From Clostridia bacterium (lineage in GTDB: Bacteria > Bacillota > Clostridia > Peptostreptococcales > Anaerovoracaceae): a stretch of DNA of 64,000 nucleotides. Shown here in pieces: positions 1 to 64,000 of the stretch. The position numbers and the translations under genes were made by a program. The stretch lies in NCBI GenBank assembly GCA_902363595.1, contig CABJAP010000012.1, positions 62,001-126,000 of the forward strand, given 5' to 3'. The notes beneath the pieces were generated by a model. The model made no database searches. It was given only the letters and a program-made list of their open reading frames with translations, and had not been told where the DNA came from. Position 1 is the first letter of the stretch. Each line of letters begins with the position of its first letter.

Positions 1-1
1 C

Positions 2-466
2 GATATTGATGTCAAGGATGGCATTCGTTTTATGGAATCCGATACCTTGAGCCCAGGCGATCAGTGTACGGTCATCGATACGGAATACTGCAAGATCGGT
101 GTAGCCATCTGCTACGATGTGCGATTTCCGGAATTATCCAGGAAAATGGCGCTTATGGGGGCAAAATTGATCGTGCTTCCCGCCGCCTTTAACCTGACCA
201 CAGGACCGGCCCACTGGGATTTGACCATGCGGGCCAGAGCGCTGGATAATCAGGTGTATTTTGCTGCAGCATCCCCGGCCAGAGACATGGAAGGCGTTTA
301 TCAAGCTTACGGCAGCTCCTGCATTGCCACGCCGTGGGGTGAGTTCTTGGCCAAGGCGGATGAAAAAGAGACGATCGTGTATGGCGATATTGATTTGGAT
401 TATGTAGAAGCCATCCGGCAGCAGCTGCCTCTGCTGAAACATCGGAGGGAAGAGATCTATAAATAG
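2..466 (+). CDS. Carbon-nitrogen hydrolase (nitrilase/omega-amidase family), 3' part
   Basis: The open frame runs in from the left edge, so the N-terminal part, which should carry the catalytic Glu and Lys, lies outside the window; 154 residues are visible. The nucleophile region [13 protein letters not shown], with the catalytic Cys, is intact, followed by [15 protein letters not shown] and a [13 protein letters not shown] segment typical of the Nit2/omega-amidase branch of the nitrilase superfamily. Such enzymes hydrolyse the amide of alpha-keto acid amides or similar small amides in the cytoplasm. The exact substrate cannot be told from this fragment. A BMP-type binding lipoprotein follows after 10 bases, suggesting one operon. 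Confidence 0.85.
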
Positions 467-476
467 GGGGATTTGG

Positions 477-1559
477 ATGAAAACAAAAAAAGTATGGGCT
501 GTTTTGATAGCGGCTTTGATGGTTGCCGGACTTGCGGGCTGCGGCAAGAAGGCGGAAGAAAAGCCGGTGACCTACGAGATCGCTATGGTGACCGATACAA
601 ACAGCATTCAGGATGGAGCCTTCAATCAGGCCGTATGGGACGGAATTGAAGATTTTGTGGAAGAAAAGCCAGTTTCCTATAAAGCATATTTGACTACTGA
701 GGATACGACAGACGGCTATCTGCGGGCTGTGAAGGATGCGGTGGATGGAGGCGCAAAGATCATTATTGCCGCGGGTTCGGCCTTTGGCAATACCATCGAT
801 CAGGCTCAATCCGAATATCCGCAGGTTTCCTTTGCACTGATCGACGGCCGTCCTCAGGATGGGGAAGGAAATGATGCGGAGGTCCGCAAAAATACGACAG
901 CCATTACCTTTGCAGAGGAGCAGGCCGGGTATCTGGCCGGATATGCCGCAGTAAAAGAGGGATATAAGAAATTGGGATTTCTAGGAGGGAAGGAAGAGCC
1001 TCCGGTTCAGCGATTTGGGTATGGTTTTATCCAGGGTGCGGATGATGCGGCAAAGGAAAGCAGCCTTGCAGGAATTCAAGTCTGCTATGGTTATACTGGT
1101 ACTTTTAACGAGGATGAGGCAGTACAAAGCCAGGCGGCCGCTTGGTATGAGAAGGGTACTGAGGTGATCTTTGCCGGCGCGGGCGCTGCCGGGCGCTCCA
1201 TTATGAAGGCTGCAGAAGAAAAGCATGGCCGGGTGATCGGTGTGGATTTGGATCAGAGCAAGGATTCAAAGACGGTTATTTTTTCTGCTGTAAAAAATAT
1301 TCGCCCGGCGATCAGCGATATTCTGTGGGAGTATTACGAAGATAATGAATTTGCCGGAGGCCAGGTGATTGTCTTAGATGCCAAAACACAGGGAGTCGGT
1401 CTGGCGATGAACCCATCTACAATGAACAAGTTCAGCAGCGATGACTATGATCAGCTGTATAAAAAGCTGGCGGACGGAGCGGTTACCGTTAAGCGGGAAG
1501 ATATCAAGGATGCCGGAGCTTTAGCCACCGATCGGGTCAACGTGAAGATAGAAAAATGA
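477..1559 (+). CDS. BMP family ABC transporter substrate-binding lipoprotein
   Basis: A 360-residue protein with a lipoprotein signal peptide: basic start MKTKK, a hydrophobic stretch and the lipobox LAGC, with the Cys near residue 22. The mature part (IAMVTDTNSIQDGAFNQAVWDGI, GFLGGKEEPPVQRFGYGF, VIGVDLDQSK) matches the BMP/Med/PnrA family, extracellular receptors that commonly bind nucleosides for ABC importers. No ATPase or permease gene follows, so its partner is elsewhere or it acts as a sensor. The start is preceded by a GGGGG ribosome-binding site and lies 10 bases after the amidase stop. A terminator hairpin follows. Confidence 0.85.
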   Translation: MKTKKVWAVLIAALMVAGLAGCGKKAEEKPVTYEIAMVTDTNSIQDGAFNQAVWDGIEDFVEEKPVSYKAYLTTEDTTDGYLRAVKDAVDGGAKIIIAAGSAFGNTIDQAQSEYPQVSFALIDGRPQDGEGNDAEVRKNTTAITFAEEQAGYLAGYAAVKEGYKKLGFLGGKEEPPVQRFGYGFIQGADDAAKESSLAGIQVCYGYTGTFNEDEAVQSQAAAWYEKGTEVIFAGAGAAGRSIMKAAEEKHGRVIGVDLDQSKDSKTVIFSAVKNIRPAISDILWEYYEDNEFAGGQVIVLDAKTQGVGLAMNPSTMNKFSSDDYDQLYKKLADGAVTVKREDIKDAGALATDRVNVKIEK

Positions 1560-1571
1560 TATGGATGAGAG

Positions 1572-1604
1572 AAGGGGCTGTCCAATGCGAACAGTCCCTT
1601 TTTC
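1572..1604 (+). terminator. Intrinsic terminator after the BMP lipoprotein gene
   Basis: The arms AAGGGGCTGT and ACAGTCCCTT, separated by nine bases, are followed by a short T run. It lies 12 bases after the stop codon. Confidence 0.7.
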
Positions 1605-1803
1605 ATACAAATTTCGCAAAGCGTTGAAACGAGAAGGAACCGAAAATCTATGCCGTTGCTGCGGCCGTATCAGAGGCCGAAAACTGTCAATAGTGGATGG
1701 TTTGCGCAGGGATTGAGATAGTAGCCGCCTTTTCAATGGCCGCTTTCTCTCAGGATCGTTATCCTTATGAGGCGAAGCCTGACACTTTTCAAATTTAAAT
1801 CCG

Positions 1804-3204
1804 TTATTTTCTGTCTTTGATCGGCTTGTAAGTCAGGTGCTCCTGCACGCAGTTGTATGCCGGGCGCATCAGCTTTTTGCCGGCGATGAGTTCTTCCAGT
1901 CTGTGGGCGCACCAGCCGGAAAGCCTGGCGGTGGCAAAGAGCGGGGTCGCGATATCGGTGGGGATATCCAGGGCGCTGTAAACGAACCCGGAATACAAAT
2001 CCACATTGGCCGGCATCGGTTTTTCAACCCCGTTTATTTCCGCATACAGTTCCGGTACTTTTTTCTCAATAAAATCGCAGAGCATAAAATCGTCCACCAA
2101 GTCCTTACTTACAGCCAGCTGTTTGGCCATACCTTTCAGAACTTTGGCTCTGGGATCGGAAAGCGTGTAGATCGCATGGCCCACACCGTATACAAGGCCG
2201 CTCTTATCGTTGGCCTGCTTTTTCAGAATCTTGACCAGATAATCTTCCACCTGTTTGTGGTTGGTAATATCTTTCACATTGCGTTTCAGGTCATTGATCA
2301 TATTGATTACGGCAATATTGGCGCCGCCGTGCCTCGGCCCTTTGAGAGAGCTGACTGCCGCGGAAATGGTGGCATAGGTGTCTGTGCCGGAGGAGGAAAT
2401 CAAATGGGTCGTAAAAGAAGAATTGTTTCCGCCGCCGTGCTCCGCATGGAGAATCATCGCGATATCCAAAAGCTTTGCTTCCAAATCGGTGTACTGTCCC
2501 GTAGGACGGATCATGCGAAGAATATTTTCCGCTGTGCTCAGCTCCGGAATTGGATAGTGAAGATGCAGGCTCTTATTATCAAAGGTTGATGACTTGGCCT
2601 GATAGGCATAAGCAATCAACGTGGGGAAGTATCCGATCAGGTCTATGGACTGGCGCAGAACGTTTTCAATGGAAGTGTCGTCCGGGTTGTCATCGTAGCA
2701 ATATAGCGCCAGCACGCTCCGGGCCAGCTTGTTCATGATGCTCCTGGAAGGTGCGGTTAAAATCATATCCCTGGCAAATCCCACGGGAAGCTCTCGTTTT
2801 TCGCCTAAAAGGGCGTTGAAATCATTTAATTGTTTCTGAGTAGGAAGCTGTCCGAATATAAGCAAATATGTAACTTCTTCAAAACCAAAACGGCCTTCCT
2901 CGATGCAGCTTTGCACCAACTCTTCGATACTGTAGCCTCTGTAATAGAGCTTTCCTTCCATTGGGACCTTTTCTTTATTTTCATTGACGGAATATCCCAG
3001 GACTTCTCCGATTCTGGTAAGGCCTACGACTACACCAGTACCGTTGGAATTACGCAGTCCGCGCTTTACGTTGTGCTTGATGAAAAGCTCGCTGTCAATC
3101 GAGTCTTTTTCCTCGAGTTCCCGGGCCATTTTATGAATAAAATTGGAAGGATCATTGCTAGCAGAAAGCCTAGCTTCACGTTTCTTTTTCATTCTTTCTA
3201 ACAA
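1804..3204 (-). CDS. Citrate synthase (Si type)
   Basis: Condenses oxaloacetate with acetyl-CoA to citrate, here probably for glutamate synthesis in an anaerobe. Family signatures are present: GPRHGGAN, GVGHAIYTLSDPRAKVLK with the active-site His and Asp, and the HAEHGGGNNSS segment. The frame is open to a GTG at 3240, but I place the start at TTG 3204 because GGAAAGGAG ends nine bases upstream of it; the ATG at 3192 is too far from that site. That gives 466 residues, within the usual size for the clostridial branch. It is monocistronic on the minus strand and convergent with the BMP gene. Confidence 0.88.
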   Translation of the reverse strand: MLERMKKKREARLSASNDPSNFIHKMARELEEKDSIDSELFIKHNVKRGLRNSNGTGVVVGLTRIGEVLGYSVNENKEKVPMEGKLYYRGYSIEELVQSCIEEGRFGFEEVTYLLIFGQLPTQKQLNDFNALLGEKRELPVGFARDMILTAPSRSIMNKLARSVLALYCYDDNPDDTSIENVLRQSIDLIGYFPTLIAYAYQAKSSTFDNKSLHLHYPIPELSTAENILRMIRPTGQYTDLEAKLLDIAMILHAEHGGGNNSSFTTHLISSSGTDTYATISAAVSSLKGPRHGGANIAVINMINDLKRNVKDITNHKQVEDYLVKILKKQANDKSGLVYGVGHAIYTLSDPRAKVLKGMAKQLAVSKDLVDDFMLCDFIEKKVPELYAEINGVEKPMPANVDLYSGFVYSALDIPTDIATPLFATARLSGWCAHRLEELIAGKKLMRPAYNCVQEHLTYKPIKDRK

Positions 3205-3468
3205 TTCGAATAACTCCTTTCCTATGTGCAAATTAGTCACGTATAAGAATAATATTATATCATGTAAAAGGAGTAATTGGAAGATAAAACGTAAATATTA
3301 TTCCTCATTCCAAACATCCCCATGACAACCAAAAAGTCCTTATTACGCTGAATCTGCCATTCCGCATCTTTGGAATTCTGTTGACAGCGGCCGGAGCGGC
3401 GGTGGTGCTCCACTCCCTCATAGAAAGGAGGAAGAATTGCAAATAATTGCGATTCCCCGCCGGCGGCC

Positions 3469-4839
3469 TTACAATTTAATTTTATGCTTCTGAAGCTTTC
3501 TCGTGGCTGTTGATTTATCGATGGATAAGCTGACGGCCAGATCGGTAATGGTTTTGCAATACTTCATTTTTGATAAAATAATGTTTTTTTCAAAATTGTC
3601 CATTTCCGACTTCAGATCAATAACCGTCGGATTATTATGATTGGCCGACTCCAGATTGGACATTGGGAAAAGGGTGGAAATGCTTTCTCCGGATATAATA
3701 TCGGCATTATTAATGATCACGATCCGCTCCATGATGTTTTCCAATTCCCGGATGTTTCCCGGCCAATTATAGCAGTGGAGTATTTTTTTCGCTGAGGAAG
3801 ATAAAATTTTGTTGCATCTGTATTTTGCGTTGAATTTCTCCAGAAAAAATTCGCACAAAGGGGCAATGTCCTCTTTGCGATCTTTTAATGAGGGCATAGT
3901 AAAGGAGCATACGTTCAGCCTGTAAAACAAATCCTTTCGAAATTCACCGCTCTTTACCAGATCCTCCAAGTTGGAATTGGTAGCAGATATGATGCGGATA
4001 TCAATGGGAATATACTTGGTGCCGCCAACCCGCATAATTTCCTTTTCCTGCAATACGCGAAGGATTTTTACTTGAAGGTGGGGCGGTATGGTGCTGATTT
4101 CATCCAAGAAAATAGTGCCGCCGTTGGCGATTTCAAACAAGCCGATCTTGCCTTTATTGTTGGCGCCGGTAAAAGCGCCCTTTTCATATCCAAAGAGTTC
4201 CGATTCCAGGAGATTTTCAGGAATTGCGCCGCAGTTCAGTTCTACAAAGGGTTTATCCTTTCGCAAGCTGTTCTGATAAATGAATTTTGCGATCAAGCTT
4301 TTGCCTGTACCGGATTCACCTTGAATGAGGACCGTGGCATCGCTGGCGGAAATTCGCGCGACCATACTGATTAAATCCAGCATAACAGGGCTTTCAAACA
4401 CCAGCTCGGACTTAATGTTGGGCATACTCGCCTGGTAATATAGATCTTTCTCCGTTATTTCCTTCAATTGATTCAGCTTGCGTTCCAGTTTGCCCAATTC
4501 CGTAACGTCTCTTTCCGTGATTACAACATAAGAGATTTTCCCGTCTTTATAGAATGGCGTGCCAGTTACCAGCAGATCCAGCTTGTCCGTCAAACTTTTC
4601 TGCATTTCGGTTACCGTAGAGTTCCGCTCGATGACTTTTAAAGCAACGGAATCGTCAAAGAACCCTTCTTCGACCAAATCCCGCATATTTTTTCCAATGA
4701 GGTCCTCTCTTTTAGAATAGCAAAAACTTAAAGAAGCATCGTTGCATGCGACTACGGTTCCGATCCCATCCGTTATAAAGACGCCGTCCTGTATGCAATT
4801 TAACAACCCCTGAAATTCTTCTTCGTTGAACGTGTTCAT
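3469..4839 (-). CDS. Sigma-54-dependent PAS/AAA+/Fis transcriptional activator, divergent from grdE1
   Basis: A 456-residue enhancer-binding protein. Residues 8-115 form a PAS sensor domain. The AAA+ domain has Walker A GESGTGKS at 174-181, the sigma-54 contact loop GAFTGA at 221-226 and Walker B GTIFLDE near 241-247; a Fis-type helix-turn-helix (SLSIDKSTATRKLQKHKI) ends the protein. Such proteins bind dyads 100-200 bp upstream and use ATP to open sigma-54 promoters. It is transcribed away from grdE1, and the shared intergenic region holds a tandem dyad and a sigma-54 promoter facing grdE1. It is therefore the best candidate for the regulator that reads the GGTGCA-N4-TGCA element. The ligand of the PAS domain is unknown. 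Confidence 0.9.
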   Translation of the reverse strand: MNTFNEEEFQGLLNCIQDGVFITDGIGTVVACNDASLSFCYSKREDLIGKNMRDLVEEGFFDDSVALKVIERNSTVTEMQKSLTDKLDLLVTGTPFYKDGKISYVVITERDVTELGKLERKLNQLKEITEKDLYYQASMPNIKSELVFESPVMLDLISMVARISASDATVLIQGESGTGKSLIAKFIYQNSLRKDKPFVELNCGAIPENLLESELFGYEKGAFTGANNKGKIGLFEIANGGTIFLDEISTIPPHLQVKILRVLQEKEIMRVGGTKYIPIDIRIISATNSNLEDLVKSGEFRKDLFYRLNVCSFTMPSLKDRKEDIAPLCEFFLEKFNAKYRCNKILSSSAKKILHCYNWPGNIRELENIMERIVIINNADIISGESISTLFPMSNLESANHNNPTVIDLKSEMDNFEKNIILSKMKYCKTITDLAVSLSIDKSTATRKLQKHKIKL

Positions 4840-4941
4840 AGTATTCTCCTCGTTTTCGTGGATAAACGTTAGTTATATACATTGATAATTTATATAATTA
4901 TAATATAACGTTATAGATATAATCAATATAAAAAGAAAAGT

Positions 4942-4974
4942 GGTGCATTTTTGCATTGGTTGTAAAGCGGCAAC
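4942..4974 (+). promoter_or_regulatory. Upstream activator element A, copy 1 (grdE1)
   Basis: A tandem dyad. GGTGCA-TTTT-TGCA is followed, centre to centre about 17 bp later, by GTTGTAAAGCGGCAAC. It begins 163 bp upstream of the first base of the sigma-54 core at 5105. The same bipartite arrangement occurs at 10992 and, on the minus strand, at 54934, at matching distances. Confidence 0.7.
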
Positions 4975-5104
4975 AATCGAGAAAGAATTTCTGCCTATTG
5001 CCGCTCTGGGAAAAAGAATGGAAAAAATAAAGTATCCGACGAAACCATTGAAAATAGATGGCGTCAGGGCTGGTTAATATTTTTTCTGTCAATAAGAGCG
5101 CAGT

Positions 5105-5119
5105 TGGCATGCGAAATGC
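5105..5119 (+). promoter_or_regulatory. Sigma-54 promoter of grdE1-grdB1
   Basis: TGGCATGCGAAATGC matches the -24/-12 consensus, with GG and GC separated by ten bases. It lies about 40 bases upstream of the grdE1 start. Confidence 0.8.
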
Positions 5120-5160
5120 TTATATTATAGGCAAACAATAATATAGGAGGTTGGAATCCA

Positions 5161-6438
5161 ATGAAGGACATGAGCTTAAACCTGGAATACATCCATATCA
5201 AAGATGTCGTTTTCGGTGAAAAAACGTTCATCGAAAACGGGGTGTTAACGGTTAACAAGGATGAGCTTATCGATACGATAAAGACAGACAGATTGATAAA
5301 CATCGATGTTGACATTGCAAAACCAGGTGAATCAACAAGAATAATTCCTGTGAAAGATGTAATAGAGCCAAGAGTGAAGGTGGAAACCGAAAGGGCTTTC
5401 CCCGGCGTATTAGACGGCTATACATCCTGCGGGGAGGGAACAACAAAAGTATTGAGAGGCTGCTGTGTAACTACATGCGGCAAGATTATCGGTTTCCAGG
5501 AAGGAATCATCGATATGTCGGGTCCGGCAACAAAATACTGCAGATTTTCAGAACTGATCAATGTGGTTGTTGTGGCTGATCCGATCGACGGCATTACACC
5601 GGCGGAACACGAAACCGAGATCCGTATGCTGGGACTGAAAGCGTCCCTGTACTTAGCAAAGGCGGGCCTGGATGTGGAAGCAGACGAGGTAAAGACTTAC
5701 AGAAGAGATCCGGTGGACCCGGCGAAAAAACTGCCAAAGGTGGCATATGCGTTTCTAATCATGGCCCAGGGCCTGCTGCATGATAACTATGTTTACGGTC
5801 TCAACGCCATTCAGCTCAACGCACAGCTGCTGCATCCCAACGAAGTCTTTGACGGCGCCATCGTTTCCGGCAACTGCGTAACGGCAAGCGACAAAAATAC
5901 GACCTATGACATTCAGAATCACGCCATCATCGAAGAGCTGTACAAGAGGCACGGCGTTGATTTGGATTTCTGCGGCTTGATCGCATCCCCAATCAGTACC
6001 ATTTTGGCTGAAAAAGAAAGAAACGCTATGGTAACGGTAAATCTGGCTCAGACATGCCTGGCGGACAGCATCATTATCAGCCAGGAAGGCGGCGGAAATC
6101 CGGAAGCTGACCTGATGCTCATCTGCGAAAGAGCGGAAGAACGGGATATGGCCAGCGTTATCGTGCTCCACGACAATCCTGGTCCTGACGGAACTTCAGA
6201 GCCGATGGCAAACACTTCTCCAAAAGCCACGGCTGTCATTACAACCGGCAACGACAACTGCATCATCGAGCTGCCTGAAATGGAAAAGAACATCGGCTAC
6301 AGAGAACAGCTGCATCTGCTTTCCGGCTCACCCGATGACTGTGAAGTCGGCGACGGAAAGATCAAAGTCGGTATTCTGGTAATTATGGGATCAGCAAGCA
6401 ATTCCGCAAACGGATATTACTGCACAGAGCCGTACTAA
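5161..6438 (+). CDS. Glycine/sarcosine/betaine-reductase-type component B, alpha/beta proprotein (copy 1)
   Basis: A 425-residue GrdE/GrdG/GrdI-family proprotein. Members are cleaved at an internal Cys, which becomes the pyruvoyl group that forms a Schiff base with the amine substrate. Here the site is Cys239 in SGNCVTASDKNTTYD. Other family blocks are IIPVKDVIEPRVKVE, GKIIGFQEGIIDMSGP, MAQGLLHDNYVYGLN and SQEGGGNPEADLM. It lacks the VGSG block found in copy 2 (true GrdE) and has CGEGTTKVLRGC instead, as copy 3 also does, so the substrate is probably not glycine. AGGAGG precedes the ATG by 8 bases. The partner grdB1 follows after 19 bases. Confidence 0.88.
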   Translation: MKDMSLNLEYIHIKDVVFGEKTFIENGVLTVNKDELIDTIKTDRLINIDVDIAKPGESTRIIPVKDVIEPRVKVETERAFPGVLDGYTSCGEGTTKVLRGCCVTTCGKIIGFQEGIIDMSGPATKYCRFSELINVVVVADPIDGITPAEHETEIRMLGLKASLYLAKAGLDVEADEVKTYRRDPVDPAKKLPKVAYAFLIMAQGLLHDNYVYGLNAIQLNAQLLHPNEVFDGAIVSGNCVTASDKNTTYDIQNHAIIEELYKRHGVDLDFCGLIASPISTILAEKERNAMVTVNLAQTCLADSIIISQEGGGNPEADLMLICERAEERDMASVIVLHDNPGPDGTSEPMANTSPKATAVITTGNDNCIIELPEMEKNIGYREQLHLLSGSPDDCEVGDGKIKVGILVIMGSASNSANGYYCTEPY

Positions 6439-6457
6439 AGAAGGAGGAAAATTGAAA

Positions 6458-7762
6458 ATGAGAGCGTTACATTACATCAATCAGTTTTTCGGCCAGCTTG
6501 GCGGTGAAGATTCCGCTTACGCCCCTCTCGAATTAAGAGAAGGTACAGTTGGACCGGGAAACGTTCTGCAGAACATGTTAAAGGATATTGAAATCGTTAA
6601 CACAGTCGTCTGCGGAGACAACTATTTTGTAGAAAATACGGAAAAGGTTGAAGAAGAGCTGGCTAAAATTTTAGACGAAAAAGAAATCGACATCGTGTTC
6701 GCAGGTCCGGGATTCAACGCCGGCCGTTACGGTATGGCATGCGGCGGCGTATGCAAGATCGCTTTTGAAAAAGAGATCATCGCTATTTCCGCCCTCAACG
6801 AAGAAAATCCAGGTTTAGAACTCTACAAAAAATACGGATATATCTTCCCAACCGGAACAAAAGCCAAGGATATGAAGGACGCCTTGACAAAGATTTCGGC
6901 CTTTGCCAACAAAATTGCCGAAGGAAAAGAAATCGGCCTTCCCGATGAAGAGGGATATTTCCCAAGAGGCATCAGAAGACCATGCTGGAGAGATAAGAGC
7001 GGAGCCGAAAGAGCCGTCGATATGGCAGTAGCCAAAGCTTTGGGACAGCCCTACACTACAGAGGTTGAAATGCCCAAATTCGATCACATCGTTCCCAGCG
7101 CCCCTGTTGCGGATCTTTCCAAGGCCAAAGTTGCCATCCTCACATCGGGCGGCATGGTCCCTGTCGGCAACCCGGATCACCTGGAAGCTTTATCCGCATC
7201 CAAATGGTGCGCGTACTCCATTGAAGATTTCGGCGGCAGCGCAGAAAACTTTAAGGGCGAAGTCGCTCACGGCGGATATGACCCGGTATACGGCAATGAC
7301 TGGGGAACTAGAATTCTGCCCTATGACGCTTTTAAAGAGTTGGAAAAAAGAGGCGTTATCGGTGAATTATACGACAAAATGCTGGTTACAGTGGGCAACT
7401 GCATGGACGTAGCTAAAGCCACAAGATATGGCAAAGAAATGGCTCAGCATCTGAAGGATGCCGGTGTTCAGGCAGCGCTGCTCACCTCCACCTGAGGAAC
7501 TGACACACGTTGCGGTGCAACGTTAGTTAAGCAGATCGACGATGCGGGTATCCCGATCGTACATCTTTGCACGATTTGTCCAATTTCATATTCAGTAGGA
7601 GCAAACCGGATCTATGCTGCTGTAGCGATTCCGCATCCTGCTGGTTATCCAAACCTTTCCAAAGAAGAAGAACTGGAAGCCAGAGTTCAGCTTTGCGAAA
7701 AGGCGATCAAAACGACAGCTGTCCCAGTGACCGAACAAACGATTTTCGGAAAAGACATGTAG
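6458..7762 (+). CDS. Component B gamma subunit, selenoprotein (GrdB-type copy 1, U-x-x-D-x-x-C variant)
   Basis: A 434-residue GrdB/GrdF/GrdH-family selenoprotein read through TGA 7493-7495, giving Sec346. The N-terminus RALHYINQFFGQLGGED and the block GPGFNAGRYGMACGGVCK are standard. The selenocysteine site reads TST-U-GTDTRCGATL: Asp stands where the other three paralogues here have Cys (U-x-x-C-x-x-C). After Sec the frame continues with SVGANRI, IPHPAGYPNLS and TEQTIFGKDM to TAG 7762. A stem-loop suited to act as a bacterial SECIS follows the TGA. I start at ATG 6458, which has good spacing to GGAGG; TTG 6452 is an alternative. The enzyme should cleave the C-N bond of an N-bearing acetate unit, but the substrate is unknown. 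Confidence 0.88.
7507..7523 (+). promoter_or_regulatory. Putative bacterial SECIS hairpin of grdB1
   Basis: The stem ACGTTGC/GCAACGT with a GGT loop begins 11 bases after the in-frame TGA. The same stem with a GGN loop recurs at the same place in all four grdB-type genes. Apical G residues are typical of SelB-binding elements. Confidence 0.6.
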
Positions 7763-7771
7763 CATTTAAGG

Positions 7772-7806
7772 ACATACGGAGGGGCGAGAGCCTCTCCGTA
7801 TGTTTT
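7772..7806 (+). terminator. Terminator after grdB1
   Basis: The stem ACATACGGAG...CTCCGTATGT with a GAGA-containing loop is followed by TTTT. It separates grdB1 from the tRNA-Sec gene. Confidence 0.75.
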
Positions 7807-7886
7807 AACCAGGAACACATTTTCAATAATTTTGTCGCAAAATATAGAAAAAAACTATTTTTTATGTTAATATGGAAGCGATTTAT

Positions 7887-7983
7887 GGGGGTAGATGGGT
7901 GCTGGTGTGCCCTCTGGTCTTCAAAACCAGTTTGAGGAGTTAGCAGCTTCTTGGGTGGGTTCGATTCCCACATACTCCCGCCA
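7887..7983 (+). tRNA. selC: tRNA-Sec (anticodon TCA), copy 1
   Basis: A 97-base gene with encoded CCA. The anticodon arm is CTGGT-CTTCAAA-ACCAG, giving TCA that reads UGA. It has a long variable arm (GAGGAG pairing with CTTCTT), a T arm GTGGG-TTCGATT-CCCAC, an extended acceptor stem starting GGGGGTA and discriminator G. It supplies selenocysteine for the Sec-containing reductases. A second copy at 27729 differs in the anticodon stem and variable arm by changes that keep pairing. Confidence 0.93.
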
Positions 7984-8091
7984 AAACTTATGCGAAGCGA
8001 TTGCTTGCTGATGAGGTTGATATGCGATTGAGAAATATGTGCTCCGTTATAGGGCACATATTGTATTTTATGGGCGAATCAGGTGAAAAGA

Positions 8092-9237
8092 ATGGAGAAG
8101 ATTGACAGGAAAGAATTTATTTCTCTCATCGATGAGATGGATAAAAAATTCGTTGTTTATAATCAAGAAAAGAACGCGATCGCCGTTGCAGCAAGCTTGG
8201 ATGAGCTGAAGGACTTCAGCAAAAACCAACCTGTGGAAATTTTCAAATATCATCAAGCGTACAAAGGCAAATCGGAAAATGAGTTGAACTATAAAGACTC
8301 GGACTTTATTTTCAAAAGCAGCACCATGCGCAAAACCATTGAGCTGATCGAAGCCGTGGCGCCTACGGATACGACGGTTCTTGTCCAGGGGGAAACCGGG
8401 ACCGGAAAAGGCTTTGTCGCCAAGCTGCTTCATATGAACAGCGACCGAAAGGACAAGGCTTTTGTCGATATCAACTGCGCGGCCATTCCTGAAAAACTGC
8501 TGGAATCCGAATTGTTCGGATACGAAGCCGGTTCTTTTACAGGAGCCCTGGATACGGGAAAAGCTGGTTTGTTTGAAACGGCCGGCGAGGGAACGGTCTT
8601 TTTGGATGAAATCAATTCTCTGCCCATGTCCCTGCAGGTGAAATTTTTAAGGGTGGTGCAGGAGAAGGAAGTGATGCGAATCGGCGGAACGGATTACCTG
8701 CCGGTGAAGGCCAGGATCATCGTAGCCACCAATACGGATCTGCTGCAGGCAGTGGAAGCTGGAACCTTCAGGGAAGATTTGTATTGCCGGCTGAATATCG
8801 TACCGATCACGGTTGCTCCTCTGCGAAGCCGCAAAGAGGATATCCGGGCGCTGGGGGAGTATTTTCTGGAACGATGCAACCAGCGCTATAAACAGAACAA
8901 ATACCTGAGCGATGAGGCATGGAAGGAGCTGGAAAAATATAAATGGCCCGGAAATGTCCGCGAGCTGGAGAACATGATTGAACGTTTATCGATTGTTAAC
9001 CAGAAGGAACAGATTGAAAAAGGAGATTTAACCGATCTTTTTTCCAATTTGCAGATTGAGGAGCAGTTTCAATCCTCTCTGAAAATGACCTTAAAAGAAG
9101 AAATGAACGCATATGAAAAGCGGATCATTGAGGCAAGAATGGGTACATGCAAAACGACTGCGGAGCTGGCCAAGACACTGGGCATCGATAAATCTACGCT
9201 AACGAGAAAACTGAAAAGGTTAGGTATCAGGCGATGA
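8092..9237 (+). CDS. Sigma-54-dependent activator without PAS domain, coupled to a serine-dehydratase-like gene
   Basis: A 381-residue enhancer-binding protein. The short N-terminal region of about 75 residues is not a recognisable PAS domain. The AAA+ core has Walker A GETGTGKG at about 100-107 and Walker B GTVFLDE, and a Fis-type helix-turn-helix (TLGIDKSTLTRKLKRLGI) ends the protein. The sigma-54 contact loop reads GSFTGA rather than GAFTGA. I start at ATG 8092, five bases after AGGTGA; GTG 8083 is possible. Its TGA overlaps the ATG of the next gene (ATGA), so the two are translationally coupled and probably respond to the same metabolite. Confidence 0.88.
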   Translation: MEKIDRKEFISLIDEMDKKFVVYNQEKNAIAVAASLDELKDFSKNQPVEIFKYHQAYKGKSENELNYKDSDFIFKSSTMRKTIELIEAVAPTDTTVLVQGETGTGKGFVAKLLHMNSDRKDKAFVDINCAAIPEKLLESELFGYEAGSFTGALDTGKAGLFETAGEGTVFLDEINSLPMSLQVKFLRVVQEKEVMRIGGTDYLPVKARIIVATNTDLLQAVEAGTFREDLYCRLNIVPITVAPLRSRKEDIRALGEYFLERCNQRYKQNKYLSDEAWKELEKYKWPGNVRELENMIERLSIVNQKEQIEKGDLTDLFSNLQIEEQFQSSLKMTLKEEMNAYEKRIIEARMGTCKTTAELAKTLGIDKSTLTRKLKRLGIRR

Positions 9238-10673
9238 AAGCATATCCGAGCATTTTTAATGACGTCTTGTCTCCCGTTACCCCCGGCCCATCAAGTTCCA
9301 ATACTTGCGGGCCGTTTCGTATTGGAAAGCTTCTTCGTCAGCTGCTGGGCGGAACGCCCGTGCGCATGAAAATTGAAATGGCGGAAAAGGGCGGTTACAG
9401 CCAGACTTTTTATGGGATGCATAGCGACAAGGCATTCATCGGCGGCATCTTAGGAAAGGATTTGCACAGCTATCAATTTAACCGGGCCTACGATGACGCC
9501 CAAAAGGAGGGGATGACGGTTGAAGTGGAGTTCAATGATTCCGTTTCCTCAATTCCAACAGAACTCAGTATCATAACCATTGAAAATTCCCGGCGCAGAT
9601 TGTGCATTTCTGCGGCCTCCTTGGGCGGCGGCGAAATCTTTATAGATAGAATTAACGGCGCGGCTGTTGCCATTGACGGCAAGCGTTATTACCTGATTGT
9701 TGAAACAAACGATCAAGGCATAACCTGCCGCCCATCCACCCGACCCTTCGATCAGTCTTTGATCGATGAAGTGGAACAGGACCCTCGTGTGAATTGGTAC
9801 AGCATTACAAATCCGGTCTATGAAATCCTTCCTGTGGAAAATTCCCGGCCGCCGTTTGAGTCGGCGGCGGGTATGCTGGCCTATGTTGAGAAAAAGGGAA
9901 TCAGTCTTTGGCAGGCGGCCATCGATTACGAAACTTCCATATGCGGATTGCCGGGTGAAGCCGTATGGAACCTTTGCCAAAAGGTATATGACTTGACCAT
10001 CGATGCGATTGAAAAGGGCTATCGAGTCGCGGGCTTTGAAGGCGTTACTACGCCAAAGGCTTTAAAAGCAGCTGATTTTTACACCAGCGGCAGAGCAATC
10101 CCCCTGGGAATGGCATCGGCGGCTGCGCCAGAAGCTCTGGCGATCATGGAATACAGCAATGCCCATGGAACGATTGTGTGCATGCCTACGGGCGGTTCTT
10201 CCGGCATTATCGTTCCCGCCATCCGAAATTCGGCAATGGCGTTGGGACTGTCTGAGGCGGATGAACGAAAAGCGCTGCTGACAGCCGGTTTGATCGGTAC
10301 CTTTTATTACCCTACCCATTATTCCGGCGATCTGGGCTGCCAGGCGGAAATCGGTATCGCCGTGTCCATGGCTGCCGGGGCGCTGGCATCTCTCATGACC
10401 GATGATGTCAGGACCATTGAGAGAGCTGCTGTCTTAGGTGCACAGAGCTTGCTGGGGCTTCTCTGTGATCCCATCGACGGATATGTGCAGGTGCCGTGCT
10501 TTATTCGCAATATGACGGCCGTTCCCACGGCAGCTGTCTGCGCTAACAGCGCCATGGCCGGGCTGGACACCTTGGTCAGCTTGGATGAAATGGCGCAGAC
10601 AATCCTCAGGACCGGAGAAAAGCTTTATTCCATTAACGACTACGGAGTTTGCTATTGCAGCAAACTCCGATAG
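9234..10673 (+). CDS. Iron-sulfur L-serine-dehydratase-like enzyme (fused beta-alpha)
   Basis: A 479-residue protein of the oxygen-sensitive [4Fe-4S] L-serine ammonia-lyase family, with beta and alpha parts in one chain. The beta motif reads GPSSSNTCGPFRIG where typical members have GPSSSHT, so the usual His is Asn. Candidate cluster ligands are the Cys residues in GDLGCQAEIG, LLGLLCDPIDGYVQVPC and possibly the C-terminal CYC. GMASAAAPEALAIM and MPTGGSSGI are also typical of the alpha part. Typical members convert serine to pyruvate and ammonia; the altered motif leaves room for another beta-hydroxy amino acid. It overlaps the upstream activator gene by four bases. Confidence 0.8.
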   Translation: MKAYPSIFNDVLSPVTPGPSSSNTCGPFRIGKLLRQLLGGTPVRMKIEMAEKGGYSQTFYGMHSDKAFIGGILGKDLHSYQFNRAYDDAQKEGMTVEVEFNDSVSSIPTELSIITIENSRRRLCISAASLGGGEIFIDRINGAAVAIDGKRYYLIVETNDQGITCRPSTRPFDQSLIDEVEQDPRVNWYSITNPVYEILPVENSRPPFESAAGMLAYVEKKGISLWQAAIDYETSICGLPGEAVWNLCQKVYDLTIDAIEKGYRVAGFEGVTTPKALKAADFYTSGRAIPLGMASAAAPEALAIMEYSNAHGTIVCMPTGGSSGIIVPAIRNSAMALGLSEADERKALLTAGLIGTFYYPTHYSGDLGCQAEIGIAVSMAAGALASLMTDDVRTIERAAVLGAQSLLGLLCDPIDGYVQVPCFIRNMTAVPTAAVCANSAMAGLDTLVSLDEMAQTILRTGEKLYSINDYGVCYCSKLR

Positions 10674-10991
10674 GGGATCAGCCGGCCAGCTCGCCTGCGA
10701 TGGAGTAAATCCTGGTATCTGGTATAAAAACCGGCAATTTTGAATTTTTGTATCTGCTTTCAACGCCTATAAAGGCCAATTTTCTCAAAACCTGTGAAAA
10801 CTCAAAAAAACGCCTCTTTCACTCGAAAATCCGCAGCAGCAACCCTCTCCAAGCTATAATTTTGATACAAAAAATGAAAAGAATCAGATTTTTATAACCC
10901 GGCAGCTCGTCTGCTTGACGCAAAGCAGACTGGGCCAGCGAGGGGCCCTTGGCTTATCCACTATATCTCCAAACACCTGCTTGAAGGAAGC

Positions 10992-11023
10992 GGTGCATTC
11001 TTGCAACTATTGTAAAACTGCAA
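10992..11023 (+). promoter_or_regulatory. Upstream activator element A, copy 2 (ykvI operon)
   Basis: GGTGCA-TTCT-TGCA is followed by ATTGTAAAACTGCAA, closely matching the element at 4942. It starts 153 bp before the sigma-54 core, ten bases (one helical turn) less than copies 1 and 3. Confidence 0.7.
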
Positions 11024-11144
11024 AGAAGAATAAGGAAAATCCAAGGCGTTTGGTGAAAAATGCCCAAAAGTCCGAACCAGTAAAAACCCTTAAATTTCAG
11101 GGATGAAAGGCAATTTTCTGAAAATATCTTCTATTTTGCTCCGT

Positions 11145-11159
11145 TGGCATATGAATTGC
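11145..11159 (+). promoter_or_regulatory. Sigma-54 promoter of the ykvI-opine dehydrogenase operon
   Basis: TGGCATATGAATTGC has correct GG/GC spacing and lies about 60 bases before the start codon. Confidence 0.8.
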
Positions 11160-11219
11160 GGTTGTTACTAATGTAATCGTTATTTTATATGTGAGAGATA
11201 GTAAAGAAAGGAAAAGGCT

Positions 11220-12365
11220 ATGCTAAAAATCGGAAAAAGCGAAGTTCGCATCAGCATGGTAATTAAGCTTGCCGGTGCATTCTGTGCATTCCTCATCGGA
11301 GCGGGGTTTGCCACAGGACAAGAAATTATGCAGTATTTTACAAATTATGGACTGGCAAAAGGTATCGGAGTTATGGTGGTAAACTGTTTACTCGGAGCCT
11401 GGACAGCGGCAGCAATCATGAACCTTGGCAATGAATCAAAGGATGAACAAGGTTTGAACTCTTATAAGAACTTATGCGGAAAATATGTGGGAGCATTTTT
11501 ATCCTGGTTTATCCCAATTTTCATGTTCCTCACCCTGGTAATTATGATCGCCGGATTCGGCTCAACACTTAATCAGCTTTTTGGAACCCCCAACTGGGTG
11601 GGATGCCTGGTCTTCGCCGTTGTTGTAACAGCAGTGGTATTGCTGGGACTGGCAAGAGTTATTGACACCATCGGTTTCATCGGGCCGGCCATCATCATCG
11701 TCACCATGATCATGGCAATCGGCGTTTTAGCTACAAAAGGCATTGATCTTGCAAATTGGGAAAATTACATAAATACCCACGACGTCCTGCTCGCTTCCAG
11801 CAGCTGGTTCATGTCAGGGGTACTGTATGCATTGTGGAACATTGTAATGTGCCTGCCCTTCATGTCAGCCATGGGCTCCAAGGCGCAGAACAAGACAGAA
11901 GTCATCACAGGAACCGTTTTAGGAAATGTCTTATTCACAGTGGGCACTTTATTCTTAGTACTGGCCGAAGGTTCCCAGATCGATATTGTAGGAGAAATGT
12001 CCATACCAGCCTTAACCATGGCACAGGAGCTTTCACCTATATTCGGCGTCGTCTACGCAATTATTCTCGTTCTTGCCATCTTTACCACGGCCGTTCCTCT
12101 CATGTGGTCCGTATCCTCCCGTCTGGCAAAGGAAAAGACCGTAAAATTTGCTGTTATCTGCCTGATCATCGCAGTACTGGGCTTTTTCGGAGGACAGCTG
12201 CCATTTGAACGTTTGATTAACTATATCTACCCATTGATCGGATACGTTGGATTTATTGAATTCGCCTTTATCATTTGGAGAGATATTAAATTGATTCGGG
12301 GAATGAAATCGGGAGAACCCCTTCCGGCCCACGATGAGGAAGAGAAGAAAACGGCGGAAAAATAG
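11220..12365 (+). CDS. YkvI family membrane transporter (copy 1)
   Basis: A 381-residue integral membrane protein with about ten hydrophobic segments and a charged C-terminal tail (HDEEEKKTAEK). The N-terminal block GAFCAFLIGAGFATGQEIMQYF is the hallmark of the YkvI family, distant relatives of LeuT/APC-type amino acid symporters. AAAGGAAAAGG precedes the ATG. It is first in a sigma-54 operon with the opine dehydrogenase-like gene 15 bases downstream, so it probably imports the substrate of that enzyme. Two paralogues sit at 15974 and 51971. The substrate is not known. Confidence 0.85.
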   Translation: MLKIGKSEVRISMVIKLAGAFCAFLIGAGFATGQEIMQYFTNYGLAKGIGVMVVNCLLGAWTAAAIMNLGNESKDEQGLNSYKNLCGKYVGAFLSWFIPIFMFLTLVIMIAGFGSTLNQLFGTPNWVGCLVFAVVVTAVVLLGLARVIDTIGFIGPAIIIVTMIMAIGVLATKGIDLANWENYINTHDVLLASSSWFMSGVLYALWNIVMCLPFMSAMGSKAQNKTEVITGTVLGNVLFTVGTLFLVLAEGSQIDIVGEMSIPALTMAQELSPIFGVVYAIILVLAIFTTAVPLMWSVSSRLAKEKTVKFAVICLIIAVLGFFGGQLPFERLINYIYPLIGYVGFIEFAFIIWRDIKLIRGMKSGEPLPAHDEEEKKTAEK

Positions 12366-12380
12366 TTAGGAGGCTAAACT

Positions 12381-13481
12381 ATGAACAAAGAAGTTGTAGC
12401 GGTATTAGGCGGTGGAAACGGAGCTCACGCTCTGGCCGCGGATCTGACAAACAGAGGCTACCTGGTCAATCTTTATGAAATGCCCAGGTTCAAAAAAAAC
12501 ATGACAAAGGTGTTTGAAACAAAGACGGTTTCATCCATTGGTGTCATCGAGGGAATCTTTGAAATGAATATGGTGACCGATGATATCGAAGAAGCCATTA
12601 AAGACGTCAAGTACATCGTAATCCTGACACCAGCCTTTGCCCATGCCGATTATGCCAAGTTATTAAAAGGAAAGGTTACTTCTGATCAGGTAATCGTCTC
12701 CATTCCGGGAGCATTTGCTTCACTTAAGATTAAAAAAATCATTGGCAGCGACCCATGCCCTGTGCTGGTAGACGCCAACAACCTGATGTACGATGCCAGG
12801 CTGGTCGAACCGGGCAAAGTAAATATTCTGGAACTGGATAAAATCGAACTGGGCTTTCTGCCGACTACAGCTGAAGCTGAATTAATGCCTGAACTTAACG
12901 ACATGTTCGACATTTGCGGCACCTTCCACGATGTGATGGAATGCGGTCTGGCTTTGATAAATCCCGCGCTGCACAGCGGCCCCTGCATTCTCAACGCAGG
13001 CCCTATCGAATATAAGAACAACGACTTTTATTTGTATGAGCACGGGTTCACTCCTTCTGCGACTAAGATCGATATGCGGCTGGACCAGGAGAGAAAAGCT
13101 ATCGCCAAAGCTTTGGGATATGACATCAATCCATTCCACTGTTTCCCCAATATCAGACATATTGAAGAGCGGGGAGAAGAATATGAATGGCAGGATTTGT
13201 ACAGAGCCGCCCATGGAGACATCGGACTTACGCCGATCGGGGGCCCCAACGACATTTTCAGCAGATATCTGACTGAAGATGCTCCCTGCGGCCTTGTCCC
13301 ATGGTCCTGTATTGGAAAGGCGGTGGGAGTCCCCACGCCGACGATCGATTCCATTGTCAATCTTTATTCTGTTTTCCACGAAATCGATTGGTGGGAAAAG
13401 GGAGTGACCTTGGAAGACTTGGGGCTGACCGACTTGACAAAGGAACAAATGAAGACCTACTGCGAGACTGGCACAAAATAA
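12381..13481 (+). CDS. NAD/NADP octopine/nopaline dehydrogenase family protein
   Basis: A 366-residue protein with an N-terminal Rossmann fold (VAVLGGGNGAHALAADLTNR, residues about 6-25) and a C-terminal opine dehydrogenase domain, including GPIEYKNNDFYLYEHGFTPS and HCFPNIRHIEERG. Family members interconvert an N-(carboxyalkyl) amino acid with an amino acid plus an alpha-keto acid using NAD(P)H. In a Stickland organism with a dedicated transporter the oxidative, opine-degrading direction is plausible, releasing an amino acid. That direction is inference. AGGAGG precedes the ATG, and a strong terminator follows. Confidence 0.85.
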   Translation: MNKEVVAVLGGGNGAHALAADLTNRGYLVNLYEMPRFKKNMTKVFETKTVSSIGVIEGIFEMNMVTDDIEEAIKDVKYIVILTPAFAHADYAKLLKGKVTSDQVIVSIPGAFASLKIKKIIGSDPCPVLVDANNLMYDARLVEPGKVNILELDKIELGFLPTTAEAELMPELNDMFDICGTFHDVMECGLALINPALHSGPCILNAGPIEYKNNDFYLYEHGFTPSATKIDMRLDQERKAIAKALGYDINPFHCFPNIRHIEERGEEYEWQDLYRAAHGDIGLTPIGGPNDIFSRYLTEDAPCGLVPWSCIGKAVGVPTPTIDSIVNLYSVFHEIDWWEKGVTLEDLGLTDLTKEQMKTYCETGTK

Positions 13482-13499
13482 TCACCTGACAACGATTAA

Positions 13500-13547
13500 G
13501 GCTGCTGCACGAAGCAAATCGCTTTTCATGCAGCAGCCCTGTTTTTT
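13500..13547 (+). terminator. Terminator after the opine dehydrogenase-like gene
   Basis: The perfect arms GGCTGCTGCA and TGCAGCAGCC are followed by CTGTTTTTT. Confidence 0.85.
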
Positions 13548-13557
13548 CTCAATATCA

Positions 13558-13590
13558 GGCCCCACAAACCCATAAGTTTGCGTAAAAAAT
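13558..13590 (+). repeat. Right-half relic of the terminal-inverted-repeat element (copy D)
   Basis: GGCCCCACAAACCCATAA followed by GTTTGCGTAAA matches the right end of the elements at 33323, 39506 and 60874. The left half is missing. Confidence 0.55.
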
Positions 13591-13670
13591 AAAATATTTC
13601 AATAAAATTTTCCCGATATTAAACACACTGTGCCAAACCATGTACCCAGATCTGAAAGGAGAAACTTTAA

Positions 13671-14465
13671 ATGAAAGCGACAGGAAACGGTATCTTTAGA
13701 CACTACAATTACATAAAACCCGGGGAAGATATGCATTATTGGTCCAACAAAGGCGGTACCTGCACCGGCGAGCTGGTGGGGATCATCGTGGTGCCGGCCT
13801 GGCTCCCATGCCCTCCCGGCCACGTGAGCAACGCCTATACCTTTGATTTCCCCGTAAAATATATGGAATTGACAGGAACCAATCAAACCATGGTTCACGG
13901 CGGGGAAGAGGCGATTGCAGACCATCTGGTTGAAGCGGCCAGAAAGCTGGAGCGGGACGGATGCAGGGTCATCTGCGCAGACTGCGGATATTTCGGACAT
14001 TTTCAAAAACAGGTGGCCAATGCGGTGGATGTTCCTGTTTACTTATCGGGCGTGATCCAGGTCCCCTGGATCCGGTCAGGACTGAAGGATCATCAGAAAA
14101 TTGGCGTGTTATGCGCAGACGCGCCTCATCTGACTTATAGTCTCTTTCAATCCTGCGGCGTGTCAAAGGAGGATTTCGACCGCTGTATCATAGTGGGGGC
14201 GCAGAATGAAGCGGAATTCTACAAAATCGATAAAAATGTAGGCAACCTGGATTCGGCCAAGATCAGGGAAGAACTGGTGAATCTTGCGCTCACAATGCAG
14301 CAGGAGCATCCTGATATGGGAGCGGTTCTGCTGGAATGCACGGATATGTCACCGTATATCGACTCGGTGCAGGCAGCCGTCAACTTGCCCGTATTCGACG
14401 CAGTTACCATGATAAAGTTTTTATACAATACCGTTGCCCACAGGGGCTGCGGGGGCTTTCTGTAG
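13671..14465 (+). CDS. Aspartate/glutamate racemase superfamily protein
   Basis: A 264-residue cytoplasmic protein with the two-Cys layout of the Asp/Glu/hydantoin racemase superfamily: the first Cys in VICADCGYFGHF (about residues 103-114) and the second in VLLECTDMSPY (about 221-231). Cofactor-independent racemases use such Cys pairs to exchange the alpha proton. GGAGAAAC precedes the ATG. It lies between the opine dehydrogenase-like gene and a PucR regulator, and a D-amino-acid aldolase-like gene is further downstream. A role in handling D-amino or hydroxy-amino acids is therefore reasonable, but the substrate is unassigned. Confidence 0.75.
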   Translation: MKATGNGIFRHYNYIKPGEDMHYWSNKGGTCTGELVGIIVVPAWLPCPPGHVSNAYTFDFPVKYMELTGTNQTMVHGGEEAIADHLVEAARKLERDGCRVICADCGYFGHFQKQVANAVDVPVYLSGVIQVPWIRSGLKDHQKIGVLCADAPHLTYSLFQSCGVSKEDFDRCIIVGAQNEAEFYKIDKNVGNLDSAKIREELVNLALTMQQEHPDMGAVLLECTDMSPYIDSVQAAVNLPVFDAVTMIKFLYNTVAHRGCGGFL

Positions 14466-14533
14466 GGCTTGTCGCAGTAACGTGAGGCAAGGTGAAGAAC
14501 TATTTATAATATAAATAATTTAATCGATACAGT

Positions 14534-14561
14534 TTGAAAAAATAAATACTTATGCTATAAT
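14534..14561 (+). promoter_or_regulatory. Vegetative promoter of the pucR-type gene
   Basis: TTGAAA, 16 bases, then TATAAT, followed by the leader peptide and the PucR gene. It contrasts with the sigma-54 promoters of the catabolic operons. Confidence 0.65.
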
Positions 14562-14608
14562 CGTCTTATTCGGACATGATGAAATTATTTATCATGGAAA
14601 GGAGTTTC

Positions 14609-14644
14609 ATGGTCATTGAAGATGATATGAAAAAGAACGGATGA
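14609..14644 (+). CDS. Eleven-codon leader peptide overlapping the PucR gene start
   Basis: ATG 14609 follows GGAAAGGAG by four bases and encodes MVIEDDMKKNG. Its TGA (14642-14644) overlaps the ATG (14641) of the PucR gene, which has no good ribosome-binding site of its own. The arrangement suggests translational coupling. Whether the peptide itself does anything is unknown. Confidence 0.5.
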   Translation: MVIEDDMKKNG

Positions 14645-15840
14645 TTACGGTAAAACGGATATTAAAGGATGCATTGTTTGAGGATTTCCAACTCGTTGCA
14701 GGCGATCGGGGGCTGAACAATATCGTCACGGGCAACGCCATCTTTGATTGGGAAACTCCGGAAGAAATTAGAAGGACTTTTAAGAAAGGCGACTTTGTCA
14801 TCACCACTTTGAGAAAAGCCAAAGAAGACAAGGAAGTTTCAGAAGAATGCCTGAAAACCCTTTTCCGCATGCGCGTATCGGCCATTGCGGTCAGAAGCAT
14901 CTATTATGATGAAATTCCACAGAATATTAAAAGATATGCCGATGCCTTCGGAGTGCCGATTTTTTTATTTAAAAAAGGGTACACCGAAGACATCATTTAT
15001 TTTGTGCAGAAAAAAATTGCCCAAGACGCCAATCGGCAGATGGCCGCCAAGCTGGCCCGCCAGCTGCTGGGAGACGAACAAAACAAAGAGCTGATCAACG
15101 AGTTTATTGAGCAGAATGGAATGCACCTTTACGATAATATCCGGAGCATCTATTGCTGCTGCGCGACCGAAAGTCAGGACCAGACCAGTGACGCCTGGAA
15201 TATGGAAGAAACAATACTCCGGGCCGTTGAAAGAAATCCATCTGCAGCGGCCGATTATTCCATGGTAAAGGCTGGAACGGGAATTCTGCTTGTCTATACA
15301 TACGGACTAGGAAAGGAAGGTGTGCAAACAACTGCGCCGGCTCGGGACAATCTGGTGAAAGAACTGGCAGCGCCGGGAACCTTTCAGCTGGGGATCAGCA
15401 GAGTTCATCATCACGCCCAGAGGATCGGCGAAGCCATGAAAGAAAGTGTTTTCGCAGGAATAAGCTGCAGGATCGATCGTGAAACCATACGCACGTTTGA
15501 TGCAATCGGCGCCGACCGCTTCTTAATTCCCATGGAGAATAACCCCTGCGTGGTGCAGGCTTATACAGAAAAGCTGGACTTGCTGAGGAAGTATGATGAC
15601 AAGCACCATTCCTGCATGTTGGAAACCTTAATTCAATTTGTGGAAAGCAACGGAAGCATCAAGCTGACCAGTCAGAAAATGTTTCAACATGAAAATACGA
15701 TCCGCTATCGGATTGACCGTATAAAAAAACTGTTCGCCATGGAGGAATCAGAAAACAGTTATATCGAACTTTACATGATCGTCCGGCTCTGTAAAATCAA
15801 AAACTGTATTCGGGAGTTCCTGCTGGAGGACAATCTTTGA
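14641..15840 (+). CDS. PucR family transcriptional regulator
   Basis: A 399-residue regulator with an N-terminal PucR-type domain (ITVKRILKDALFEDFQLVAGDRGL ... ETPEEIRRTFKKGDFVITTL, residues 2-60) and a C-terminal PucR helix-turn-helix (TLIQFVESNGSIKLTSQKMFQHENTIRYRIDRIKKL, about 320-365). Members often control purine or amino acid catabolism. The flanking genes (Asp/Glu racemase-like, YkvI transporter, D-threonine-aldolase-like) are the likely targets. Unlike the grd-type clusters it does not use sigma-54. The start overlaps a short leader peptide. Confidence 0.82.
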   Translation: MITVKRILKDALFEDFQLVAGDRGLNNIVTGNAIFDWETPEEIRRTFKKGDFVITTLRKAKEDKEVSEECLKTLFRMRVSAIAVRSIYYDEIPQNIKRYADAFGVPIFLFKKGYTEDIIYFVQKKIAQDANRQMAAKLARQLLGDEQNKELINEFIEQNGMHLYDNIRSIYCCCATESQDQTSDAWNMEETILRAVERNPSAAADYSMVKAGTGILLVYTYGLGKEGVQTTAPARDNLVKELAAPGTFQLGISRVHHHAQRIGEAMKESVFAGISCRIDRETIRTFDAIGADRFLIPMENNPCVVQAYTEKLDLLRKYDDKHHSCMLETLIQFVESNGSIKLTSQKMFQHENTIRYRIDRIKKLFAMEESENSYIELYMIVRLCKIKNCIREFLLEDNL

Positions 15841-15973
15841 TCAATCTTTTCAAAGCATTTGTAGCAGACTACAAGAAATTGACGATAAATTTTGAAATTT
15901 CATACAATTGTGCCCCATATGCCGCTGTTATATGATGAAAACAAATCAAGCAGACGTTGAGAGGAGGGATTTG

Positions 15974-17110
15974 ATGAACACGAAAACGAATGCGAAAACA
16001 GCGGTCAAGGTTGGTGTACTGGGCATCGCGGCGCCCTTTATCGGGATGCAGGTGGGAGCAGGGTTTGCTTCCGGCCAGGAGCTGATGTCCTTTTTCGGCA
16101 ATTTTGGCACAAAGGGGCTGGTGGGAATCGTTATAGTTGGTTTCGGGTATTTCATGCTGGGAATCATGGGGGCGCTCACTGCCAGGCGAATGGATTCGCC
16201 CTATTACGACGCGGTCTTCGCGCCGAAAAACAACAAGTACTTCCGGTGGTTTTCAAATGCAGTTATCATTTTTCTGGGCTTGTTCGGATGCCTGCCGATT
16301 ATGTACGCGGCCGGCGCTTCCATCCTGGAGATGCAGTTTGGAATTCCCACCATCGTGGGTTCCATTTTTATGGCTGTGATTACCCTGCTGTCGGTCATGT
16401 TCGGCACCCGGGGGTTTGTCAACAGCCTCAGTATCGCAGTGCCGGTTCTGGTCATTTCATCGGTAATTATTTGTATATACCTGCTGTTTAATCCGGTGGA
16501 TCCTTCGGCGGATTTCAACCCGGTATCGACCAACGGCCTTCTGCAGAACTGGTTTTTATCTTCTTTGCTCTATTTATCGTATAACATGCTCTGCGGGATT
16601 GCGGTAGTAGCGCCGCTTGGGCCTCTGGCAAAGAGCGACCGGACGATCTTTTGGGGATCCCTGATCGCAGGCGCCACCGTATGCGTGATGGCGATTATCT
16701 GCTGCAAGGCCATCATGGAAAACTACGATCTGGTAAAAGATGTGGATATGCCCACGGCCGTTATGGCGAGCAAGTTATCGCCAATCGCAGGAGCGGTGTA
16801 TGCGATCGCTTTGTTCCTGGCCGTTTATACGACAGCGGCAGCCAGCCTGTTCGCACTGGATGTCCAGCTGAATCGGCTAAAGGAAATGAAGATCAACTTA
16901 AAAATGAGCAAACCGGTGATGTTGCTTATCATTACCATTGTGGCTTACCTGTGCAGCTATGGCGGATTTGTGGGACTTGTCAACTTCCTGTACCCTTTTA
17001 CCGGGTATTTTGGGTTCGTCATATTGGCCGGCCTGATCTACAATTTCTTTACTGTTACCATCAAACGGAACGGTAAAGAAGAAAAACTGGCGGGAAAGGA
17101 AGGAGAGTAA
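15974..17110 (+). CDS. YkvI family membrane transporter (copy 2)
   Basis: A 378-residue membrane protein. GIAAPFIGMQVGAGFASGQEL near the N-terminus is the family signature, and about ten hydrophobic segments follow. I start at ATG 15974 because AGGAGGG lies five bases upstream; the frame is open further up, to 15908. The D-threonine-aldolase-like gene begins three bases after its stop, so the two form an operon and the transporter probably brings in the aldolase substrate. No sigma-54 promoter is evident upstream; control by the adjacent PucR protein is likely. Confidence 0.84.
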   Translation: MNTKTNAKTAVKVGVLGIAAPFIGMQVGAGFASGQELMSFFGNFGTKGLVGIVIVGFGYFMLGIMGALTARRMDSPYYDAVFAPKNNKYFRWFSNAVIIFLGLFGCLPIMYAAGASILEMQFGIPTIVGSIFMAVITLLSVMFGTRGFVNSLSIAVPVLVISSVIICIYLLFNPVDPSADFNPVSTNGLLQNWFLSSLLYLSYNMLCGIAVVAPLGPLAKSDRTIFWGSLIAGATVCVMAIICCKAIMENYDLVKDVDMPTAVMASKLSPIAGAVYAIALFLAVYTTAAASLFALDVQLNRLKEMKINLKMSKPVMLLIITIVAYLCSYGGFVGLVNFLYPFTGYFGFVILAGLIYNFFTVTIKRNGKEEKLAGKEGE

Positions 17111-17113
17111 ACC

Positions 17114-18223
17114 ATGTTAATCAGTGAAAGCTATGTAGGCAAGCATTACAGCGAATTACCGGATCCCTGTCTGATTGTGGATCTGGACAAATTGGACGAG
17201 AACATCAAGATTATGCAGGAATACGTGAGCGGCCATACGTCATGCGTTTTGCGCCCCCACATTAAGACCCACAAATGCCCGGCCATCGCCAATATGCAGA
17301 TTTCCGCCGGGGCCGCAGGCATTACCTGCGCCAAGATCGGTGAAGCGGAAGTGATGGCCATGTCCGGCATTAAAAATATTCTCATTGCCAACCAAATCGT
17401 TTCCCCGGCCAAAATTAAGGTGCTGGCCGGTTTGAACCGATACTGCGATGTGTCGGTGTGCGTGGATGACAAGGAAAATATTGACGCGCTGGATTACTTT
17501 GCCGGCGCAGCAGAAGCAAAAATACCAGTCTTAGTTGAACTGGATATTGTTCAGGACCGGTGCGGAACCCGGACAGCGGAAGAAACCCTGGAGCTGGCCC
17601 GATATGTGAGCAAAAAACCAAATTTGATCTTTAAAGGCATGCAGTCCTACGAAGGGCGGTTCCCCGATGACTGCCGCACAGAAGAGGCAAAGAGGACATT
17701 TGTAAAGGAGACGACCGGGTTTGCGGCGGAAGTAAAAGGCTATCTGCAGGATTCGGGAGTTCCGGTGGAGATTCTATCCGGAGTCAGCACCAGCACGGTC
17801 AAGTACGCCACCCAAATTGCCGACGGCATGACGGAGGTTCAGGCAGGTTCTTATGTTTTCATGGAAAGCGCGTACGATCCGGAGGTGATTGGATTGCCCT
17901 TGCAGCAAAGTCTTTACATCGTAACGAAAATTTGCAGCATGTACGGTGACAGAATCGTTTTGACTGCCGGAGAAAAGTCCATCACCAACGACCAAGGTCA
18001 GCCCCTTTTGGCCGATGATCCTCAGACAGGCATGGATCTCAACGAGGAGCATTGTTTGGTGGATCGAACGGATAAATTACAAGACTGCAAGATTGGGGAT
18101 ACGATGCTGGTGATTCCCAGCCATTGCTGTACAACCGTCAACTTGCACGACTATCTGTTCGCAGTGAGAAGCGGAATTGTAGAAGCCGTATGGCCGGTTT
18201 CTGCCAGAGGGCGTTCCTACTAA
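17114..18223 (+). CDS. D-threonine aldolase / DSD1-like PLP enzyme
   Basis: A 369-residue alanine-racemase-fold enzyme. RPHIKTHKCPAIA (about residues 48-60) carries the PLP-binding Lys, and IPSHCCTTVNLHD near the C-terminus supplies the metal-binding His and Cys typical of D-threonine aldolase, D-3-hydroxyaspartate aldolase and eukaryotic D-serine dehydratase. Aldolase members split a D-beta-hydroxy amino acid to glycine and an aldehyde, which here would feed glycine reductase. Which activity applies cannot be decided from the sequence. It is coupled to the YkvI gene three bases upstream; a hairpin follows. Confidence 0.82.
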   Translation: MLISESYVGKHYSELPDPCLIVDLDKLDENIKIMQEYVSGHTSCVLRPHIKTHKCPAIANMQISAGAAGITCAKIGEAEVMAMSGIKNILIANQIVSPAKIKVLAGLNRYCDVSVCVDDKENIDALDYFAGAAEAKIPVLVELDIVQDRCGTRTAEETLELARYVSKKPNLIFKGMQSYEGRFPDDCRTEEAKRTFVKETTGFAAEVKGYLQDSGVPVEILSGVSTSTVKYATQIADGMTEVQAGSYVFMESAYDPEVIGLPLQQSLYIVTKICSMYGDRIVLTAGEKSITNDQGQPLLADDPQTGMDLNEEHCLVDRTDKLQDCKIGDTMLVIPSHCCTTVNLHDYLFAVRSGIVEAVWPVSARGRSY

Positions 18224-18283
18224 AAATGACCGCCATTTCCAGCAAAGCCCAGCATGGAGGAGAAAATCAAACAAAATTGCCTA

Positions 18284-18310
18284 AGACCGTGTTAACACGG
18301 TCTCTTATTG
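18284..18310 (+). terminator. Hairpin terminator after the aldolase-like gene
   Basis: The perfect stem AGACCGTG/CACGGTCT around TTAA is followed by CTTATT. The T tract is weak. Confidence 0.55.
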
Positions 18311-18312
18311 TC

Positions 18313-18360
18313 TGCGCGCCATGGGCGCATTCTAACGGGTGTAAGTCCCGAACATCCTCA
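18313..18360 (+). mobile_element. Putative relic of a group II intron 5' end
   Basis: GCGCGCCATGGGCGC followed by ATTCTAACGGGTGTAAG and TCCCGAA resembles the conserved start of domain I of bacterial group II introns. Nothing that looks like the rest of the ribozyme or a maturase follows, so at most a fragment remains. The call rests on recalled intron consensus and needs a covariance-model search. Confidence 0.4.
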
Positions 18361-18365
18361 GATAA

Positions 18366-18593
18366 ATGAATACCGATTATCATGGAATCTGGGGAAATGA
18401 GTCGCTGGAGGCCGTTCGGGATAAGGCGGGAATGCAGGCGATCAAACGGGCGCTGGAGCTTTATGGCGGGAACAAATCCAAGGCCGCGCAGGCGTTTGAA
18501 GTAACCAAAAGCAATTTGTATCACAAGATGAAAAAGAACCATATCGAACAATTGTATTATATTTTGTCACCGTCAAAATATAATACAGCATGA
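18366..18593 (+). pseudogene. Orphan Fis-type helix-turn-helix, probable C-terminal relic of a sigma-54 activator
   Basis: 75 residues. The segment AGMQAIKRALELYGGNKSKAAQAFEVTKSNLYHKMKK is a typical C-terminal Fis helix-turn-helix of enhancer-binding proteins, but no AAA+ domain is present upstream. A stop codon lies immediately before the ATG, and a putative intron relic precedes it. It could be the remnant of the regulator of the glycine reductase operon, or a small functional DNA-binding protein. Its last codons overlap a long perfect palindrome that may be an activator site. Confidence 0.6.
18553..18587 (+). promoter_or_regulatory. 35-bp perfect palindrome, likely activator site of grdX-grdE2-grdB2
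   Basis: The arms TGTATTATATTTTG and CAAAATATAATACA (14 bp each) surround seven bases. It lies 143 bp before the sigma-54 core at 18696. A third half-copy, TGTATCATATTTTGACA, is at 18629-18645. Confidence 0.65.
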
Positions 18594-18628
18594 AAACGGC
18601 TTTATTTTAACGAGTCTCTAAGGCTATA

Positions 18629-18645
18629 TGTATCATATTTTGACA
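18629..18645 (+). promoter_or_regulatory. Additional half-site of the grdE2 activator element
   Basis: TGTATCATATTTTGACA repeats the left arm of the palindrome at 18553 with one change, 67 bp before the sigma-54 core. Confidence 0.55.
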
Positions 18646-18695
18646 CAGGATCTTTGTATGTGTGTGAATATATTGGAAAATCAGTATCTTTGGAT

Positions 18696-18710
18696 TGGCA
18701 CGATACTTGC
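18696..18710 (+). promoter_or_regulatory. Sigma-54 promoter of grdX-grdE2-grdB2
   Basis: TGGCACGATACTTGC is a full match to the TGGCACG-N4-TTGC consensus, followed by T. Confidence 0.9.
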
Positions 18711-18876
18711 TCTATATATTAGCGTTTAAACAGTAGCCGTATTTCGATATCGAAAAGATCAGGTATTAGGATTTTGCTGGCTGGGCGCGGGATTGATCTG
18801 CCTGACCATAAAGACCAGGTTTTTCAAAGAGCTTCCGCCAGAGATGTCATTGGATGAGTAAAAAAGGGGGGTAGCC

Positions 18877-19239
18877 ATGATAATTGTTACAAACAACATA
18901 ATGGTATCAGCTGCATATGAAGAAGGATATAATTTAAAATTTTTTCAGGTGACGCATAGAGAACTTCTCTGCCTAGTCAGGGACTATGTACATAAAGGAC
19001 ATCGGTTGCTGACGCACCCTTTGTCTGGCAGCATAAAACCCACAGAAACACCCTTTAAATCAGTTGTGTTATCAGAGCAGCAGGATGGTCTGGATTATCG
19101 GTCATTAACATTGATTGAGGAGGCTATCAGTATGCATGATAAACTTTATCATAGCTGTAACGTTACAAATTATACACGAACTGTTTTAGAGGACTTTCGA
19201 AGAGTAGACCTGGCACTGCTTGACAGTGCAATAAAATGA
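18877..19239 (+). CDS. grdX: GrdX family protein (copy 1)
   Basis: A 120-residue small protein of the GrdX family found at the head of glycine reductase operons. It shows VTNNIMVSAAYEE near the N-terminus and HPLSGSIKPTETPFKSVVLSE in the middle, the most conserved block. The family has no established biochemical role. It is first in the sigma-54 operon, and grdE2 follows after 11 bases. The second GrdX at 22390 is strongly diverged. Confidence 0.85.
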   Translation: MIIVTNNIMVSAAYEEGYNLKFFQVTHRELLCLVRDYVHKGHRLLTHPLSGSIKPTETPFKSVVLSEQQDGLDYRSLTLIEEAISMHDKLYHSCNVTNYTRTVLEDFRRVDLALLDSAIK

Positions 19240-19250
19240 GGAGGAATAAT

Positions 19251-20531
19251 ATGAAATTGGAATTAGGATATGTGCCTATCAATGATATCCGCTTTGATGA
19301 CCAATCAAAGATTGTAGGAGATGTACTCTATGTCAATAAAGAAGAGTTGATCGACTATCTTAAAGAGGATGAGACCCTAGAATCTATTGATCTGGAAATT
19401 GCAAAGCCTGGAGACAGCATTCGAATCATGCCGGTAAAAGATGTGATCGAGGCACGAGTCAAGGTATCCGGAAGCGGGGACGTATTCCCAGGAGTGCTTT
19501 CCAAAGTCAATGTTGTGGGATCTGGACAGACCAATGTACTTACGGGAATGGCCGTTGTCACGACAGGAAAAATCGTGGGTTTTCAGGAAGGCATCATTGA
19601 TATGTCTGGAACGGGAGCAGAATATACGCCATTTTCAAAGTTGAATAATCTGGTGGTAGTGTGTGAGCCTGTAAAAGGAACCAAGCAGCATGATCACGAA
19701 AAAGCCGTGCGGTTTGCCGGGCTGAAAGCAGCTAAATACCTGGGAGAATTGGCCAGAGATATAAAATGCCGAGAAGTGGAGACTTTTGAAACTTATGGTG
19801 TAAAAGAAGGATTGGAAAAATTTCCTCATCTGCCGAGGGTGGCATATGTGCTGATGCTTCAGAGTCAGGGTTTGATGCATGATACATATGTATACGGTGT
19901 GGACATGAAAAAATCATTGACAACGATCATCCACCCCACGGAACTGATGGATGGTGCAATCATAAGTGGAAACTGCGTTTCTGCATGTGACAAAAATACG
20001 ACCTATCATCATTTGAACAATCCAGTTATCTTGGACCTGTTTAAAGAACACGGGAAAAAGCTGAATTTTGTCTGCGTAATTATTACAAATGAGAATGTGT
20101 ATCTGGCAGACAAGGAACGGTCGTCAGACTGGACAGCAAAATTAGCAAGATTGTTGGATTTGGATGGGGTTATTATTTCCCAGGAAGGTTTCGGAAACCC
20201 AGATACCGATCTGATCATGAACTGTAAGAAAATAGAGGATCAAGGGATCAATACGGTTATCATCACAGATGAGTATGCGGGGCGTGACGGAGCTTCACAG
20301 TCTCTGGCGGATGCGGACGCCAAAGCAGATGCAGTTATTACAGGCGGAAATGCCAATGAAGTCATTGTGCTCGGACCAATGAAAAAAGTGATCGGTTATC
20401 AAGATACAGCAAATATCGTTGCAGGCGGATTTGATGGAAGTCTGAAGGAAGATGGAAGGATTACCGTAGAACTTCAAGCAATAACTGGAGCAACCAATGA
20501 ACTTGGTTTTAACAAACTAAGCGCAAGATAG
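19251..20531 (+). CDS. grdE: Glycine reductase component B alpha/beta proprotein (GrdE)
   Basis: A 426-residue proprotein. The block VVGSGQTNVLTGMAVVTTGKIVGFQEG and the pairing with a canonical GrdB identify it as the glycine-specific form. Cleavage is expected before Cys242 in SGNCVSACDKNTTY, giving the pyruvoyl-carrying subunit that binds glycine as a Schiff base. I start at ATG 19251 after GAGGAGGAA rather than at the ATG 19236 that overlaps the end of grdX. The gene is richer in A/T at third positions than grdE copies 1, 3 and 4. Confidence 0.92.
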   Translation: MKLELGYVPINDIRFDDQSKIVGDVLYVNKEELIDYLKEDETLESIDLEIAKPGDSIRIMPVKDVIEARVKVSGSGDVFPGVLSKVNVVGSGQTNVLTGMAVVTTGKIVGFQEGIIDMSGTGAEYTPFSKLNNLVVVCEPVKGTKQHDHEKAVRFAGLKAAKYLGELARDIKCREVETFETYGVKEGLEKFPHLPRVAYVLMLQSQGLMHDTYVYGVDMKKSLTTIIHPTELMDGAIISGNCVSACDKNTTYHHLNNPVILDLFKEHGKKLNFVCVIITNENVYLADKERSSDWTAKLARLLDLDGVIISQEGFGNPDTDLIMNCKKIEDQGINTVIITDEYAGRDGASQSLADADAKADAVITGGNANEVIVLGPMKKVIGYQDTANIVAGGFDGSLKEDGRITVELQAITGATNELGFNKLSAR

Positions 20532-20540
20532 GAGCAGAGA

Positions 20541-21848
20541 ATGGAAAAAATAAAAGTTGTTCATTATATCAATCAGTTCTTTGCCAATATAGGCGGCGAA
20601 GAAAAAGCAGACTACAGGCCGGAACTCCGGGACGGCGTCGTAGGTCCGGGAATGGCCTTTCATGCAGCCTTTGGCGGGGAAGCAGATATCATTGCCACTG
20701 TAATCTGTGGCGATACATATTTTAATGAAAATATGGAAGAAGCGAAAAAAATAGTATTACAAATGATTGCAAGTAAAAAACCGGATCTAGTGATCTGTGG
20801 CCCGGCATTTAATGCGGGAAGATACGGAGTAGCCTGCGGTACGGTTGCAGCCGCAGTGAAAAATGAACTTAATATTCCGGCTGTGACGGGTATGTACAAA
20901 GAGAACCCCGGGGCAGACATGTTCAAGAAAGATGTATATATCATTTCTACAAAGAACAGCGCCGCAGGGATGAGAGATGCTGTAAAAGTAATGGCACCTT
21001 TTGGGCTGAAGGTGGCGAAAGGTGAAAAAATTGGCTTTGCCGAACAAGAAGGCTATATACCAAACGGGATTCGGGTAAATTTTTTCGAAGAAAAGAGAGG
21101 CTCACAACGGGCTGTGGAAATGCTGCTCAAAAAAATGGCAGGAGAAGAATTTACGACTGAATTTCCGATGCCTGATTTTGATAGAGTTACTCCCAATCCG
21201 GCAATCAAGGATATGGGTAAAGCAAAAGTCGCTCTGGTTACTTCCGGCGGCATTGTACCAAAAGGCAATCCGGATCATATTGAATCTTCCAGCGCTTCCA
21301 AGTTTGGAGAATATGATATCAGCAGTTTCTTGGATTTAACGGAAAAGACCTTTGAAACTGCCCATGGCGGATATGATCCTGTGTATGCCAATGAAGATGC
21401 GGACAGAGTACTGCCGGTAGACGTTCTTCGGGAATTTGAGAGAAAAGGCAAGATTGGAAGCTTACATGATAAGTTCTATACGACAGTTGGCAATGGGACT
21501 TCCGTAGCCAATGCTAAGAAGTATGCAGCGGAAATCGGTAAGCGGCTGCTTAGCGCAGGAGTGGACGCTGTCATCCTCACTTCCACCTGAGGGACCTGTA
21601 CACGTTGCGGCGCAACGATGGTAAAAGAAATTGAAAGAGCAGGGCTTCCGGTTGTGCATATTTGCACAGTAGTACCGATCTCATTGACTGTGGGGGCCAA
21701 CCGAATCGTTCCGGCTGTTGCCATACCCCATCCACTGGGAAATCCGGGTCTTTCGCTGGAAGAAGAAAAAAATATCAGAAGGCGTATTTTAGAAAAATCA
21801 TTAAAAGCTTTAACGACAGAGATTAAAGGACAGACTGTATTTGAATAA
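20541..21848 (+). CDS. grdB: Glycine reductase component B gamma subunit, selenoprotein (GrdB)
   Basis: A 435-residue selenoprotein with in-frame TGA 21588-21590 at residue 350. The site TST-U-GTCTRCGATMVKEIERAG has the full U-x-x-C-x-x-C motif. The N-terminus KVVHYINQFFANIGGEEKAD, the block PAFNAGRYGVACGT, HIESSSASKFG and the C-terminus KALTTEIKGQTVFE are those of known glycine-specific GrdB. Sec attacks the glycine Schiff base; the carboxymethyl group then passes to the selenol of GrdA. It follows grdE after nine bases. Confidence 0.94.
21603..21617 (+). promoter_or_regulatory. Putative SECIS hairpin of grdB
   Basis: The stem CGTTGC/GCAACG with loop GGC starts 12 bases after the TGA, the same layout as in the other three grdB-type genes. 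Confidence 0.6.
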
Positions 21849-21870
21849 CACAGGAGTATTATTTGCGAAC

Positions 21871-21902
21871 GGTGCAAAAATGCACCTGTTGCGATTGTGC
21901 AT
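21871..21902 (+). promoter_or_regulatory. Upstream activator element A, copy 4 (shared component A/C operon)
   Basis: GGTGCA-AAAA-TGCACC is a perfect dyad, followed by GTTGCGATTGTGCAT. It is 271 bp before the sigma-54 core at 22142 and 429 bp before that at 22300. This is further than in copies 1-3, so assignment to a promoter is uncertain. Confidence 0.5.
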
Positions 21903-21966
21903 TAACAGACGCATTCATTTCTTGAAAAATAAATGCTGTTTTTGACAAAATTGAAAGTTCACATAA

Positions 21967-22008
21967 AATCTTTTCGTAGAATGCAAAAATGTATTCTACG
22001 AAAAGATT
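21967..22008. repeat. 16-bp perfect inverted repeat between grdB and the second grdX
   Basis: The arms AATCTTTTCGTAGAAT and ATTCTACGAAAAGATT surround ten bases. No T tract follows, so it is not an ordinary terminator; it could be a protein-binding site or an RNA stem. Confidence 0.7.
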
Positions 22009-22141
22009 ATTGCTGTTCAGCCAGGTATAGTTGGGAATATGGGAGAATATACGGACGGTAAAATGTAGTACATCATGCATTTTGAATAAGAATCATTGAA
22101 AATCAGCTGATTGATAATATGAATGGCGAGAATTAAAAAAG

Positions 22142-22156
22142 TGGCATGGGACTTGC
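22142..22156 (+). promoter_or_regulatory. Sigma-54 promoter 1 of the shared grdX-trxBA-grdACD operon
   Basis: TGGCATGGGACTTGC has exact GG/GC spacing and is followed by TTTT. It lies 158 bp upstream of a second match. Confidence 0.65.
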
Positions 22157-22226
22157 TTTTAATAATAGTGTCAAACAGTTCCATGCAGGGAATCATGCAA
22201 AATGAAGCAGACTCTCAATTTTGAGC

Positions 22227-22248
22227 AGCTGCGATCATAATTGCGCAG
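22227..22248 (+). promoter_or_regulatory. Dyad between the two sigma-54 promoters
   Basis: GCTGCG and CGCAGC flank about ten bases, roughly 70 bp before the second sigma-54 core. It is a possible activator site different from element A. Confidence 0.4.
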
Positions 22249-22299
22249 CGATGGATTTGACATCCTTATAGATTGGCTTGTTTTGGCGGATTTGAAAAG

Positions 22300-22314
22300 T
22301 GGCACTATATTTGC
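22300..22314 (+). promoter_or_regulatory. Sigma-54 promoter 2 of the shared grdX-trxBA-grdACD operon
   Basis: TGGCACTATATTTGC followed by A is a near-perfect consensus, about 75 bases before the grdX start. Confidence 0.85.
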
Positions 22315-22389
22315 ATTAATATAAATTGTAATCAGCAAATACAAAGATACGGCAGCTGGTATCGAAAAAAACAGGTGGAGGCAAAAGCC

Positions 22390-22758
22390 ATGAATTACGT
22401 TGTATTGACCAACAATCCGCTGACAAAGCAGTTGGTGGAAGAAAAAACAAGCCACGAATTACAGTTTATCGACGGCAGCGTTCAAGCGGTCTTGTCAAAG
22501 TGCGAGGAACGCTTTTCAAAGGGCAATCACTTTTTAGCCGCAGACCCCATGGGAGGCAGACGGGCCAGACCCTTTCCCTATTTGACCATTATCCTGGAAA
22601 AAGGAAAAGACGCGGCTTTGGAGGATTGGGAACGGATCGCCGACTATTCGGTGCTCAACGGAAAACGAATCGACAAGTACATAAATAACAGCGAGCGGTT
22701 AAATGAGGATTTCCGGATCTTGGACTACTCGCTGACAAAGACAGCTTTAAAACTTTAA
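22390..22758 (+). CDS. grdX: GrdX family protein (copy 2)
   Basis: A 122-residue protein. VLTNNPLTKQLVEE at the N-terminus and the overall length match GrdX, but the central block reads FLAADPMGGRRARPFPYLTIILE in place of HPLSGSIKPTETPFK in copy 1. The start ATG 22390 follows GGTGGAGG. It is first in the operon that encodes the thioredoxin pair and components A and C. The function is not established for any GrdX. Having one GrdX per promoter suggests a role tied to each operon rather than to glycine itself. Confidence 0.75.
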   Translation: MNYVVLTNNPLTKQLVEEKTSHELQFIDGSVQAVLSKCEERFSKGNHFLAADPMGGRRARPFPYLTIILEKGKDAALEDWERIADYSVLNGKRIDKYINNSERLNEDFRILDYSLTKTALKL

Positions 22759-22779
22759 AAAAAGAAAGGACGAACCCAA

Positions 22780-23718
22780 ATGAGCAAATTGTATGATGTA
22801 ATCATAATCGGCAGCGGCCCTGCCGGTTTAGCGGCAGGTCTGTATGCAGGAAGAGCCAGATTATCCACATTGATCATTGAAAAGGATAAGGACGGCGGCC
22901 AGATCGTGCAGACAGCGGAGATCGAAAACTATCCCGGAGGACTGGAAGAAGAATCCGGACCTACCCTCATCGATCGGATGAGCCGGCAGGCGGACCACTT
23001 CGGGGCAGAAAAAGTCCTCGACACCATCGTGGATATGGAGCTGGAAGGCAAGGAAAAAATCCTTACAGGAAAGAAAGATACATACCGTGCAAAGACCGTA
23101 ATCATCGCGGCTGGAGCATCCCCGGTACCCATCGGTTGTCCGGGCGAAAAGGAATTTACAGGAAAAGGCGTATCCTACTGCGCGACCTGCGATGCGGCTT
23201 TCTTCGAAGACTTTGAAGTATTCGTAGTGGGCGGAGGCGATTCGGCGGTGGAAGAAGCCCTTTACCTGACCAAGTTCGCAAGAAAGGTCACCATCATTCA
23301 TAGAAGAGACGCCCTCAGAGCGGCAAAATCCATACAGGAAAAGGCCTTTGCCAACAAGAAGATCGAGTTCATGTGGGACAGCGTAGTGAAAGAACTCAAG
23401 GGCGACGGGCTGCTGGAATCCATGGTGGTGGAAAATGTAAAAACCAAAGAGCTTACGGAAGTGACCGCAGATGAAGAGGATGGAACCTTCGGCGTTTTCG
23501 TATTCATCGGCTTTAAGCCTGAAAGCGAAGTTTTCCAGGGCAAGGTAGAGATGGAAAAGGGATACATTGTTACCGACCCTGACATGAAGACAAGCGTAGA
23601 CGGCGTATTCGCGGCCGGAGACATCCGGGTCAAGAGCCTGCGGCAGGTGGTAACAGCAGCGGCGGACGGAGCCATCGCAGCTGTACAGGCAGGCAAGTAT
23701 ATTGAAGAGAATGAATAA
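22780..23718 (+). CDS. trxB: Thioredoxin reductase
   Basis: A 312-residue flavoprotein with the FAD motif GSGPAGLAAGLYAGRA near residues 11-26, the redox-active CATC in GVSYCATCDAAFF and the NADPH motif GGGDSAVEEALYLTKF. It passes electrons from NAD(P)H to the adjacent thioredoxin, which re-reduces the selenoenzymes after substrate cleavage. Its position between grdX and trxA in the glycine reductase operon matches known Stickland clusters. AAAGAAAGGA precedes the ATG. Confidence 0.93.
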   Translation: MSKLYDVIIIGSGPAGLAAGLYAGRARLSTLIIEKDKDGGQIVQTAEIENYPGGLEEESGPTLIDRMSRQADHFGAEKVLDTIVDMELEGKEKILTGKKDTYRAKTVIIAAGASPVPIGCPGEKEFTGKGVSYCATCDAAFFEDFEVFVVGGGDSAVEEALYLTKFARKVTIIHRRDALRAAKSIQEKAFANKKIEFMWDSVVKELKGDGLLESMVVENVKTKELTEVTADEEDGTFGVFVFIGFKPESEVFQGKVEMEKGYIVTDPDMKTSVDGVFAAGDIRVKSLRQVVTAAADGAIAAVQAGKYIEENE

Positions 23719-23768
23719 TTCCAATTGATTGATCAACCAAAACCCCAAAGATAGAAAAGGAGAATGAA

Positions 23769-24086
23769 ATGATTATTTGTGACAAAAAAACATTTGAACC
23801 GGAAGTTTTACAGGCAGAAGGCGTCGTATTAGTAGACTTTTTCGGAGACGGATGCGTGCCATGCCAGGCCCTCATGCCTCATATCGAAGGCTTTGCCGAA
23901 ACCTACGGCGACAAGATCAAGTTCTGCAAGCTGAACACCACATCGGCGAGAAGACTGGCCATCAGCCAGAAGATCATGGGTCTTCCGGTCATCGCCATCT
24001 ACAAAGACGGCGAAAAAGTAGAAGAGCTGGTGAAAGATGACGCCACACCGGAAGCAGTGGAAGAGATGATTAAGAAATACGTTTAA
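23769..24086 (+). CDS. trxA: Glycine-reductase-type thioredoxin (GCVPC active site)
   Basis: A 105-residue thioredoxin fold with VDFFGDGCVPCQALMPHIEGF and the cis-Pro segment MGLPVIAIYKDGE. The active site is GCVPC instead of WCGPC, as known for thioredoxins dedicated to glycine reductase in Peptoclostridium and Clostridium species; the substitution changes redox potential and partner choice. It delivers electrons from TrxB to GrdA/GrdB. A small hairpin (GCAGTGC/GCACTGC at 24152-24172) separates it from grdA. Confidence 0.92.
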   Translation: MIICDKKTFEPEVLQAEGVVLVDFFGDGCVPCQALMPHIEGFAETYGDKIKFCKLNTTSARRLAISQKIMGLPVIAIYKDGEKVEELVKDDATPEAVEEMIKKYV

Positions 24087-24203
24087 TCAAGGGACAAACT
24101 TACATCGTTCAATTTTGATATATATAAATTTATGTATATATAGTGACTATGGCAGTGCCTTCAAAGCACTGCTGCAAAAAAGCAAAGAAAGGAGGACAAC
24201 ATA

Positions 24204-24665
24204 ATGGCATTGTTAAAAGACAAGAAAGTAGTCATCATCGGAGACCGTGACGGTATTCCGGGCCCTGCAATCGAAGAATGCGCCAAGAGCGCTGGAGCAG
24301 AAGTCGTATTCTCATCAACAGAATGCTTCGTTTGAACGGCCGCAGGTGCTATGGACCTGGAGAATCAGAAGAGAGTAAAAGAATTCTACGACCAATATGG
24401 TAAGGAGGATTTAGTTGTTCTGTTAGGGGCCGCTGAAGGAGAAGCAGCTGGCCTTGCAGCAGAAACCGTAACTCTCGGAGATCCGACCTATGCAGGTCCT
24501 TTAGCAGGAGTCTCGTTGGGACTCTCCGTATATCACATCTGTGAACCTGAAGTTAAGGCAGAAGTCGATGAAGCTGTCTATGATGAACAGATCAGCATGA
24601 TGGAAATGGTGCTGGATGTCGATGATATCGTAAGCGAAATGACTGCGATCAGAGATCAGCTGTAG
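24204..24665 (+). CDS. grdA: Glycine reductase component A, selenoprotein GrdA
   Basis: A 153-residue selenoprotein. The TGA at 24333-24335 encodes Sec44 in the redox motif [15 protein letters not shown] (CxxU), the same position as in known GrdA. It takes the carboxymethyl group from component B as a Se-ether, which component C then converts to acetyl phosphate. GAAAGGAGG lies nine bases before ATG 24204. After the TGA the frame continues unbroken to TAG 24665 with [31 protein letters not shown]. Being the only component A in the window, it must serve all four component B pairs. Confidence 0.95.
24343..24359 (+). promoter_or_regulatory. Putative SECIS hairpin of grdA
   Basis: The stem CAGGT/ACCTG with loop GCTATGG (two G residues at its 3' side) begins seven bases after the TGA. 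It differs from the grdB-type hairpin. Confidence 0.45.
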
Positions 24666-24789
24666 TATTTTTACCATTGAATACGGCTTCGCCGCAGGGT
24701 AAAAAATACTGAATCTTGCTGCGACACAGCTTGCAAGTTATAGTATTTTTACCATCTATCCGGCGTTGCCGCGGGGTGGGAAATACGAA
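24665..24789 (+). repeat. Tandem related stem-loops after grdA
   Basis: Two copies of a roughly 48-base hairpin begin with TAGTATTTTTACC (24664 and 24741) and end in GGTAAAAAATACT and GGTGGGAAATAC, each enclosing a GC-rich inner part (GGCTTCGCC; GGCGTTGCC). They lie between grdA and grdC and could attenuate transcription or protect the grdA message, giving more GrdA than GrdCD. That role is inference. Confidence 0.6.
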
Positions 24790-24803
24790 GACATGCGGGA
24801 GCC

Positions 24804-24838
24804 GCCTTCTGTCAGAGGCGAAAGGCGGCTTCTCTATT
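24804..24838 (+). terminator. Partial terminator between grdA and grdC
   Basis: AGCCGCCTT and AAGGCGGCT enclose about 12 bases, followed by TCTCTATT. The T tract is imperfect, so read-through into grdC is likely. Confidence 0.5.
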
Positions 24839-24843
24839 ATACA

Positions 24844-24867
24844 GGAAATATCATCAGCGATATTTCC
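24844..24867. repeat. Inverted repeat upstream of grdC
   Basis: The perfect arms GGAAATATC and GATATTTCC surround six bases. The role is unknown. Confidence 0.55.
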
Positions 24868-24937
24868 CAAGCATTGACAAAGGCGGCTTCTCAGGGAAGC
24901 GGGCTTTGTTCGAAATAAATGATGGAGGAAAAATTAA

Positions 24938-26482
24938 ATGGGCGGATACGCAGTACTAAAGGGCAGCAGTTACACACTGGCAATCACACCTGACATGGTT
25001 TTATATAACGGTACGACACAGACAACCGAGAAAGCGGTAAATCCCGAATCGGAGTATTTGAAGGAACTTCCAAACCACCTGAGAAGCTATGAAGCTGCGG
25101 CAGACTACCTGCCAAACCAGGTGTACATAGGAAACAAGACGCCGGAAGATTTGTCGGCGGAACCATTCCCATGGTACGACAAAAAAGTAGAAGGCAAAAG
25201 AGAAGGTAAATATGGAGAGATCATGCCCCAGGATGAATTCATCGGACTGATTCAGATCTGCGACGTATTTGACCTGGTAAAATTGGAAACATCTTTTGCA
25301 GCAGAGGTTGGAAAAAAACTAGCGGCCCATACGCTTATCGGAGCTGAGCGGGCAGCGATTTTAGATAAAAACAAAGAAACAGAAGAAGAAATAGCAAAGC
25401 TTGTTGAAGAAGAACACGCAGAACCGCTGTATCATGGCGGAAAGCTGGTTGGAGCAGTTAAGCGGGCCCACGACATCGATGTCAATCTATCGGCCCATGT
25501 CATGCTGGAAAACCTGGTGACAAAAGCATCCAGCGTACTGTCGCTGCTTCACCTTATAAAAGCATCCGGCGTCGATCCGTCGGAAATCGAATATGTGATC
25601 GACTGCTGTGAGGAAGCCTGCGGCGATATGAACCAGAGAGGCGGCGGAAACTTCGCAAAGGCTGCGGCGGAAGTAGCGGGCCTTGTCAACGCCACCGGAT
25701 CCGATGCCAGAGGCTTTTGCGCCGGACCTGCCCACGCTCTGCTCAATGCGGCGTCGCTGGTTAAGGCGGGAACCTTCAAGGCCGTCGCTGTCACAGCCGG
25801 CGGATGTACCGCCAAGCTGGGCATGAACGGCAAAGATCATGTTAAAAAAGACATGCCTATTCTGGAGGATGCCATCGCGGGATTTTCCGTACTCATCACA
25901 GCCGACGACGGAGTCAGCCCTCAGATCCGTACCGACATCGTGGGCAAACACACCGTAGGCACAGGCTCATCGCCTCAGGCTGTCATCGGTTCTCTGGTGA
26001 CCGAGCCTCTGGATCGGGCGGGCCTGAAAATAACCGACGTCGACAAATTCTCCCCTGAAATGCAAAACCCGGATATCACCAAGCCGGCAGGAGCAGGAGA
26101 CGTTCCAGAAGCAAACTATAAGATGATCGCGGCGCTGGGCGTAAAGCGGGGAGATATCGAGCGGGCCGGTATCGCTGATTTCGTTAAAGAACACGGACTT
26201 ACAGGATGGGCGCCTACTCAGGGCCATATTCCTTCCGGCGTGCCTTACCTTGGATTCGCCAGAGAAGACATGATGGCGGGCAAGATTAAAAGGGCCATGA
26301 TCATCGGTAAAGGAAGCCTCTTCCTCGGAAGAATGACCAATCTCTTCGACGGCATCAGTTTTGTTATCGAAGCCAACGACGGAAAAGGCGCAGAAGAGAC
26401 AGCCGGTATCGATGAAGGAAGAATCAAGGAACTGATCGGAGAAGCAATGCGTGAATTTGCCGGAAATCTCCTCAGCAAATAA
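24938..26482 (+). CDS. grdC: Glycine reductase component C beta subunit (GrdC)
   Basis: A 514-residue thiolase-related protein of the family length. MGGYAVLKGSSYTLAITPDMVLYNGTTQ at the start and NPDITKPAGAGDVPEANYKMIAALGVKRGDIE are typical of GrdC. With GrdD it cleaves the Se-carboxymethyl group on GrdA to form an acetyl-enzyme thioester and then acetyl phosphate, the energy-conserving step. GGAGG precedes the ATG. grdD starts 17 bases after its stop. Confidence 0.93.
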   Translation: MGGYAVLKGSSYTLAITPDMVLYNGTTQTTEKAVNPESEYLKELPNHLRSYEAAADYLPNQVYIGNKTPEDLSAEPFPWYDKKVEGKREGKYGEIMPQDEFIGLIQICDVFDLVKLETSFAAEVGKKLAAHTLIGAERAAILDKNKETEEEIAKLVEEEHAEPLYHGGKLVGAVKRAHDIDVNLSAHVMLENLVTKASSVLSLLHLIKASGVDPSEIEYVIDCCEEACGDMNQRGGGNFAKAAAEVAGLVNATGSDARGFCAGPAHALLNAASLVKAGTFKAVAVTAGGCTAKLGMNGKDHVKKDMPILEDAIAGFSVLITADDGVSPQIRTDIVGKHTVGTGSSPQAVIGSLVTEPLDRAGLKITDVDKFSPEMQNPDITKPAGAGDVPEANYKMIAALGVKRGDIERAGIADFVKEHGLTGWAPTQGHIPSGVPYLGFAREDMMAGKIKRAMIIGKGSLFLGRMTNLFDGISFVIEANDGKGAEETAGIDEGRIKELIGEAMREFAGNLLSK

Positions 26483-26499
26483 GCGGAAAGGAGAAGACG

Positions 26500-27612
26500 A
26501 TGTCAGAACAGAACATAAAACAAATGATCGCAAAGTCCTTTATGGATATAGCAGACGGCCTCCAATCGGGAGACTTCAGCAAAAAATACACCATCGGAAT
26601 CGCCGCCGACGGCAGCGAGCATGGAGACGACAATCTTCTGCAGGCCATAAGGCTGGCGGAAGCAAAAGGCCTGAAGGCTGTGCTGATCCAGGGTGAAGAT
26701 GCCCATGACAAAATGGAGGAACTGCTGGAAACGGGAGAGATTGACGGTGCGGTAACCATGCACTATCCGTTCCCCATCGGCGTATCAACGGTGGGCAAGG
26801 TGGTGACTCCGGCAATGGGAAAAACCATGTACCTTGCCACGACCACAGGTACGGCGGACACGGATCGGGTATGCGCCATGATTAAAAATGCCGTGTACGG
26901 GATTATTGCGGCCAAGGCCGACGGCGTTGAGAATCCGGCGGTGGGAATCGCTAACATCGATGGTGCACGCCAGTGCGAAAAGGCGCTGCTCAAGCTTTCA
27001 GAAGGCGGATACCCCATAACCTTTGCCCAGTCAAGCAGAGCGGACGGCGGCATCGTGATGCGGGGAAACGACCTTCTTCAGGGAACGGCGGATGTCATGG
27101 TCATGGACTCCCTCACCGGAAACCTGATGGTAAAAATCTTTTCTTCTTATACCACCGGCGGCGGATACGAATCCCTGGGATGGGGCTACGGACCGGGAGT
27201 CGGCGAAGGATTCGACAAGACCATTATGATTATTTCCAGGGCATCGGGAGCGCCGCTGATCGCAGGAGCAATGGAATATGCGGCAAACCTTCTGAAAAAC
27301 GGCATGAACAAGATCGCCGAGGAAGAATTCAAGAAAGCCAAGAAGGCCGGACTGGACCACATTTTAAAGGAATTTTCACAGCCCAAGGCCGCGGCTGCAG
27401 AGGAAGATCTAGTGGAAGCGCCGCCCAAGGAGATCGTCACCGCTCAGATACCAGGAATCGAAGTCATGGATCTGGAGGATGCGGTTATGGCCCTTTGGCG
27501 GGAGAACATCTACGCGGAAAGCGGAATGGGCTGCACAGGACCGATCATCCGCATCAGCGAAGCCAATAAAGACAGAGCAGAAGAAATACTGACAGAAAAA
27601 CAATACATTTAA
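26500..27612 (+). CDS. grdD: Glycine reductase component C alpha subunit (GrdD)
   Basis: A 370-residue protein of the PlsX-related GrdD family. KKYTIGIAADGSEHGDDNLLQA near the N-terminus, VTMHYPFPIGVSTVGKV, MRGNDLLQGTADVMVMDSLTGN and the C-terminal ESGMGCTGPIIRISE with Cys345 are characteristic; a Cys in this region carries the acetyl group in known GrdD. It forms acetyl phosphate with GrdC. It is the last gene of the shared operon before a terminator and the second tRNA-Sec. Confidence 0.92.
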   Translation: MSEQNIKQMIAKSFMDIADGLQSGDFSKKYTIGIAADGSEHGDDNLLQAIRLAEAKGLKAVLIQGEDAHDKMEELLETGEIDGAVTMHYPFPIGVSTVGKVVTPAMGKTMYLATTTGTADTDRVCAMIKNAVYGIIAAKADGVENPAVGIANIDGARQCEKALLKLSEGGYPITFAQSSRADGGIVMRGNDLLQGTADVMVMDSLTGNLMVKIFSSYTTGGGYESLGWGYGPGVGEGFDKTIMIISRASGAPLIAGAMEYAANLLKNGMNKIAEEEFKKAKKAGLDHILKEFSQPKAAAAEEDLVEAPPKEIVTAQIPGIEVMDLEDAVMALWRENIYAESGMGCTGPIIRISEANKDRAEEILTEKQYI

Positions 27613-27628
27613 TAGATAGAAAAGAGTC

Positions 27629-27684
27629 GGGCAGGTACGGCATGCGCCTCCTTATAATGCGAACTTTCTTGGTACCTGCCCTTA
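27629..27684 (+). terminator. Terminator after grdD
   Basis: GGGCAGGTAC pairs with GTACCTGCCC across a loop of about 30 bases and is followed by TTATTCTT. The long loop weakens the call. Confidence 0.5.
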
Positions 27685-27728
27685 TTCTTCAAAACATTAC
27701 CACAAACATCCATATTCAGACAAGATAT

Positions 27729-27825
27729 GGGGGTAGATGGGTGCTGGTGTGCCTTCCGGTCTTCAAAACCGGTTTGAGGGGTTAGGAGCCTCTCAGGTGG
27801 GTTCGATTCCCACATACTCCCGCCA
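27729..27825 (+). tRNA. selC: tRNA-Sec (anticodon TCA), copy 2
   Basis: A 97-base gene with encoded CCA, directly upstream of selA. The anticodon arm is CCGGT-CTTCAAA-ACCGG and the variable arm pairs GAGGGG with CCTCTC; acceptor and T arms are identical to copy 1. The differences from the copy at 7887 are compensatory, so both should fold and function. Having two genes may meet the demand of several Sec enzymes. Confidence 0.93.
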
Positions 27826-27850
27826 TAAACTTGCAGACAGGAGGATAAAG

Positions 27851-29260
27851 ATGGAACATAAGCAAAAGCTTTTATCAAAGCTTCCCAAAGTAGATCAGAC
27901 GCTGCAAGATCAGCGCCTATTTGCGTTTTTTGAGGATACATCGAGAGACTTGATCGTGGAGTCGGTAAGAGAGGTGATCGCAGAAGAACGAGCAAAGATT
28001 TTAAATGGCAGCGGATCAGCTCCGGCCTTTGATGAAGAAGCATTTTTCCAGGCCATCACTGAACGGATCAGCCAGAAGAAGCGCCCCAGCCTGATAAACG
28101 TAGTCAACGCAACAGGCGTGGTTCTTCATACCAATTTGGGAAGGGCGGGATTATCCCCTTCTGCGTGCGCCAACGTGATGAAGATCGCAAAGGGTTATTC
28201 GACCTTAGAATATAATGTGAAAAAGGGAGCAAGGGGCTCCCGCCATTCCCATGTGGAAAGCCTCATCTGCAAAATAACAGGAGCTGAGGCTGCGATGGTG
28301 GTCAACAATAATGCAGCAGCGACGATGCTGTGCCTTTCAGCCATGGCTGAAGACAAAGAAGTCATCGTGTCCAGAGGCGAGCTTGTGGAAATCGGCGGCT
28401 CGTTTCGCATTCCCGATATCATGGCAAGAAGCGGAGCAAAGCTGGTAGAAGTGGGAACGACAAACAAGACTAAGATTGCCGATTACAAACATGCCATAAC
28501 GGAAGAGACCGCAGCCATCATGAAGGTTCATACCAGCAATTACCGCATCGTCGGCTTTACAGCGGAAGCCGATCTTGCGGAGCTGACGGCTCTGGGAAAG
28601 GAAAGCGGCCTTCCGGTCATCTATGATATGGGCAGCGGCCTTTTGGTAGACCTGAGCAGCTACGGCATTAAAGAACCCACAGTGGGAGAAAGCCTCAAGA
28701 CCGGTATCGACGTGATCCTCTTCAGCGGCGACAAGCTGATGGGAGGCCCCCAGGCCGGGATCATCGCAGGAAAGAAAAGCCTCATCAACCAGATGAAAAC
28801 CCACCCCCTGGCAAGGGTAGTCCGAATCGATAAGATGACGTTGGCCGCTCTCGAATCTACTTGCAGGACTTACCTTGACCAGGAAAAAGCCCTCAAGGAA
28901 ATACCCGCGCTGCGAATGCTGAGCGAGGATATCCAGTCCATGAGAAGCCGGGGCGAGCAGCTGAAAGCCCTTTTGGACGATTCCATGTTCTTCAAATGCC
29001 GGGTGGTGGAAGCGGCGGAACAGGTGGGAGGCGGCAGTGCTCCCACCACCGAACTGAAAGGGATCGCGGTGAAACTAGAGACCGAGATACCGGCGGAGAA
29101 AATAGAACGGCTCCTGAGAAAAAACAACATCCCTATTATCGCCAGGATCATCCGCGACGCAGTTTACTTTGACATGCGCACAGTGGCCGATGAGGAGCTG
29201 CCGATCATCGCAGAGGCGATGGCGGCAATCGAAACTGCCATTAGGAGGTCGAGATCATGA
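27851..29260 (+). CDS. selA: L-seryl-tRNA(Sec) selenium transferase
   Basis: A 469-residue PLP enzyme converting seryl-tRNA(Sec) to selenocysteinyl-tRNA(Sec) with selenophosphate. The signatures VVNATGVVLHTNLGRAGLS, LEYNVKKGARGSRHSHVE and LFSGDKLMGGPQAGI, with the PLP-binding Lys, are all present. I start at ATG 27851 behind CAGGAGG; an upstream in-frame ATG at 27737 lies inside the tRNA-Sec gene and is rejected. The stop overlaps selB by four bases. Confidence 0.95.
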   Translation: MEHKQKLLSKLPKVDQTLQDQRLFAFFEDTSRDLIVESVREVIAEERAKILNGSGSAPAFDEEAFFQAITERISQKKRPSLINVVNATGVVLHTNLGRAGLSPSACANVMKIAKGYSTLEYNVKKGARGSRHSHVESLICKITGAEAAMVVNNNAAATMLCLSAMAEDKEVIVSRGELVEIGGSFRIPDIMARSGAKLVEVGTTNKTKIADYKHAITEETAAIMKVHTSNYRIVGFTAEADLAELTALGKESGLPVIYDMGSGLLVDLSSYGIKEPTVGESLKTGIDVILFSGDKLMGGPQAGIIAGKKSLINQMKTHPLARVVRIDKMTLAALESTCRTYLDQEKALKEIPALRMLSEDIQSMRSRGEQLKALLDDSMFFKCRVVEAAEQVGGGSAPTTELKGIAVKLETEIPAEKIERLLRKNNIPIIARIIRDAVYFDMRTVADEELPIIAEAMAAIETAIRRSRS

Positions 29261-31176
29261 AGAATGTGATAATCGGAACAGCTGGCCATATCGACCACGG
29301 CAAAACCTGCCTTATCAAAGCCTTGACCCAGATTGACACCGACCGGCTGAAGGAAGAAAAGCAGCGGGGCATCACCATTGAGCTGGGGTTTGCCGATCTG
29401 CCCAACGACATGGATCTGGATATTGGTATCATCGACGTGCCGGGCCACGAAAAGTTTGTAAAGCATATGCTTGCCGGGATCGGCGGCATCGACATCGTGC
29501 TCCTGATCGTAGCCGCGGATGAAGGCTTTATGCCCCAGACAAAAGAACACTTTGAGATTCTCAAAATGCTCAAGATCAAAAAAGGCATCGTGGTAATGAC
29601 CAAGGCGGATCTGGCGGATGAAGAGTGGCGAGAAGTGGTAAAAGAAGATATCAAGGACAATGTGGCAGGCACGTTCCTGGAAGGCGCGCCGATTATGGAG
29701 GTTTCTTCCTATACAGGCCAGGGCATCGAAGAACTGAAAAAACAGATCCTGGAAATGGCGGCCCAGTGCGGGAGCAGGCGGGAAGACCGAAGGCTGCTCC
29801 GGCTGCCCATCGACCGGGTGTTCACCATCGACGGCTTCGGCACGGTCATTACCGGAACCCTGATGGAAGGCTCGGTGGGAACCGGCGATGAGGTGATGCT
29901 CTATCCGTCCCAGAAAAAGGCAAAAGTAAGGAATATTCAGGTACACGGAAATACAGTGACGGAAGCCAGAGCCGGCCAGCGTACTGCCATCAACCTGGCA
30001 GGAATCAAAAAAGAGGAGCTCAACCGGGGCGATGTGGCCGCTTACCCGGGGCTTCTTGAGAACACACGAATGATCGACGTGCGGATCGATATGTTCGACC
30101 GAACAAAACGCATCCTCAAATCAGGCAGCAGACTCCACTTCTATTATGGATCGGCGGAAGCCCTGTGCAAGGCCGTTCTTTTGGATCAGGAGGCGATAGG
30201 TGAGGGAGAGTCCTGTTACGCCCAGCTGAGATTTGAAGAAGAGATCGCCGTCAAGCGGGGCGACCGGTTCATCCTCCGGTTTTATTCACCACTGGAAACC
30301 ATCGGCGGCGGTAAAATCCTGGACGCTGCCGCCAAAAAGAAAAAACGCTTTAGCGAGGAAGCAATTGCCAGCCTTAAGATTCAAGATGAGGGAAAGGACC
30401 AGGATGTCTTGGCCCAGATTTTCCTGGAAGAAAGCTTCCGGCTGGGAGATCTGGCGGAAGTGATCCGAAAGTTGGGAAAGACAAAGGAGGAGGCGGAAGA
30501 ACTGGTTGATGCTCTGCTTGAAGAAAAGACCATCAAGAAAATCAGTGAAAACCTTCTTTTACATAAAACGTATTTAAGCGATGTTCAATCCAAAGCAAAG
30601 GCACTTTTGGAAAACTATCACAGGGAAAATCCCGTAAGCAGCGGCATGCCCAAAGAGGAGTTCCGCGGAAAGCTGGGCAGACTCCTGCGCACAGAGGACC
30701 AGAAAAAACTGGAGCTTCTGATCAACGATCTTTTGCAGGGACAAGCCGTGAAAGAAGAAGCCGGAACCATGTCCCTCAGGGATTTTCAGGTGACATACAC
30801 AGAGGAGCAAAAGAAGATGGCGGATCGTTTTGGAGCGATCTATGAAAAAGCGGGTCTGGAACCGCCGCTGACCCAGGAGGTGGCCGCAGGGGAAAAGGAC
30901 CCCAGGCTGGCGGGCCAAATCCTGGGCTCCATGCACAACCGCGGAGTACTGGGCAGGCTGAACTATCAATACTATATGGACGCAGCCGCTTTAAAATCGG
31001 CAATAGACGTTTTGATCAATACCATCGACCGCCAGGGAAAGATCACCCTGGCCCAATACAGGGATCTGATCGGAACATCGAGAAAGTACGCTGTCATGAT
31101 TCTGGAATACGCCGATGAAAACAAGATCACCAAAATGACCGGCGATTGCAGAGTGCTTTACAGACAGGAGGACTGA
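29257..31176 (+). CDS. selB: Selenocysteine-specific elongation factor
   Basis: A 639-residue GTPase. The G1 motif GTAGHIDHGKT, EEKQRGITIELGFADLP, DVPGHEKFVKHM and TKADL lie in the N-terminal EF-Tu-like part. The C-terminal half has the winged-helix repeats that bind SECIS hairpins (FRGKLGRLLRTEDQKK and ITLAQYRDLIGTSRKYAVMILEYAD). It delivers Sec-tRNA to UGA codons in grdA, the grdB-type genes and selD. It is translationally coupled to selA, and the LysR gene follows one base after its stop. Confidence 0.95.
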   Translation: MKNVIIGTAGHIDHGKTCLIKALTQIDTDRLKEEKQRGITIELGFADLPNDMDLDIGIIDVPGHEKFVKHMLAGIGGIDIVLLIVAADEGFMPQTKEHFEILKMLKIKKGIVVMTKADLADEEWREVVKEDIKDNVAGTFLEGAPIMEVSSYTGQGIEELKKQILEMAAQCGSRREDRRLLRLPIDRVFTIDGFGTVITGTLMEGSVGTGDEVMLYPSQKKAKVRNIQVHGNTVTEARAGQRTAINLAGIKKEELNRGDVAAYPGLLENTRMIDVRIDMFDRTKRILKSGSRLHFYYGSAEALCKAVLLDQEAIGEGESCYAQLRFEEEIAVKRGDRFILRFYSPLETIGGGKILDAAAKKKKRFSEEAIASLKIQDEGKDQDVLAQIFLEESFRLGDLAEVIRKLGKTKEEAEELVDALLEEKTIKKISENLLLHKTYLSDVQSKAKALLENYHRENPVSSGMPKEEFRGKLGRLLRTEDQKKLELLINDLLQGQAVKEEAGTMSLRDFQVTYTEEQKKMADRFGAIYEKAGLEPPLTQEVAAGEKDPRLAGQILGSMHNRGVLGRLNYQYYMDAAALKSAIDVLINTIDRQGKITLAQYRDLIGTSRKYAVMILEYADENKITKMTGDCRVLYRQED

Positions 31177-31177
31177 T

Positions 31178-32089
31178 ATGGATTTCAAACAGATTGAAGC
31201 CTTCGTCAATGTGATAAAATATAAAGGCTTTTCCAAGGCAGCGGAAGCGACCTTTTTAACCCAGCCCACCATCAGCGCCCATGTCAATGCGCTGGAAAAG
31301 GAATTGCAGCTGCAGCTCATCGACAGGACCAAAAAGGAAGCCCTGCCCACAGCGGAAGGAAAGCTCTTTTACAATTACGCCTTGACCATGCTCAATACCA
31401 GGGAGCAGGCCATTTACTCCCTGCAGAACTTTTCCCTCAACATCAACGGGACGATTGGCATACAAAGCTCCAGCATTCCGGGAGAATACATCGTGCCCGG
31501 GCTCATCGCGGATTTTAAAAAGGAATACGGTAAGGCGAAATTTTATCTGGAACAGTCGGACAGCTCCCTGGTCGCCGATAACATTAAAGCCCATAAGGGT
31601 GAAATCGGATTTACCGGACACAAAGAAAACGACGGGCTGACCTACAAGCTTTTGATGAAAGACAAGGCCGTCCTCATCACCCCTCAAGTTCCCCACTTTA
31701 AAGAACGCGAAGGAGAGCGGCTCCAGTTGAAGGACTTTATTGGAGAGCCGTTTTTGCTGAGAGAACGGGGTTCTGCCACAAGGGAAACCTTTGAAAAGGA
31801 ACTGGACGCCAAAGGCATCCCCCACACTTCCATGAATGTGGCCGCCAGCATGAACAGCATGGAAGCAATCAAACAGGCGGTGAGAGGCGGCATGGGCGTA
31901 TCCATCATTTCAGAAGTGGCGGCGGACCGTCAGAGGGCGGACAGAGGGTATCTGGTATTCGATATGGAAGATTATGACGAAGAGAGGGAGTTCTATTTGG
32001 TATATAACGATAAAATCACCATGTCGCCCACAGCCGAGACCTTCAAATTTTTTGTGCTTGAGAAATACGGATATAAGTTCGACTATTAG
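31178..32089 (+). CDS. LysR family regulator associated with selenium metabolism
   Basis: A 303-residue regulator with an N-terminal helix-turn-helix (MDFKQIEAFVNVIKYKGFSKAAEATFLTQPTISAHVNALEKEL) and a LysR substrate-binding domain. It starts one base after selB within the selA-selB operon, and a cysteine-desulfurase-like gene follows, so control of selenium or sulfur handling is likely. The paralogue at 50970 shares the same N-terminal sequence pattern. The effector is not identifiable from sequence. Confidence 0.85.
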   Translation: MDFKQIEAFVNVIKYKGFSKAAEATFLTQPTISAHVNALEKELQLQLIDRTKKEALPTAEGKLFYNYALTMLNTREQAIYSLQNFSLNINGTIGIQSSSIPGEYIVPGLIADFKKEYGKAKFYLEQSDSSLVADNIKAHKGEIGFTGHKENDGLTYKLLMKDKAVLITPQVPHFKEREGERLQLKDFIGEPFLLRERGSATRETFEKELDAKGIPHTSMNVAASMNSMEAIKQAVRGGMGVSIISEVAADRQRADRGYLVFDMEDYDEEREFYLVYNDKITMSPTAETFKFFVLEKYGYKFDY

Positions 32090-32117
32090 GCCGGGCTATT
32101 TTGCAAGGAGATAGAAC

Positions 32118-33272
32118 ATGAAGCAGATTTATTGTGACAATGGGAGCACGTCCTTTCCCAAAGCTCCAGGTCTTGGGGAGGCCATAGGAAAGCATATCGA
32201 TTTTAACGGATATAACATCAGCAGGGGAGGATACAGGAAAGCTTACAGCCTGGAAGGGGAAATCATCGAAGCAAGAGAAGCCTTATGCAGACTCTTTCAT
32301 TGCACGGATCCGAAAAACGTGATTTTTACTCCGGGGGCGACCATCGGCCTCAATATGGTGCTCAAAGGTTTGCTAAAAAAAGGAGATCATGTCATTACCA
32401 CCTCCATGGAGCATAACGCGGTGGTCAGACCGCTGACCCAGCTGGAGAAGGAGGGTGTTTTATGGAGCGAGGCTCAGTGCGATGCGCAGGGCCGGCTGAA
32501 TGTGGAAGAAATCAGAAAGCTGATCCGGCCGGAAACAAAGCTGGTGCTGGCCATCCACGGGTCCAATGTGTGCGGCACGCTGATTCCCATCAAGGAAATC
32601 GGCAGCATTTGCAAAGAAACGGAAATTTTCTTCTGCGTGGACGCTTCTCAGACTGCGGGGAGTGCCTTCATCGATATGGAAGAATGCTGCGCCGACGCCC
32701 TCATAGCGCCGGGACATAAAGCCCTCCTTGGGCCTCAGGGAATCGGCATCGTGCTCCTTTCCAAAAGGATGGCCGGAGCGATGAAACCGCTTTTTTCCGG
32801 CGGTACGGGAAGTGCTTCCGACAAAGAGGAAATGCCGGAACTGCTGCCGGACAAATTCCAGCCGGGAACGCTGAATATCCCTGGCATCATCGGCCTCAAG
32901 CATGCGGTGGATTTTATAGAAAAGGAAGGGCTGGCCGCCATCATAGAAAAGAAACAGCGGATTACGGATGCCTTTCTTGAAGAGGTGAGCAATATGAAGG
33001 GAGTCAGGCTGGCGGGCCTTCCTTCCGGCGGCGGCCGGTGCGCGGTTGTATCTCTGGATTTTGTCAATTTGGACAATGCAGAGGCCGCTTTTACCTTGGA
33101 AAATGAATTCGGGATCATGACCAGATGCGGGCTCCACTGCGCGCCCCATGCACATAAGACGCTGGGGACCTTTCCCCAGGGGACGGTCCGGTTTTCCTTC
33201 GGCTATTTCAATACCATGCTCGATATCCGGCTGGCCGCGGGAGCGCTCAATCGGATTTTGAGCAGCCGCTGA
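32118..33272 (+). CDS. Cysteine desulfurase / selenocysteine lyase-like PLP enzyme
   Basis: A 384-residue class V aminotransferase-fold enzyme. IYCDNGSTSFPKAPGL at the start, the PLP Lys in APGHKALLGPQGIG and the active-site Cys in TRCGLHCAPHAHKTLG are visible. The family removes sulfur from cysteine or selenium from selenocysteine; its position at the end of the selA-selB-lysR operon favours delivering selenium to SelD. AAGGAGATAG precedes the ATG. Confidence 0.85.
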   Translation: MKQIYCDNGSTSFPKAPGLGEAIGKHIDFNGYNISRGGYRKAYSLEGEIIEAREALCRLFHCTDPKNVIFTPGATIGLNMVLKGLLKKGDHVITTSMEHNAVVRPLTQLEKEGVLWSEAQCDAQGRLNVEEIRKLIRPETKLVLAIHGSNVCGTLIPIKEIGSICKETEIFFCVDASQTAGSAFIDMEECCADALIAPGHKALLGPQGIGIVLLSKRMAGAMKPLFSGGTGSASDKEEMPELLPDKFQPGTLNIPGIIGLKHAVDFIEKEGLAAIIEKKQRITDAFLEEVSNMKGVRLAGLPSGGGRCAVVSLDFVNLDNAEAAFTLENEFGIMTRCGLHCAPHAHKTLGTFPQGTVRFSFGYFNTMLDIRLAAGALNRILSSR

Positions 33273-33322
33273 CTTGGGGATTGGACAGTCTGGGATATTT
33301 GGGCAAAAAAACAAGAAACTCT

Positions 33323-33437
33323 TAAAAATTTACGCATTTTCCAACGATTCCAAGCTCTCAAATTCAGTTTAAAGGCAGATTTCTTGTTTTAAACCGATAT
33401 GAGGCCCCGCAAACCCACAACTTTGCGTAAATTTTTA
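33323..33437 (+). repeat. Terminal-inverted-repeat element, copy A
   Basis: A 115-bp element bounded by perfect 14-bp inverted repeats TAAAAATTTACGCA and TGCGTAAATTTTTA. Inside, CGCAAA and TTTGCG form a second dyad near the right end (GAGGCCCCGCAAACCC). Copies lie at 39506 and 60874, with half-copies at 13558 and 39671. Its size and ends are those of a non-coding miniature element; no coding capacity is seen. Confidence 0.7.
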
Positions 33438-33506
33438 GGCCGGTCCCCTAAATTTACTGGAGCCCGATTCCGGCAGCAAAGGACGGATCCTGATTGGAGG
33501 TGCAGG

Positions 33507-34877
33507 ATGGATTTTAATAAGCTTACGGAGAAAGAAAAGCAATATGCAAGAGCAATTATCGAATGTATCGATGACGGCGTATTTATTACCGACGGCGAAG
33601 GCACTGTGATCGACTTGAATATCAACAGCCTGGGATGCCAGAAACGGGAAAACATCATCGGCAGAAACATGCGGGAACTGATCCAGGCCGGCATTTACCG
33701 GGATTCGGCCGCGCTGAGGGTGATCGAGGAGAAAAAGCCGGTCAGCATGTTTCAATATGAGGAAACGGATCTCTTAACCACCGCCATGCCCTATATGGAA
33801 AACGGCAAGGTGAAGATGGTGGTTTGCTGCGAACGGGAGATACACACCTTAGAGGCCATTGAGCGGGAGCTTGAGGAAAGTCTGGAGAAGAACAGCAAGT
33901 ACGAACAGGAGCTTTTGTATATCCGGGCTGAGATGACGAAAAACGTGGGCATTATCGCTGAATCACCCCAGATGCGAAAAGTGGTGGATTTGGCAATCAC
34001 GGCGGCCAACTTTGACTCCAGGGTGTTAATCCAGGGCGATACAGGAACCGGCAAAGAGGTAATTGCCAAGCTGATCTACAGCAGCGGCAAGCGAAAAGGA
34101 AAACCCTTCATCGCCGTCAACTGCGGAGCGATTCCAGAAACCCTGTTGGAATCGGAGCTCTTCGGATATGAAAAAGGGGCTTTTACCGGGGCCAGTGATA
34201 CCGGCAAAAAAGGGTTCTTCGAGCTGGCTAATGAAGGAGTGCTCTTTCTTGATGAAATCGGAGAAGTTTCCCTGGGCTTTCAAGTGAAGCTGCTCAGAGC
34301 CATACAGGAAAACGAAATCATGCGTGTGGGCGGGAGCAAATCGATCAAGGTCAACGTACAGATTATCGCCGCTACCAATAAGGATTTACTGCAAAAGGTG
34401 GAGCAAGGGGAATTCCGTGCCGACCTCTACTACCGGCTCAGTGTGTTTCCCATTAAAATACCGGCGTTGAAAGAGCGTAAAGAAGAAATCATGTCCCTGG
34501 TGCAATTCTTTACCGACAAGCTGAATCAGCAGTACGGCAAGGAAAAATGTTTTTCACCCAAGGCCATGAAAATCCTGCAGAATTATTCCTGGCCGGGAAA
34601 TATCCGCGAGCTGGAAAACGTGGTGGAGAGGCTGATGCTCATCAGTCAAAACGATGTAATCAAGGAGGAGGATGTGACGACTATGCTCTTTGATGACGGA
34701 ACCATCGATAACTTCCAGTATGAGGGCATCACTCTGGAAGAAGCCGTCGCCATTACAGAAAAGAATTTAATAAAAAACTACATGGAAAAATGCGCCAATC
34801 CGCCGGAACTGGAACAGGCTTTGGGGGTATCCCGAGCCACGTTAAACAGAAAAATCAGTAAATATGGATTAAGATAA
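33507..34877 (+). CDS. Sigma-54-dependent PAS/AAA+/Fis activator of the grdE3 cluster
   Basis: A 456-residue enhancer-binding protein with a PAS domain (IECIDDGVFITDGEGTVIDLN, MLQ-type core up to about residue 115), Walker A GDTGTGKE, contact loop GAFTGA, Walker B GVLFLDE and a C-terminal Fis helix-turn-helix (ALGVSRATLNRKISKYG). ATG 33507 is chosen because GGAGG lies six bases upstream; the longer open frame upstream only covers the repeat element. It is the close paralogue of the regulator at 55079. It precedes a permease and grdE3/grdB3, which it probably activates. Confidence 0.9.
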   Translation: MDFNKLTEKEKQYARAIIECIDDGVFITDGEGTVIDLNINSLGCQKRENIIGRNMRELIQAGIYRDSAALRVIEEKKPVSMFQYEETDLLTTAMPYMENGKVKMVVCCEREIHTLEAIERELEESLEKNSKYEQELLYIRAEMTKNVGIIAESPQMRKVVDLAITAANFDSRVLIQGDTGTGKEVIAKLIYSSGKRKGKPFIAVNCGAIPETLLESELFGYEKGAFTGASDTGKKGFFELANEGVLFLDEIGEVSLGFQVKLLRAIQENEIMRVGGSKSIKVNVQIIAATNKDLLQKVEQGEFRADLYYRLSVFPIKIPALKERKEEIMSLVQFFTDKLNQQYGKEKCFSPKAMKILQNYSWPGNIRELENVVERLMLISQNDVIKEEDVTTMLFDDGTIDNFQYEGITLEEAVAITEKNLIKNYMEKCANPPELEQALGVSRATLNRKISKYGLR

Positions 34878-34894
34878 ACCTTGTTTGTTCACAG

Positions 34895-34948
34895 CAAACC
34901 TGCTCTCCTTTGAGTTTTCCTGCTCATTTGAGAGCAGGTTTGTTTTTT
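34895..34948 (+). terminator. Terminator after the activator gene
   Basis: The arms CAAACCTGCTCTC and GAGAGCAGGTTTG (13 bp) are followed by TTTTTTG. Confidence 0.85.
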
Positions 34949-34960
34949 GTATTTTCTGAA

Positions 34961-34972
34961 AACGTTGAAATT
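34961..34972 (+). promoter_or_regulatory. Possible activator site shared with grdE4
   Basis: AACGTTGAAATT. The exact reverse complement AATTTCAACGTT is at 56528-56539, also just upstream of a sigma-54 core. The distance (17 bp to the core) is short for an enhancer. Confidence 0.4.
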
Positions 34973-34988
34973 GAAAGGATTACAGGGT

Positions 34989-35003
34989 TGGCATTATACT
35001 TGC
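34989..35003 (+). promoter_or_regulatory. Sigma-54 promoter of permease-grdE3-grdB3
   Basis: TGGCATTATACTTGC followed by T, with exact spacing, about 60 bases before the permease start. Confidence 0.87.
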
Positions 35004-35065
35004 TATATATAGAAACAATTGTACAATTATATTATATTGATAAAAATGATAATAGGAGGAGTGTA

Positions 35066-36718
35066 ATGGACAAAAACAAAGGACCTGACCTGGTTCTCAA
35101 TAATAGTAAGGTCAAGGCTCAAGATGTAAAGCTTTATACTATGGTATTCATCATGTACAGCTTCTGCTGCGGCGGATGCTTTGGAATCGAAGAAATGATT
35201 CCGGTGGCAGGCCCGGGAATGACGGTACTGCTGCTGATTTTAATCGCGCTCTTTTGGGCGACTCCCCAGGCAATGATTTCCGTGGAACTGGGATCGGCCA
35301 TGCCCTATACCGGGGGTTTCTACAAATGGACCCAGGCCGGTCTGGGCGAATTCTGGGCCTTTGTCGCCGGATGGTGCAGAGTAATCGCCCAGTATGTGGA
35401 GAATTCATCGTATATCATCCTGGGAGTGGGGTATTTAACTACTCTGATCCCCATGTCGGAAGGAACGGCCTTTATCATCAAAGTTGCAATCATCTTATTC
35501 TTTACGGCCATCAACCTGAGAGGCATCAAGGAGGTGGGCTGGGTAAGCACCTTGCTGTCCATGGTCATCATTATCGCCTTTGCCTTTGTAGCTGCTGTGG
35601 GATTTGTCAACTGGGATTCCAACCCGATACAGCCCTTCTACAACGAAGAAGAAGGCTTGTTCTGGGGTATTTCGGGAGCCCTTGCCATCGGAATGTGGAT
35701 GTATTCGGGCTATACCTCGGTTTCCACCCTGGCAGGCGACTGTAAAGACAGAACGGTTGTGCCAAAAGCCCTGCTGATCGGCCTGCCGCTGATTACGCTG
35801 ACTTACCTGCTGCCGACTCTGGCTGGCGTTTCTGCCACTGGAAACTGGCAGGATTGGGGATCGGGCGGCATCAATTATTCCACCGTTGCCGCAATGGCAG
35901 GACCCGTATTCGGAGCCCTCATGGTGGTTGTCGCCATCGTGGGATGTCTCTCCAACTACAATACCTGCATGATTTCTCTTTCAAGAAATTTCTACGCTAT
36001 TGCCGAGGACCGGCTGGCGCCGAAAATTCTGACCAAGGTTAGCAAGAACAAGGGGATTCCCTATGTGACCATCGTTACCATCGCCATCGTATCCATCATC
36101 GGCTGTACCCTGGATTTTTCTACCGTGATCACCATGTCGGTAACGCTGTTTATCGTCGATTATGTGCTAGTCTGCCTGTCCGGTATCGCTCTGAGAAAAA
36201 AGGCCCCTGAAATGGAAAGGCCTTTCAAACTGCCCTTCGGAATAAAGGGTGTGACCCTCATGCTGATGCCTGTGTTTATCGTAGCTTTCATCGCACTGAT
36301 GATTAACGGTGCCGACTACTTTGTGTCAGGCATGGCGGCTGCGGCCATTATCCCGCTGCTATATGTGTACTTTAAGAGAAAGAGCGGAGGCCTGGCTTCC
36401 TTCGGGGCGGACAGCGAGGAAGTGAATCCGCGGACAAAACTGTGTTTCGGAGATTTAAAACGAATCGCGGTTCTCTACGGCGTGCTGGGGATTCTGGGAG
36501 CTATCGCGAGCTTCTTTCTGCCGTTTTATGAAGGCTCCTGGGGCCCGGAATACTATATGGAAACCTACGGACCGGAAAACGCCTTTGCCTTTATTATCGC
36601 TGCCGTAAGAGTGCTCACAGTCGTCTATATCGCGGTAACCTGCATTTTGGCCTATTTGTCGAAGAAGGTAGATCAAAAGCAGACGGAAGAAATAAACAAG
36701 AATGAGAAAGGAGCGTAA
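35066..36718 (+). CDS. APC superfamily amino acid permease (grdE3 cluster)
   Basis: A 550-residue integral membrane protein with about 12-13 hydrophobic segments. The opening segment FGIEEMIPVAGPGMTVLLLI and GGFYKWTQAGLGEFWAF are typical of APC-type amino acid/amine transporters. ATG 35066 follows AGGAGG by six bases. It lies between the activator and grdE3/grdB3 in one sigma-54 transcript, so it very probably imports the substrate reduced by component B copy 3. The paralogue at 59187 is highly similar, suggesting related substrates. Confidence 0.88.
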   Translation: MDKNKGPDLVLNNSKVKAQDVKLYTMVFIMYSFCCGGCFGIEEMIPVAGPGMTVLLLILIALFWATPQAMISVELGSAMPYTGGFYKWTQAGLGEFWAFVAGWCRVIAQYVENSSYIILGVGYLTTLIPMSEGTAFIIKVAIILFFTAINLRGIKEVGWVSTLLSMVIIIAFAFVAAVGFVNWDSNPIQPFYNEEEGLFWGISGALAIGMWMYSGYTSVSTLAGDCKDRTVVPKALLIGLPLITLTYLLPTLAGVSATGNWQDWGSGGINYSTVAAMAGPVFGALMVVVAIVGCLSNYNTCMISLSRNFYAIAEDRLAPKILTKVSKNKGIPYVTIVTIAIVSIIGCTLDFSTVITMSVTLFIVDYVLVCLSGIALRKKAPEMERPFKLPFGIKGVTLMLMPVFIVAFIALMINGADYFVSGMAAAAIIPLLYVYFKRKSGGLASFGADSEEVNPRTKLCFGDLKRIAVLYGVLGILGAIASFFLPFYEGSWGPEYYMETYGPENAFAFIIAAVRVLTVVYIAVTCILAYLSKKVDQKQTEEINKNEKGA

Positions 36719-36723
36719 TCAAT

Positions 36724-37983
36724 ATGAGCGGAATGAAATTAAATCTTGATATCATCCAAATCAAGGACATCTGTTTTGGGGAGAAAAACCATATCACAGA
36801 CGGCACCCTTGTGATCGATAAAAAGGGGCTGATTGAATATCTGGCTGATCCGGTGTTCGCCAAAATCGATATCCAGCTGGCAAAGCCGGGAGATTCGGCG
36901 AGAATCATTCCTGTAAAGGATGTGATCGAGCCGAGAATCAAGGAAGAGAGTGAAACGTCTTTTCCGGGAATCATCGGCGATTTTGGAGACTGCGGCGAGG
37001 GCACGACCAAGGTGCTGCGGGGCTGCTCAGTTGTGAGCACCGGTACTATTGTCGGATTCCAGGAGGGGATCATCGATATGTCCGGCCCGGGGGCCGAATA
37101 TACCCGCTACTCAAAGCTGAACAACGTCGTCCTTGTGATCGATACCATAGAAGGAATCAAGCCGGCTGAACACGAAGCCGCGGTAAGGATAGCAGGACTG
37201 AAAGCAGCCCACTACCTGGCCAAATCCGCTTTGGGAGAGGAAGCGGATTATCAGGAGACTTACCAGCTGGGTCCGGTGAAAGAGGAGCTGCCCAAGGTGG
37301 CGATCATGTACATGATCATGGCCCAGGGGCTGCTCCACGACAATTATGTGTACGGCGTGGACGCAAAAAAACTTCACCCCACCTTGCTTCATCCCAATGA
37401 AGTTTTTGACGGTGCGATCGTAAACGGATGCTGCGTGGTCGCCGGCGATAAATATACCACATACGACCATCAGAATAATTCTCTTGTCCAGGAGTTTTAC
37501 AAACGCCATGGCAAAGAAATCGACTTTCGGGGTCTCATTGCGGTACCCACCTATCCGGGACTTGCGGATAAGAGAAGATGCTGCTCATCGGCAGTGAGAA
37601 TGGCCAGGCTGCTCGGCGTTGACGGGGTGGCTATTCCAGAGGAGGGCGGCGGCAATCCGGAAGCGGATTTGATGATGATCTGCCGCGGCTGTGAAAAAAA
37701 TGACATTAAAACCGTGATGATGCTGGGGCCGGACGGCGTGGAAGAGCCGGTTGCCGATACTGCCCCGGAAGCGGATGCGGTGATCAATGTGGGCGACTGC
37801 AACGAATTCGTGGTCCTGCCTCCCATGGAGCGGATCATCGGAGACCAGAATCAAGTCAAATATATGTCGGGCGGAGCAGAAGAGAGCATCCGGGAAGACG
37901 GCAGTATCCGGGTTTCCCTGTCGATCATCATGGGTTCCGTCATCGGTCAGGGAACCTTGAAAATGAGTTCCTACGTATATTAA
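36724..37983 (+). CDS. Component B alpha/beta proprotein (GrdE-type copy 3)
   Basis: A 419-residue GrdE/GrdG/GrdI-family proprotein. The cleavage region reads VNGCCVVAGDKYTTYDHQNN, so the pyruvoyl-forming residue is Cys237 preceded by a second Cys (copies 1 and 2 have Asn-Cys, copy 4 has Thr-Cys). SVVSTGTIVGFQEGIIDMSGPGAEYTRYS, MAQGLLHDNYVYGVDAKKLHPTLLHPNE and IPEEGGGNPEADLMMICRGC are conserved with copy 4. The sequence groups with copy 4 rather than with the glycine-type copy 2. A dedicated permease precedes it and grdB3 follows after 14 bases. The substrate could be sarcosine, betaine or another N-substituted glycine. Confidence 0.88.
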   Translation: MSGMKLNLDIIQIKDICFGEKNHITDGTLVIDKKGLIEYLADPVFAKIDIQLAKPGDSARIIPVKDVIEPRIKEESETSFPGIIGDFGDCGEGTTKVLRGCSVVSTGTIVGFQEGIIDMSGPGAEYTRYSKLNNVVLVIDTIEGIKPAEHEAAVRIAGLKAAHYLAKSALGEEADYQETYQLGPVKEELPKVAIMYMIMAQGLLHDNYVYGVDAKKLHPTLLHPNEVFDGAIVNGCCVVAGDKYTTYDHQNNSLVQEFYKRHGKEIDFRGLIAVPTYPGLADKRRCCSSAVRMARLLGVDGVAIPEEGGGNPEADLMMICRGCEKNDIKTVMMLGPDGVEEPVADTAPEADAVINVGDCNEFVVLPPMERIIGDQNQVKYMSGGAEESIREDGSIRVSLSIIMGSVIGQGTLKMSSYVY

Positions 37984-37997
37984 GAGGAGGTGTTAAC

Positions 37998-39305
37998 ATG
38001 AGAGTTGTACATTATATCAATCAATTCTTCGGGCAGATCGGGGGAGAGGATATGGCTCATCATCCTCTGGAAGTGAGAAAAGGGCCTTTTGGTCCCGGTC
38101 TGGCGCTCCAGAATCTGCTGGGTGAGGACATCCGGATTACAGCCACAATCGTCTGCGGCGATAATTATTTTGTGGAAAACGCTCAGGCGCTGAAGGATGA
38201 TATCGTTAAAATATTAAAGGAAGAAGAGGCGGATTTGCTGATCGCGGGCCCGGCCTTTAACGCCGGAAGATATGGAATGGCCTGCGGCGAAGTCTGCAAA
38301 ATCGCCTGCGAAGAGCTGGGACTCAACGCCGTATCCGGTATGTATGAGGAGAATCCGGGGATGGAGCTGTTTCGGAAATATGCTTATATCCTGCCCACAG
38401 GCAATTCTGCCAGAAACATGAAGGATGCTCTGGCGGCCATCCGCGATTTTGTAAAGAAGATCGACTCCGGTGCGGAAATCAAAGGGCCGGAAGAGGAAGG
38501 CTATGTGCAGAGAGGAATCCGCAAGAACTACTTTGAAGAAAAGACGGGAGCTGAGCGCTGTCTGGACATGCTGCTCAAGAAGATCAAAGGCGAAGAATAT
38601 CAAACCGAGCTGCCCATGCCCATCTTTGAAAAGGTGGTACCAAGCCCAGCCATCAAGGATATGAGCAAGGCGAAAATCATCGTCATGACTTCCGGGGGCA
38701 TGGTGCCTCTTGGCAATCCGGATCATCTGGAAGCGTGCAACTGTACGAAATTCAAACGATACAGCTATGAAGAGAGCTACGGCGGCAAAGGCGCTACCAA
38801 AGGTAAGGTGGTCCACGGCGGATATGACCCCGTTTATGGGGATGAGGACGGAAACCGAATCCTGCCAGTGGATATGCTGGCGGAGCTGGAGAAGGAAGGC
38901 CGGATCGGCGAACTGTGTGATTTCACGTATGTGACTGTGGGCAACGGCATGGGCACGGACCAGGCAGCCCAATTCGGCGATGCCATCGCCGAGGAATTAA
39001 AGCGTGAAGAGATTCAGGGCGCGATCTTAACCTCCACCTGAGGGACCTGTACTCGTTGCGGCGCAACGATCGTAAAGCATATTGACGCTGCGGGAATCCC
39101 CATTGTGCACGTATGTACAGTAACACCCATTTCCATCTCAGTGGGAGCAAACCGGGTCGTTCCCGGCGTATCTATCCCCCATCCGGTGGGAAGGCCGGAT
39201 CTGCCTCCGGAAGAAGAGAAAGCTTATCGGAAGAAGATGATGGAAACCGCGCTGAGAGCGCTGGAAACGGAAATAACGGAGCAGACCGTATTTCCGGTAA
39301 AATAG
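37998..39305 (+). CDS. Component B gamma subunit, selenoprotein (GrdB-type copy 3)
   Basis: A 435-residue selenoprotein read through TGA 39039-39041 (Sec348) in TST-U-GTCTRCGATIVKHIDAAG, with the full U-x-x-C-x-x-C motif. The N-terminus VVHYINQFFGQIGGEDMAHH and the block GPAFNAGRYGMACGEVCK are family standard. DHLEACNCTKFKRYS replaces the DHIESSSASKFG of the glycine form, a difference shared with copy 4. The frame continues after Sec to TAG 39305. GAGGAGG lies eight bases before the ATG. Confidence 0.9.
39053..39069 (+). promoter_or_regulatory. Putative SECIS hairpin of grdB-type copy 3
   Basis: The stem TCGTTGC/GCAACGA with loop GGC starts 11 bases after the TGA. Confidence 0.6.
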
Positions 39306-39334
39306 ATTGAAATTTAAATTTTGATAGTTCTCCT

Positions 39335-39370
39335 AAAGGCCGTCTGGCACTTCCGTGCAGACGGCCTTTA
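39335..39370 (+). terminator. Terminator after grdB-type copy 3
   Basis: AAAGGCCGTCTG and CAGACGGCCTTT enclose a loop of about 11 bases; only a weak T run follows (TTTAAAG). Confidence 0.65.
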
Positions 39371-39502
39371 AAGTGTCTGAATTCTTATAAATTCTGCATT
39401 TTTCGATAGAGACCCTCCTTTCTGGAGCGCGTCCGGTAAACCCCTTCTTTTTTCGCATTTCAGGCGCCACAGATTTTCGGAAAAAAATAAACGAAATTTA
39501 AA

Positions 39503-39610
39503 TTATTTACGCAGTTTCCAACAGCCAAGCACCTTCAAATTCGCAATGAGGCCGCGCGGGCCGCAAGTTGATGTGATCCAGCCCCGCAAACCCACAACTT
39601 TGCGTAAAAA
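39503..39610 (+). repeat. Terminal-inverted-repeat element, copy B
   Basis: A degenerate copy bounded by TTTACGCA (39506) and TGCGTAAA (39601). Internal matches to copy A are TTTCCAAC, CCAAGC and CCCCGCAAACCCACAAC. With copy A it brackets the activator-permease-grdE3-grdB3 module. Confidence 0.6.
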
Positions 39611-39670
39611 GCGAAAAGCTTCAGCAAAATTTTCCGATCTGGCGAAATCCTTTTACGGGGCCTTCTCCTT

Positions 39671-39697
39671 CCGCCCCCGCAACCCCATAACTTTGCG
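39671..39697 (+). repeat. Right-half relic of the terminal-inverted-repeat element (copy E)
   Basis: CCCGCAACCCCATAACTTTG followed by CGAAA resembles the right end of copies A-C. It runs directly into a terminator. Confidence 0.45.
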
Positions 39698-39736
39698 AAA
39701 AAAGGGGCTGATCAATGCGATCAGCCCCTTTTTTCA
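39698..39736 (+). terminator. Strong symmetrical terminator upstream of the acyl-CoA dehydrogenase operon
   Basis: The perfect 16-bp arms AAAAAAGGGGCTGATC and GATCAGCCCCTTTTTT around AATGC can act on both strands. Confidence 0.85.
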
Positions 39737-39757
39737 GTTGCTTTTAGACAACGAATC

Positions 39758-39794
39758 GTTGCCCTGCGGCAACCCTGCGTTGCCATATGGCAAC
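39758..39794 (+). promoter_or_regulatory. Upstream activator element D, copy 1 (two GTTGCC-N4-GGCAAC dyads)
   Basis: GTTGCC-CTGC-GGCAAC at 39758-39773 and GTTGCC-ATAT-GGCAAC at 39779-39794 are spaced 21 bp start to start. They are 132 and 111 bp before the sigma-54 core at 39890. The same paired dyad is found at 50762-50796 upstream of the minus-strand ammonia-lyase-like gene. Confidence 0.72.
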
Positions 39795-39889
39795 GATTAA
39801 ATCGGAAAATTGAAAAAATACTGAATGTTGCGACGGTGAGGGCGCTTGAAAATAGGGGGTTGCAAAAAAGAAACGCTTATCTGGCCATG

Positions 39890-39904
39890 TGGTATGAGAC
39901 TTGC
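39890..39904 (+). promoter_or_regulatory. Sigma-54 promoter of the permease-acyl-CoA dehydrogenase operon
   Basis: TGGTATGAGACTTGC keeps the GG/GC spacing but has T in place of C after GG. It lies about 100 bases before the permease start. Confidence 0.7.
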
Positions 39905-40006
39905 GACTATATATAGTCAGTCAAATCTTCCACTGTATTCAACCTTGCGGCGCCGGAATGGAATGGTGGATATAGTACAGTTTCTTAAACGAAAGGAGTA
40001 GTAATT

Positions 40007-41677
40007 ATGAGTAATCAACAAACAGGCGGGCTAAAAGAACATCCCGTAACCCTGCGCGCAGCTGTTATGATGATGTACTGTTTGGTAGCCGCCGGTGCTT
40101 TTGGTATCGAAGAAATGATACCGGACGCAGGCCCGGGAATTACGATTATCGTATTATGTGTACTGCCGTTTATATGGGCAGCGCCGCAGGCTCTTTGTTC
40201 GGCGGAGCTTGGTTCGGCCATTACCGATGTCGGCGGATTTTACAAATGGATCCAGAGAGGTCTGGGAGAATTCTGGGGATTCCAGGGCTGCTGGTGCAGA
40301 ACCTTATCCTGCTATGTGGATAATACCCTCTACATCGTGCTTGCCGGATCCTATACCCAAATGCTGATCCCCAGCATGACCGATACAGGCAAGTTTATCT
40401 TAATGACAGCACTTATTGCCGTATTTACCGTAATCAATCTATTGGGTATCAAAGAAGTGGGTATGATCAGCACGATTTTTTCAGTAATCATATTCATCGT
40501 TTTCGCCGCTGTGACGGTAATCGGGTTCTGCAACTGGAACTATAACCCTGTTGAGCCGCTTTACAACAGTGACGACTATTCGCTGGTAGGTTCCATCGGC
40601 GCCTGCCTTGCCACCGGCATGTGGATGTATTCCGGTTACACTTCCATGTCAACACTGTCCACAGAATGTAAAGACAAGAGCGTTATTCCAAGAGGGCTGA
40701 TGATCGTAATGCCGATTATCGCATTATCCTATATACTGCCTACCATCGCAGGGCTTGCTTCTGTGGGACACTGGCAGGATTGGACCTTTGAAGGCGGAAT
40801 TTCCTTCGGCCACGTTCTCGCGCTGGCAGGATCTTGGGGGCTTCCGGTTTTCGTAATCGCTGCAGTTTTCTCAAACCTTGCGATTTTCAACACCCAGATC
40901 ATTTCCGTATCAAGAGGATTCTTTGGAATGGCCGTTGATAACCTGGCTCCAAAAGCTTTAATGAAGCTGAGCAAGAATAGACGGATCCCGTACATTGGCG
41001 TTCTTTCCTTATCCGTCGTTGCCTTTTGTCTGTGCAATTTTGACTTTTCCGTGCTGGTAACCATCGACGTAACCTTATTGATGGTCGACTATGTGCTGGT
41101 ATTCATCTCAACAGCAAGACTGAGACGGACAGAGCCGGATATGCCAAGACCCTTCCGCATTCCGGGCGGAGACACCTTTGTAAAGATTTTAGTGGCTCCG
41201 GGAATCCTCATCGCAGTAGCGGCGCTGTTCTTAAACGGTGCGGATTACTTCCTGGGAGGAATGGTCGGATTAATGTCGTCCCCCATCTTATATGTGATCT
41301 GGAAACGGATGTATGGAGGGCTTTATAAGATCGATCCGGTAAAATATCCGATAAACCCAAGGACCAAGCTGGCAGTAGGCGACCTGCATAGAATCGCAAT
41401 CATCCTGGCAATCTTCGGAGTTATCGGCCTGATCGGATCCATGTGGTGGTTCGGCTTTTACGAGGTTGACTGGGAGTCCTACTACCTGGACACTTATGGC
41501 TACTTGAAGTTTATGGGAAGCACAGGCGAGGAGATTATCCACTGGATTTACACGACCATGAAGTGGTTATCCATCCTGTATCTGGCTGCGACGGTCGTGC
41601 TGGAAATCGTAGCTGCCAAGATCGATCCCAGGAGCAACCCCCAAAAGCTGGATAAGGATGCAAAGATAAGCAGCTAA
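40007..41677 (+). CDS. APC superfamily amino acid permease (acyl-CoA dehydrogenase cluster)
   Basis: A 556-residue membrane protein, related to but clearly distinct from the permeases at 35066 and 59187 (FGIEEMIPDAGPGITIIVL; GGFYKWIQRGLGEFWGF). About 12 hydrophobic segments. GAAAGGAG precedes the ATG. It is first in the operon with acyl-CoA dehydrogenase, Etf and CoA-transferases, so it should import the acid that is activated to a CoA ester. An APC carrier rather than a betaine (BCCT) carrier argues for an amino acid substrate. Confidence 0.88.
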   Translation: MSNQQTGGLKEHPVTLRAAVMMMYCLVAAGAFGIEEMIPDAGPGITIIVLCVLPFIWAAPQALCSAELGSAITDVGGFYKWIQRGLGEFWGFQGCWCRTLSCYVDNTLYIVLAGSYTQMLIPSMTDTGKFILMTALIAVFTVINLLGIKEVGMISTIFSVIIFIVFAAVTVIGFCNWNYNPVEPLYNSDDYSLVGSIGACLATGMWMYSGYTSMSTLSTECKDKSVIPRGLMIVMPIIALSYILPTIAGLASVGHWQDWTFEGGISFGHVLALAGSWGLPVFVIAAVFSNLAIFNTQIISVSRGFFGMAVDNLAPKALMKLSKNRRIPYIGVLSLSVVAFCLCNFDFSVLVTIDVTLLMVDYVLVFISTARLRRTEPDMPRPFRIPGGDTFVKILVAPGILIAVAALFLNGADYFLGGMVGLMSSPILYVIWKRMYGGLYKIDPVKYPINPRTKLAVGDLHRIAIILAIFGVIGLIGSMWWFGFYEVDWESYYLDTYGYLKFMGSTGEEIIHWIYTTMKWLSILYLAATVVLEIVAAKIDPRSNPQKLDKDAKISS

Positions 41678-41704
41678 CTTGTTGACGAATAAAGGAGGAG
41701 TAAC

Positions 41705-42853
41705 ATGAAATTTGAATTTACAGAAGAACAAAACCTGTTAAGAACGGCATTTGTAGAATTTGTTAAGGAAGAAGTGGCACCCAATGCGGCCAAGTGGGAT
41801 GAAGAAGATTACACACCAGTGGAACTGATGCCCAAGATGGGTGAAATGGGGATCCTGGGGGTCTTCGTTCCCGAAGCCTACGGCGGAGTCGGCCTGGGCC
41901 ACACTGAGCGGGTAATGGCTCTGGAAGAGATCGCCAGATACTCAGCGGGCCTGGCGATGATGGTCTTTACCCATCAGCTGGGAATGGCGGCAATCCTCGA
42001 CTTTGGCACGGAGGATCAGAAACAAGCTTATCTTCCGGAGATGTGCGCAGGCACAAAGATCTGCGGGCTTGCGGTAACGGAGCCGGGAGGCGGATCGGAC
42101 GTGGCCGGGCAGAAAACCACGGCCCAGCTGGCGGATGGCCAGTGGGTGGTAAACGGAAGAAAATGCTTCATAACCAACTCTCACATTGCCGATACAACCG
42201 TCATTACCTGTAAGACCGGGGAAGATGACAGAGGCCGGGCCACCTTTTCTGCCATTGCCATTGATAAGGGCACGGAAGGCTTTGCGCCGGGCAGACATGA
42301 AAACAAATTGGGCCTCCGGGGGTCGGTGACCGGCGAGCTGATTATGAACAACGTGAAAGTGCCGGAAGGAAACCTCATTGGAGATGTGGGCAAGGGAACG
42401 CCCATTGCCATGAAAGAAATCGGAGAAGTGGGAAGAGCCAGCATGACAGCCATTGCAGTTGGTTTATTAAGAGCTTGTCTGGAAGACGGTGTAAAATTTG
42501 CCAATGAGCGGATCGTTTACGGCAAGCCCATCGCCAAGCTGCAGGCAATCCAGTTCCATGTTGCCGAAAACAGAGTGGCCTACGAAGCTGCCAGATTGAT
42601 GCTCTACAGAGCGGCGGCGGTAAAGGATGAAGGAAAACCGGCAACCATTGAATTTGGCATGGCCAAATATTTTGCCACCGATAAAGCAGCGGAGGCAGCC
42701 AGAAGAACCATCGAGCTCATGGGCGGATACGGCGTTGTCAACGAATATGCAGCAGGAAGATATTTGAGAGACGCCATGGCCTGCATTTCCTCAGGCGGAA
42801 CAAGTGAAATTCAGAAAATCATCATTGCGGGAGACACCTTAAAGAAATTCTAG
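41705..42853 (+). CDS. Acyl-CoA dehydrogenase family enzyme, probable enoyl-CoA reductase
   Basis: A 382-residue flavoprotein with the FAD/substrate motif LAVTEPGGGSDVAGQKTTA and the C-terminal helix GGYGVVNEYAAGRYLRDAMACISSGGTSEIQKIIIAG. The position that holds the catalytic Glu in most short-chain dehydrogenases (EGTSEIQ) is Gly here (GGTSEIQ). This resembles reductive members such as crotonobetainyl-CoA reductase, though the base could sit elsewhere. Together with the adjacent EtfBA it probably reduces an enoyl-CoA as electron sink. AAAGGAGGAG precedes the ATG. Confidence 0.85.
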   Translation: MKFEFTEEQNLLRTAFVEFVKEEVAPNAAKWDEEDYTPVELMPKMGEMGILGVFVPEAYGGVGLGHTERVMALEEIARYSAGLAMMVFTHQLGMAAILDFGTEDQKQAYLPEMCAGTKICGLAVTEPGGGSDVAGQKTTAQLADGQWVVNGRKCFITNSHIADTTVITCKTGEDDRGRATFSAIAIDKGTEGFAPGRHENKLGLRGSVTGELIMNNVKVPEGNLIGDVGKGTPIAMKEIGEVGRASMTAIAVGLLRACLEDGVKFANERIVYGKPIAKLQAIQFHVAENRVAYEAARLMLYRAAAVKDEGKPATIEFGMAKYFATDKAAEAARRTIELMGGYGVVNEYAAGRYLRDAMACISSGGTSEIQKIIIAGDTLKKF

Positions 42854-42862
42854 GAGAATCAC

Positions 42863-43693
42863 ATGAATATTTTAGTTTGCATAAAACCGGTGCCAGATCC
42901 GGAAAAGTACGGGCAATTAAAACTTGACGAAAAAACCAAACGGCTTGTGAGAGAAGGGATCCCCACGGTCATCAATCCATCGGACAAACATGCCCTGGAG
43001 GAAGCCATCACTCTGCGGGACTCTCTAGGTGGCAAGGTGGCGGTTCTCACCATGGCGCCCCAATTCAGCAAGGACAAATTAATGGAAGCTCTGGCAATGG
43101 GCGCCGACTGCGCCTATCTGGTATCGGACAAAGCCTTTGGAGGCGCGGATACATATGCCACATCCTATGTGCTGGCACAAGCGATCAAAAAGATTTCCCT
43201 GGAAATGGACCCGGAAAAAGACTTTGCCTTTGATCTGGTGCTGGCAGGCAACGAAAGCGCTGACGGGGCTACCGCCCATGTTCCGGCGCAAACCGCGGAG
43301 TGGCTCAATCTGCCCCATTTATGTAAGGTCAGCAAACTGGAGCTGCAAGATGAAACCGCAAAGAACCTGCGGGCATGGAAAAAAATCGATCAGGGCGAAG
43401 CCGTTTTTCAGATTGACGGACCGTGTGTGATCGCAGTCAGTTCGGAGATCAACCGGCCGAGGCTGATCAATGCCATGGGCATTATTAAAGCGAAGAAAAA
43501 GCCGCTGACCATATGGAACAATGACGATCTTTGCTTAGATGAAAAAAAGATTGGTTTGACAGGCTCGCCCACTCAGCCGGGCGAGCTGATTACTCCCGAT
43601 CTGAGGAGGGCCGCTGTCAGCTTGGGAAGCGAAGCAGATAAAGCAGCCGAAGAGATTGTAAAAATCATGAAAAAGGCGGGTGTGTTGGAATGA
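42863..43693 (+). CDS. etfB: Electron transfer flavoprotein beta subunit
   Basis: A 276-residue EtfB/FixA-family protein. NILVCIKPVPDPEKYGQLKLDE at the N-terminus and INPSDKHALEEAITLRDSLGGKVAVLTM, which bounds the nucleotide site, are typical. It transfers electrons between the acyl-CoA dehydrogenase nine bases upstream and an NADH- or ferredoxin-linked donor; whether it bifurcates cannot be settled by eye. It overlaps etfA by four bases (ATGA). Confidence 0.88.
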   Translation: MNILVCIKPVPDPEKYGQLKLDEKTKRLVREGIPTVINPSDKHALEEAITLRDSLGGKVAVLTMAPQFSKDKLMEALAMGADCAYLVSDKAFGGADTYATSYVLAQAIKKISLEMDPEKDFAFDLVLAGNESADGATAHVPAQTAEWLNLPHLCKVSKLELQDETAKNLRAWKKIDQGEAVFQIDGPCVIAVSSEINRPRLINAMGIIKAKKKPLTIWNNDDLCLDEKKIGLTGSPTQPGELITPDLRRAAVSLGSEADKAAEEIVKIMKKAGVLE

Positions 43694-44601
43694 AAAAAAG
43701 CGATATTAAAAAAGTAATGGTATACGATCAGGGTCCAGCGGATCAGCCACATCCGGCCTTCTGGCAGAACATGGCCCACCTGCAAAAGCTGCTTTTGGGG
43801 GAAACGGTGGAATTCATAAGACTCTGCTGCCCCTGCGAGAACCCGCAGCAGGCGGTTTTGTCCATAGAACCGGTTATAAAGGAAGAAAAGCCCGATCTGC
43901 TTGTCATCCCAGCCACGCCTTTGGGCGAGGAAGCGGCGCCTTCTCTGGGTATCCGGCTGAACACTGGCGTAGCGGCTCACTGTGCGGATATCGTCATCAA
44001 TGGGCAGGGCCGGATCGCATATATGGTACCGGCTTTCGGCGGCAAGGTCATAGGGGAGATTTTCATACCGGGCAGCCGTCCTGCCATTGCAACGGTAAAA
44101 CCGGGCGTATTTCCCTATACGGAAAAGGATACGGCTGCGTACCGGGATATCCTTTGCACGTGCGTTCCTGAGGACCGCTGTTCTGTACGCATTACAGATA
44201 TAAAAGAAATTCACAACCAGCAAAGCTCCATTGAAAAAGCCAGGCTCATCTTCTGCGGCGGATTCGGTATCGGTTCTGCTGAAAACTGGAAAAAGCTAGA
44301 GGACCTGGCGCAAAGGACGGGAGGCGGGGCAGGCTGCACAAGGCCTGTGGTCGATATGGGCTGGGGACCGGATGAATACCAAATGATCGGAACCAGCGGT
44401 AAAACCGTAAGGCCGAAGGTCTATATCGGGTTTGGCATATCCGGAGCGGCCCACCATCTTTGCGGCATCAAGGACGCGGACATCATCATCAGTATCAACA
44501 ATGACAAAGACGCGGAAGTATTCATGGCTTCTGATTACATAGCTGCGCTGGATGCGGGCGAAATGATCGACTGCCTGGCGGAAAAGCTGCAGCAGCGCTA
44601 G
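43690..44601 (+). CDS. etfA: Electron transfer flavoprotein alpha subunit
   Basis: A 303-residue EtfA/FixB-family protein. The C-terminal FAD-binding half is clear: GAGCTRPVVDMGWGPDEYQMIG, VYIGFGISGAAHHLCGIKDADIIISINNDKDAEVF. It has no N-terminal ferredoxin domain and is shorter than typical EtfA. Its start overlaps etfB. It forms the electron-transfer heterodimer serving the acyl-CoA dehydrogenase in this operon. Confidence 0.88.
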   Translation: MKKSDIKKVMVYDQGPADQPHPAFWQNMAHLQKLLLGETVEFIRLCCPCENPQQAVLSIEPVIKEEKPDLLVIPATPLGEEAAPSLGIRLNTGVAAHCADIVINGQGRIAYMVPAFGGKVIGEIFIPGSRPAIATVKPGVFPYTEKDTAAYRDILCTCVPEDRCSVRITDIKEIHNQQSSIEKARLIFCGGFGIGSAENWKKLEDLAQRTGGGAGCTRPVVDMGWGPDEYQMIGTSGKTVRPKVYIGFGISGAAHHLCGIKDADIIISINNDKDAEVFMASDYIAALDAGEMIDCLAEKLQQR

Positions 44602-44616
44602 AAAGGAGCAATACAT

Positions 44617-45837
44617 ATGACGAAAATATTAGATGGAATCAGAATCATTGATTTTACTCAGGGCCACACGGGCAGTTATGGGACCATGCTTCTGGCCGAT
44701 TTTGGAGCCGAAGTAATCAAGATCGAAGATCATAAAAAAGGAGGAGATGTGCTGCGGAGCAGTTTCCCAAAGAACGAAAAGGGAAGCGCCTACCACGCAT
44801 ATATGAACCGGGGAAAAAAGAGCATCTGCATCGACCGCCGCTCGCCACAGGGGCAGGAAATGATCCTGCGGCTGATTGAAAAAGCCGATGTGGTCTGCGA
44901 CGGATTTCCCGCAGGCGAAATGGAGGCGTGCGGGATCGGCTACCAGGACGCATGTAACGTAAATCCCAATATCATCTATGCGTCCCACACCGGATTCGGA
45001 AAAACAGGGCCGCTGAGCAATACGGCCGGATGCGATCTGGCGTCGGAAGCCATCTGCGGACTGATGGAGACCACCGGTTCACCCGACGGAGACCCGACTG
45101 CCCACGGTTCGCGCATAGCCGACCAGTTCGGCGGCGTATTCTTTGCCTTCTCCATCGTGGCGGCGCTCATGGCGAGGATGGAGATGGGTGAGGGACAGCA
45201 AATCGATGTGGCTTCCTCCGACTGCATGTTCACCGCCCTGGAGGACTGTGTCGCGGAAGCTTACATGGACGGGGTTACGGAGCACCGGGAAGGAAACGGA
45301 TCGAGAGCCATCGCGCCTTACGATACCTTCGAAGTCAAGGACGGGATTTTATCCACCGCCGTATCAACCAATTCCCAGTGGAAAAAATTCTGCGACGCCA
45401 TGGGATTTGATGATATAAAGGATGACCCCAGATTTTCCACCAACGAACTGCGCGGGGAACATTACTACGGCAAAAACGGACTGAGAGAGAGGATCGCAAG
45501 CAAGTTTGAAACCATGACAAAGTGGGAAATCGAAGACATGCTCAGGCCGTATAACATCCCCAGCGGGCCGGGCTTCACCGTTCCCGAAGCATTTGAAAAC
45601 GACCAGCTGCAAATCAGAAATATGGTGCTCCAGGTTGAGGACAAAACTCTGGGGGCGGTCAAGATGCCGGGAGTTCCCATCAAGCTTTCGGGAATCGATG
45701 ATACGGATATCGGTTCAGCGCCTTTACTGGGAGAGGACACCAAGTCATTCCTTCAGCAGGCAGGATATACGGACAGCGAAATTGAAACCATGGAAATAGA
45801 TGGTGTCATCATGTGCAAAGGAGGGGACAGATCATGA
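44617..45837 (+). CDS. Class III (CaiB/BaiF) CoA-transferase, copy 1
   Basis: A 406-residue protein. IRIIDFTQGHTGSYGTMLLADFGAEVIKIED is the family N-terminus and the catalytic Asp is expected in GSRIADQFGGVFFA. Class III transferases move CoA between free acids by a ping-pong route with an aspartyl anhydride. Paired with a second transferase, it would charge the incoming acid using the CoA of the reduced product. GAAAGGAG precedes the ATG. The stop overlaps the next gene. Confidence 0.87.
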   Translation: MTKILDGIRIIDFTQGHTGSYGTMLLADFGAEVIKIEDHKKGGDVLRSSFPKNEKGSAYHAYMNRGKKSICIDRRSPQGQEMILRLIEKADVVCDGFPAGEMEACGIGYQDACNVNPNIIYASHTGFGKTGPLSNTAGCDLASEAICGLMETTGSPDGDPTAHGSRIADQFGGVFFAFSIVAALMARMEMGEGQQIDVASSDCMFTALEDCVAEAYMDGVTEHREGNGSRAIAPYDTFEVKDGILSTAVSTNSQWKKFCDAMGFDDIKDDPRFSTNELRGEHYYGKNGLRERIASKFETMTKWEIEDMLRPYNIPSGPGFTVPEAFENDQLQIRNMVLQVEDKTLGAVKMPGVPIKLSGIDDTDIGSAPLLGEDTKSFLQQAGYTDSEIETMEIDGVIMCKGGDRS

Positions 45838-47039
45838 GACCTTTTGACGGAATAACGGTGCTGGATTTTACACAGGCGTACAGCGGACCCTACTGCGCGT
45901 TGAATTTAGCCGATAACGGAGCGCGGGTCATTAAAGTGGAGCGGGCGGTGGACGGAGAACAATCCAGGTACTGGACCCCTTATACGGAAGACGGAGAGAG
46001 CGGGTATTTTGCCCTTTACAATCGGAATAAGGAGTGTCTGGCCGTGGATTTGGGAGAGCCGGAGGGCAAGGAAATCATCAAAAAATTGTTTGCCCAGGTA
46101 GACGTGGTCCTGGAAAACTTCAAGTACGGCACCATGGACAAATTGGGGATCGGATATGAAGTGGCAAAGGAAATCAACCCGGAGATCATATTCGCGTCCA
46201 TCACCGGTTTTGGGCAGACGGGGCCTTTGCGCAAGAATACCGCATATGACAATGTGATCGAGTGCATGTGCGGATTTATGGAAATGACCGGATATCCCGA
46301 TGGAGAGCCGATGCGTTCCGGAACTTCGGTGGGAGATAGCTATACCGGCCTGACCATGCTGCTGGGAATCGCGCTGGCTTGTTACGATAAAAAGCGAACC
46401 GGCAAGGGCAGAAGAATCGACGTGGCCATGTTCGATACCATGTTTGCCACCATAGAGGATGCGGTTTTGGCCTACAGCCTGACAGGAGAGGAAATCAGCC
46501 GGTCGGGCAATGCCAAGCCGCGGGAGATCGTGCCTTACGATGTTTACAAATGCGAGGACGGCTCTGTGGCGGTGGGCATCACGGAGGAATCCATGTGGCC
46601 GGATTTTTGCGAAGCAATGGGAATGGCGGAATTGATCGATGATGAGCGGTTCTGTACCAATGATCTGAGATGTGAACATTTTGACGCTTTTACCCAAATC
46701 ATGGTTGATTTTATGAACAATCAAAAACAGGGATGGGTACTGGATCAGCTGGCAAAATACAAGATTCCTGCGGCGCCGATTCTGGTTCCCCTGAGGACGA
46801 TGGAGCATCCCCAGACGCTGGCCAGGGAGATGGTCATTGAAATCGACGATGCCAACATCGGCAAATACAAAGCCTTTGGCCATCCGATCAAGTTCAGCAA
46901 GACGCCTTGCTTCGTAAAAAAATCGTCTCCCAAACTGGGCGAAAGCACCTATGATATTTTGACCTCCCTGGGATACAGCGAGCAAGAGATTCAAAACTAC
47001 GTGGATGAAGAAATCGTCAGCGTTCCCGAAGAGCATTAA
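45834..47039 (+). CDS. Class III (CaiB/BaiF) CoA-transferase, copy 2
   Basis: A 401-residue paralogue of the preceding gene (ITVLDFTQAYSGPYCALNLADNGARVIKVE; catalytic Asp in GTSVGDSYTGLTM). ATG 45834 is chosen because GGAGGGG lies six bases upstream and the ATGA overlap couples it to copy 1. Tandem class III transferases may form a heteromer, or each may act on a different acid. It is the last gene of the sigma-54 operon before a hairpin. Confidence 0.86.
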   Translation: MRPFDGITVLDFTQAYSGPYCALNLADNGARVIKVERAVDGEQSRYWTPYTEDGESGYFALYNRNKECLAVDLGEPEGKEIIKKLFAQVDVVLENFKYGTMDKLGIGYEVAKEINPEIIFASITGFGQTGPLRKNTAYDNVIECMCGFMEMTGYPDGEPMRSGTSVGDSYTGLTMLLGIALACYDKKRTGKGRRIDVAMFDTMFATIEDAVLAYSLTGEEISRSGNAKPREIVPYDVYKCEDGSVAVGITEESMWPDFCEAMGMAELIDDERFCTNDLRCEHFDAFTQIMVDFMNNQKQGWVLDQLAKYKIPAAPILVPLRTMEHPQTLAREMVIEIDDANIGKYKAFGHPIKFSKTPCFVKKSSPKLGESTYDILTSLGYSEQEIQNYVDEEIVSVPEEH

Positions 47040-47070
47040 TTGGTGCATATAAACGAATGCAATATACTGC

Positions 47071-47107
47071 AAGCAGAGTATTTATTATAACAATAAATGC
47101 TCTGCTT
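47071..47107. repeat. 16-bp inverted repeat between CoA-transferase and activator genes
   Basis: The arms AAGCAGAGTATTTATT and AATAAATGCTCTGCTT (one G-T pair) enclose ATAAC. It has no T tract and directly precedes a TATAAT at 47115, so it could be an operator for the activator gene as well as a transcript end. Confidence 0.6.
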
Positions 47108-47156
47108 AATATGATATAATGGTCTGACAAATAGTCTTTGCGGAAGAGGTATGAAG

Positions 47157-48560
47157 ATGAAATATATTCAGTTTCTAAAAGAAAACTATGATTGGCTGAT
47201 GGATTTTATTAATTGTATGACGGTCGGCATTTGGATTACCGATGCCGAAGGAAGGGTGATTATGGTTAATAATTCTTCAATCAGCACGGGAGGATTGGGC
47301 CGTGAAGAAATTTTGGGACGATATACGACCGAATTACTGGAGTCAGGATATATTTTATATGAATCCTCCGTATTGAAAGCGATCGAGAGCGGCCATGAAG
47401 AGAGCATCGTGCAGGAAGAGGGGGAAGGCAATCATTCGATGGCTACCAGCGTTCCGCTCTTTGACGGAGATGAGCTGGATTTGATCGTATGCGTTGAACT
47501 GGATATCACAGAGGTGATGCGCCTGAAGGGGCTGCTGGAAAATCAGAAGAATATTACCAGGAAATACCGAGATGAGCTTTTAAAGTTTTTGGGCCAGAAC
47601 AACACGGAAAACAATGGCAGCGAGGAACTGGTCACCTATAACGTTAACATGATCCGCATTAAAGACATGGCCGCGAAAACGGGAAAAACCGACGCAACTG
47701 TGATTATCACCGGGGAGTCGGGGACCGGTAAAGAAGTGATGGCCAATTTGATTCAGAAAAACAGCGCCAGGGCCGACGCGCCTTTTATCAAGGTTAACTG
47801 CGCGGCGATTCCCGAATCCTTAATCGAGTCGGAATTCTTCGGATATGAAAAGGGGACATTTACTGGCGCCAATGTGAACGGTAAGATCGGCCTCTTTGAA
47901 TTGGCCAACGGCGGGACCTTGTTTTTGGATGAAATCGGCGACTTGCCGCTGCAGATGCAGTCCAAGCTGCTGCGGGTCATTCAGGAGCGGGAAGTGCGGA
48001 AGATCGGCGGCGAAAAGGTCATTCCGGTGGATATCCGTTTTATCGCCGCTACCAATAAAAATTTGAAAAAGGAAATGGAGAGGGGCGCTTTCCGAAGCGA
48101 TTTGTATTACCGGCTGTTCGTGGTGCCGATCCATATTCCGCCGCTGAGGCAGCGGATCGAGGATATCGCTCCCATGGCCAATTATTTTATCAAGATGTTT
48201 AATGAGCAGTATAAGATGAACAAGGTGATCTGCGATGATGCCATCAAGGAATTGGAGGCCTATTATTGGCCGGGAAACGTCCGCGAGCTGAGAAATGTCA
48301 TCGAGCGAATGGCTGTCAGCGGTTCCGGCGATCAGATCACCAGATTCCAAGTGAGCATGTGTTTGAACGACAATGCCGGCGCCGGCGACAATATGGGACC
48401 TGGGGCAAGAAATCAATCTCTGGGCGCCCTGCTGAAGGAATATGAGCGGGAGATCATCATGAAAACCGTGGATGAATGCGGCAGTATCAGCGCTGCGGCC
48501 AGGGCTCTTCAGGTCAATAAATCCACCATATCAAAAAAGCTGAAAGAATATGAACGTTGA
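47157..48560 (+). CDS. Sigma-54-dependent PAS/AAA+/Fis activator of the acyl-CoA dehydrogenase cluster
   Basis: A 467-residue enhancer-binding protein. The PAS domain contains [19 protein letters not shown]; Walker A is GESGTGKE; the sigma-54 contact loop is GTFTGA instead of GAFTGA; Walker B is GTLFLDE; the helix-turn-helix is [19 protein letters not shown] start at ATG 47157, seven bases from GAGG; ATG 47151 is also possible. Its place right after the CoA-transferase operon makes it the likely reader of the GTTGCC-N4-GGCAAC dyads, but it could also serve the symporter gene that follows. Confidence 0.88.
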
Positions 48561-48574
48561 GTAACGGAAGGCTT

Positions 48575-50017
48575 ATGGATAAATTAAAAACCAGTACAAA
48601 GATCTTATATGGAATCGCCGGAATCGGAGACTCGGCATTATATAACTTTATGGGGACCTTTGCCCTGTTTTTTCTGACGACCGTGGCGGGCGTCGATCCG
48701 GCGGTCGGGGGAACCATTGTGGCGCTGGGCTCCATATGCGAGACGATCGCCGGGGCGGTCATCGGCTATGTTTCCGATAACACTGCGACAAAATATGGGA
48801 AAAGGAAACCCTTTCTTCTGGCCGCGGCCTTCCCGCTGACAATCATAACCTGCCTCTTTTTTGCCAATTTTAATATGGGCATGACCGTTAAGATTTTGTA
48901 CTATGGGGCCATGATGGTTATTTTTTGGACGTTTTTTTCTGTTTTCTTTGTGCCTTATTTGGCCTGGGGCGCTGAGCTGACTCAGGACTATAATGAAAGA
49001 ACCGTGCTGCGGGGATACGTCTATTTCTTCAACATGGCGGGAGTGACCATTGGCATGATCCTGCCCAACCTGATCGTGGACTGGCTTGGCAGCCAAGGCT
49101 TCTCTTTAGGCGCCAGCTGGCAGATCACGGCTGTTTTCTGCGGCGTGTGCGCAGGAGTATCCATTTTTATCGCCGCTGTCGGCATCAAAGATCAATTTGA
49201 GCGGAATTATCAAACAGCAGGGAAAGAAGCGGCGCACAAAGCCAGAACCAGTATGAAGTCCCTGGTTCGGGCTTTCAAAGACATGCTCGGCAGCTATTGG
49301 GAAATCATGAAAAGCAAAACGGTTTTGTGCATCCTAGGCGCCAGTGTCTTTTATCTGATCGCTTACGCCATTTTCTCCGCGGACAGAATGTATTTCCTAA
49401 CCTATAACATGAAATTCTCACCGGGACAAATTACTGCGGTCCTTGCATTCCTTACCTTCTCGCCCCTGGTCTTTTTGCCGCTGATCATAAAACTAAGCAA
49501 TCGATGGGATAAACGATCTCTGTTTCTTTACGGAATGAGTATCAGTACCGTGATGATGCTGCTATATGGGGTTATGGGCATTCATTCCATGGCGGGTATT
49601 TTCTTGTATTCCTTTCTGTATTCCATCGGAAATATTTGTTACTGGCAGCTGATTCCCTCGATGATCTATGATGTTTCCGAAGTGGACGAACTGATTTACA
49701 ATAAGAAGCGGACCGGGCTAGTGATTTCGCTGCAGTCCCTTTCCGAGTCTCTGGCAAACGCCGTCGGTGTGCAGCTTTTGGGCATTATGCTCAGCGCCGC
49801 GGGCTTTGACGGAGAAGTGGGGGTACAAGCGGATACGGCATTGCTCTGTACCCATCTTTCCTTTACGGTCCTGCCGGCTGTTTTCATGGGAATATCCATT
49901 TTGATGATTGTGAAATATCCGGTTACGAGAGCGGTTTATGATCAGGTTTTGGCCGCGCTCAAGGCCAGGGAGGCAGGAGAAGATGTGGATATGGAGGCGT
50001 TTGAGAGATTGAGATGA
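48575..50017 (+). CDS. MFS transporter, GPH (glycoside-pentoside-hexuronide):cation symporter type
   Basis: A 480-residue membrane protein with about 12 hydrophobic segments. KILYGIAGIGDSALYNFMGTFALFFL and DNTATKYGKRKPFLL (loop 2-3 motif) are typical of the GPH family. ATG 48575 follows GGAAGG closely; TTG 48557 overlapping the activator stop is an alternative. GPH carriers classically move sugars, but many clostridial members are of unknown substrate. Here it might export or import an acid or amine of the adjoining pathway. Confidence 0.8.
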   Translation: MDKLKTSTKILYGIAGIGDSALYNFMGTFALFFLTTVAGVDPAVGGTIVALGSICETIAGAVIGYVSDNTATKYGKRKPFLLAAAFPLTIITCLFFANFNMGMTVKILYYGAMMVIFWTFFSVFFVPYLAWGAELTQDYNERTVLRGYVYFFNMAGVTIGMILPNLIVDWLGSQGFSLGASWQITAVFCGVCAGVSIFIAAVGIKDQFERNYQTAGKEAAHKARTSMKSLVRAFKDMLGSYWEIMKSKTVLCILGASVFYLIAYAIFSADRMYFLTYNMKFSPGQITAVLAFLTFSPLVFLPLIIKLSNRWDKRSLFLYGMSISTVMMLLYGVMGIHSMAGIFLYSFLYSIGNICYWQLIPSMIYDVSEVDELIYNKKRTGLVISLQSLSESLANAVGVQLLGIMLSAAGFDGEVGVQADTALLCTHLSFTVLPAVFMGISILMIVKYPVTRAVYDQVLAALKAREAGEDVDMEAFERLR

Positions 50018-50100
50018 AGGCTTGGGCTGGTCCTCAGGAAATGAAGTTACGGTAAACCAAAAAGCATGCCAGCTCAGTGGGCAGCCCCGTTTATTATCAC

Positions 50101-50130
50101 AAAAACCCAAGCCCCGCGCTGGGGCTTGGG
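50101..50130 (-). terminator. Terminator of the ammonia-lyase-like gene (minus strand)
   Basis: The perfect arms CCCAAGCCCC and GGGGCTTGGG; on the minus strand the stem is followed by TTTTTG. Confidence 0.85.
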
Positions 50131-50191
50131 CGATGGTATTCAGAGGCAGGGTGATAGCCGTCTGAACAATTGGCATTGGGAACAAATCTAT

Positions 50192-50617
50192 CTATGCCTC
50201 GTCTACTACAAAGGTTGTATCTCCCTTCACCACTAAAACAGGTTCGTCGAATACTTCTGAACGATCGGTTTTCTGGTCGTATTCAGAGGTTTTGTACATT
50301 TCATACCCATATATTCTGGATCTGCTGCCGTGCTTGACAAGCCATACAATCACTTCTACGGCGTCCAGCATGTGAACCGGCTTTAAAATGTTTGCTTCCG
50401 TGTGGACGAATAGGCCGCCGTCCCCGTCATCCCGGATATTGCTCAGCTCGGTAACACAGTCAATGCACTTTTCCATCAATTTGCATCCTGAGATCATTTC
50501 TCCCGGATAATGCATATCCTCGCCGTTGATCGACATTCTGAATTTTAATTCCGTTACATCTCTGCCCTTCTTTACTTCACTTAATAAAGCCCTTTTTTCA
50601 GCTTCTACTTTTGCCAT
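50192..50617 (-). CDS. Hotdog-fold 3-aminoacyl-CoA ammonia-lyase-like protein
   Basis: A 141-residue protein resembling 3-aminobutyryl-CoA and beta-alanyl-CoA ammonia-lyases: FRMSINGEDMHYPGEMISG, a DGDGGLFVH-type segment, then LKPVHMLDAVEVIVWLVKHG. Such enzymes eliminate ammonia from a beta-aminoacyl-CoA to give the 2-enoyl-CoA. I start at ATG 50617 behind AAGGAGG. It is monocistronic with its own sigma-54 promoter and the same paired dyads as the acyl-CoA dehydrogenase operon, which links them in one pathway. A general hotdog thioesterase-like role is the main alternative. Confidence 0.7.
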   Translation of the reverse strand: MAKVEAEKRALLSEVKKGRDVTELKFRMSINGEDMHYPGEMISGCKLMEKCIDCVTELSNIRDDGDGGLFVHTEANILKPVHMLDAVEVIVWLVKHGSRSRIYGYEMYKTSEYDQKTDRSEVFDEPVLVVKGDTTFVVDEA

Positions 50618-50674
50618 AATCGTGTCCTCCTTATTAATCATTTATCGGTTCGTTGTGTACTGCTTATAATATAC

Positions 50675-50689
50675 GCATATATGGTGCCA
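50675..50689 (-). promoter_or_regulatory. Sigma-54 promoter of the ammonia-lyase-like gene
   Basis: On the minus strand this reads TGGCACCATATATGC followed by G, with exact GG/GC spacing. Confidence 0.75.
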
Positions 50690-50761
50690 ACATTTTATAA
50701 AAATAAGCTGTTGAAATTTCAATGGTTAGATAGGATGGGCCGCTGTGACGGTCCTGTTTTC

Positions 50762-50796
50762 GTTGCCATACGGCAACGTCGTTGCCGTATGGCAAC
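50762..50796 (-). promoter_or_regulatory. Upstream activator element D, copy 2
   Basis: GTTGCC-ATAC-GGCAAC (50762-50777) and GTTGCC-GTAT-GGCAAC (50781-50796) lie 88 and 107 bp upstream of the minus-strand sigma-54 core. Confidence 0.72.
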
Positions 50797-50969
50797 GATG
50801 GGGGAATGATGCCGGGAATGGAAAAACAGGCCGGCCGCATCCATGGACACGCGGTCCGCCGGATCTTGCTATGTATACAAAATTCTTTGAAAATCCAATA
50901 TTGAATTAATTGGTAAATCGTGGTAGCATGAAAACACAAACCGCCATTTTAAGGGAAAAGGGGAGAAAC

Positions 50970-51863
50970 ATGGATTTCAGACAAATCGAAGCTTACGTCA
51001 ATGTCGTAAAGCAAAAGAGCTTTTCAAAAGCCGCCTATATTAGCAATGTGAAGCAGCCGACCATAAGCGCGCACGTCAACGCTCTGGAGAAAGAAATGGG
51101 AGTCAAGCTGATCGACCGGACCCATCGGGAAGCCAGGCCCACACCAGAAGGCCAGTTGTTTTACGATTATGCCATCAACATGATCAATCTGAGAGAGACC
51201 GCCACTTACTCCATAAAAGGTTTTCAAAAAAATATTAACGGATTAATCCGAATTCATGCGTCTAATTTTCCTGCAGAATACATCTTGCCCAAACTGATCA
51301 AATCCTTCAGCGATCTCTATCCCAACGTTAAATTTCAAATTGAACAGTACGACAGCAAACAGGTTCTGGAGAACATGCTGGAAAACAAGGCCGAAATCGG
51401 TTTTACAGGAGTAAAAGGCAGCTACGGTCTGGCCTATATCCCACTATTTGAAGACGAACTGGTGGTCATCGCCCCAAAAGACAAACAATACGAGGGGCTG
51501 ATCAAAGAGCCGATTAAGGTGTCTGAGATCGCAGACTATCCGCTGATTTTCAGAGAACAGGGCTCAGGCACAAGAAAATTATTGGAGGCCATCTTGGTGC
51601 GCGATGGGATACAACTGGACGAGCTCAATGTGGTGGTGACGGTGAATAACAATGCCATGCTGAAACGATTCGTGAAAAGCGGAATGGGGGCAGCGATCAT
51701 TTCTAAATGCGCGGTGGAAAAAGAAGACAAAGACTTCTTCCATGTCATAGAGATTGACAATCTGGGGGTAAAAAGAAAGTTTTATCTTACCTATAATAAG
51801 AAAATAACAGGTACACCTACAGTTAATCTGTTTAAATCCTTTGTGGAAGATGGATTTAAATAG
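50970..51863 (+). CDS. LysR family transcriptional regulator
   Basis: A 297-residue protein and close paralogue of the selenium-associated LysR at 31178, with helix-turn-helix MDFRQIEAYVNVVKQKSFSKAAYISNVKQPTISAHVNALEKEM and a C-terminal effector domain (PLIFREQGSGTRKLLE). ATG 50970 follows GGGGAG. It lies between two minus-strand, sigma-54-controlled units. The target is unknown; selenium or sulfur response is possible by similarity to its paralogue. Confidence 0.83.
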   Translation: MDFRQIEAYVNVVKQKSFSKAAYISNVKQPTISAHVNALEKEMGVKLIDRTHREARPTPEGQLFYDYAINMINLRETATYSIKGFQKNINGLIRIHASNFPAEYILPKLIKSFSDLYPNVKFQIEQYDSKQVLENMLENKAEIGFTGVKGSYGLAYIPLFEDELVVIAPKDKQYEGLIKEPIKVSEIADYPLIFREQGSGTRKLLEAILVRDGIQLDELNVVVTVNNNAMLKRFVKSGMGAAIISKCAVEKEDKDFFHVIEIDNLGVKRKFYLTYNKKITGTPTVNLFKSFVEDGFK

Positions 51864-51907
51864 GGGCAGGGAAGGCACTGCAACAAGAAAACAGTACAAA
51901 AAAAGAG

Positions 51908-51946
51908 GACGGGCTATCGCATTTTTGATAGCCCGTTCCTCCTTTA
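51908..51946. terminator. Bidirectional terminator between lysR and the minus-strand ykvI gene
   Basis: GGACGGGCTATC and GATAGCCCGTTCC enclose GCATTTTT, flanked by A-rich sequence on the left and TCCTTT on the right, so it can serve both converging genes. Confidence 0.8.
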
Positions 51947-51970
51947 AGAAGGTATATGTCAAAAGAGTAT

Positions 51971-53071
51971 CTAAGCTGCTGTTTTCTTGGAGTTCTTCTT
52001 AGCGATCCGAAGAACAACCTTGACGGCCACCAGGAGAATGAAAATGATTCCCACATAACCGTTGATGACATAGATGATATTGAGCAATTTATTGAACGGC
52101 AGCAGCAGCGCCACCGCAGCGCCCAGCAGAGCCAGAACGACAATGACAAGCTTGCCTTTGGTCGTCTTTTCGTCTACGAATCTGGTTGCCGGACTGTAGA
52201 GAAGGGGCACGGCCGATGAATAGATACCGAACATGATAATGATTGCGAAGACAGCGCCCAGCGCGGGACTCAGGTTGGCGGCCAGCGTGAGGATTGGAAT
52301 CTGGGAACCTTCCATGGATTCCATATTGGCAAACATGGCCAGCACCACGATGAGAGCCGTTACTGTGAACAAGGCCACGCCTAAAATCTGGCCGTAAGCG
52401 GCCTGCTTGAAGCTTTTCAGCGTCTTGCCGTAAGCCGGCAGAAATGCTACCATCCACAGGATGCCGAAGCCCAAATAATTGAATACGGACATGTACCAGG
52501 AATCGGCCGGTTTGACCAGATCCAAATCCGCCGTAAGGGCCATACCTTCTTTAATGGACAGATCGCCCATAAAGATATTGGGAATACAGATTAAGATGGT
52601 GATTACGATCAAGGCCGGTCCGATTTTGCCGATGATATCTGCGATTCGATTGAGTCCAAGGGTAACGGTCAAACCTCCGGCAACGGCCAGTATGACAACG
52701 CCGACCCAGGTCGGAAGCCCATAGTGCTGATTCAGGGTAGCGCCGGCGCCGGAACACATGACGATGAACGACATATAGACAAACAGGTTTGTAAAATAGT
52801 CGTAAAAGGTACCGATATATTTGCCGCAGTAGTACTTATAAACACCGTCTTTTGTTTCAAACTGTTCTCTGTATCCGGTTGTAATGAATTCGGTGTCCAT
52901 CCATGAACCGATGATAAAATATGCGATCAGAGCTGCGAACGCGCTGACGCCGTATGATGTGAAATATTGCAGAACCTCTTGTCCCGTAGCAAATCCTGAG
53001 CCGATGGCAAAGGCGATATAAGTGCCGGCGACCGTTAAAATTCCTCCCAATGATACTTTGTTTCCACTCAT
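51971..53071 (-). CDS. YkvI family membrane transporter (copy 3)
   Basis: A 366-residue membrane protein with GTYIAFAIGSGFATGQEVLQYFTSYG at the N-terminus, about ten hydrophobic segments and a basic C-terminus (AKKNSKKTAA). AAGGAG precedes the ATG by eight bases. It follows the amidohydrolase gene by 20 bases in one minus-strand operon with the same activator element as the first YkvI gene, suggesting that both carriers import chemically related compounds. Confidence 0.85.
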   Translation of the reverse strand: MSGNKVSLGGILTVAGTYIAFAIGSGFATGQEVLQYFTSYGVSAFAALIAYFIIGSWMDTEFITTGYREQFETKDGVYKYYCGKYIGTFYDYFTNLFVYMSFIVMCSGAGATLNQHYGLPTWVGVVILAVAGGLTVTLGLNRIADIIGKIGPALIVITILICIPNIFMGDLSIKEGMALTADLDLVKPADSWYMSVFNYLGFGILWMVAFLPAYGKTLKSFKQAAYGQILGVALFTVTALIVVLAMFANMESMEGSQIPILTLAANLSPALGAVFAIIIMFGIYSSAVPLLYSPATRFVDEKTTKGKLVIVVLALLGAAVALLLPFNKLLNIIYVINGYVGIIFILLVAVKVVLRIAKKNSKKTAA

Positions 53072-53091
53072 AGAAATTCTCCTTATAATAA

Positions 53092-54687
53092 TTATGCTTC
53101 ATATACGATATTGCCGTCCATCATGGTCATCATCACCGGCATGGCAAACATTTGATCCCGGTCAGAAATGATTTGGAACGGATCTTTGCCCAGAACAACC
53201 ACGTCGGCCAGTTTACCCGGTTCAAGGGTACCCAGCTCATTCTCTTTACCGCATGCGTATGCGGATCCCAGGGTGTAGTTTCTGAGAGCTTCATGAAGGG
53301 ATAACTTTTCCCAGGGGTTGTAGCCGCCTTGGGGTTCCAGCTGATTGGTAAGCCGGTTCACGCAGCGGAATAAGCCTCTAAATGGGGTAAAATCCACAAC
53401 CGGATAATCAGTTCCAAATGCCATATGGGCACCGGTATCCAAAATGGATTTAAATGCCCACATATACTTCATCCGTTCCTCACCGATCAAATGGTGGAAG
53501 GGATGGGTGCTGTAGTGGGTGCGGGGGGAGTGTTCAGGCTGAACGGACGCGACCACTCCCAGTTCCTTGAACCTGGGAATATCCTCCGGAACGATCATTT
53601 CAATATGCTCGATGGCATGGCGCATATCCCGAAAACCGTTGGCTTTGCCGGCCTCTTCAAAGGCATCCAGGGCAAGATGGACCGCTCCGTCGCCGCAGCA
53701 ATGAACCCGGCATTTGACATTCATCTCGTCCAGCTCCGTGACTCTTGCGATGAACTGATCTCTGGGAACCAGCGGCTTGCTGACAAACCCCGGTTTATCC
53801 TCATAAGGCGCTGCCAGAAAACCGGTGTAGCCCATAGGAGTACCGTCCAGGAACTCCTTCACTCCGTTGAAGGTAACCAGCGGTCCGGTGAATTCCTGTT
53901 CCAGTGCCTTGATTTTTTCGTTGGATTCCATCATGGCTGCGGAAAAGTTGATGCGGACGGGCAAATCCCCCGACTGCTGAAGGATGCGGTAAGCTCCTTC
54001 TCGGATAATGCCGTGGAGAGGCAGATCGCCTACTGAAGTGATTCCCAGACTGTTGGCCATTTTTGCAAAGGACCTGGTAAAATCCGCGATCTTTTCGTCA
54101 GAAATTTGATCAAAGATGATCTTTAATAAAGGAGCAACGGCAAGCTCATGAACATATCCGGTCAGCTCACCATTTTCGTCTTTCACATATTCCCCATTGG
54201 GCGGATCGGGCGTGTTCTTATCAATATGAAGCCTTCTTAACGCCTCGCTGTTGAGCCATGCGCCGTGGCATTCCTTATTCAAAGAAAACACGGGCGTTTT
54301 TGGAAAATAGCGGTCCAGAGTTTCCTTCGTAGGAAGCTTTTGTCCCGGCCAGACGAAATGATCCCAGGCGCCGCCCAGAATCCATTGGTCCGGATCCTTG
54401 TCTTTGTTCCGTTCATATAAATAGCGCGCCGCATCTTCTTCCGCGGCTGTGCGGCGAATGGTGCCAAAGTATTCCATCATAGCAGCCATAGCCATATGAA
54501 CATGATAATCGTTGAAGGCAGGCATCAAAAATCCATCGGAATAATCCAGAATTTCATCCGCCATGGCCTCATCCCAATCCTTTGCCGGAATAAGGGCGCT
54601 GATTCGATTGCCGTCAATCAGCAAATAACCGTCAACCAACACATCCGAAAGGGACGTATAAATCTTCTTACATCGAATTGCTTTCAT
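53092..54687 (-). CDS. YtcJ-type metal-dependent amidohydrolase
   Basis: A 531-residue protein of the amidohydrolase superfamily. Metal-ligand candidates are DYHVHMAM (the HxH), CRVHCCGDGA and HAIEHIEM, plus the late FGTDYPV Asp. YtcJ-like enzymes hydrolyse amide or N-acyl bonds of small molecules; no signal peptide is visible, so it is cytoplasmic. GGAGGTGAACG precedes the ATG. It is coexpressed with YkvI copy 3 from a sigma-54 promoter. A plausible job is freeing an amine or amino acid that grdE1B1 reduces, but that is inference from shared regulation. Confidence 0.82.
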   Translation of the reverse strand: MKAIRCKKIYTSLSDVLVDGYLLIDGNRISALIPAKDWDEAMADEILDYSDGFLMPAFNDYHVHMAMAAMMEYFGTIRRTAAEEDAARYLYERNKDKDPDQWILGGAWDHFVWPGQKLPTKETLDRYFPKTPVFSLNKECHGAWLNSEALRRLHIDKNTPDPPNGEYVKDENGELTGYVHELAVAPLLKIIFDQISDEKIADFTRSFAKMANSLGITSVGDLPLHGIIREGAYRILQQSGDLPVRINFSAAMMESNEKIKALEQEFTGPLVTFNGVKEFLDGTPMGYTGFLAAPYEDKPGFVSKPLVPRDQFIARVTELDEMNVKCRVHCCGDGAVHLALDAFEEAGKANGFRDMRHAIEHIEMIVPEDIPRFKELGVVASVQPEHSPRTHYSTHPFHHLIGEERMKYMWAFKSILDTGAHMAFGTDYPVVDFTPFRGLFRCVNRLTNQLEPQGGYNPWEKLSLHEALRNYTLGSAYACGKENELGTLEPGKLADVVVLGKDPFQIISDRDQMFAMPVMMTMMDGNIVYEA

Positions 54688-54756
54688 CGTTCACCTCCAT
54701 TTTTCGTTGCGTATTGAGAGAACTGTCGACATGCTTCTTCTCCACAATAAAGATAT

Positions 54757-54771
54757 GCATATTGCGTGCCA
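54757..54771 (-). promoter_or_regulatory. Sigma-54 promoter of the amidohydrolase-ykvI operon
   Basis: On the minus strand it reads TGGCACGCAATATGC followed by A, with exact spacing. It is 70 bases upstream of the start codon. Confidence 0.8.
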
Positions 54772-54901
54772 GTTCCAGAAAATTCTGAAATAAAACAATG
54801 AAAAGCCCATGATTTCAACGATTTTAATATTATTGATTTTTTCAATAGTAAAATAATTAATAGTGATATATAAAATAGTTTGAAAATTGCCATGAATTTT
54901 T

Positions 54902-54934
54902 GGTGCAATTGTGCAACAAATGCAAAAATGCCCC
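54902..54934 (-). promoter_or_regulatory. Upstream activator element A, copy 3 (amidohydrolase operon)
   Basis: Read on the minus strand from 54934: GGGGCA-TTTT-TGCA, then GTTGCACAATTGCACC. It starts 163 bp before the first base of the sigma-54 core, exactly as at grdE1. Confidence 0.72.
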
Positions 54935-55001
54935 ATGAGCTGTTTCGGTAAAATACAAGTGGAGATCCATAGATGAATCTGCTAGGAACTTCAAAAATAT
55001 A

Positions 55002-55030
55002 TTGATTTTTCTAATACTTAAGACTATGAT
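55002..55030 (+). promoter_or_regulatory. Possible vegetative promoter of the activator at 55079
   Basis: TTGATT, 17 bases, TATGAT, about 48 bases before the start codon. Confidence 0.5.
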
Positions 55031-55078
55031 AAATTCAAGAAACCAATAAGTTGATACTTCTTTATAAAGGAGCTTTTT

Positions 55079-56452
55079 ATGGATTTCAATAAATTTTCGG
55101 ATGAAACGAAAACGTGTATAAGTGCCGTAATCGAATGCATCGATGACGGCATCTTTATAACCGACGGAACGGGTACGGTGGTTGAGCTGAACAAAAGCGC
55201 GCTGGGATGCCAGAGCAGAGAACAGATTATTGGAAAAAATATGCGCCAGCTGATTGAAGAGGGGATTTATGAAGATTCTCTGGCCCTGCGGGTCATCAAA
55301 GAAAAAAAGCCAGTCAGTATGGTCCAGCACGAAGAAACCGACATCCTGACCACCGCCATCCCCCATCTTGAGGACGGCCAGGTAAAAATGGTCGTGTGCT
55401 GTGAACGGGAAGTTTACGAGCTGGATGCTTTGCGCCAGGAATTGAAAGAAAGCAGAGCAAAAAATTTGCAATACGAGCAGGAACTGATGTATTTGCGAAA
55501 GAATGCAACCAGGGATGTGGGCATTATTGCAGAAAGCACCCAGATGCACGATGTGATCGAGCTGGCGCTGACGGCGGCCGAGTACGATTCCAGAGTTTTG
55601 CTCCAGGGTGAAACGGGAACCGGAAAAGAAGTGATCGCCAAGTTGATCTACCGCAACGGCAAACGGATGGGCAAACCTTTCGTCGATGTGAACTGCGGGG
55701 CCATCCCGGAGAACCTGCTGGAATCGGAGCTGTTCGGATATGAAAAGGGGGCTTTTACCGGAGCGAGGGAAGAGGGAAAGAAAGGCGTGTTTGAACTGGC
55801 TGACGGCGGTGTTTTGTTCTTAGATGAAATCGGAGAAACATCCATCCCTTTTCAAACCAAACTGCTGCGCTGTATACAGGAAGGTGCCGTAACCAGAGTC
55901 GGCGGGGTCAGAGCCGTCCCGGTGGATGTGCAGATCATCGCGGCCACCAATCGGGATTTATTGAGAGAAGTCAAGGAAGGGCGGTTCCGGGAAGACCTGT
56001 ATTATCGATTAAACGTGTTTCCCATTGAAATACCGCCGCTGCGCCAGCGAAAGAGCGACATTGTTTCGCTGGTGTATCTATACGCTTCCAAATTCAATGA
56101 CAAGCATGGTACGGACAAAATGTTTTCCAGGGAAGCGCTGGAAGCGCTGCAGAATTACAGATGGCCGGGCAATGTGAGAGAGCTGGCCAATGTGGTGGAA
56201 AGGCTGATGCTCATCAGCAAAAATAAAATTATCAAGGAGGATGAGCTGCAGTTTTTATTCTTTGCAGAGAATTCCCCGGAGGAACAGGAGCTGACAGAAT
56301 CCTCGCTGGAAAAACATGTGGAACGCATCGAAAAAGAGGTGATTTCCAAATATCTGATGCGATATAAGCGGCGGGCGGAACTGGCCGATGCGCTGGGCAT
56401 ATCCATCGCCACTTTAAACAGAAAGCTGCGAAAATACGGATTAGGCGACTAG
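55079..56452 (+). CDS. Sigma-54-dependent PAS/AAA+/Fis activator of the grdE4 cluster
   Basis: A 457-residue enhancer-binding protein nearly collinear with the one at 33507: PAS (VIECIDDGIFITDGTGTVVELN), Walker A GETGTGKE, contact loop GAFTGA, Walker B GVLFLDE and a Fis helix-turn-helix (ALGISIATLNRKLRKYG). ATAAAGGAG precedes the ATG. It lies immediately upstream of grdE4/grdB4 and a permease. The two close paralogues each head a related component B module, suggesting duplication of the whole module. Confidence 0.9.
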   Translation: MDFNKFSDETKTCISAVIECIDDGIFITDGTGTVVELNKSALGCQSREQIIGKNMRQLIEEGIYEDSLALRVIKEKKPVSMVQHEETDILTTAIPHLEDGQVKMVVCCEREVYELDALRQELKESRAKNLQYEQELMYLRKNATRDVGIIAESTQMHDVIELALTAAEYDSRVLLQGETGTGKEVIAKLIYRNGKRMGKPFVDVNCGAIPENLLESELFGYEKGAFTGAREEGKKGVFELADGGVLFLDEIGETSIPFQTKLLRCIQEGAVTRVGGVRAVPVDVQIIAATNRDLLREVKEGRFREDLYYRLNVFPIEIPPLRQRKSDIVSLVYLYASKFNDKHGTDKMFSREALEALQNYRWPGNVRELANVVERLMLISKNKIIKEDELQFLFFAENSPEEQELTESSLEKHVERIEKEVISKYLMRYKRRAELADALGISIATLNRKLRKYGLGD

Positions 56453-56462
56453 AGAGATTAGT

Positions 56463-56503
56463 GCAGATTTGATTGAAATCGATCAAATCTGCATTGTTTT
56501 TTT
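56463..56503 (+). terminator. Terminator after the activator gene
   Basis: The perfect arms GCAGATTTGAT and ATCAAATCTGC enclose eight bases, followed by ATTG and TTTTTTT. Confidence 0.85.
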
Positions 56504-56527
56504 GTGCCTTTTTACCTGAAAGCATGT

Positions 56528-56539
56528 AATTTCAACGTT
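56528..56539 (+). promoter_or_regulatory. Possible activator site shared with the grdE3 promoter
   Basis: AATTTCAACGTT is the exact reverse complement of the 12-mer at 34961, and lies eight bases before the sigma-54 core. Confidence 0.4.
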
Positions 56540-56546
56540 ATGAAGA

Positions 56547-56561
56547 TGGCACGGTTATTGC
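56547..56561 (+). promoter_or_regulatory. Sigma-54 promoter of grdE4-grdB4-permease
   Basis: TGGCACGGTTATTGC matches the consensus fully. It is about 30 bases before the grdE4 start. Confidence 0.87.
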
Positions 56562-56592
56562 GATTCTTAATGGTATGGAAGGAGGAACTGTA

Positions 56593-57846
56593 ATGAACAG
56601 CATGAAATTAGAGTTGGAAGTGATTGAAATCAAAGATATCCGGTTTGATCGCAAAACATCGGTGAAAGATCATGTTCTTCATATTAATAAAGAAGAATTG
56701 ATCAAGTATCTGCAGGACCCTCGCTTGCAGAACATCGACATCGACTTGGCAAGGCCGGGTGAATCGGTACGCATTATTCCGGTAAAGGATGTGATCGAAC
56801 CGAGGATCAAGGATGATGGAAAAGGGGGCAGCTTTCCCGGGTTCCTGGGGGATTACGAGGGCGCCGGCGACGGGAAAACCATCGTTTTGCGGGGATGCAG
56901 CGTGGTGACTACCGGGAAAATCGTTGGTTTTCAGGAAGGCATCATCGATATGTGGGGGCCCGTAGCCCGGCATTGTGCGTTTTCCGCGCTGAACAATGTG
57001 GTTGTCAAAGCAGACCCGCAAGACGGCATCGAACCTTCGGACCATGAAGCCGCGATCCGGGTCGCCGGACTCAAAGCAGCCCACTACCTGGCAAAGGCAG
57101 GACTTCAAGGAATTGCAGATAAACGGGAGGTCTACCAACTTCCGCCGGTTTCCAAAGAACTGCCCAAAGTGGCGATCATGTACATGACCATTGCCCAGGG
57201 GCTGCTCCATGACAATTATGTTTATGGGGTCGATGCGAAAAAACTCCATCCGACCCTGCTTCATCCCAATGAATTGCTCGACGGCGCCATTGTCAACGGC
57301 ACGTGTGTGGTGGCCGCTGACAAACAAACCACCTACCGCCACCAGAACAACGCCCTGGTAAAGGAGCTGTACGCAAGGCACGGCGTTGATTTGGATTTTG
57401 CCGGTGTGATCGTCGTTCCGGTAAGGCCGGAGTTAAAGGAAAAGGAGCGGTGCTGCAGCGGGGCTGTCAATCTGGCCAGAACCATCGGCGTTGAGGGAGT
57501 GATCATTCCCGAAGAAGGGGGCGGAAACCCGGAAGCCGATCTGATGATGACATGTAGAGCCTGTGAAAAGCATGGTATTAAAACCGTTCTTATCATTGCC
57601 CTGGAGGATCCCCTTGCCGATACAACCCCAGAGGCCGATGCGGTCATCGACGTGGGCAATGACGATGAAGTACTGACCCTGGAACCGGCAGAAAAGGTGA
57701 TCGGATATGAAGAACAGATTCAACTGCTGTCAGGGGCTCCAGAGAACTGTATCGCAGATGACGGAAGGATCCGCATCCCCTTGTACGTTATAACCGGCCT
57801 CCATGGAAGTCTGATCGGCTCCCATGTGAAAGGCGTGGCTTATTGA
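56593..57846 (+). CDS. Component B alpha/beta proprotein (GrdE-type copy 4)
   Basis: A 417-residue GrdE/GrdG/GrdI-family proprotein. The cleavage site is Cys238 in VNGTCVVAADKQTTYRHQNN. The segment GFQEGIIDMWGPVARHC differs from the MSGPGAEYT of copies 2 and 3 near a conserved motif, perhaps reflecting substrate choice. GDYEGAGDGKTIVLRGCSVVTTGK shows it is a further variant. ATG 56593 is chosen behind GGAGGA; the frame is open to 56575. grdB4 follows after 18 bases. Substrate unassigned; similarity to copy 3 suggests a related amine. Confidence 0.88.
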   Translation: MNSMKLELEVIEIKDIRFDRKTSVKDHVLHINKEELIKYLQDPRLQNIDIDLARPGESVRIIPVKDVIEPRIKDDGKGGSFPGFLGDYEGAGDGKTIVLRGCSVVTTGKIVGFQEGIIDMWGPVARHCAFSALNNVVVKADPQDGIEPSDHEAAIRVAGLKAAHYLAKAGLQGIADKREVYQLPPVSKELPKVAIMYMTIAQGLLHDNYVYGVDAKKLHPTLLHPNELLDGAIVNGTCVVAADKQTTYRHQNNALVKELYARHGVDLDFAGVIVVPVRPELKEKERCCSGAVNLARTIGVEGVIIPEEGGGNPEADLMMTCRACEKHGIKTVLIIALEDPLADTTPEADAVIDVGNDDEVLTLEPAEKVIGYEEQIQLLSGAPENCIADDGRIRIPLYVITGLHGSLIGSHVKGVAY

Positions 57847-57864
57847 TAGAAAGGCGGTGAGAAG

Positions 57865-59184
57865 ATGAAGGTTGTACATTATATCAATCAATTTTATGGG
57901 CAAATCGGAGGCGAAGCGGAGGCTTATTATCCGTTGGAGGTAAGGACAGAACCCGTTGGCCCAGGAAAACAGCTGCAAGCCATGCTGGGAGAAGATGGCC
58001 GGATTGCAGCGACCGTGATCTGCGGAGATAATTATTTTAACGAAAACATGGAGACGGTAAGCCGCCAGATCGAGGAGATCCTGAAAACGTATGATGCTGA
58101 TCTGCTGGTAGCAGGTCCGGCTTTCAACGCGGGCCGATATGGGGTCGCCTGCGGGGCCGTCTGCAAGATCGCATACGAGATGGGTATCCCGGCAGTGAGT
58201 GGAATGTACAAGGGCAATCCGGGAGTCGAAATGTATCGGAGATACGGCTATATTCTCTCCACAGCCGACAACGCCCGGAGGATGAAAGAGGCCCTGGAAA
58301 GCATCTGCGGCCTGACAAAAAAACTGATCCGTGGAGAGCTGCCTGCCGCGCCCGATGAAGAGGGCTATTTTGAAAGGGGCTTGCGCAGAAACGTATTTAT
58401 GGAAAAGAACGCGGCCCAAAGGGCAGTTGATATGCTGATGGCCAAAATGGGGGGCAAATCGTTCATCACGGAACGGGAGATGCCGGTGTTCGAGAAGTTT
58501 GCGCCCAGTCCGGCCATCCAGGATATGAAGCAGGCTACCATTGCAGTTATGACCAGCGGCGGCCTGACGCCCAAAGGCAATCCCGACCGGCTGGAAGCCT
58601 GCAACTGTACCAAGTATAAGATGTATTCTCTGGAAGAGGATTACGGAGGAAAAGGGATCACAAAAGGCCAGGTGGTACACGGCGGGTACGATCCTGTATA
58701 CGGCAATGCTGACGGAAACCGGATCCTGCCGGTGGATGCGCTGGTTAAGCTTGAACAAGAAGGCGTGTTCGGCAAGCTCTACGATTACACCTATGTTACA
58801 GTGGGAAACGGCACAGAGGTTGACCGGGCGGCCGACTTCGGCGACAAAATCGCTGAAGAGCTGAAAGCGGGCGGCGTTGACGGTGTGCTGCTGACTTCCA
58901 CCTGAGGAACCTGTACTCGTTGCGGAGCAACGATCGCAAAACATATTGACGCGGCAGGAATTCCCATCGTGCATATTTGCACCGTCACCCCTATTTCCAT
59001 TACTGTGGGCGCCAACCGGGTCGTTCCAGGCGTTTCCATCCCTCATCCCGCAGGCAATCCCAACGCCAGCCGGGAAGAAGAATTCAAGATCCGAGAACGG
59101 ATTGTCAGGACGGCCCTTAAAGCGCTTGAGACCGATATAACGGAACAAACGGTATTTCCAGTGGAATCCAATCAGGAGGTGTGA
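57865..59184 (+). CDS. Component B gamma subunit, selenoprotein (GrdB-type copy 4)
   Basis: A 439-residue selenoprotein read through TGA 58903-58905 (Sec347) in TST-U-GTCTRCGATIAKHIDAAG. KVVHYINQFYGQIGGEAEAY, GPAFNAGRYGVACGAVCK and DRLEACNCTKYKMYS link it to copy 3. The frame continues to TGA 59184, with a C-terminal tail (FPVESNQEV) slightly longer than in the paralogues. GGCGGTGAG lies before the ATG. The permease starts two bases after the stop, indicating tight coupling. Confidence 0.9.
58917..58933 (+). promoter_or_regulatory. Putative SECIS hairpin of grdB-type copy 4
   Basis: The stem TCGTTGC/GCAACGA with loop GGA starts 11 bases after the TGA. Confidence 0.6.
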
Positions 59185-59186
59185 AC

Positions 59187-60797
59187 ATGAACGAAAAGAA
59201 GAAGGGAATCGTGATCGATAATAGTAAAATCAAACGGCAGGATGTAAAACTGTTCACCATGGTCTTTATGATGTACGCATTCTGCAGCGGAGGCGCCTTT
59301 GGCATCGAAGAGATGATACCGGTGGCAGGCCCGGGAATGACCTTGCTGCTGCTGGTTTTGATCGCGCTTTTTTGGGCAACGCCCCAGGCGTTCATCTCAG
59401 TAGAGCTGGGTTCGGCAATGCCCTTTACCGGCGGGTTTTATAAATGGGTCCAGGCAGGTTTGGGAGAATTCTGGGCCTTTACCGCAGGATGGTGCCGGGT
59501 CATCGCCCAGTATGTGGAAAACGCTTCTTATATTATTCTCAGCGTCGGATATCTGAGCACGCTGATTCCCATGAGCGAGGGCGCGGCCTATATGGTAAAA
59601 GTGGCAATTGTATTATTCTTTACGGCCATCAACCTCCGGGGAATCAGGGAAGTTGGCTGGGTAAGCACGGTTCTTTCTCTGACGATCTTGATCGCTTTTG
59701 CGGCTGTAACGGCCGTGGGATTTGTCAATTGGGACACCAACCCCATCGTTCCTTTTTATAATGAAGAGGAAGGCCTGTTCTGGGGAATTTCCGGCGCCCT
59801 TGCCATAGGGATGTGGATGTATTCCGGCTATACATCCGTTTCTACCCTGGCAGGAGACTGCAAGGATCCGACCGTTGTTCCCAAGGCACTGATGATCGGA
59901 CTGCCGCTCATTACCGTTACTTATCTCCTTCCCACCATGACAGGCGTATCAGCCATCGGAAACTGGCAGGACTGGGGTCCTGACAGCCTGAACTATGGAA
60001 CGGTAGCGGCGCTGGCAAGTCCGATTTTTGGCTCTTTTATGATGCTCGTCGCAATATTCGGATGTTTGTCCTGCTACAATTCCTGTATGATTTCCTTATC
60101 GAGAAACTTTTACGCCATAGCGGAAGATAAGCTAGCACCCAAAATTTTGACAAAAGTAGATAAAAAGAGAGGCGTCCCCTATATTGCCATTTTGACCATC
60201 GCGGTTATTTCCATTATCGGATGTTCCATGGACTTTTCCACCGTGGTCACCATGTCGGTAACGTTATTTATGGTCGACTATGTGCTGGTCTGCATTGCGG
60301 GCATTATGCTGAGAAAGAAGGCTCCCGATTTGGCAAGACCCTTCAAGCTTCCTTTCGGAACAAAAGGGGTGGCGCTCTTCGTAAGTCCTGTATTTGTTGT
60401 TGCTTTCATCGCCCTCATGATCAATGGAGCCGACTATTTCCTGGGAGGAATTATCGGTGTGGCTGTTATTCCTATCCTTTACGTTTACTTTAAGAGACGA
60501 AGCGGCGGACTGGCCACTTTGGGTTACAGCGAAGAAAAGATCAATGAAAAGACCAAGATGTGCTGCGGAGATTTAAAGCGGATAACCAAGCTGTTCGGGG
60601 TGTTTTCTGTGCTGGGCCTCATTGGCAGCTTCTTTATCCCTTTTTATGAAGGTTCCTGGGGGCCGGAATATTATATGGAAGCATACGGACCTGAAAATGC
60701 CTATACTTTTATCATCACGGCAATCCGGGCGATGACGGCCCTTTATATCGCAGCGACGGCAGTGCTCTACGGATTGTCGAAGAAATACGAACAATAG
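59187..60797 (+). CDS. APC superfamily amino acid permease (grdE4 cluster)
   Basis: A 536-residue membrane protein, closely similar to the permease at 35066 along its length (FGIEEMIPVAGPGMTLLLLVL; GGFYKWVQAGLGEFWAF; FYEGSWGPEYYME), with about 12-13 hydrophobic segments. ATG 59187 lies six bases after AGGAGGT; GTG 59181 is an alternative. It is the last gene of the grdE4 operon, whereas the paralogue precedes grdE3, so gene order was rearranged after duplication. It should import the copy 4 substrate. Confidence 0.88.
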   Translation: MNEKKKGIVIDNSKIKRQDVKLFTMVFMMYAFCSGGAFGIEEMIPVAGPGMTLLLLVLIALFWATPQAFISVELGSAMPFTGGFYKWVQAGLGEFWAFTAGWCRVIAQYVENASYIILSVGYLSTLIPMSEGAAYMVKVAIVLFFTAINLRGIREVGWVSTVLSLTILIAFAAVTAVGFVNWDTNPIVPFYNEEEGLFWGISGALAIGMWMYSGYTSVSTLAGDCKDPTVVPKALMIGLPLITVTYLLPTMTGVSAIGNWQDWGPDSLNYGTVAALASPIFGSFMMLVAIFGCLSCYNSCMISLSRNFYAIAEDKLAPKILTKVDKKRGVPYIAILTIAVISIIGCSMDFSTVVTMSVTLFMVDYVLVCIAGIMLRKKAPDLARPFKLPFGTKGVALFVSPVFVVAFIALMINGADYFLGGIIGVAVIPILYVYFKRRSGGLATLGYSEEKINEKTKMCCGDLKRITKLFGVFSVLGLIGSFFIPFYEGSWGPEYYMEAYGPENAYTFIITAIRAMTALYIAATAVLYGLSKKYEQ

Positions 60798-60873
60798 GCC
60801 GGTACAGCGGGGGGGGGGGAATGTTCATTTTTACGAGAACGAGGTCCCTTGCGTAAAAAAGAAAAAAATCATG

Positions 60874-60986
60874 TAAAATTTACGCTTTTTTCAACGACAA
60901 AGCCTTCTTAAATTAGACTTGAAGCAGGATTGTTCCATTTTCCTAAAACTGAGGCCCCGCAAACCTACAACTTTGCGTAAATTTTA
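60874..60986 (+). repeat. Terminal-inverted-repeat element, copy C
   Basis: A 113-bp element with perfect 12-bp ends TAAAATTTACGC and GCGTAAATTTTA and an inner right-end block GAGGCCCCGCAAACC shared with copy A. It lies downstream of the grdE4 module. Confidence 0.7.
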
Positions 60987-61110
60987 AGGATTTTCACAAG
61001 TTTTCCCAACACTTGCGGGCGGCTCAGCAATCTAATTCCAGTACCGCGGAATACGCTGCAGATTGAACGAAGTGGGTTAGCAAAGGTCCAGTGAACAAAA
61101 ATAAAATAAA

Positions 61111-61143
61111 AAACCGACCCGTGACTAAGAGGTCGGTTTTTTT
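61111..61143 (+). terminator. Terminator downstream of the grdE4 module
   Basis: AAACCGACC and GGTCGGTTT enclose 11 bases, followed by a T run; A-rich sequence on the other side could allow use in both directions. Confidence 0.82.
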
Positions 61144-61331
61144 GGCATTGTATCGATCAGTAATTCTTTTTCTGTCTTGCGCTTATCATAGCAAAGATTG
61201 GGGCAGAATGGAAATCGCAAAACCGGATGGATTCTTTGACCGGCATAGAAAAGATCAATGGGTATAAACGATAGTAAAAATGAATGCTTTTGAAGATATG
61301 AATAGAAAAAGTCTATATCTCATGCGGGCGA

Positions 61332-61361
61332 TTGAAATGAGTGGTTTGACAAGCTTATAAT
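61332..61361 (+). promoter_or_regulatory. Vegetative promoter of the yedF-selD genes
   Basis: TTGAAA, 18 bases, TATAAT, about 40 bases before the yedF-like start. Confidence 0.55.
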
Positions 61362-61400
61362 GGAAAAAGAACTTAATCCCGATAAAAAGAGGTAATAAGA

Positions 61401-61751
61401 ATGAGTGAAACCAAGAAAATCGCGATCATGATCGCTGCGGACGTTATTGGAGCCGGCGACGAAGAGCTGGGCCATAACTTGATGAAGAGCTACATCTATT
61501 CTTTGACAGAAGCCGATGTGAAGCCCGAGACGATCATGTTTCTTAACAAAGGCGTCTATCTGACGACCAAGAATTCACCGGTGCTGGATTTGATTAAACA
61601 GCTGGAAGCAGACGGCGTTGAAATCCTTTCCTGCGGAGCATGCCTTGATTTTTATCAATTAAACGATGCGTTAGAAGTGGGAACGGTGACCAACATGTAT
61701 TCGAACGTTGAAATTATGCATGAAGCTGATAATACAATCGTTATTTCATAA
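61401..61751 (+). CDS. yedF: YedF-like selenium metabolism protein, DsrE-domain only
   Basis: A 116-residue protein matching the C-terminal DsrE-like domain of the selenium metabolism protein YedF (IMIAADVIGAGDEELGHNLMKSYIYSLTE; LSCGACLDFYQLNDALEVGTVTNMY, with the conserved Cys pair). The N-terminal TusA-like domain present in the usual roughly 190-residue form is absent; GGTAATAAG precedes the ATG and no in-frame extension is visible. It probably handles reactive selenium for SelD. DUF3343 and selD follow. Confidence 0.78.
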   Translation: MSETKKIAIMIAADVIGAGDEELGHNLMKSYIYSLTEADVKPETIMFLNKGVYLTTKNSPVLDLIKQLEADGVEILSCGACLDFYQLNDALEVGTVTNMYSNVEIMHEADNTIVIS

Positions 61752-61795
61752 TTTGCCCGCAAGGGGATATCGTTAATGATTGGAAGGTGTTTCGC

Positions 61796-62083
61796 ATGAG
61801 CAGGGCTAACTTAGAGGATTCTTTCTTTGCCATGGTCTTTTCCTGTACAACGGATACCATTGAAACTGAGAGAACCATGCAAAAAAATTTTAAAACCATG
61901 ATTATTCCCACTCCCAGGGAGATATCTAAAAGCTGCGGCTTTGCTATTCGATTTTCGGATGTGGATGAAGAGGCGCTGGTTCAATCGGCCAGGGGCCTGG
62001 AAGTACCTCACGCGTTATATCGTTTGAGCGCAAAGGACGAAGGTGGTATGCGGACCGCCCGTCTGATTGAAGATGTCAGCTAA
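61796..62083 (+). CDS. DUF3343 family protein (putative Se/S carrier)
   Basis: A 95-residue protein of the DUF3343 family, which is found next to selenium genes. FFAMVFSCTTDTIETERTMQ, IIPTPREISKSCGFAIRF and the two Cys positions fit the family, whose biochemical function is not established. ATG 61796 is chosen, eight bases after GGAAGG; GTG 61787 is possible. selD starts 29 bases downstream. Confidence 0.72.
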   Translation: MSRANLEDSFFAMVFSCTTDTIETERTMQKNFKTMIIPTPREISKSCGFAIRFSDVDEEALVQSARGLEVPHALYRLSAKDEGGMRTARLIEDVS

Positions 62084-62112
62084 AACGTTTGATTATGAAA
62101 GGAGGGATCACA

Positions 62113-63144
62113 ATGAAGAACGACGATGTCAAATTGACCGACATGTCCGCTCACGCTGGTTGAGCCGCCAAGATAGGACCGGGTGTCCTTTCAGAAGTTT
62201 TATGCCATCTGCCCAGATTCAGCGATCCCAATCTGCTGGTTGGATTTGATACGAGCGACGATGCGTCGGTTTATAAGATGGATGAAAACACGGCTTTAAT
62301 CCAGACCGTGGATATTTTTCCGCCTGTTGTGGATGACCCTTATGAATACGGGCAAATCGCAGCTGTAAATTCATTGAGCGATGTATACGCCATGGGAGGG
62401 GAACCCAAACTGGCGCTCAATATCTTTTGTTTTCCGGAAGATCTGCCCAAGGATGTGGTCCAGGCCATACTCCAGGGCGGCTATGAAAAGGTACAGGAAG
62501 CCGGCGCGCTGATCACCGGAGGTCATACGATCCAGGACAGCGAGCCCAAATACGGACTTTCTGTAACTGGATTCGCTCATCCTTCGGAAATTCTGATGAA
62601 CAATCAGGTCAGGGCCGGGGATGTGGTGATTTTAACCAAGGCGCTCGGCACCGGTATTTTAACGACGGCCGCTAAGGCCGGGCTGCTGGAGGAAGATGGG
62701 TATCGGGCATTGGTGGCCTCCATGACCCAGCTGAACAAAGCTGCCGCTGAGCGGATGAAACCATACGGCGTTCACAGCTGCACAGATGTAACCGGCTTCG
62801 GCCTTTTGGGACATGCCTTTGAGATGGCATATGGAAGCGGGATGACGATCACTTTGGATCATACAAAGCTGCCATTGCTGCCGGAAGCAGAAGAGATGGC
62901 CGAGACAGGAATCATCCCTGCGGGTGCATACCGAAACCGGGAATATTTAGATGATGTGGTACTGGTGAAAGAAGGGGTTCCTCTGGCAATCGAAGATATT
63001 TTGTACGATCCCCAGACTGCCGGCGGTCTGCTCATTTCCTTGCCAGAGACAGAGGGGCTGAGGCTGGTGAGCGAGCTGGAAGGCGCGGCTGAAATCATCG
63101 GCTGGGCTGAGGAGCTTCACGATTACAGCATTGTTGTGAAATGA
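62113..63144 (+). CDS. selD: Selenide, water dikinase, itself a selenoprotein
   Basis: A 343-residue SelD read through TGA 62161-62163, giving Sec17 in SAHAG-U-AAKIGPGVL; this is the position of the catalytic Cys or Sec in SelD, with the essential Lys three residues on. DTSDDASVYKMDENTALIQTVDIFPPVVDDPYEYGQIAAVNSLSDVYAMGG is the ATP-binding core. It makes selenophosphate from selenide and ATP. AAAGGAGGG lies before ATG 62113. Without read-through, only a truncated frame from 62278 would be seen. Confidence 0.94.
62175..62189 (+). promoter_or_regulatory. Putative SECIS hairpin of selD
   Basis: The stem AGGAC/GTCCT with loop CGGGT begins 11 bases after the TGA; the loop carries the expected G residues. 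Confidence 0.5.
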
Positions 63145-63176
63145 AAAAAGCTGCCGCTGATCCTGGGCAGCTTTTT
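63144..63176 (+). terminator. Terminator after selD
   Basis: AAAAAAGCTGCC and GGCAGCTTTTT enclose about ten bases. Confidence 0.82.
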
Positions 63177-63317
63177 CAGGTTTACCAGCGGCTTGCCGGC
63201 AATCGAAAATTTCTATCCAAGGCCCGCCACCAATAAACAGATTCATTTTTACGAATTATGGTAAAACTGCTATCCTTTAACTGTAAGCAATTATTGATAG
63301 GAGGATAAATCGTAGAA

Positions 63318-64000
63318 ATGAAAAAAACAGCTTTAATTGGAATCACAGGAGGACTTGTAGGACTGATCGCAGTGGTGCTGGTCTCCTTTGGAAATCCGGG
63401 CAATATGGGATTTTGCATTGCCTGCTTTTTGAGGGATACGGCCGGAAGCGTGGGGCTTCACAGGGCAGAAGTGGTGCAGTACATCCGGCCGGAAATCATC
63501 GGACTGGTATTCGGCGCTTTGATTATGTCTTTGATTGGAAAGGAGTTTTCGCCGAGAGGAGGCTCATCCCCGGCCATCCGCTTCGTGCTGGCAATCTGCG
63601 TGATGATCGGCGCTCTGGTGTTTTTAGGGTGTCCGCTGAGAATGATGCTCAGAATCGGCGGCGGCGATTTGAACGCCATTATCGGTCTGGTGGGATTTGT
63701 TGTTGGAATCGTGATCGGAATCTTCTGTTTGAACAAGGGTTTCTCCCTGAATCGGGCATATAAACTGAGCAAGTGCGAAGGCGCGGTCTACCCGGCGATC
63801 AATGTCGGACTGCTGGTTTTGCTGTGCGCGGCTCCCGCATTCTTGTTCTTCAGCACCGAGGGCCCCGGCTCCATGCACGCGCCCATCATTCTTTCCCTGA
63901 TCGCAGGACTCATCGTCGGCGCTTTGGCTCAGAAGTCGAGATTTTGCACGGTTGCGGGAATTCGCGATACCATTCTCTTTAAAGATACCACCATGCTGAT
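63318..64000 (+). CDS. yedE: YedE family putative selenium transporter (5' part)
   Basis: The frame runs off the right edge; 227 residues are visible with about six hydrophobic segments. GNPGNMGFCIACFLRDTAGSVGLHRAEVVQYIRPEIIGL and QKSRFCTVAGIRDTILFKD are typical of YedE/YeeE-type membrane proteins, which import thiosulfate or selenium species; clustering with selD and yedF favours selenium. The ATG follows GGAGG by about 13 bases, a long spacing. Confidence 0.85.
   Translation, partial: MKKTALIGITGGLVGLIAVVLVSFGNPGNMGFCIACFLRDTAGSVGLHRAEVVQYIRPEIIGLVFGALIMSLIGKEFSPRGGSSPAIRFVLAICVMIGALVFLGCPLRMMLRIGGGDLNAIIGLVGFVVGIVIGIFCLNKGFSLNRAYKLSKCEGAVYPAINVGLLVLLCAAPAFLFFSTEGPGSMHAPIILSLIAGLIVGALAQKSRFCTVAGIRDTILFKDTTML

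Follow-up and report, generated by a model that had tools for sequence, protein, structure and literature searches.

Component B of the glycine reductase family is known to act on glycine, sarcosine and betaine, and one paper adds fluoroacetate. The latter is the substrate of FarE/FarB, component B of the fluoroacetate reductase of Cloacibacillus porcorum, whose strain MFA1 has eight grdB genes with heads assigned to glycine, proline, betaine, sarcosine and fluoroacetate (PMC10838667, in excerpt). A preliminary description of the locus studied here counted only the first three substrates and is, by the same excerpt, incomplete on this point. SarR, a sigma-54 activator, is located beside sarcosine reductase genes (PMC6615313, in excerpt).

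The analysed DNA (hereafter the window) is a 64-kb stretch of contig CABJAP010000012.1 (GCA_902363595.1) of a Clostridia bacterium related to Anaerovorax. We propose that it encodes four component B heads on one likely shared A/C core, pair 2 matching glycine reductase and pairs 1, 3 and 4 probably being reductases of three further N-substituted glycines, distinct from the glycine, sarcosine and betaine enzymes.

Organization of the island

Four grdE/grdB pairs were found within 54 kb, together with a single grdA/grdC/grdD set, trxAB, selA/selB/selD and two tRNA-Sec genes (Table 1). The positions of the four pairs agree with those given in the preliminary description. Every grdB gene contains an in-frame UGA in an S-T-U-G context, followed by an Rfam SECIS_4 element that reaches the gathering threshold in grdB2, grdB3 and grdB4 and falls below it in grdB1. 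The genes that we call grdX-like, trxB and trxA are presumed to be such from their position; those downstream of grdA we take to be grdC and grdD of the acetyl-phosphate-forming component C, in view of conserved gene order.

Table 1. Features of the window, with the evidence for each
Feature	Position	Strand	Evidence
EBP1a, PAS + sigma-54 activator, divergent from pair 1	3469..4839	-	Pfam; 94% identical in SL.3.17
UAS-like element of pair 1, GGTGCATTTTTGCA-N4-TTGTAAA	4942..4966	+	~140-160 bp before -24/-12; kept before E1 in SL.3.17
-24/-12 (sigma-54) promoter-like site, pair 1	5105..5120	+	score 9 of 11; 10 of 11 at same place in SL.3.17
GrdE1, component B alpha subunit, proprotein site SGNCVTASDK	5161-6438	+	PF09338 506 bits; trees
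GrdB1 selenoprotein, UGTDTRCG (UxxD), UGA codon 348 from 6452	6452-7762	+	TIGR01918 498 bits
SECIS_4 of grdB1, sub-gathering	7496..7533	+	31.9 bits vs 38, E 3.3e-5 over 801 bases
tRNA-Sec copy 1	7887..7983	+	ARAGORN, Rfam
EBP1b, sigma-54 activator 3' of pair 1	8083..9237	+	Pfam
Pair-1 element copy 2, before YkvI/opine dehydrogenase operon	10992..11016	+	conserved in SL.3.17
Promoter-like site of YkvI/opine dehydrogenase operon	11145	+	score 9 of 11
YkvI-type transporter	11220-12365	+	name from preliminary description, no Pfam match
Opine dehydrogenase	12381-13481	+	PF02317 135.8 bits
Orphan Fis-type HTH fragment before pair 2	18366..18593	+	PF02954 28.6 bits
-24/-12 site of grdX-grdE2-grdB2 unit, TGGCACGATACTTGCT	18696..18711	+	score 11 of 11
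GrdE2, glycine type, site SGNCVSACDK	19251-20531	+	GrdE tree
GrdB2, glycine reductase selenoprotein B	20541-21848	+	TIGR01917, published glycine motif
SECIS_4 of grdB2	21591..21628	+	61.8 bits
Pair-1 type element before grdX-trxBA-grdACD operon	21862-21886	-	two mismatches
Two -24/-12 sites (22142, 22300) of grdX-trxB-trxA-grdA-grdC-grdD operon	22142..22315	+	both kept in SL.3.17
grdX-like gene, trxB (thioredoxin reductase), trxA (thioredoxin)	22393..24086	+	translation
GrdA selenoprotein A, UGA at codon 44	24204..24665	+	PF04723 170.3 bits, part after UGA
GrdC (presumed)	24938-26482	+	orthologues in place in G001, SL.3.17, G387
GrdD (presumed)	26500-27612	+	orthologues in place in G001, SL.3.17, G387
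tRNA-Sec copy 2	27729..27825	+	ARAGORN, Rfam; 89/97 bases = copy 1
SelA + SelB	27827..31176	+	PF03841 491.6 bits; SelB winged-helix domains
EBP3, sigma-54 activator, pair 3 module	33399..34877	+	Pfam
APC3 permease, pair 3 module, listed from TTG; likelier ATG at 35066	34910..36718	+	Pfam
-24/-12 site at APC3 permease gene	34989	+	promoter pattern score
GrdE3, site NGCCVVAGDK	36724-37983	+	PF09338 514.9 bits; trees
GrdB3 selenoprotein, UGTCTRCG; SECIS_4 at 39042-39079	37998-39305	+	Rfam, TIGR01918, tree
APC permease, acyl-CoA dehydrogenase, EtfB, EtfA, two CaiB-type CoA-transferases	40007..47039	+	family search
EBP5, further sigma-54 activator	47151..48560	+	family search
Amidohydrolase (family 3)	53092..54687	-	family search
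-24/-12 site of amidohydrolase	54771		promoter pattern score
Pair-1 type element before amidohydrolase	54910-54934		two mismatches
EBP4, sigma-54 activator, pair 4 module	55079..56452	+	family search
Palindrome before pair 4	56462..56493	.	conserved in SL.3.17
-24/-12 site of pair 4	56547		promoter pattern score
GrdE4, site NGTCVVAADK	56593-57846	+	PF09338 511.5 bits (from 56575); trees
GrdB4 selenoprotein, UGTCTRCG; SECIS_4 at 58906-58943	57865-59184	+	Rfam, TIGR01918, tree
APC4 permease, pair 4 module	59181..60797	+	family search
DsrE-like protein, Se/S carrier-like protein, SelD (AIR synthase fold)	61401..63144	+	listed by family search

Glycine signatures are confined to pair 2

GrdB2 scored 717.9 with the glycine model TIGR01917 (cut-off 602.2) and 715 with the general model TIGR01918 (cut-off 65.45). 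The published glycine GrdB motif is present in GrdB2 and in none of GrdB1, GrdB3 and GrdB4. By cut-off, motif and tree, pair 2 is the glycine reductase component B, GrdE2 being assigned to the selenoprotein B family by the tree only. Motif, model and GrdE site together uphold the earlier view that no other pair has the residues of glycine reductase. The Fis-type HTH fragment preceding pair 2 is likely a remnant of a sigma-54 activator.

Pairs 1, 3 and 4 belong to the family and fall below the substrate-specific cut-offs

GrdE1, GrdE3 and GrdE4 passed PF09338 (506, 515 and 512 bits; cut-off 22.2), and their GrdB partners passed TIGR01918 (498, 569 and 550 bits; cut-off 65.45), the GrdB1 value being computed without its last two residues. 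With substrate-specific models, GrdB1, GrdB3 and GrdB4 were below cut-off for glycine (TIGR01917; 459, 548 and 521 versus 602), for sarcosine on the GrdB side (478, 570 and 548 versus 800) and for betaine (GrdH, NF040795; 452, 490 and 475 versus 775, with a range of 452 to 566 over all four pairs). None of the four pairs matched sarcosine component B by the NF040793 and NF040794 cut-offs, the GrdF motif or clade. Scores with D-proline reductase PrdA/PrdB models (TIGR04480, TIGR04483) were 44 to 63 versus 700 and 76 to 102 versus 300. As controls, reference GrdB proteins passed their own models (glycine, 2/2; sarcosine, 3/3; betaine, 3/3 at 811 to 828), as did both sarcosine GrdG references. 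TIGR01917 alone was also passed by all three sarcosine controls, which do not match the glycine motif; the sarcosine GrdF motif was present in 6/6 sarcosine-clade GrdB rows.

The processing cysteine is invariant in all 52 aligned GrdE sequences (four from the window and 48 picked out of 156 homologues), and the second GrdE cysteine is absent in pairs 1, 3 and 4. UxxCxxC, described as the motif of GrdB proper (PMC13188914, in excerpt), is present in GrdB2, GrdB3 and GrdB4. GrdB1 has lost one cysteine and reads UxxD, as do the four other pair-1 type GrdB proteins of the tree and L115_B15096. Since GrdB1 is without UxxCxxC, we classed pair 1 as a TIGR01918 relative rather than GrdB proper. With the cysteine losses in GrdB1 and in the three GrdE proteins, activity may be altered or reduced.

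Pairs 1, 3 and 4 could also act on non-amine carboxymethyl compounds (haloacetates, glycolate or thioether types). FarEB extends the family to fluoroacetate, and FarB is said to have lost CxxC, a loss comparable to that in GrdB1 (PMC10838667, in excerpt). The FarE model NF053623, however, gave 213, 193 and 183 for GrdE1, GrdE3 and GrdE4 (164 for GrdE2) versus a cut-off of 675, a comparison that covers the alpha subunit; no FarB model appeared. Moreover, in the excerpted report FarE is without the processing cysteines, the first of which is retained in GrdE1, GrdE3 and GrdE4, and the far operon has an MFS antiporter, unlike pairs 3 and 4 with their APC-type permeases. We consider action on such compounds improbable.

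Phylogenetic position

The GrdE tree, which has no FarE row and whose metagenome rows were chosen by similarity to E1 and E3, revealed a 49-row clade (support 100/95) that holds E1, E3 and E4, each in a separate subclade, and is free of any reference row. The GrdB tree (55 rows) was concordant, with a 15-row clade (support 100/99). In neither tree did pairs 1, 3 and 4 fall inside the sarcosine or betaine clades, the placement that the preliminary description had named as contrary to its proposal. AU tests, with groups defined after a first tree had been inspected, rejected joining each of these pairs to the known group (p = 2.7e-5, 2.0e-6 and 1.4e-53, respectively).

These results bear on the possibility that pairs 1, 3 and 4 arose by divergence from enzymes for sarcosine, dimethylglycine or betaine and still reduce these compounds, the island then serving only known or near-known methylated glycines. 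Such compounds are common, the enzymes would be of the same family on the same shared core, and sarcosine GrdG and GrdF are the best substrate-named models for the three pairs; the reference set of characterised enzymes includes none for dimethylglycine. Both trees and the AU tests nevertheless argue against this possibility, as do the lack of a match to either published motif and the failure of sarcosine and betaine models that the references pass. Betaine-type GrdE rows read SGSFMP, without the cysteine that E1, E3 and E4 keep, and no BCCT transporter is present among the scored neighbours, while one P. acidaminophilum GrdG/GrdF copy has one. We regard reduction of methylated glycines as unlikely, dimethylglycine being still a possible substrate. 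The earlier suggestion that at least one pair acts on an undescribed substrate, perhaps an amine, stands as the most economical reading; three pairs in three subclades were found.

Activators, promoters and upstream elements

The preliminary description had assigned an activator to pair 1; there are two, one divergent and one downstream. It had also noted an upstream element shared with the YkvI/opine dehydrogenase operon, and both copies were located. The pattern occurs at four sites versus 0.04 expected; it was built from two of them, the independent sites being the other two. At three mismatches the element was absent before the A/C operon of A. odorimutans SL.3.17 (G002), where a half-site with one mismatch is present. 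The palindrome before pair 4 may be its own UAS or the EBP4 terminator.

Activators adjoin pairs 1, 3 and 4, with their own promoter-like sites, as would be expected of redundant glycine reducers differing only in regulation. Set against this, GrdE1, GrdE3 and GrdE4 share 45 to 47% identity with GrdE2, the glycine motif and model failed, and SL.3.17 has all three pairs and no glycine pair. Redundancy thus appears very improbable.

Related genomes

SL.3.17 contains the same island without pair 2, with one grdA and with grdA, grdC and grdD retained. The component B alpha genes found there are three, all orthologues of pairs 1, 3 and 4; the glycine pair was not found in this genome, and draft genomes may miss genes. 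Genes for the APC3 permease beside pair 3, a GPH transporter, and serine dehydratase-like and racemase-like proteins were not found either. The earlier statement that pairs 3 and 4 have their own APC permease and activator is thus correct for the window and does not extend to the permease of pair 3 in SL.3.17.

Genome G387 has a single grdA and a single component B, which is of the pair-3 type and 73% identical to E3; trxBA, grdCD and selABD lie on the same contig. In G001 all four GrdE proteins are in the 49-row clade, and two grdA genes are present. In the host's family, grdA was detected in 39 of 197 genomes, seven of which are without a GrdE in the glycine/sarcosine score range and without the betaine type. 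Since the core is kept in SL.3.17 and G387, where no other heads were found, pairs of these types can probably supply GrdA/GrdC without a glycine head; retention of A/C/D in a relative without the glycine pair strengthens the idea of a shared A/C core.

In each of the four genomes read, a CoA-transferase pair and a pair-3 type head are at most 6 kb apart. Opine dehydrogenase and pair-3 type heads are likewise close in G001 and G387, at distances of up to 13 kb; in G134 an opine dehydrogenase adjoins a glycine-type GrdE. The opine dehydrogenase of the window matches N-(1-D-carboxyethyl)-L-norvaline dehydrogenase (1bg6, E 4e-42).

Proposed mechanism and implications

We envisage that cleavage of GrdE at the conserved cysteine would leave a pyruvoyl group, to which the amine would bind. 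The GrdB selenocysteine would attack the carboxymethyl carbon and free the amine, the carboxymethyl group would move onto the GrdA selenocysteine, and GrdC/GrdD would free it as acetyl-phosphate, leading to ATP. In response to their substrates, pairs 1, 3 and 4 may be induced separately, each through a sigma-54 activator of its own; that of pair 1 may in addition induce the shared core. Retention in pairs 1, 3 and 4 of the cysteine predicted to give the pyruvoyl group points to N-substituted glycines, amines that bear a carboxymethyl arm, as substrates; the carboxymethyl constraint assumes that GrdA/GrdC accept nothing else.

More tentatively, and with somewhat less than even confidence, GrdA/GrdC may serve generally to convert carboxymethyl groups into acetyl-phosphate, fed by a large, unexplored radiation of component B heads. 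Pairs 1, 3 and 4 would then be three new selenium-dependent reductases, the pair-1 and pair-3 types acting on opine-like N-carboxymethyl amino acids, as suggested by the pair-1 element before the opine dehydrogenase operon and by the opine dehydrogenase near pair-3 type heads in G001 and G387; bacteria like SL.3.17 and G387 would have dispensed with the reduction of glycine, sarcosine and betaine, conserving energy only via such heads. If three heads do take other substrates, anaerobes gain ATP from modified amino acids that are not followed at present, and swappable heads on a shared core would, if true, explain how. With SL.3.17, a named strain in which no glycine head was found, and the single-head G387, the matter calls for a short experiment and not a long search.

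Comparison with known systems

Pairs 1, 3 and 4 resemble glycine reductase GrdE/GrdB (TIGR01917, PF09338) in the two-gene arrangement, UGA-coded Sec, SECIS, the GrdE cysteine site and the presence of GrdA/C/D in the island. They differ in having CVTASDK, CVVAGDK and CVVAADK, respectively, instead of CVSACDK in GrdE, and V[AV]HGG and VTVGN instead of TAHGG and [ST]T[VT]GN in GrdB. With sarcosine GrdG/GrdF they share the processing cysteine and, as in P. acidaminophilum, adjoining sigma-54 activators; in contrast, the IHGGYDR and TTGTGT motifs are missing, the models failed and the clades are apart. Betaine GrdI/GrdH is likewise a plug-in pair of one family, but its rows read SGSFMP where the window pairs keep the processing cysteine, the GrdH model failed and the clade is apart. 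FarE/FarB (PMC10838667, in excerpt) is similar as a head beyond the classical substrates, believed to work on a common A/C, and in the loss of a redox cysteine near Sec; it differs in that the FarE score is far under the cut-off, the cysteine is kept in the window and no radical SAM gene is among the scored neighbours. Finally, C. porcorum MFA1 also has many component B heads per genome, according to the same excerpt, whereas in the window three heads outside all tested classes lie beside the Sec machinery in one island.

Island content and selenocysteine machinery

The four grdE/grdB pairs (pairs 1 to 4, encoding GrdE1/GrdB1 to GrdE4/GrdB4), the single grdA/grdC/grdD set and the named activators and permeases were all read from the sequence where the preliminary description had placed them. 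GrdA, SelA, SelB, a SelD-like protein and GrdE were scored with Pfam models and GrdB with NCBIfam models; the names of grdC, grdD, trxA, trxB and grdX are ones we assume from what is known of these families and from gene order conserved in relatives. Component B (GrdE and GrdB) is hereafter referred to as a head, and the operon grdX-trxB-trxA-grdA-grdC-grdD, which the heads likely share, as the core.

All four GrdB frames contain an in-frame UGA in the STUG context, and a SECIS_4 element directly follows each. The Rfam scores are 61.8, 45.4 and 45.2 bits for pairs 2, 3 and 4, and 31.9 bits, under the gathering score, for pair 1. Genes selA, selB and selD and a Se/S carrier-like gene also lie within the island. 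The window has two tRNA-Sec genes, alike at 89 of 97 bases and different at 8. A single tRNA-Sec gene was seen after grdB1 in the corresponding stretch of Anaerovorax odorimutans SL.3.17 (G002), and one by selA in the rumen MAG RUG14038 (G001). The 40-50 kb stretch of the window looks like an additional, separate electron-acceptor module; the nearest NCBIfam model of its acyl-CoA dehydrogenase is acryloyl-CoA reductase, below the cut-off.

Coordinates of features in the window and in loci of relatives
Sequence	Position	Strand	Feature	Context
Window	5105		-24/-12-like site	pair 1
Window	7887-7983		tRNA-Sec gene	
Window	11145		-24/-12-like site	YkvI/opine dehydrogenase operon
Window	17114-18223		aldolase-like gene, close to 3-hydroxy-D-aspartate aldolase BhcC (264.8 bits, below cut-off 690)	behind PucR regulator and YkvI-like transporter
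Window	18366-18593		orphan Fis-type HTH domain (PF02954, 28.6 bits)	before grdX-grdE2
Window	18696		-24/-12-like site	grdX-pair 2
Window	22142		-24/-12-like site	shared operon
Window	22300		-24/-12-like site	shared operon
Window	27729-27825		tRNA-Sec gene	
Window	34989		-24/-12-like site	APC3 (permease)-pair 3
Window	40007-50017		APC permease, acyl-CoA dehydrogenase, EtfBA, two CaiB-type transferases, GPH-type transporter	own activator
Window	54771	minus	-24/-12-like site	amidohydrolase
Window	56547		-24/-12-like site	pair 4
L155	4554-10880	minus	GrdB and GrdE	NhaC-like gene and opine dehydrogenase between
L113 (G001)	17908-19610		aconitase X and swivel domain	adjoin CoA-transferases of pair-3 type module

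Phylogeny of the four pairs

Two GrdE trees were built, a quick one of 117 rows and a more thorough one, with bootstrap/SH-aLRT support, for which 94 rows were kept from 108 that we chose. In both, pair 2 groups with glycine-type rows, and pairs 1, 3 and 4 fall in one clade (49 rows, support 100/95 in the 94-row tree), where they form three separate subclades. Placement of these three pairs inside the sarcosine and betaine clades, which would have spoken against the preliminary description, did not occur: glycine, sarcosine and betaine reference rows, labelled by annotation for P. acidaminophilum and otherwise by motif and, for six, by model score, all lie outside their clade. AU tests in which GrdE1, GrdE3 or GrdE4 was forced into the known group, together with the orthologue from SL.3.17, rejected this placement (p = 2.7e-5, 2.0e-6 and 1.4e-53, respectively), the groups being named only after the first tree had been seen. 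The GrdB tree, made from the 55 of 169 paired GrdB whose GrdE is in the GrdE tree, agrees and places pairs 1, 3 and 4 in a 15-row clade (100/99).

Metagenome rows were selected by similarity to GrdE1 and GrdE3, and FarE, of the fluoroacetate reductase component B, is absent from the tree. Excluded were GrdE pieces shorter than 380 (117-row tree) or 330 (94-row tree) residues, GrdB shorter than about 400, repeat entries of the same locus, and rows without priority that were more than 80% (117-row tree) or 88% (94-row tree) identical to a kept row; the identity rule removed the GrdE of G109 (L172) and G183 (L171).

A second GrdE/GrdB group was observed outside the window clade, in Anaerovoracaceae loci L155 to L174, with the site NCVSPGSK or NCVSAGSK where read; its member is the sole GrdE found in five genomes with grdA. 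Very divergent pairs were seen in L177 and L178, where Ser replaces Cys after Sec (UGTS) and the processing cysteine is absent. They resemble FarE in these cysteine losses, yet score 171 and 161 against the FarE cut-off of 675.

Family models, motifs and structure searches

Of the window GrdB proteins, all of which pass the general model TIGR01918, only GrdB2 passes the NCBIfam glycine model (717.9 bits, cut-off 602.2). GrdB1, GrdB3 and GrdB4 are under this cut-off (459.5, 548.0 and 521.0 bits) as well as under the sarcosine (800) and betaine (775) cut-offs. Controls passed the models of their own type: two glycine (808, 714), three sarcosine (845 to 852), three betaine (811 to 828) and two GrdG (875, 853). 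Scores of 662 to 696 bring all three sarcosine controls over the glycine cut-off as well, so that this model alone cannot tell the glycine from the sarcosine type; pairs 1, 3 and 4 miss even this model. GrdE1 to GrdE4 fall well short of the fluoroacetate model (213, 164, 193 and 183 of 675) and of the proline model.

Glycine and sarcosine GrdB motifs, as given in an excerpt of PMC9751293, were tested on the 55 GrdB rows. In the form given there, the glycine motif matches 16 rows including pair 2 of the window and misses L037 in the same part of the tree, the sarcosine motif matches all six rows of the sarcosine clade, and neither matches pairs 1, 3 and 4. At two GrdB motifs separating the known substrates (in the rows compared: glycine, TAHGGYDP/[ST]T[VT]GN; sarcosine, [ST]IHGGYDR/[ST]TTGT; betaine, TIHAG[FY]DP/[ST]TVGT) the three pairs differ from the known types at both, with VAHGGYDP/VTVGNCM in GrdB1, VVHGGYDP/VTVGNGM in GrdB3 and VVHGGYDP/VTVGNGT in GrdB4. 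The motif UGTDTRCG occurs in GrdB1, in four other pair-1 type rows and in one row of a different subclade (L115_B15096), so this change may have arisen twice.

The GrdE cysteine at which glycine-type processing occurs is kept in pairs 1, 3 and 4, as in 52 of 52 aligned rows, of which four are from the window and 48 were picked from 156 homologues. Its retention is consistent with an amine bound as a Schiff base. Betaine-type GrdE rows, unlike these pairs, have SGSFMP at the processing site. The second cysteine of CVSACDK, retained by other clade members, is S, G or A in the three pairs.

A sequence search of the PDB with GrdE3 and GrdB4 (up to its UGA) gave no match. AlphaFold2 models were obtained for GrdE3 (pLDDT 89.8, pTM 0.91) and GrdB1 (pLDDT 88.4, pTM 0.60). 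The predicted GrdE3 fold had no relatives at E ≤ 0.001, and that of GrdB1 had eight, with TM-scores only up to 0.25, none useful.

Relatives with the core and no glycine pair

The closest relative among the matches listed is contig NZ_JANFXK010000006.1 of SL.3.17 (L004). Of 48 window genes used as queries, 39 have a match on it, in the same order along 54.6 kb and with 68 to 97% protein identity. Without a match on it among these 48 were two left-end window genes, serine dehydratase-like and racemase-like genes, grdX-grdE2-grdB2, the APC3 permease and the GPH transporter. Parts of the same island are present in G001 and in G387, a relative with a single head.

In SL.3.17 the aldolase gene and the shared operon lie in one contiguous stretch with no grdX-grdE2-grdB2 between them; the aldolase-like gene has stayed although the glycine pair is missing. 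A search of the whole genome revealed a single grdA and three component B alpha genes, which are orthologous to those of pairs 1, 3 and 4. Relatives such as G101, G149, G080 and G164 have a high-scoring GrdE 3 to 4 kb before grdA, like the window. The window therefore probably reflects the earlier arrangement, from which SL.3.17 has probably dropped the glycine pair but not A, C and D. The only component B alpha gene of G387 is 73% identical to GrdE3; this genome also has one grdA, with trxBA, grdCD and selABD on the same contig. G001 has two grdA and four component B alpha genes, all within the new clade.

Across the family grdA was found in 39 of 197 genomes. In 32 of these 39 a GrdE reaches 649 bits or more against PF09338, where glycine- and sarcosine-type rows also score. 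The other seven are SL.3.17 with the three window types, five genomes (G026, G109, G118, G126 and G183) with one GrdE each of the second group, and G131 with one very divergent GrdE; their tree places refer only to rows kept in the 94-row tree. Most of the 197 genomes are drafts, where a missing gene is not proof of absence. On the simplest reading, window-type heads would feed GrdA and GrdC unaided.

Pair-1 type GrdE of at least 60% identity was found, among the matches listed, in 2 of 393 genomes of the order. Searching 391 genomes of the class with GrdE3 (E ≤ 1e-130) returned SL.3.17 only. With GrdE4 (398 genomes of the phylum, E ≤ 1e-125) nine genomes were obtained; the eight besides SL.3.17, at 52-54% identity, were left out, the neighbours read being glycine-type genes.

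Substrate clues

In every case known so far, what the core takes is a carboxymethyl group. The excerpt of PMC10838667 says the same. Given such a core and the retained GrdE cysteine, an N-substituted glycine would be the likeliest substrate class of the new heads, and the substrates of the three heads are directly testable.

The best solved relative of the opine dehydrogenase of the window is N-(1-D-carboxyethyl)-L-norvaline dehydrogenase. The window operon of this opine dehydrogenase has the upstream element of pair 1, a UAS-like site, in common with that pair, and in G001 and G387 an opine dehydrogenase is found no more than 13 kb from a head of pair-3 type. Two CaiB-type CoA-transferases accompany the pair-3 type head, at a distance of no more than 6 kb, in all four genomes read (window, SL.3.17, G001 and G387). 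These neighbours suggest, as a lead only, opine-like N-carboxymethyl amino acids. A general partnership of opine dehydrogenase with heads was rejected: PF02317 has 50 places in the 197 family genomes (49 over the cut-off). Five of these places, spread over four genomes, have a GrdE no more than 15 kb away, and two of the five adjoin a GrdE of glycine type. For a conceivable link of the heads to carboxymethyllysine, no literature on this compound together with glycine reductase was found among the matches listed.

In L155 an alanine dehydrogenase-like gene (331.6 bits, below the cut-off of 391.9) precedes the GrdB/GrdE set; such genes were also seen near the pair-1 type head, at a distance of 1 kb in L003 and of 11 kb in G001.

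Regulation

Fourteen -24/-12-like sites scoring at least 10 were found in the whole window, whereas 20 plain shuffles gave a mean of 4.65 such sites and never more than 10. The sites before pair 1 and YkvI reach a score of just 9, and any single site is thus weak evidence. The tabulated sites stand before operons, and all but that of pair 2 recur in SL.3.17.

In the window the pair-1 element also precedes the shared operon and the amidohydrolase gene, about 130 to 280 bases separating element and promoter-like site; for most clostridial sites the excerpt of PMC6615313 puts this distance at 100-250. In SL.3.17 the element is present in full before pair 1 and YkvI, and a shorter half-site with one mismatch lies upstream of the core operon; no half-site was found before the amidohydrolase gene of this strain, and no element in L117, L118 and L113 with three mismatches allowed. 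Pairs 3 and 4 have palindromes of their own, conserved in SL.3.17, which could be terminators instead. The heads of pairs 1, 3 and 4 thus look as if each could be induced on its own, and the signal for pair 1 may extend to the shared core. An orphan HTH domain precedes the glycine pair, whose own activator has apparently been lost for the most part.

Comparison with known systems

The family itself is already known, and so are many heads on one core: the excerpt of PMC10838667 describes eight grdB in C. porcorum MFA1. In the parts of the literature covered, no new component B types beyond fluoroacetate were found; the clades are possibly in print nonetheless. New, as judged from sequence, would be three heads that belong to none of the characterised classes and sit together in an island carrying its own Sec machinery. 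Relatives in which the core seems to be served by no other heads than these would be new as well.
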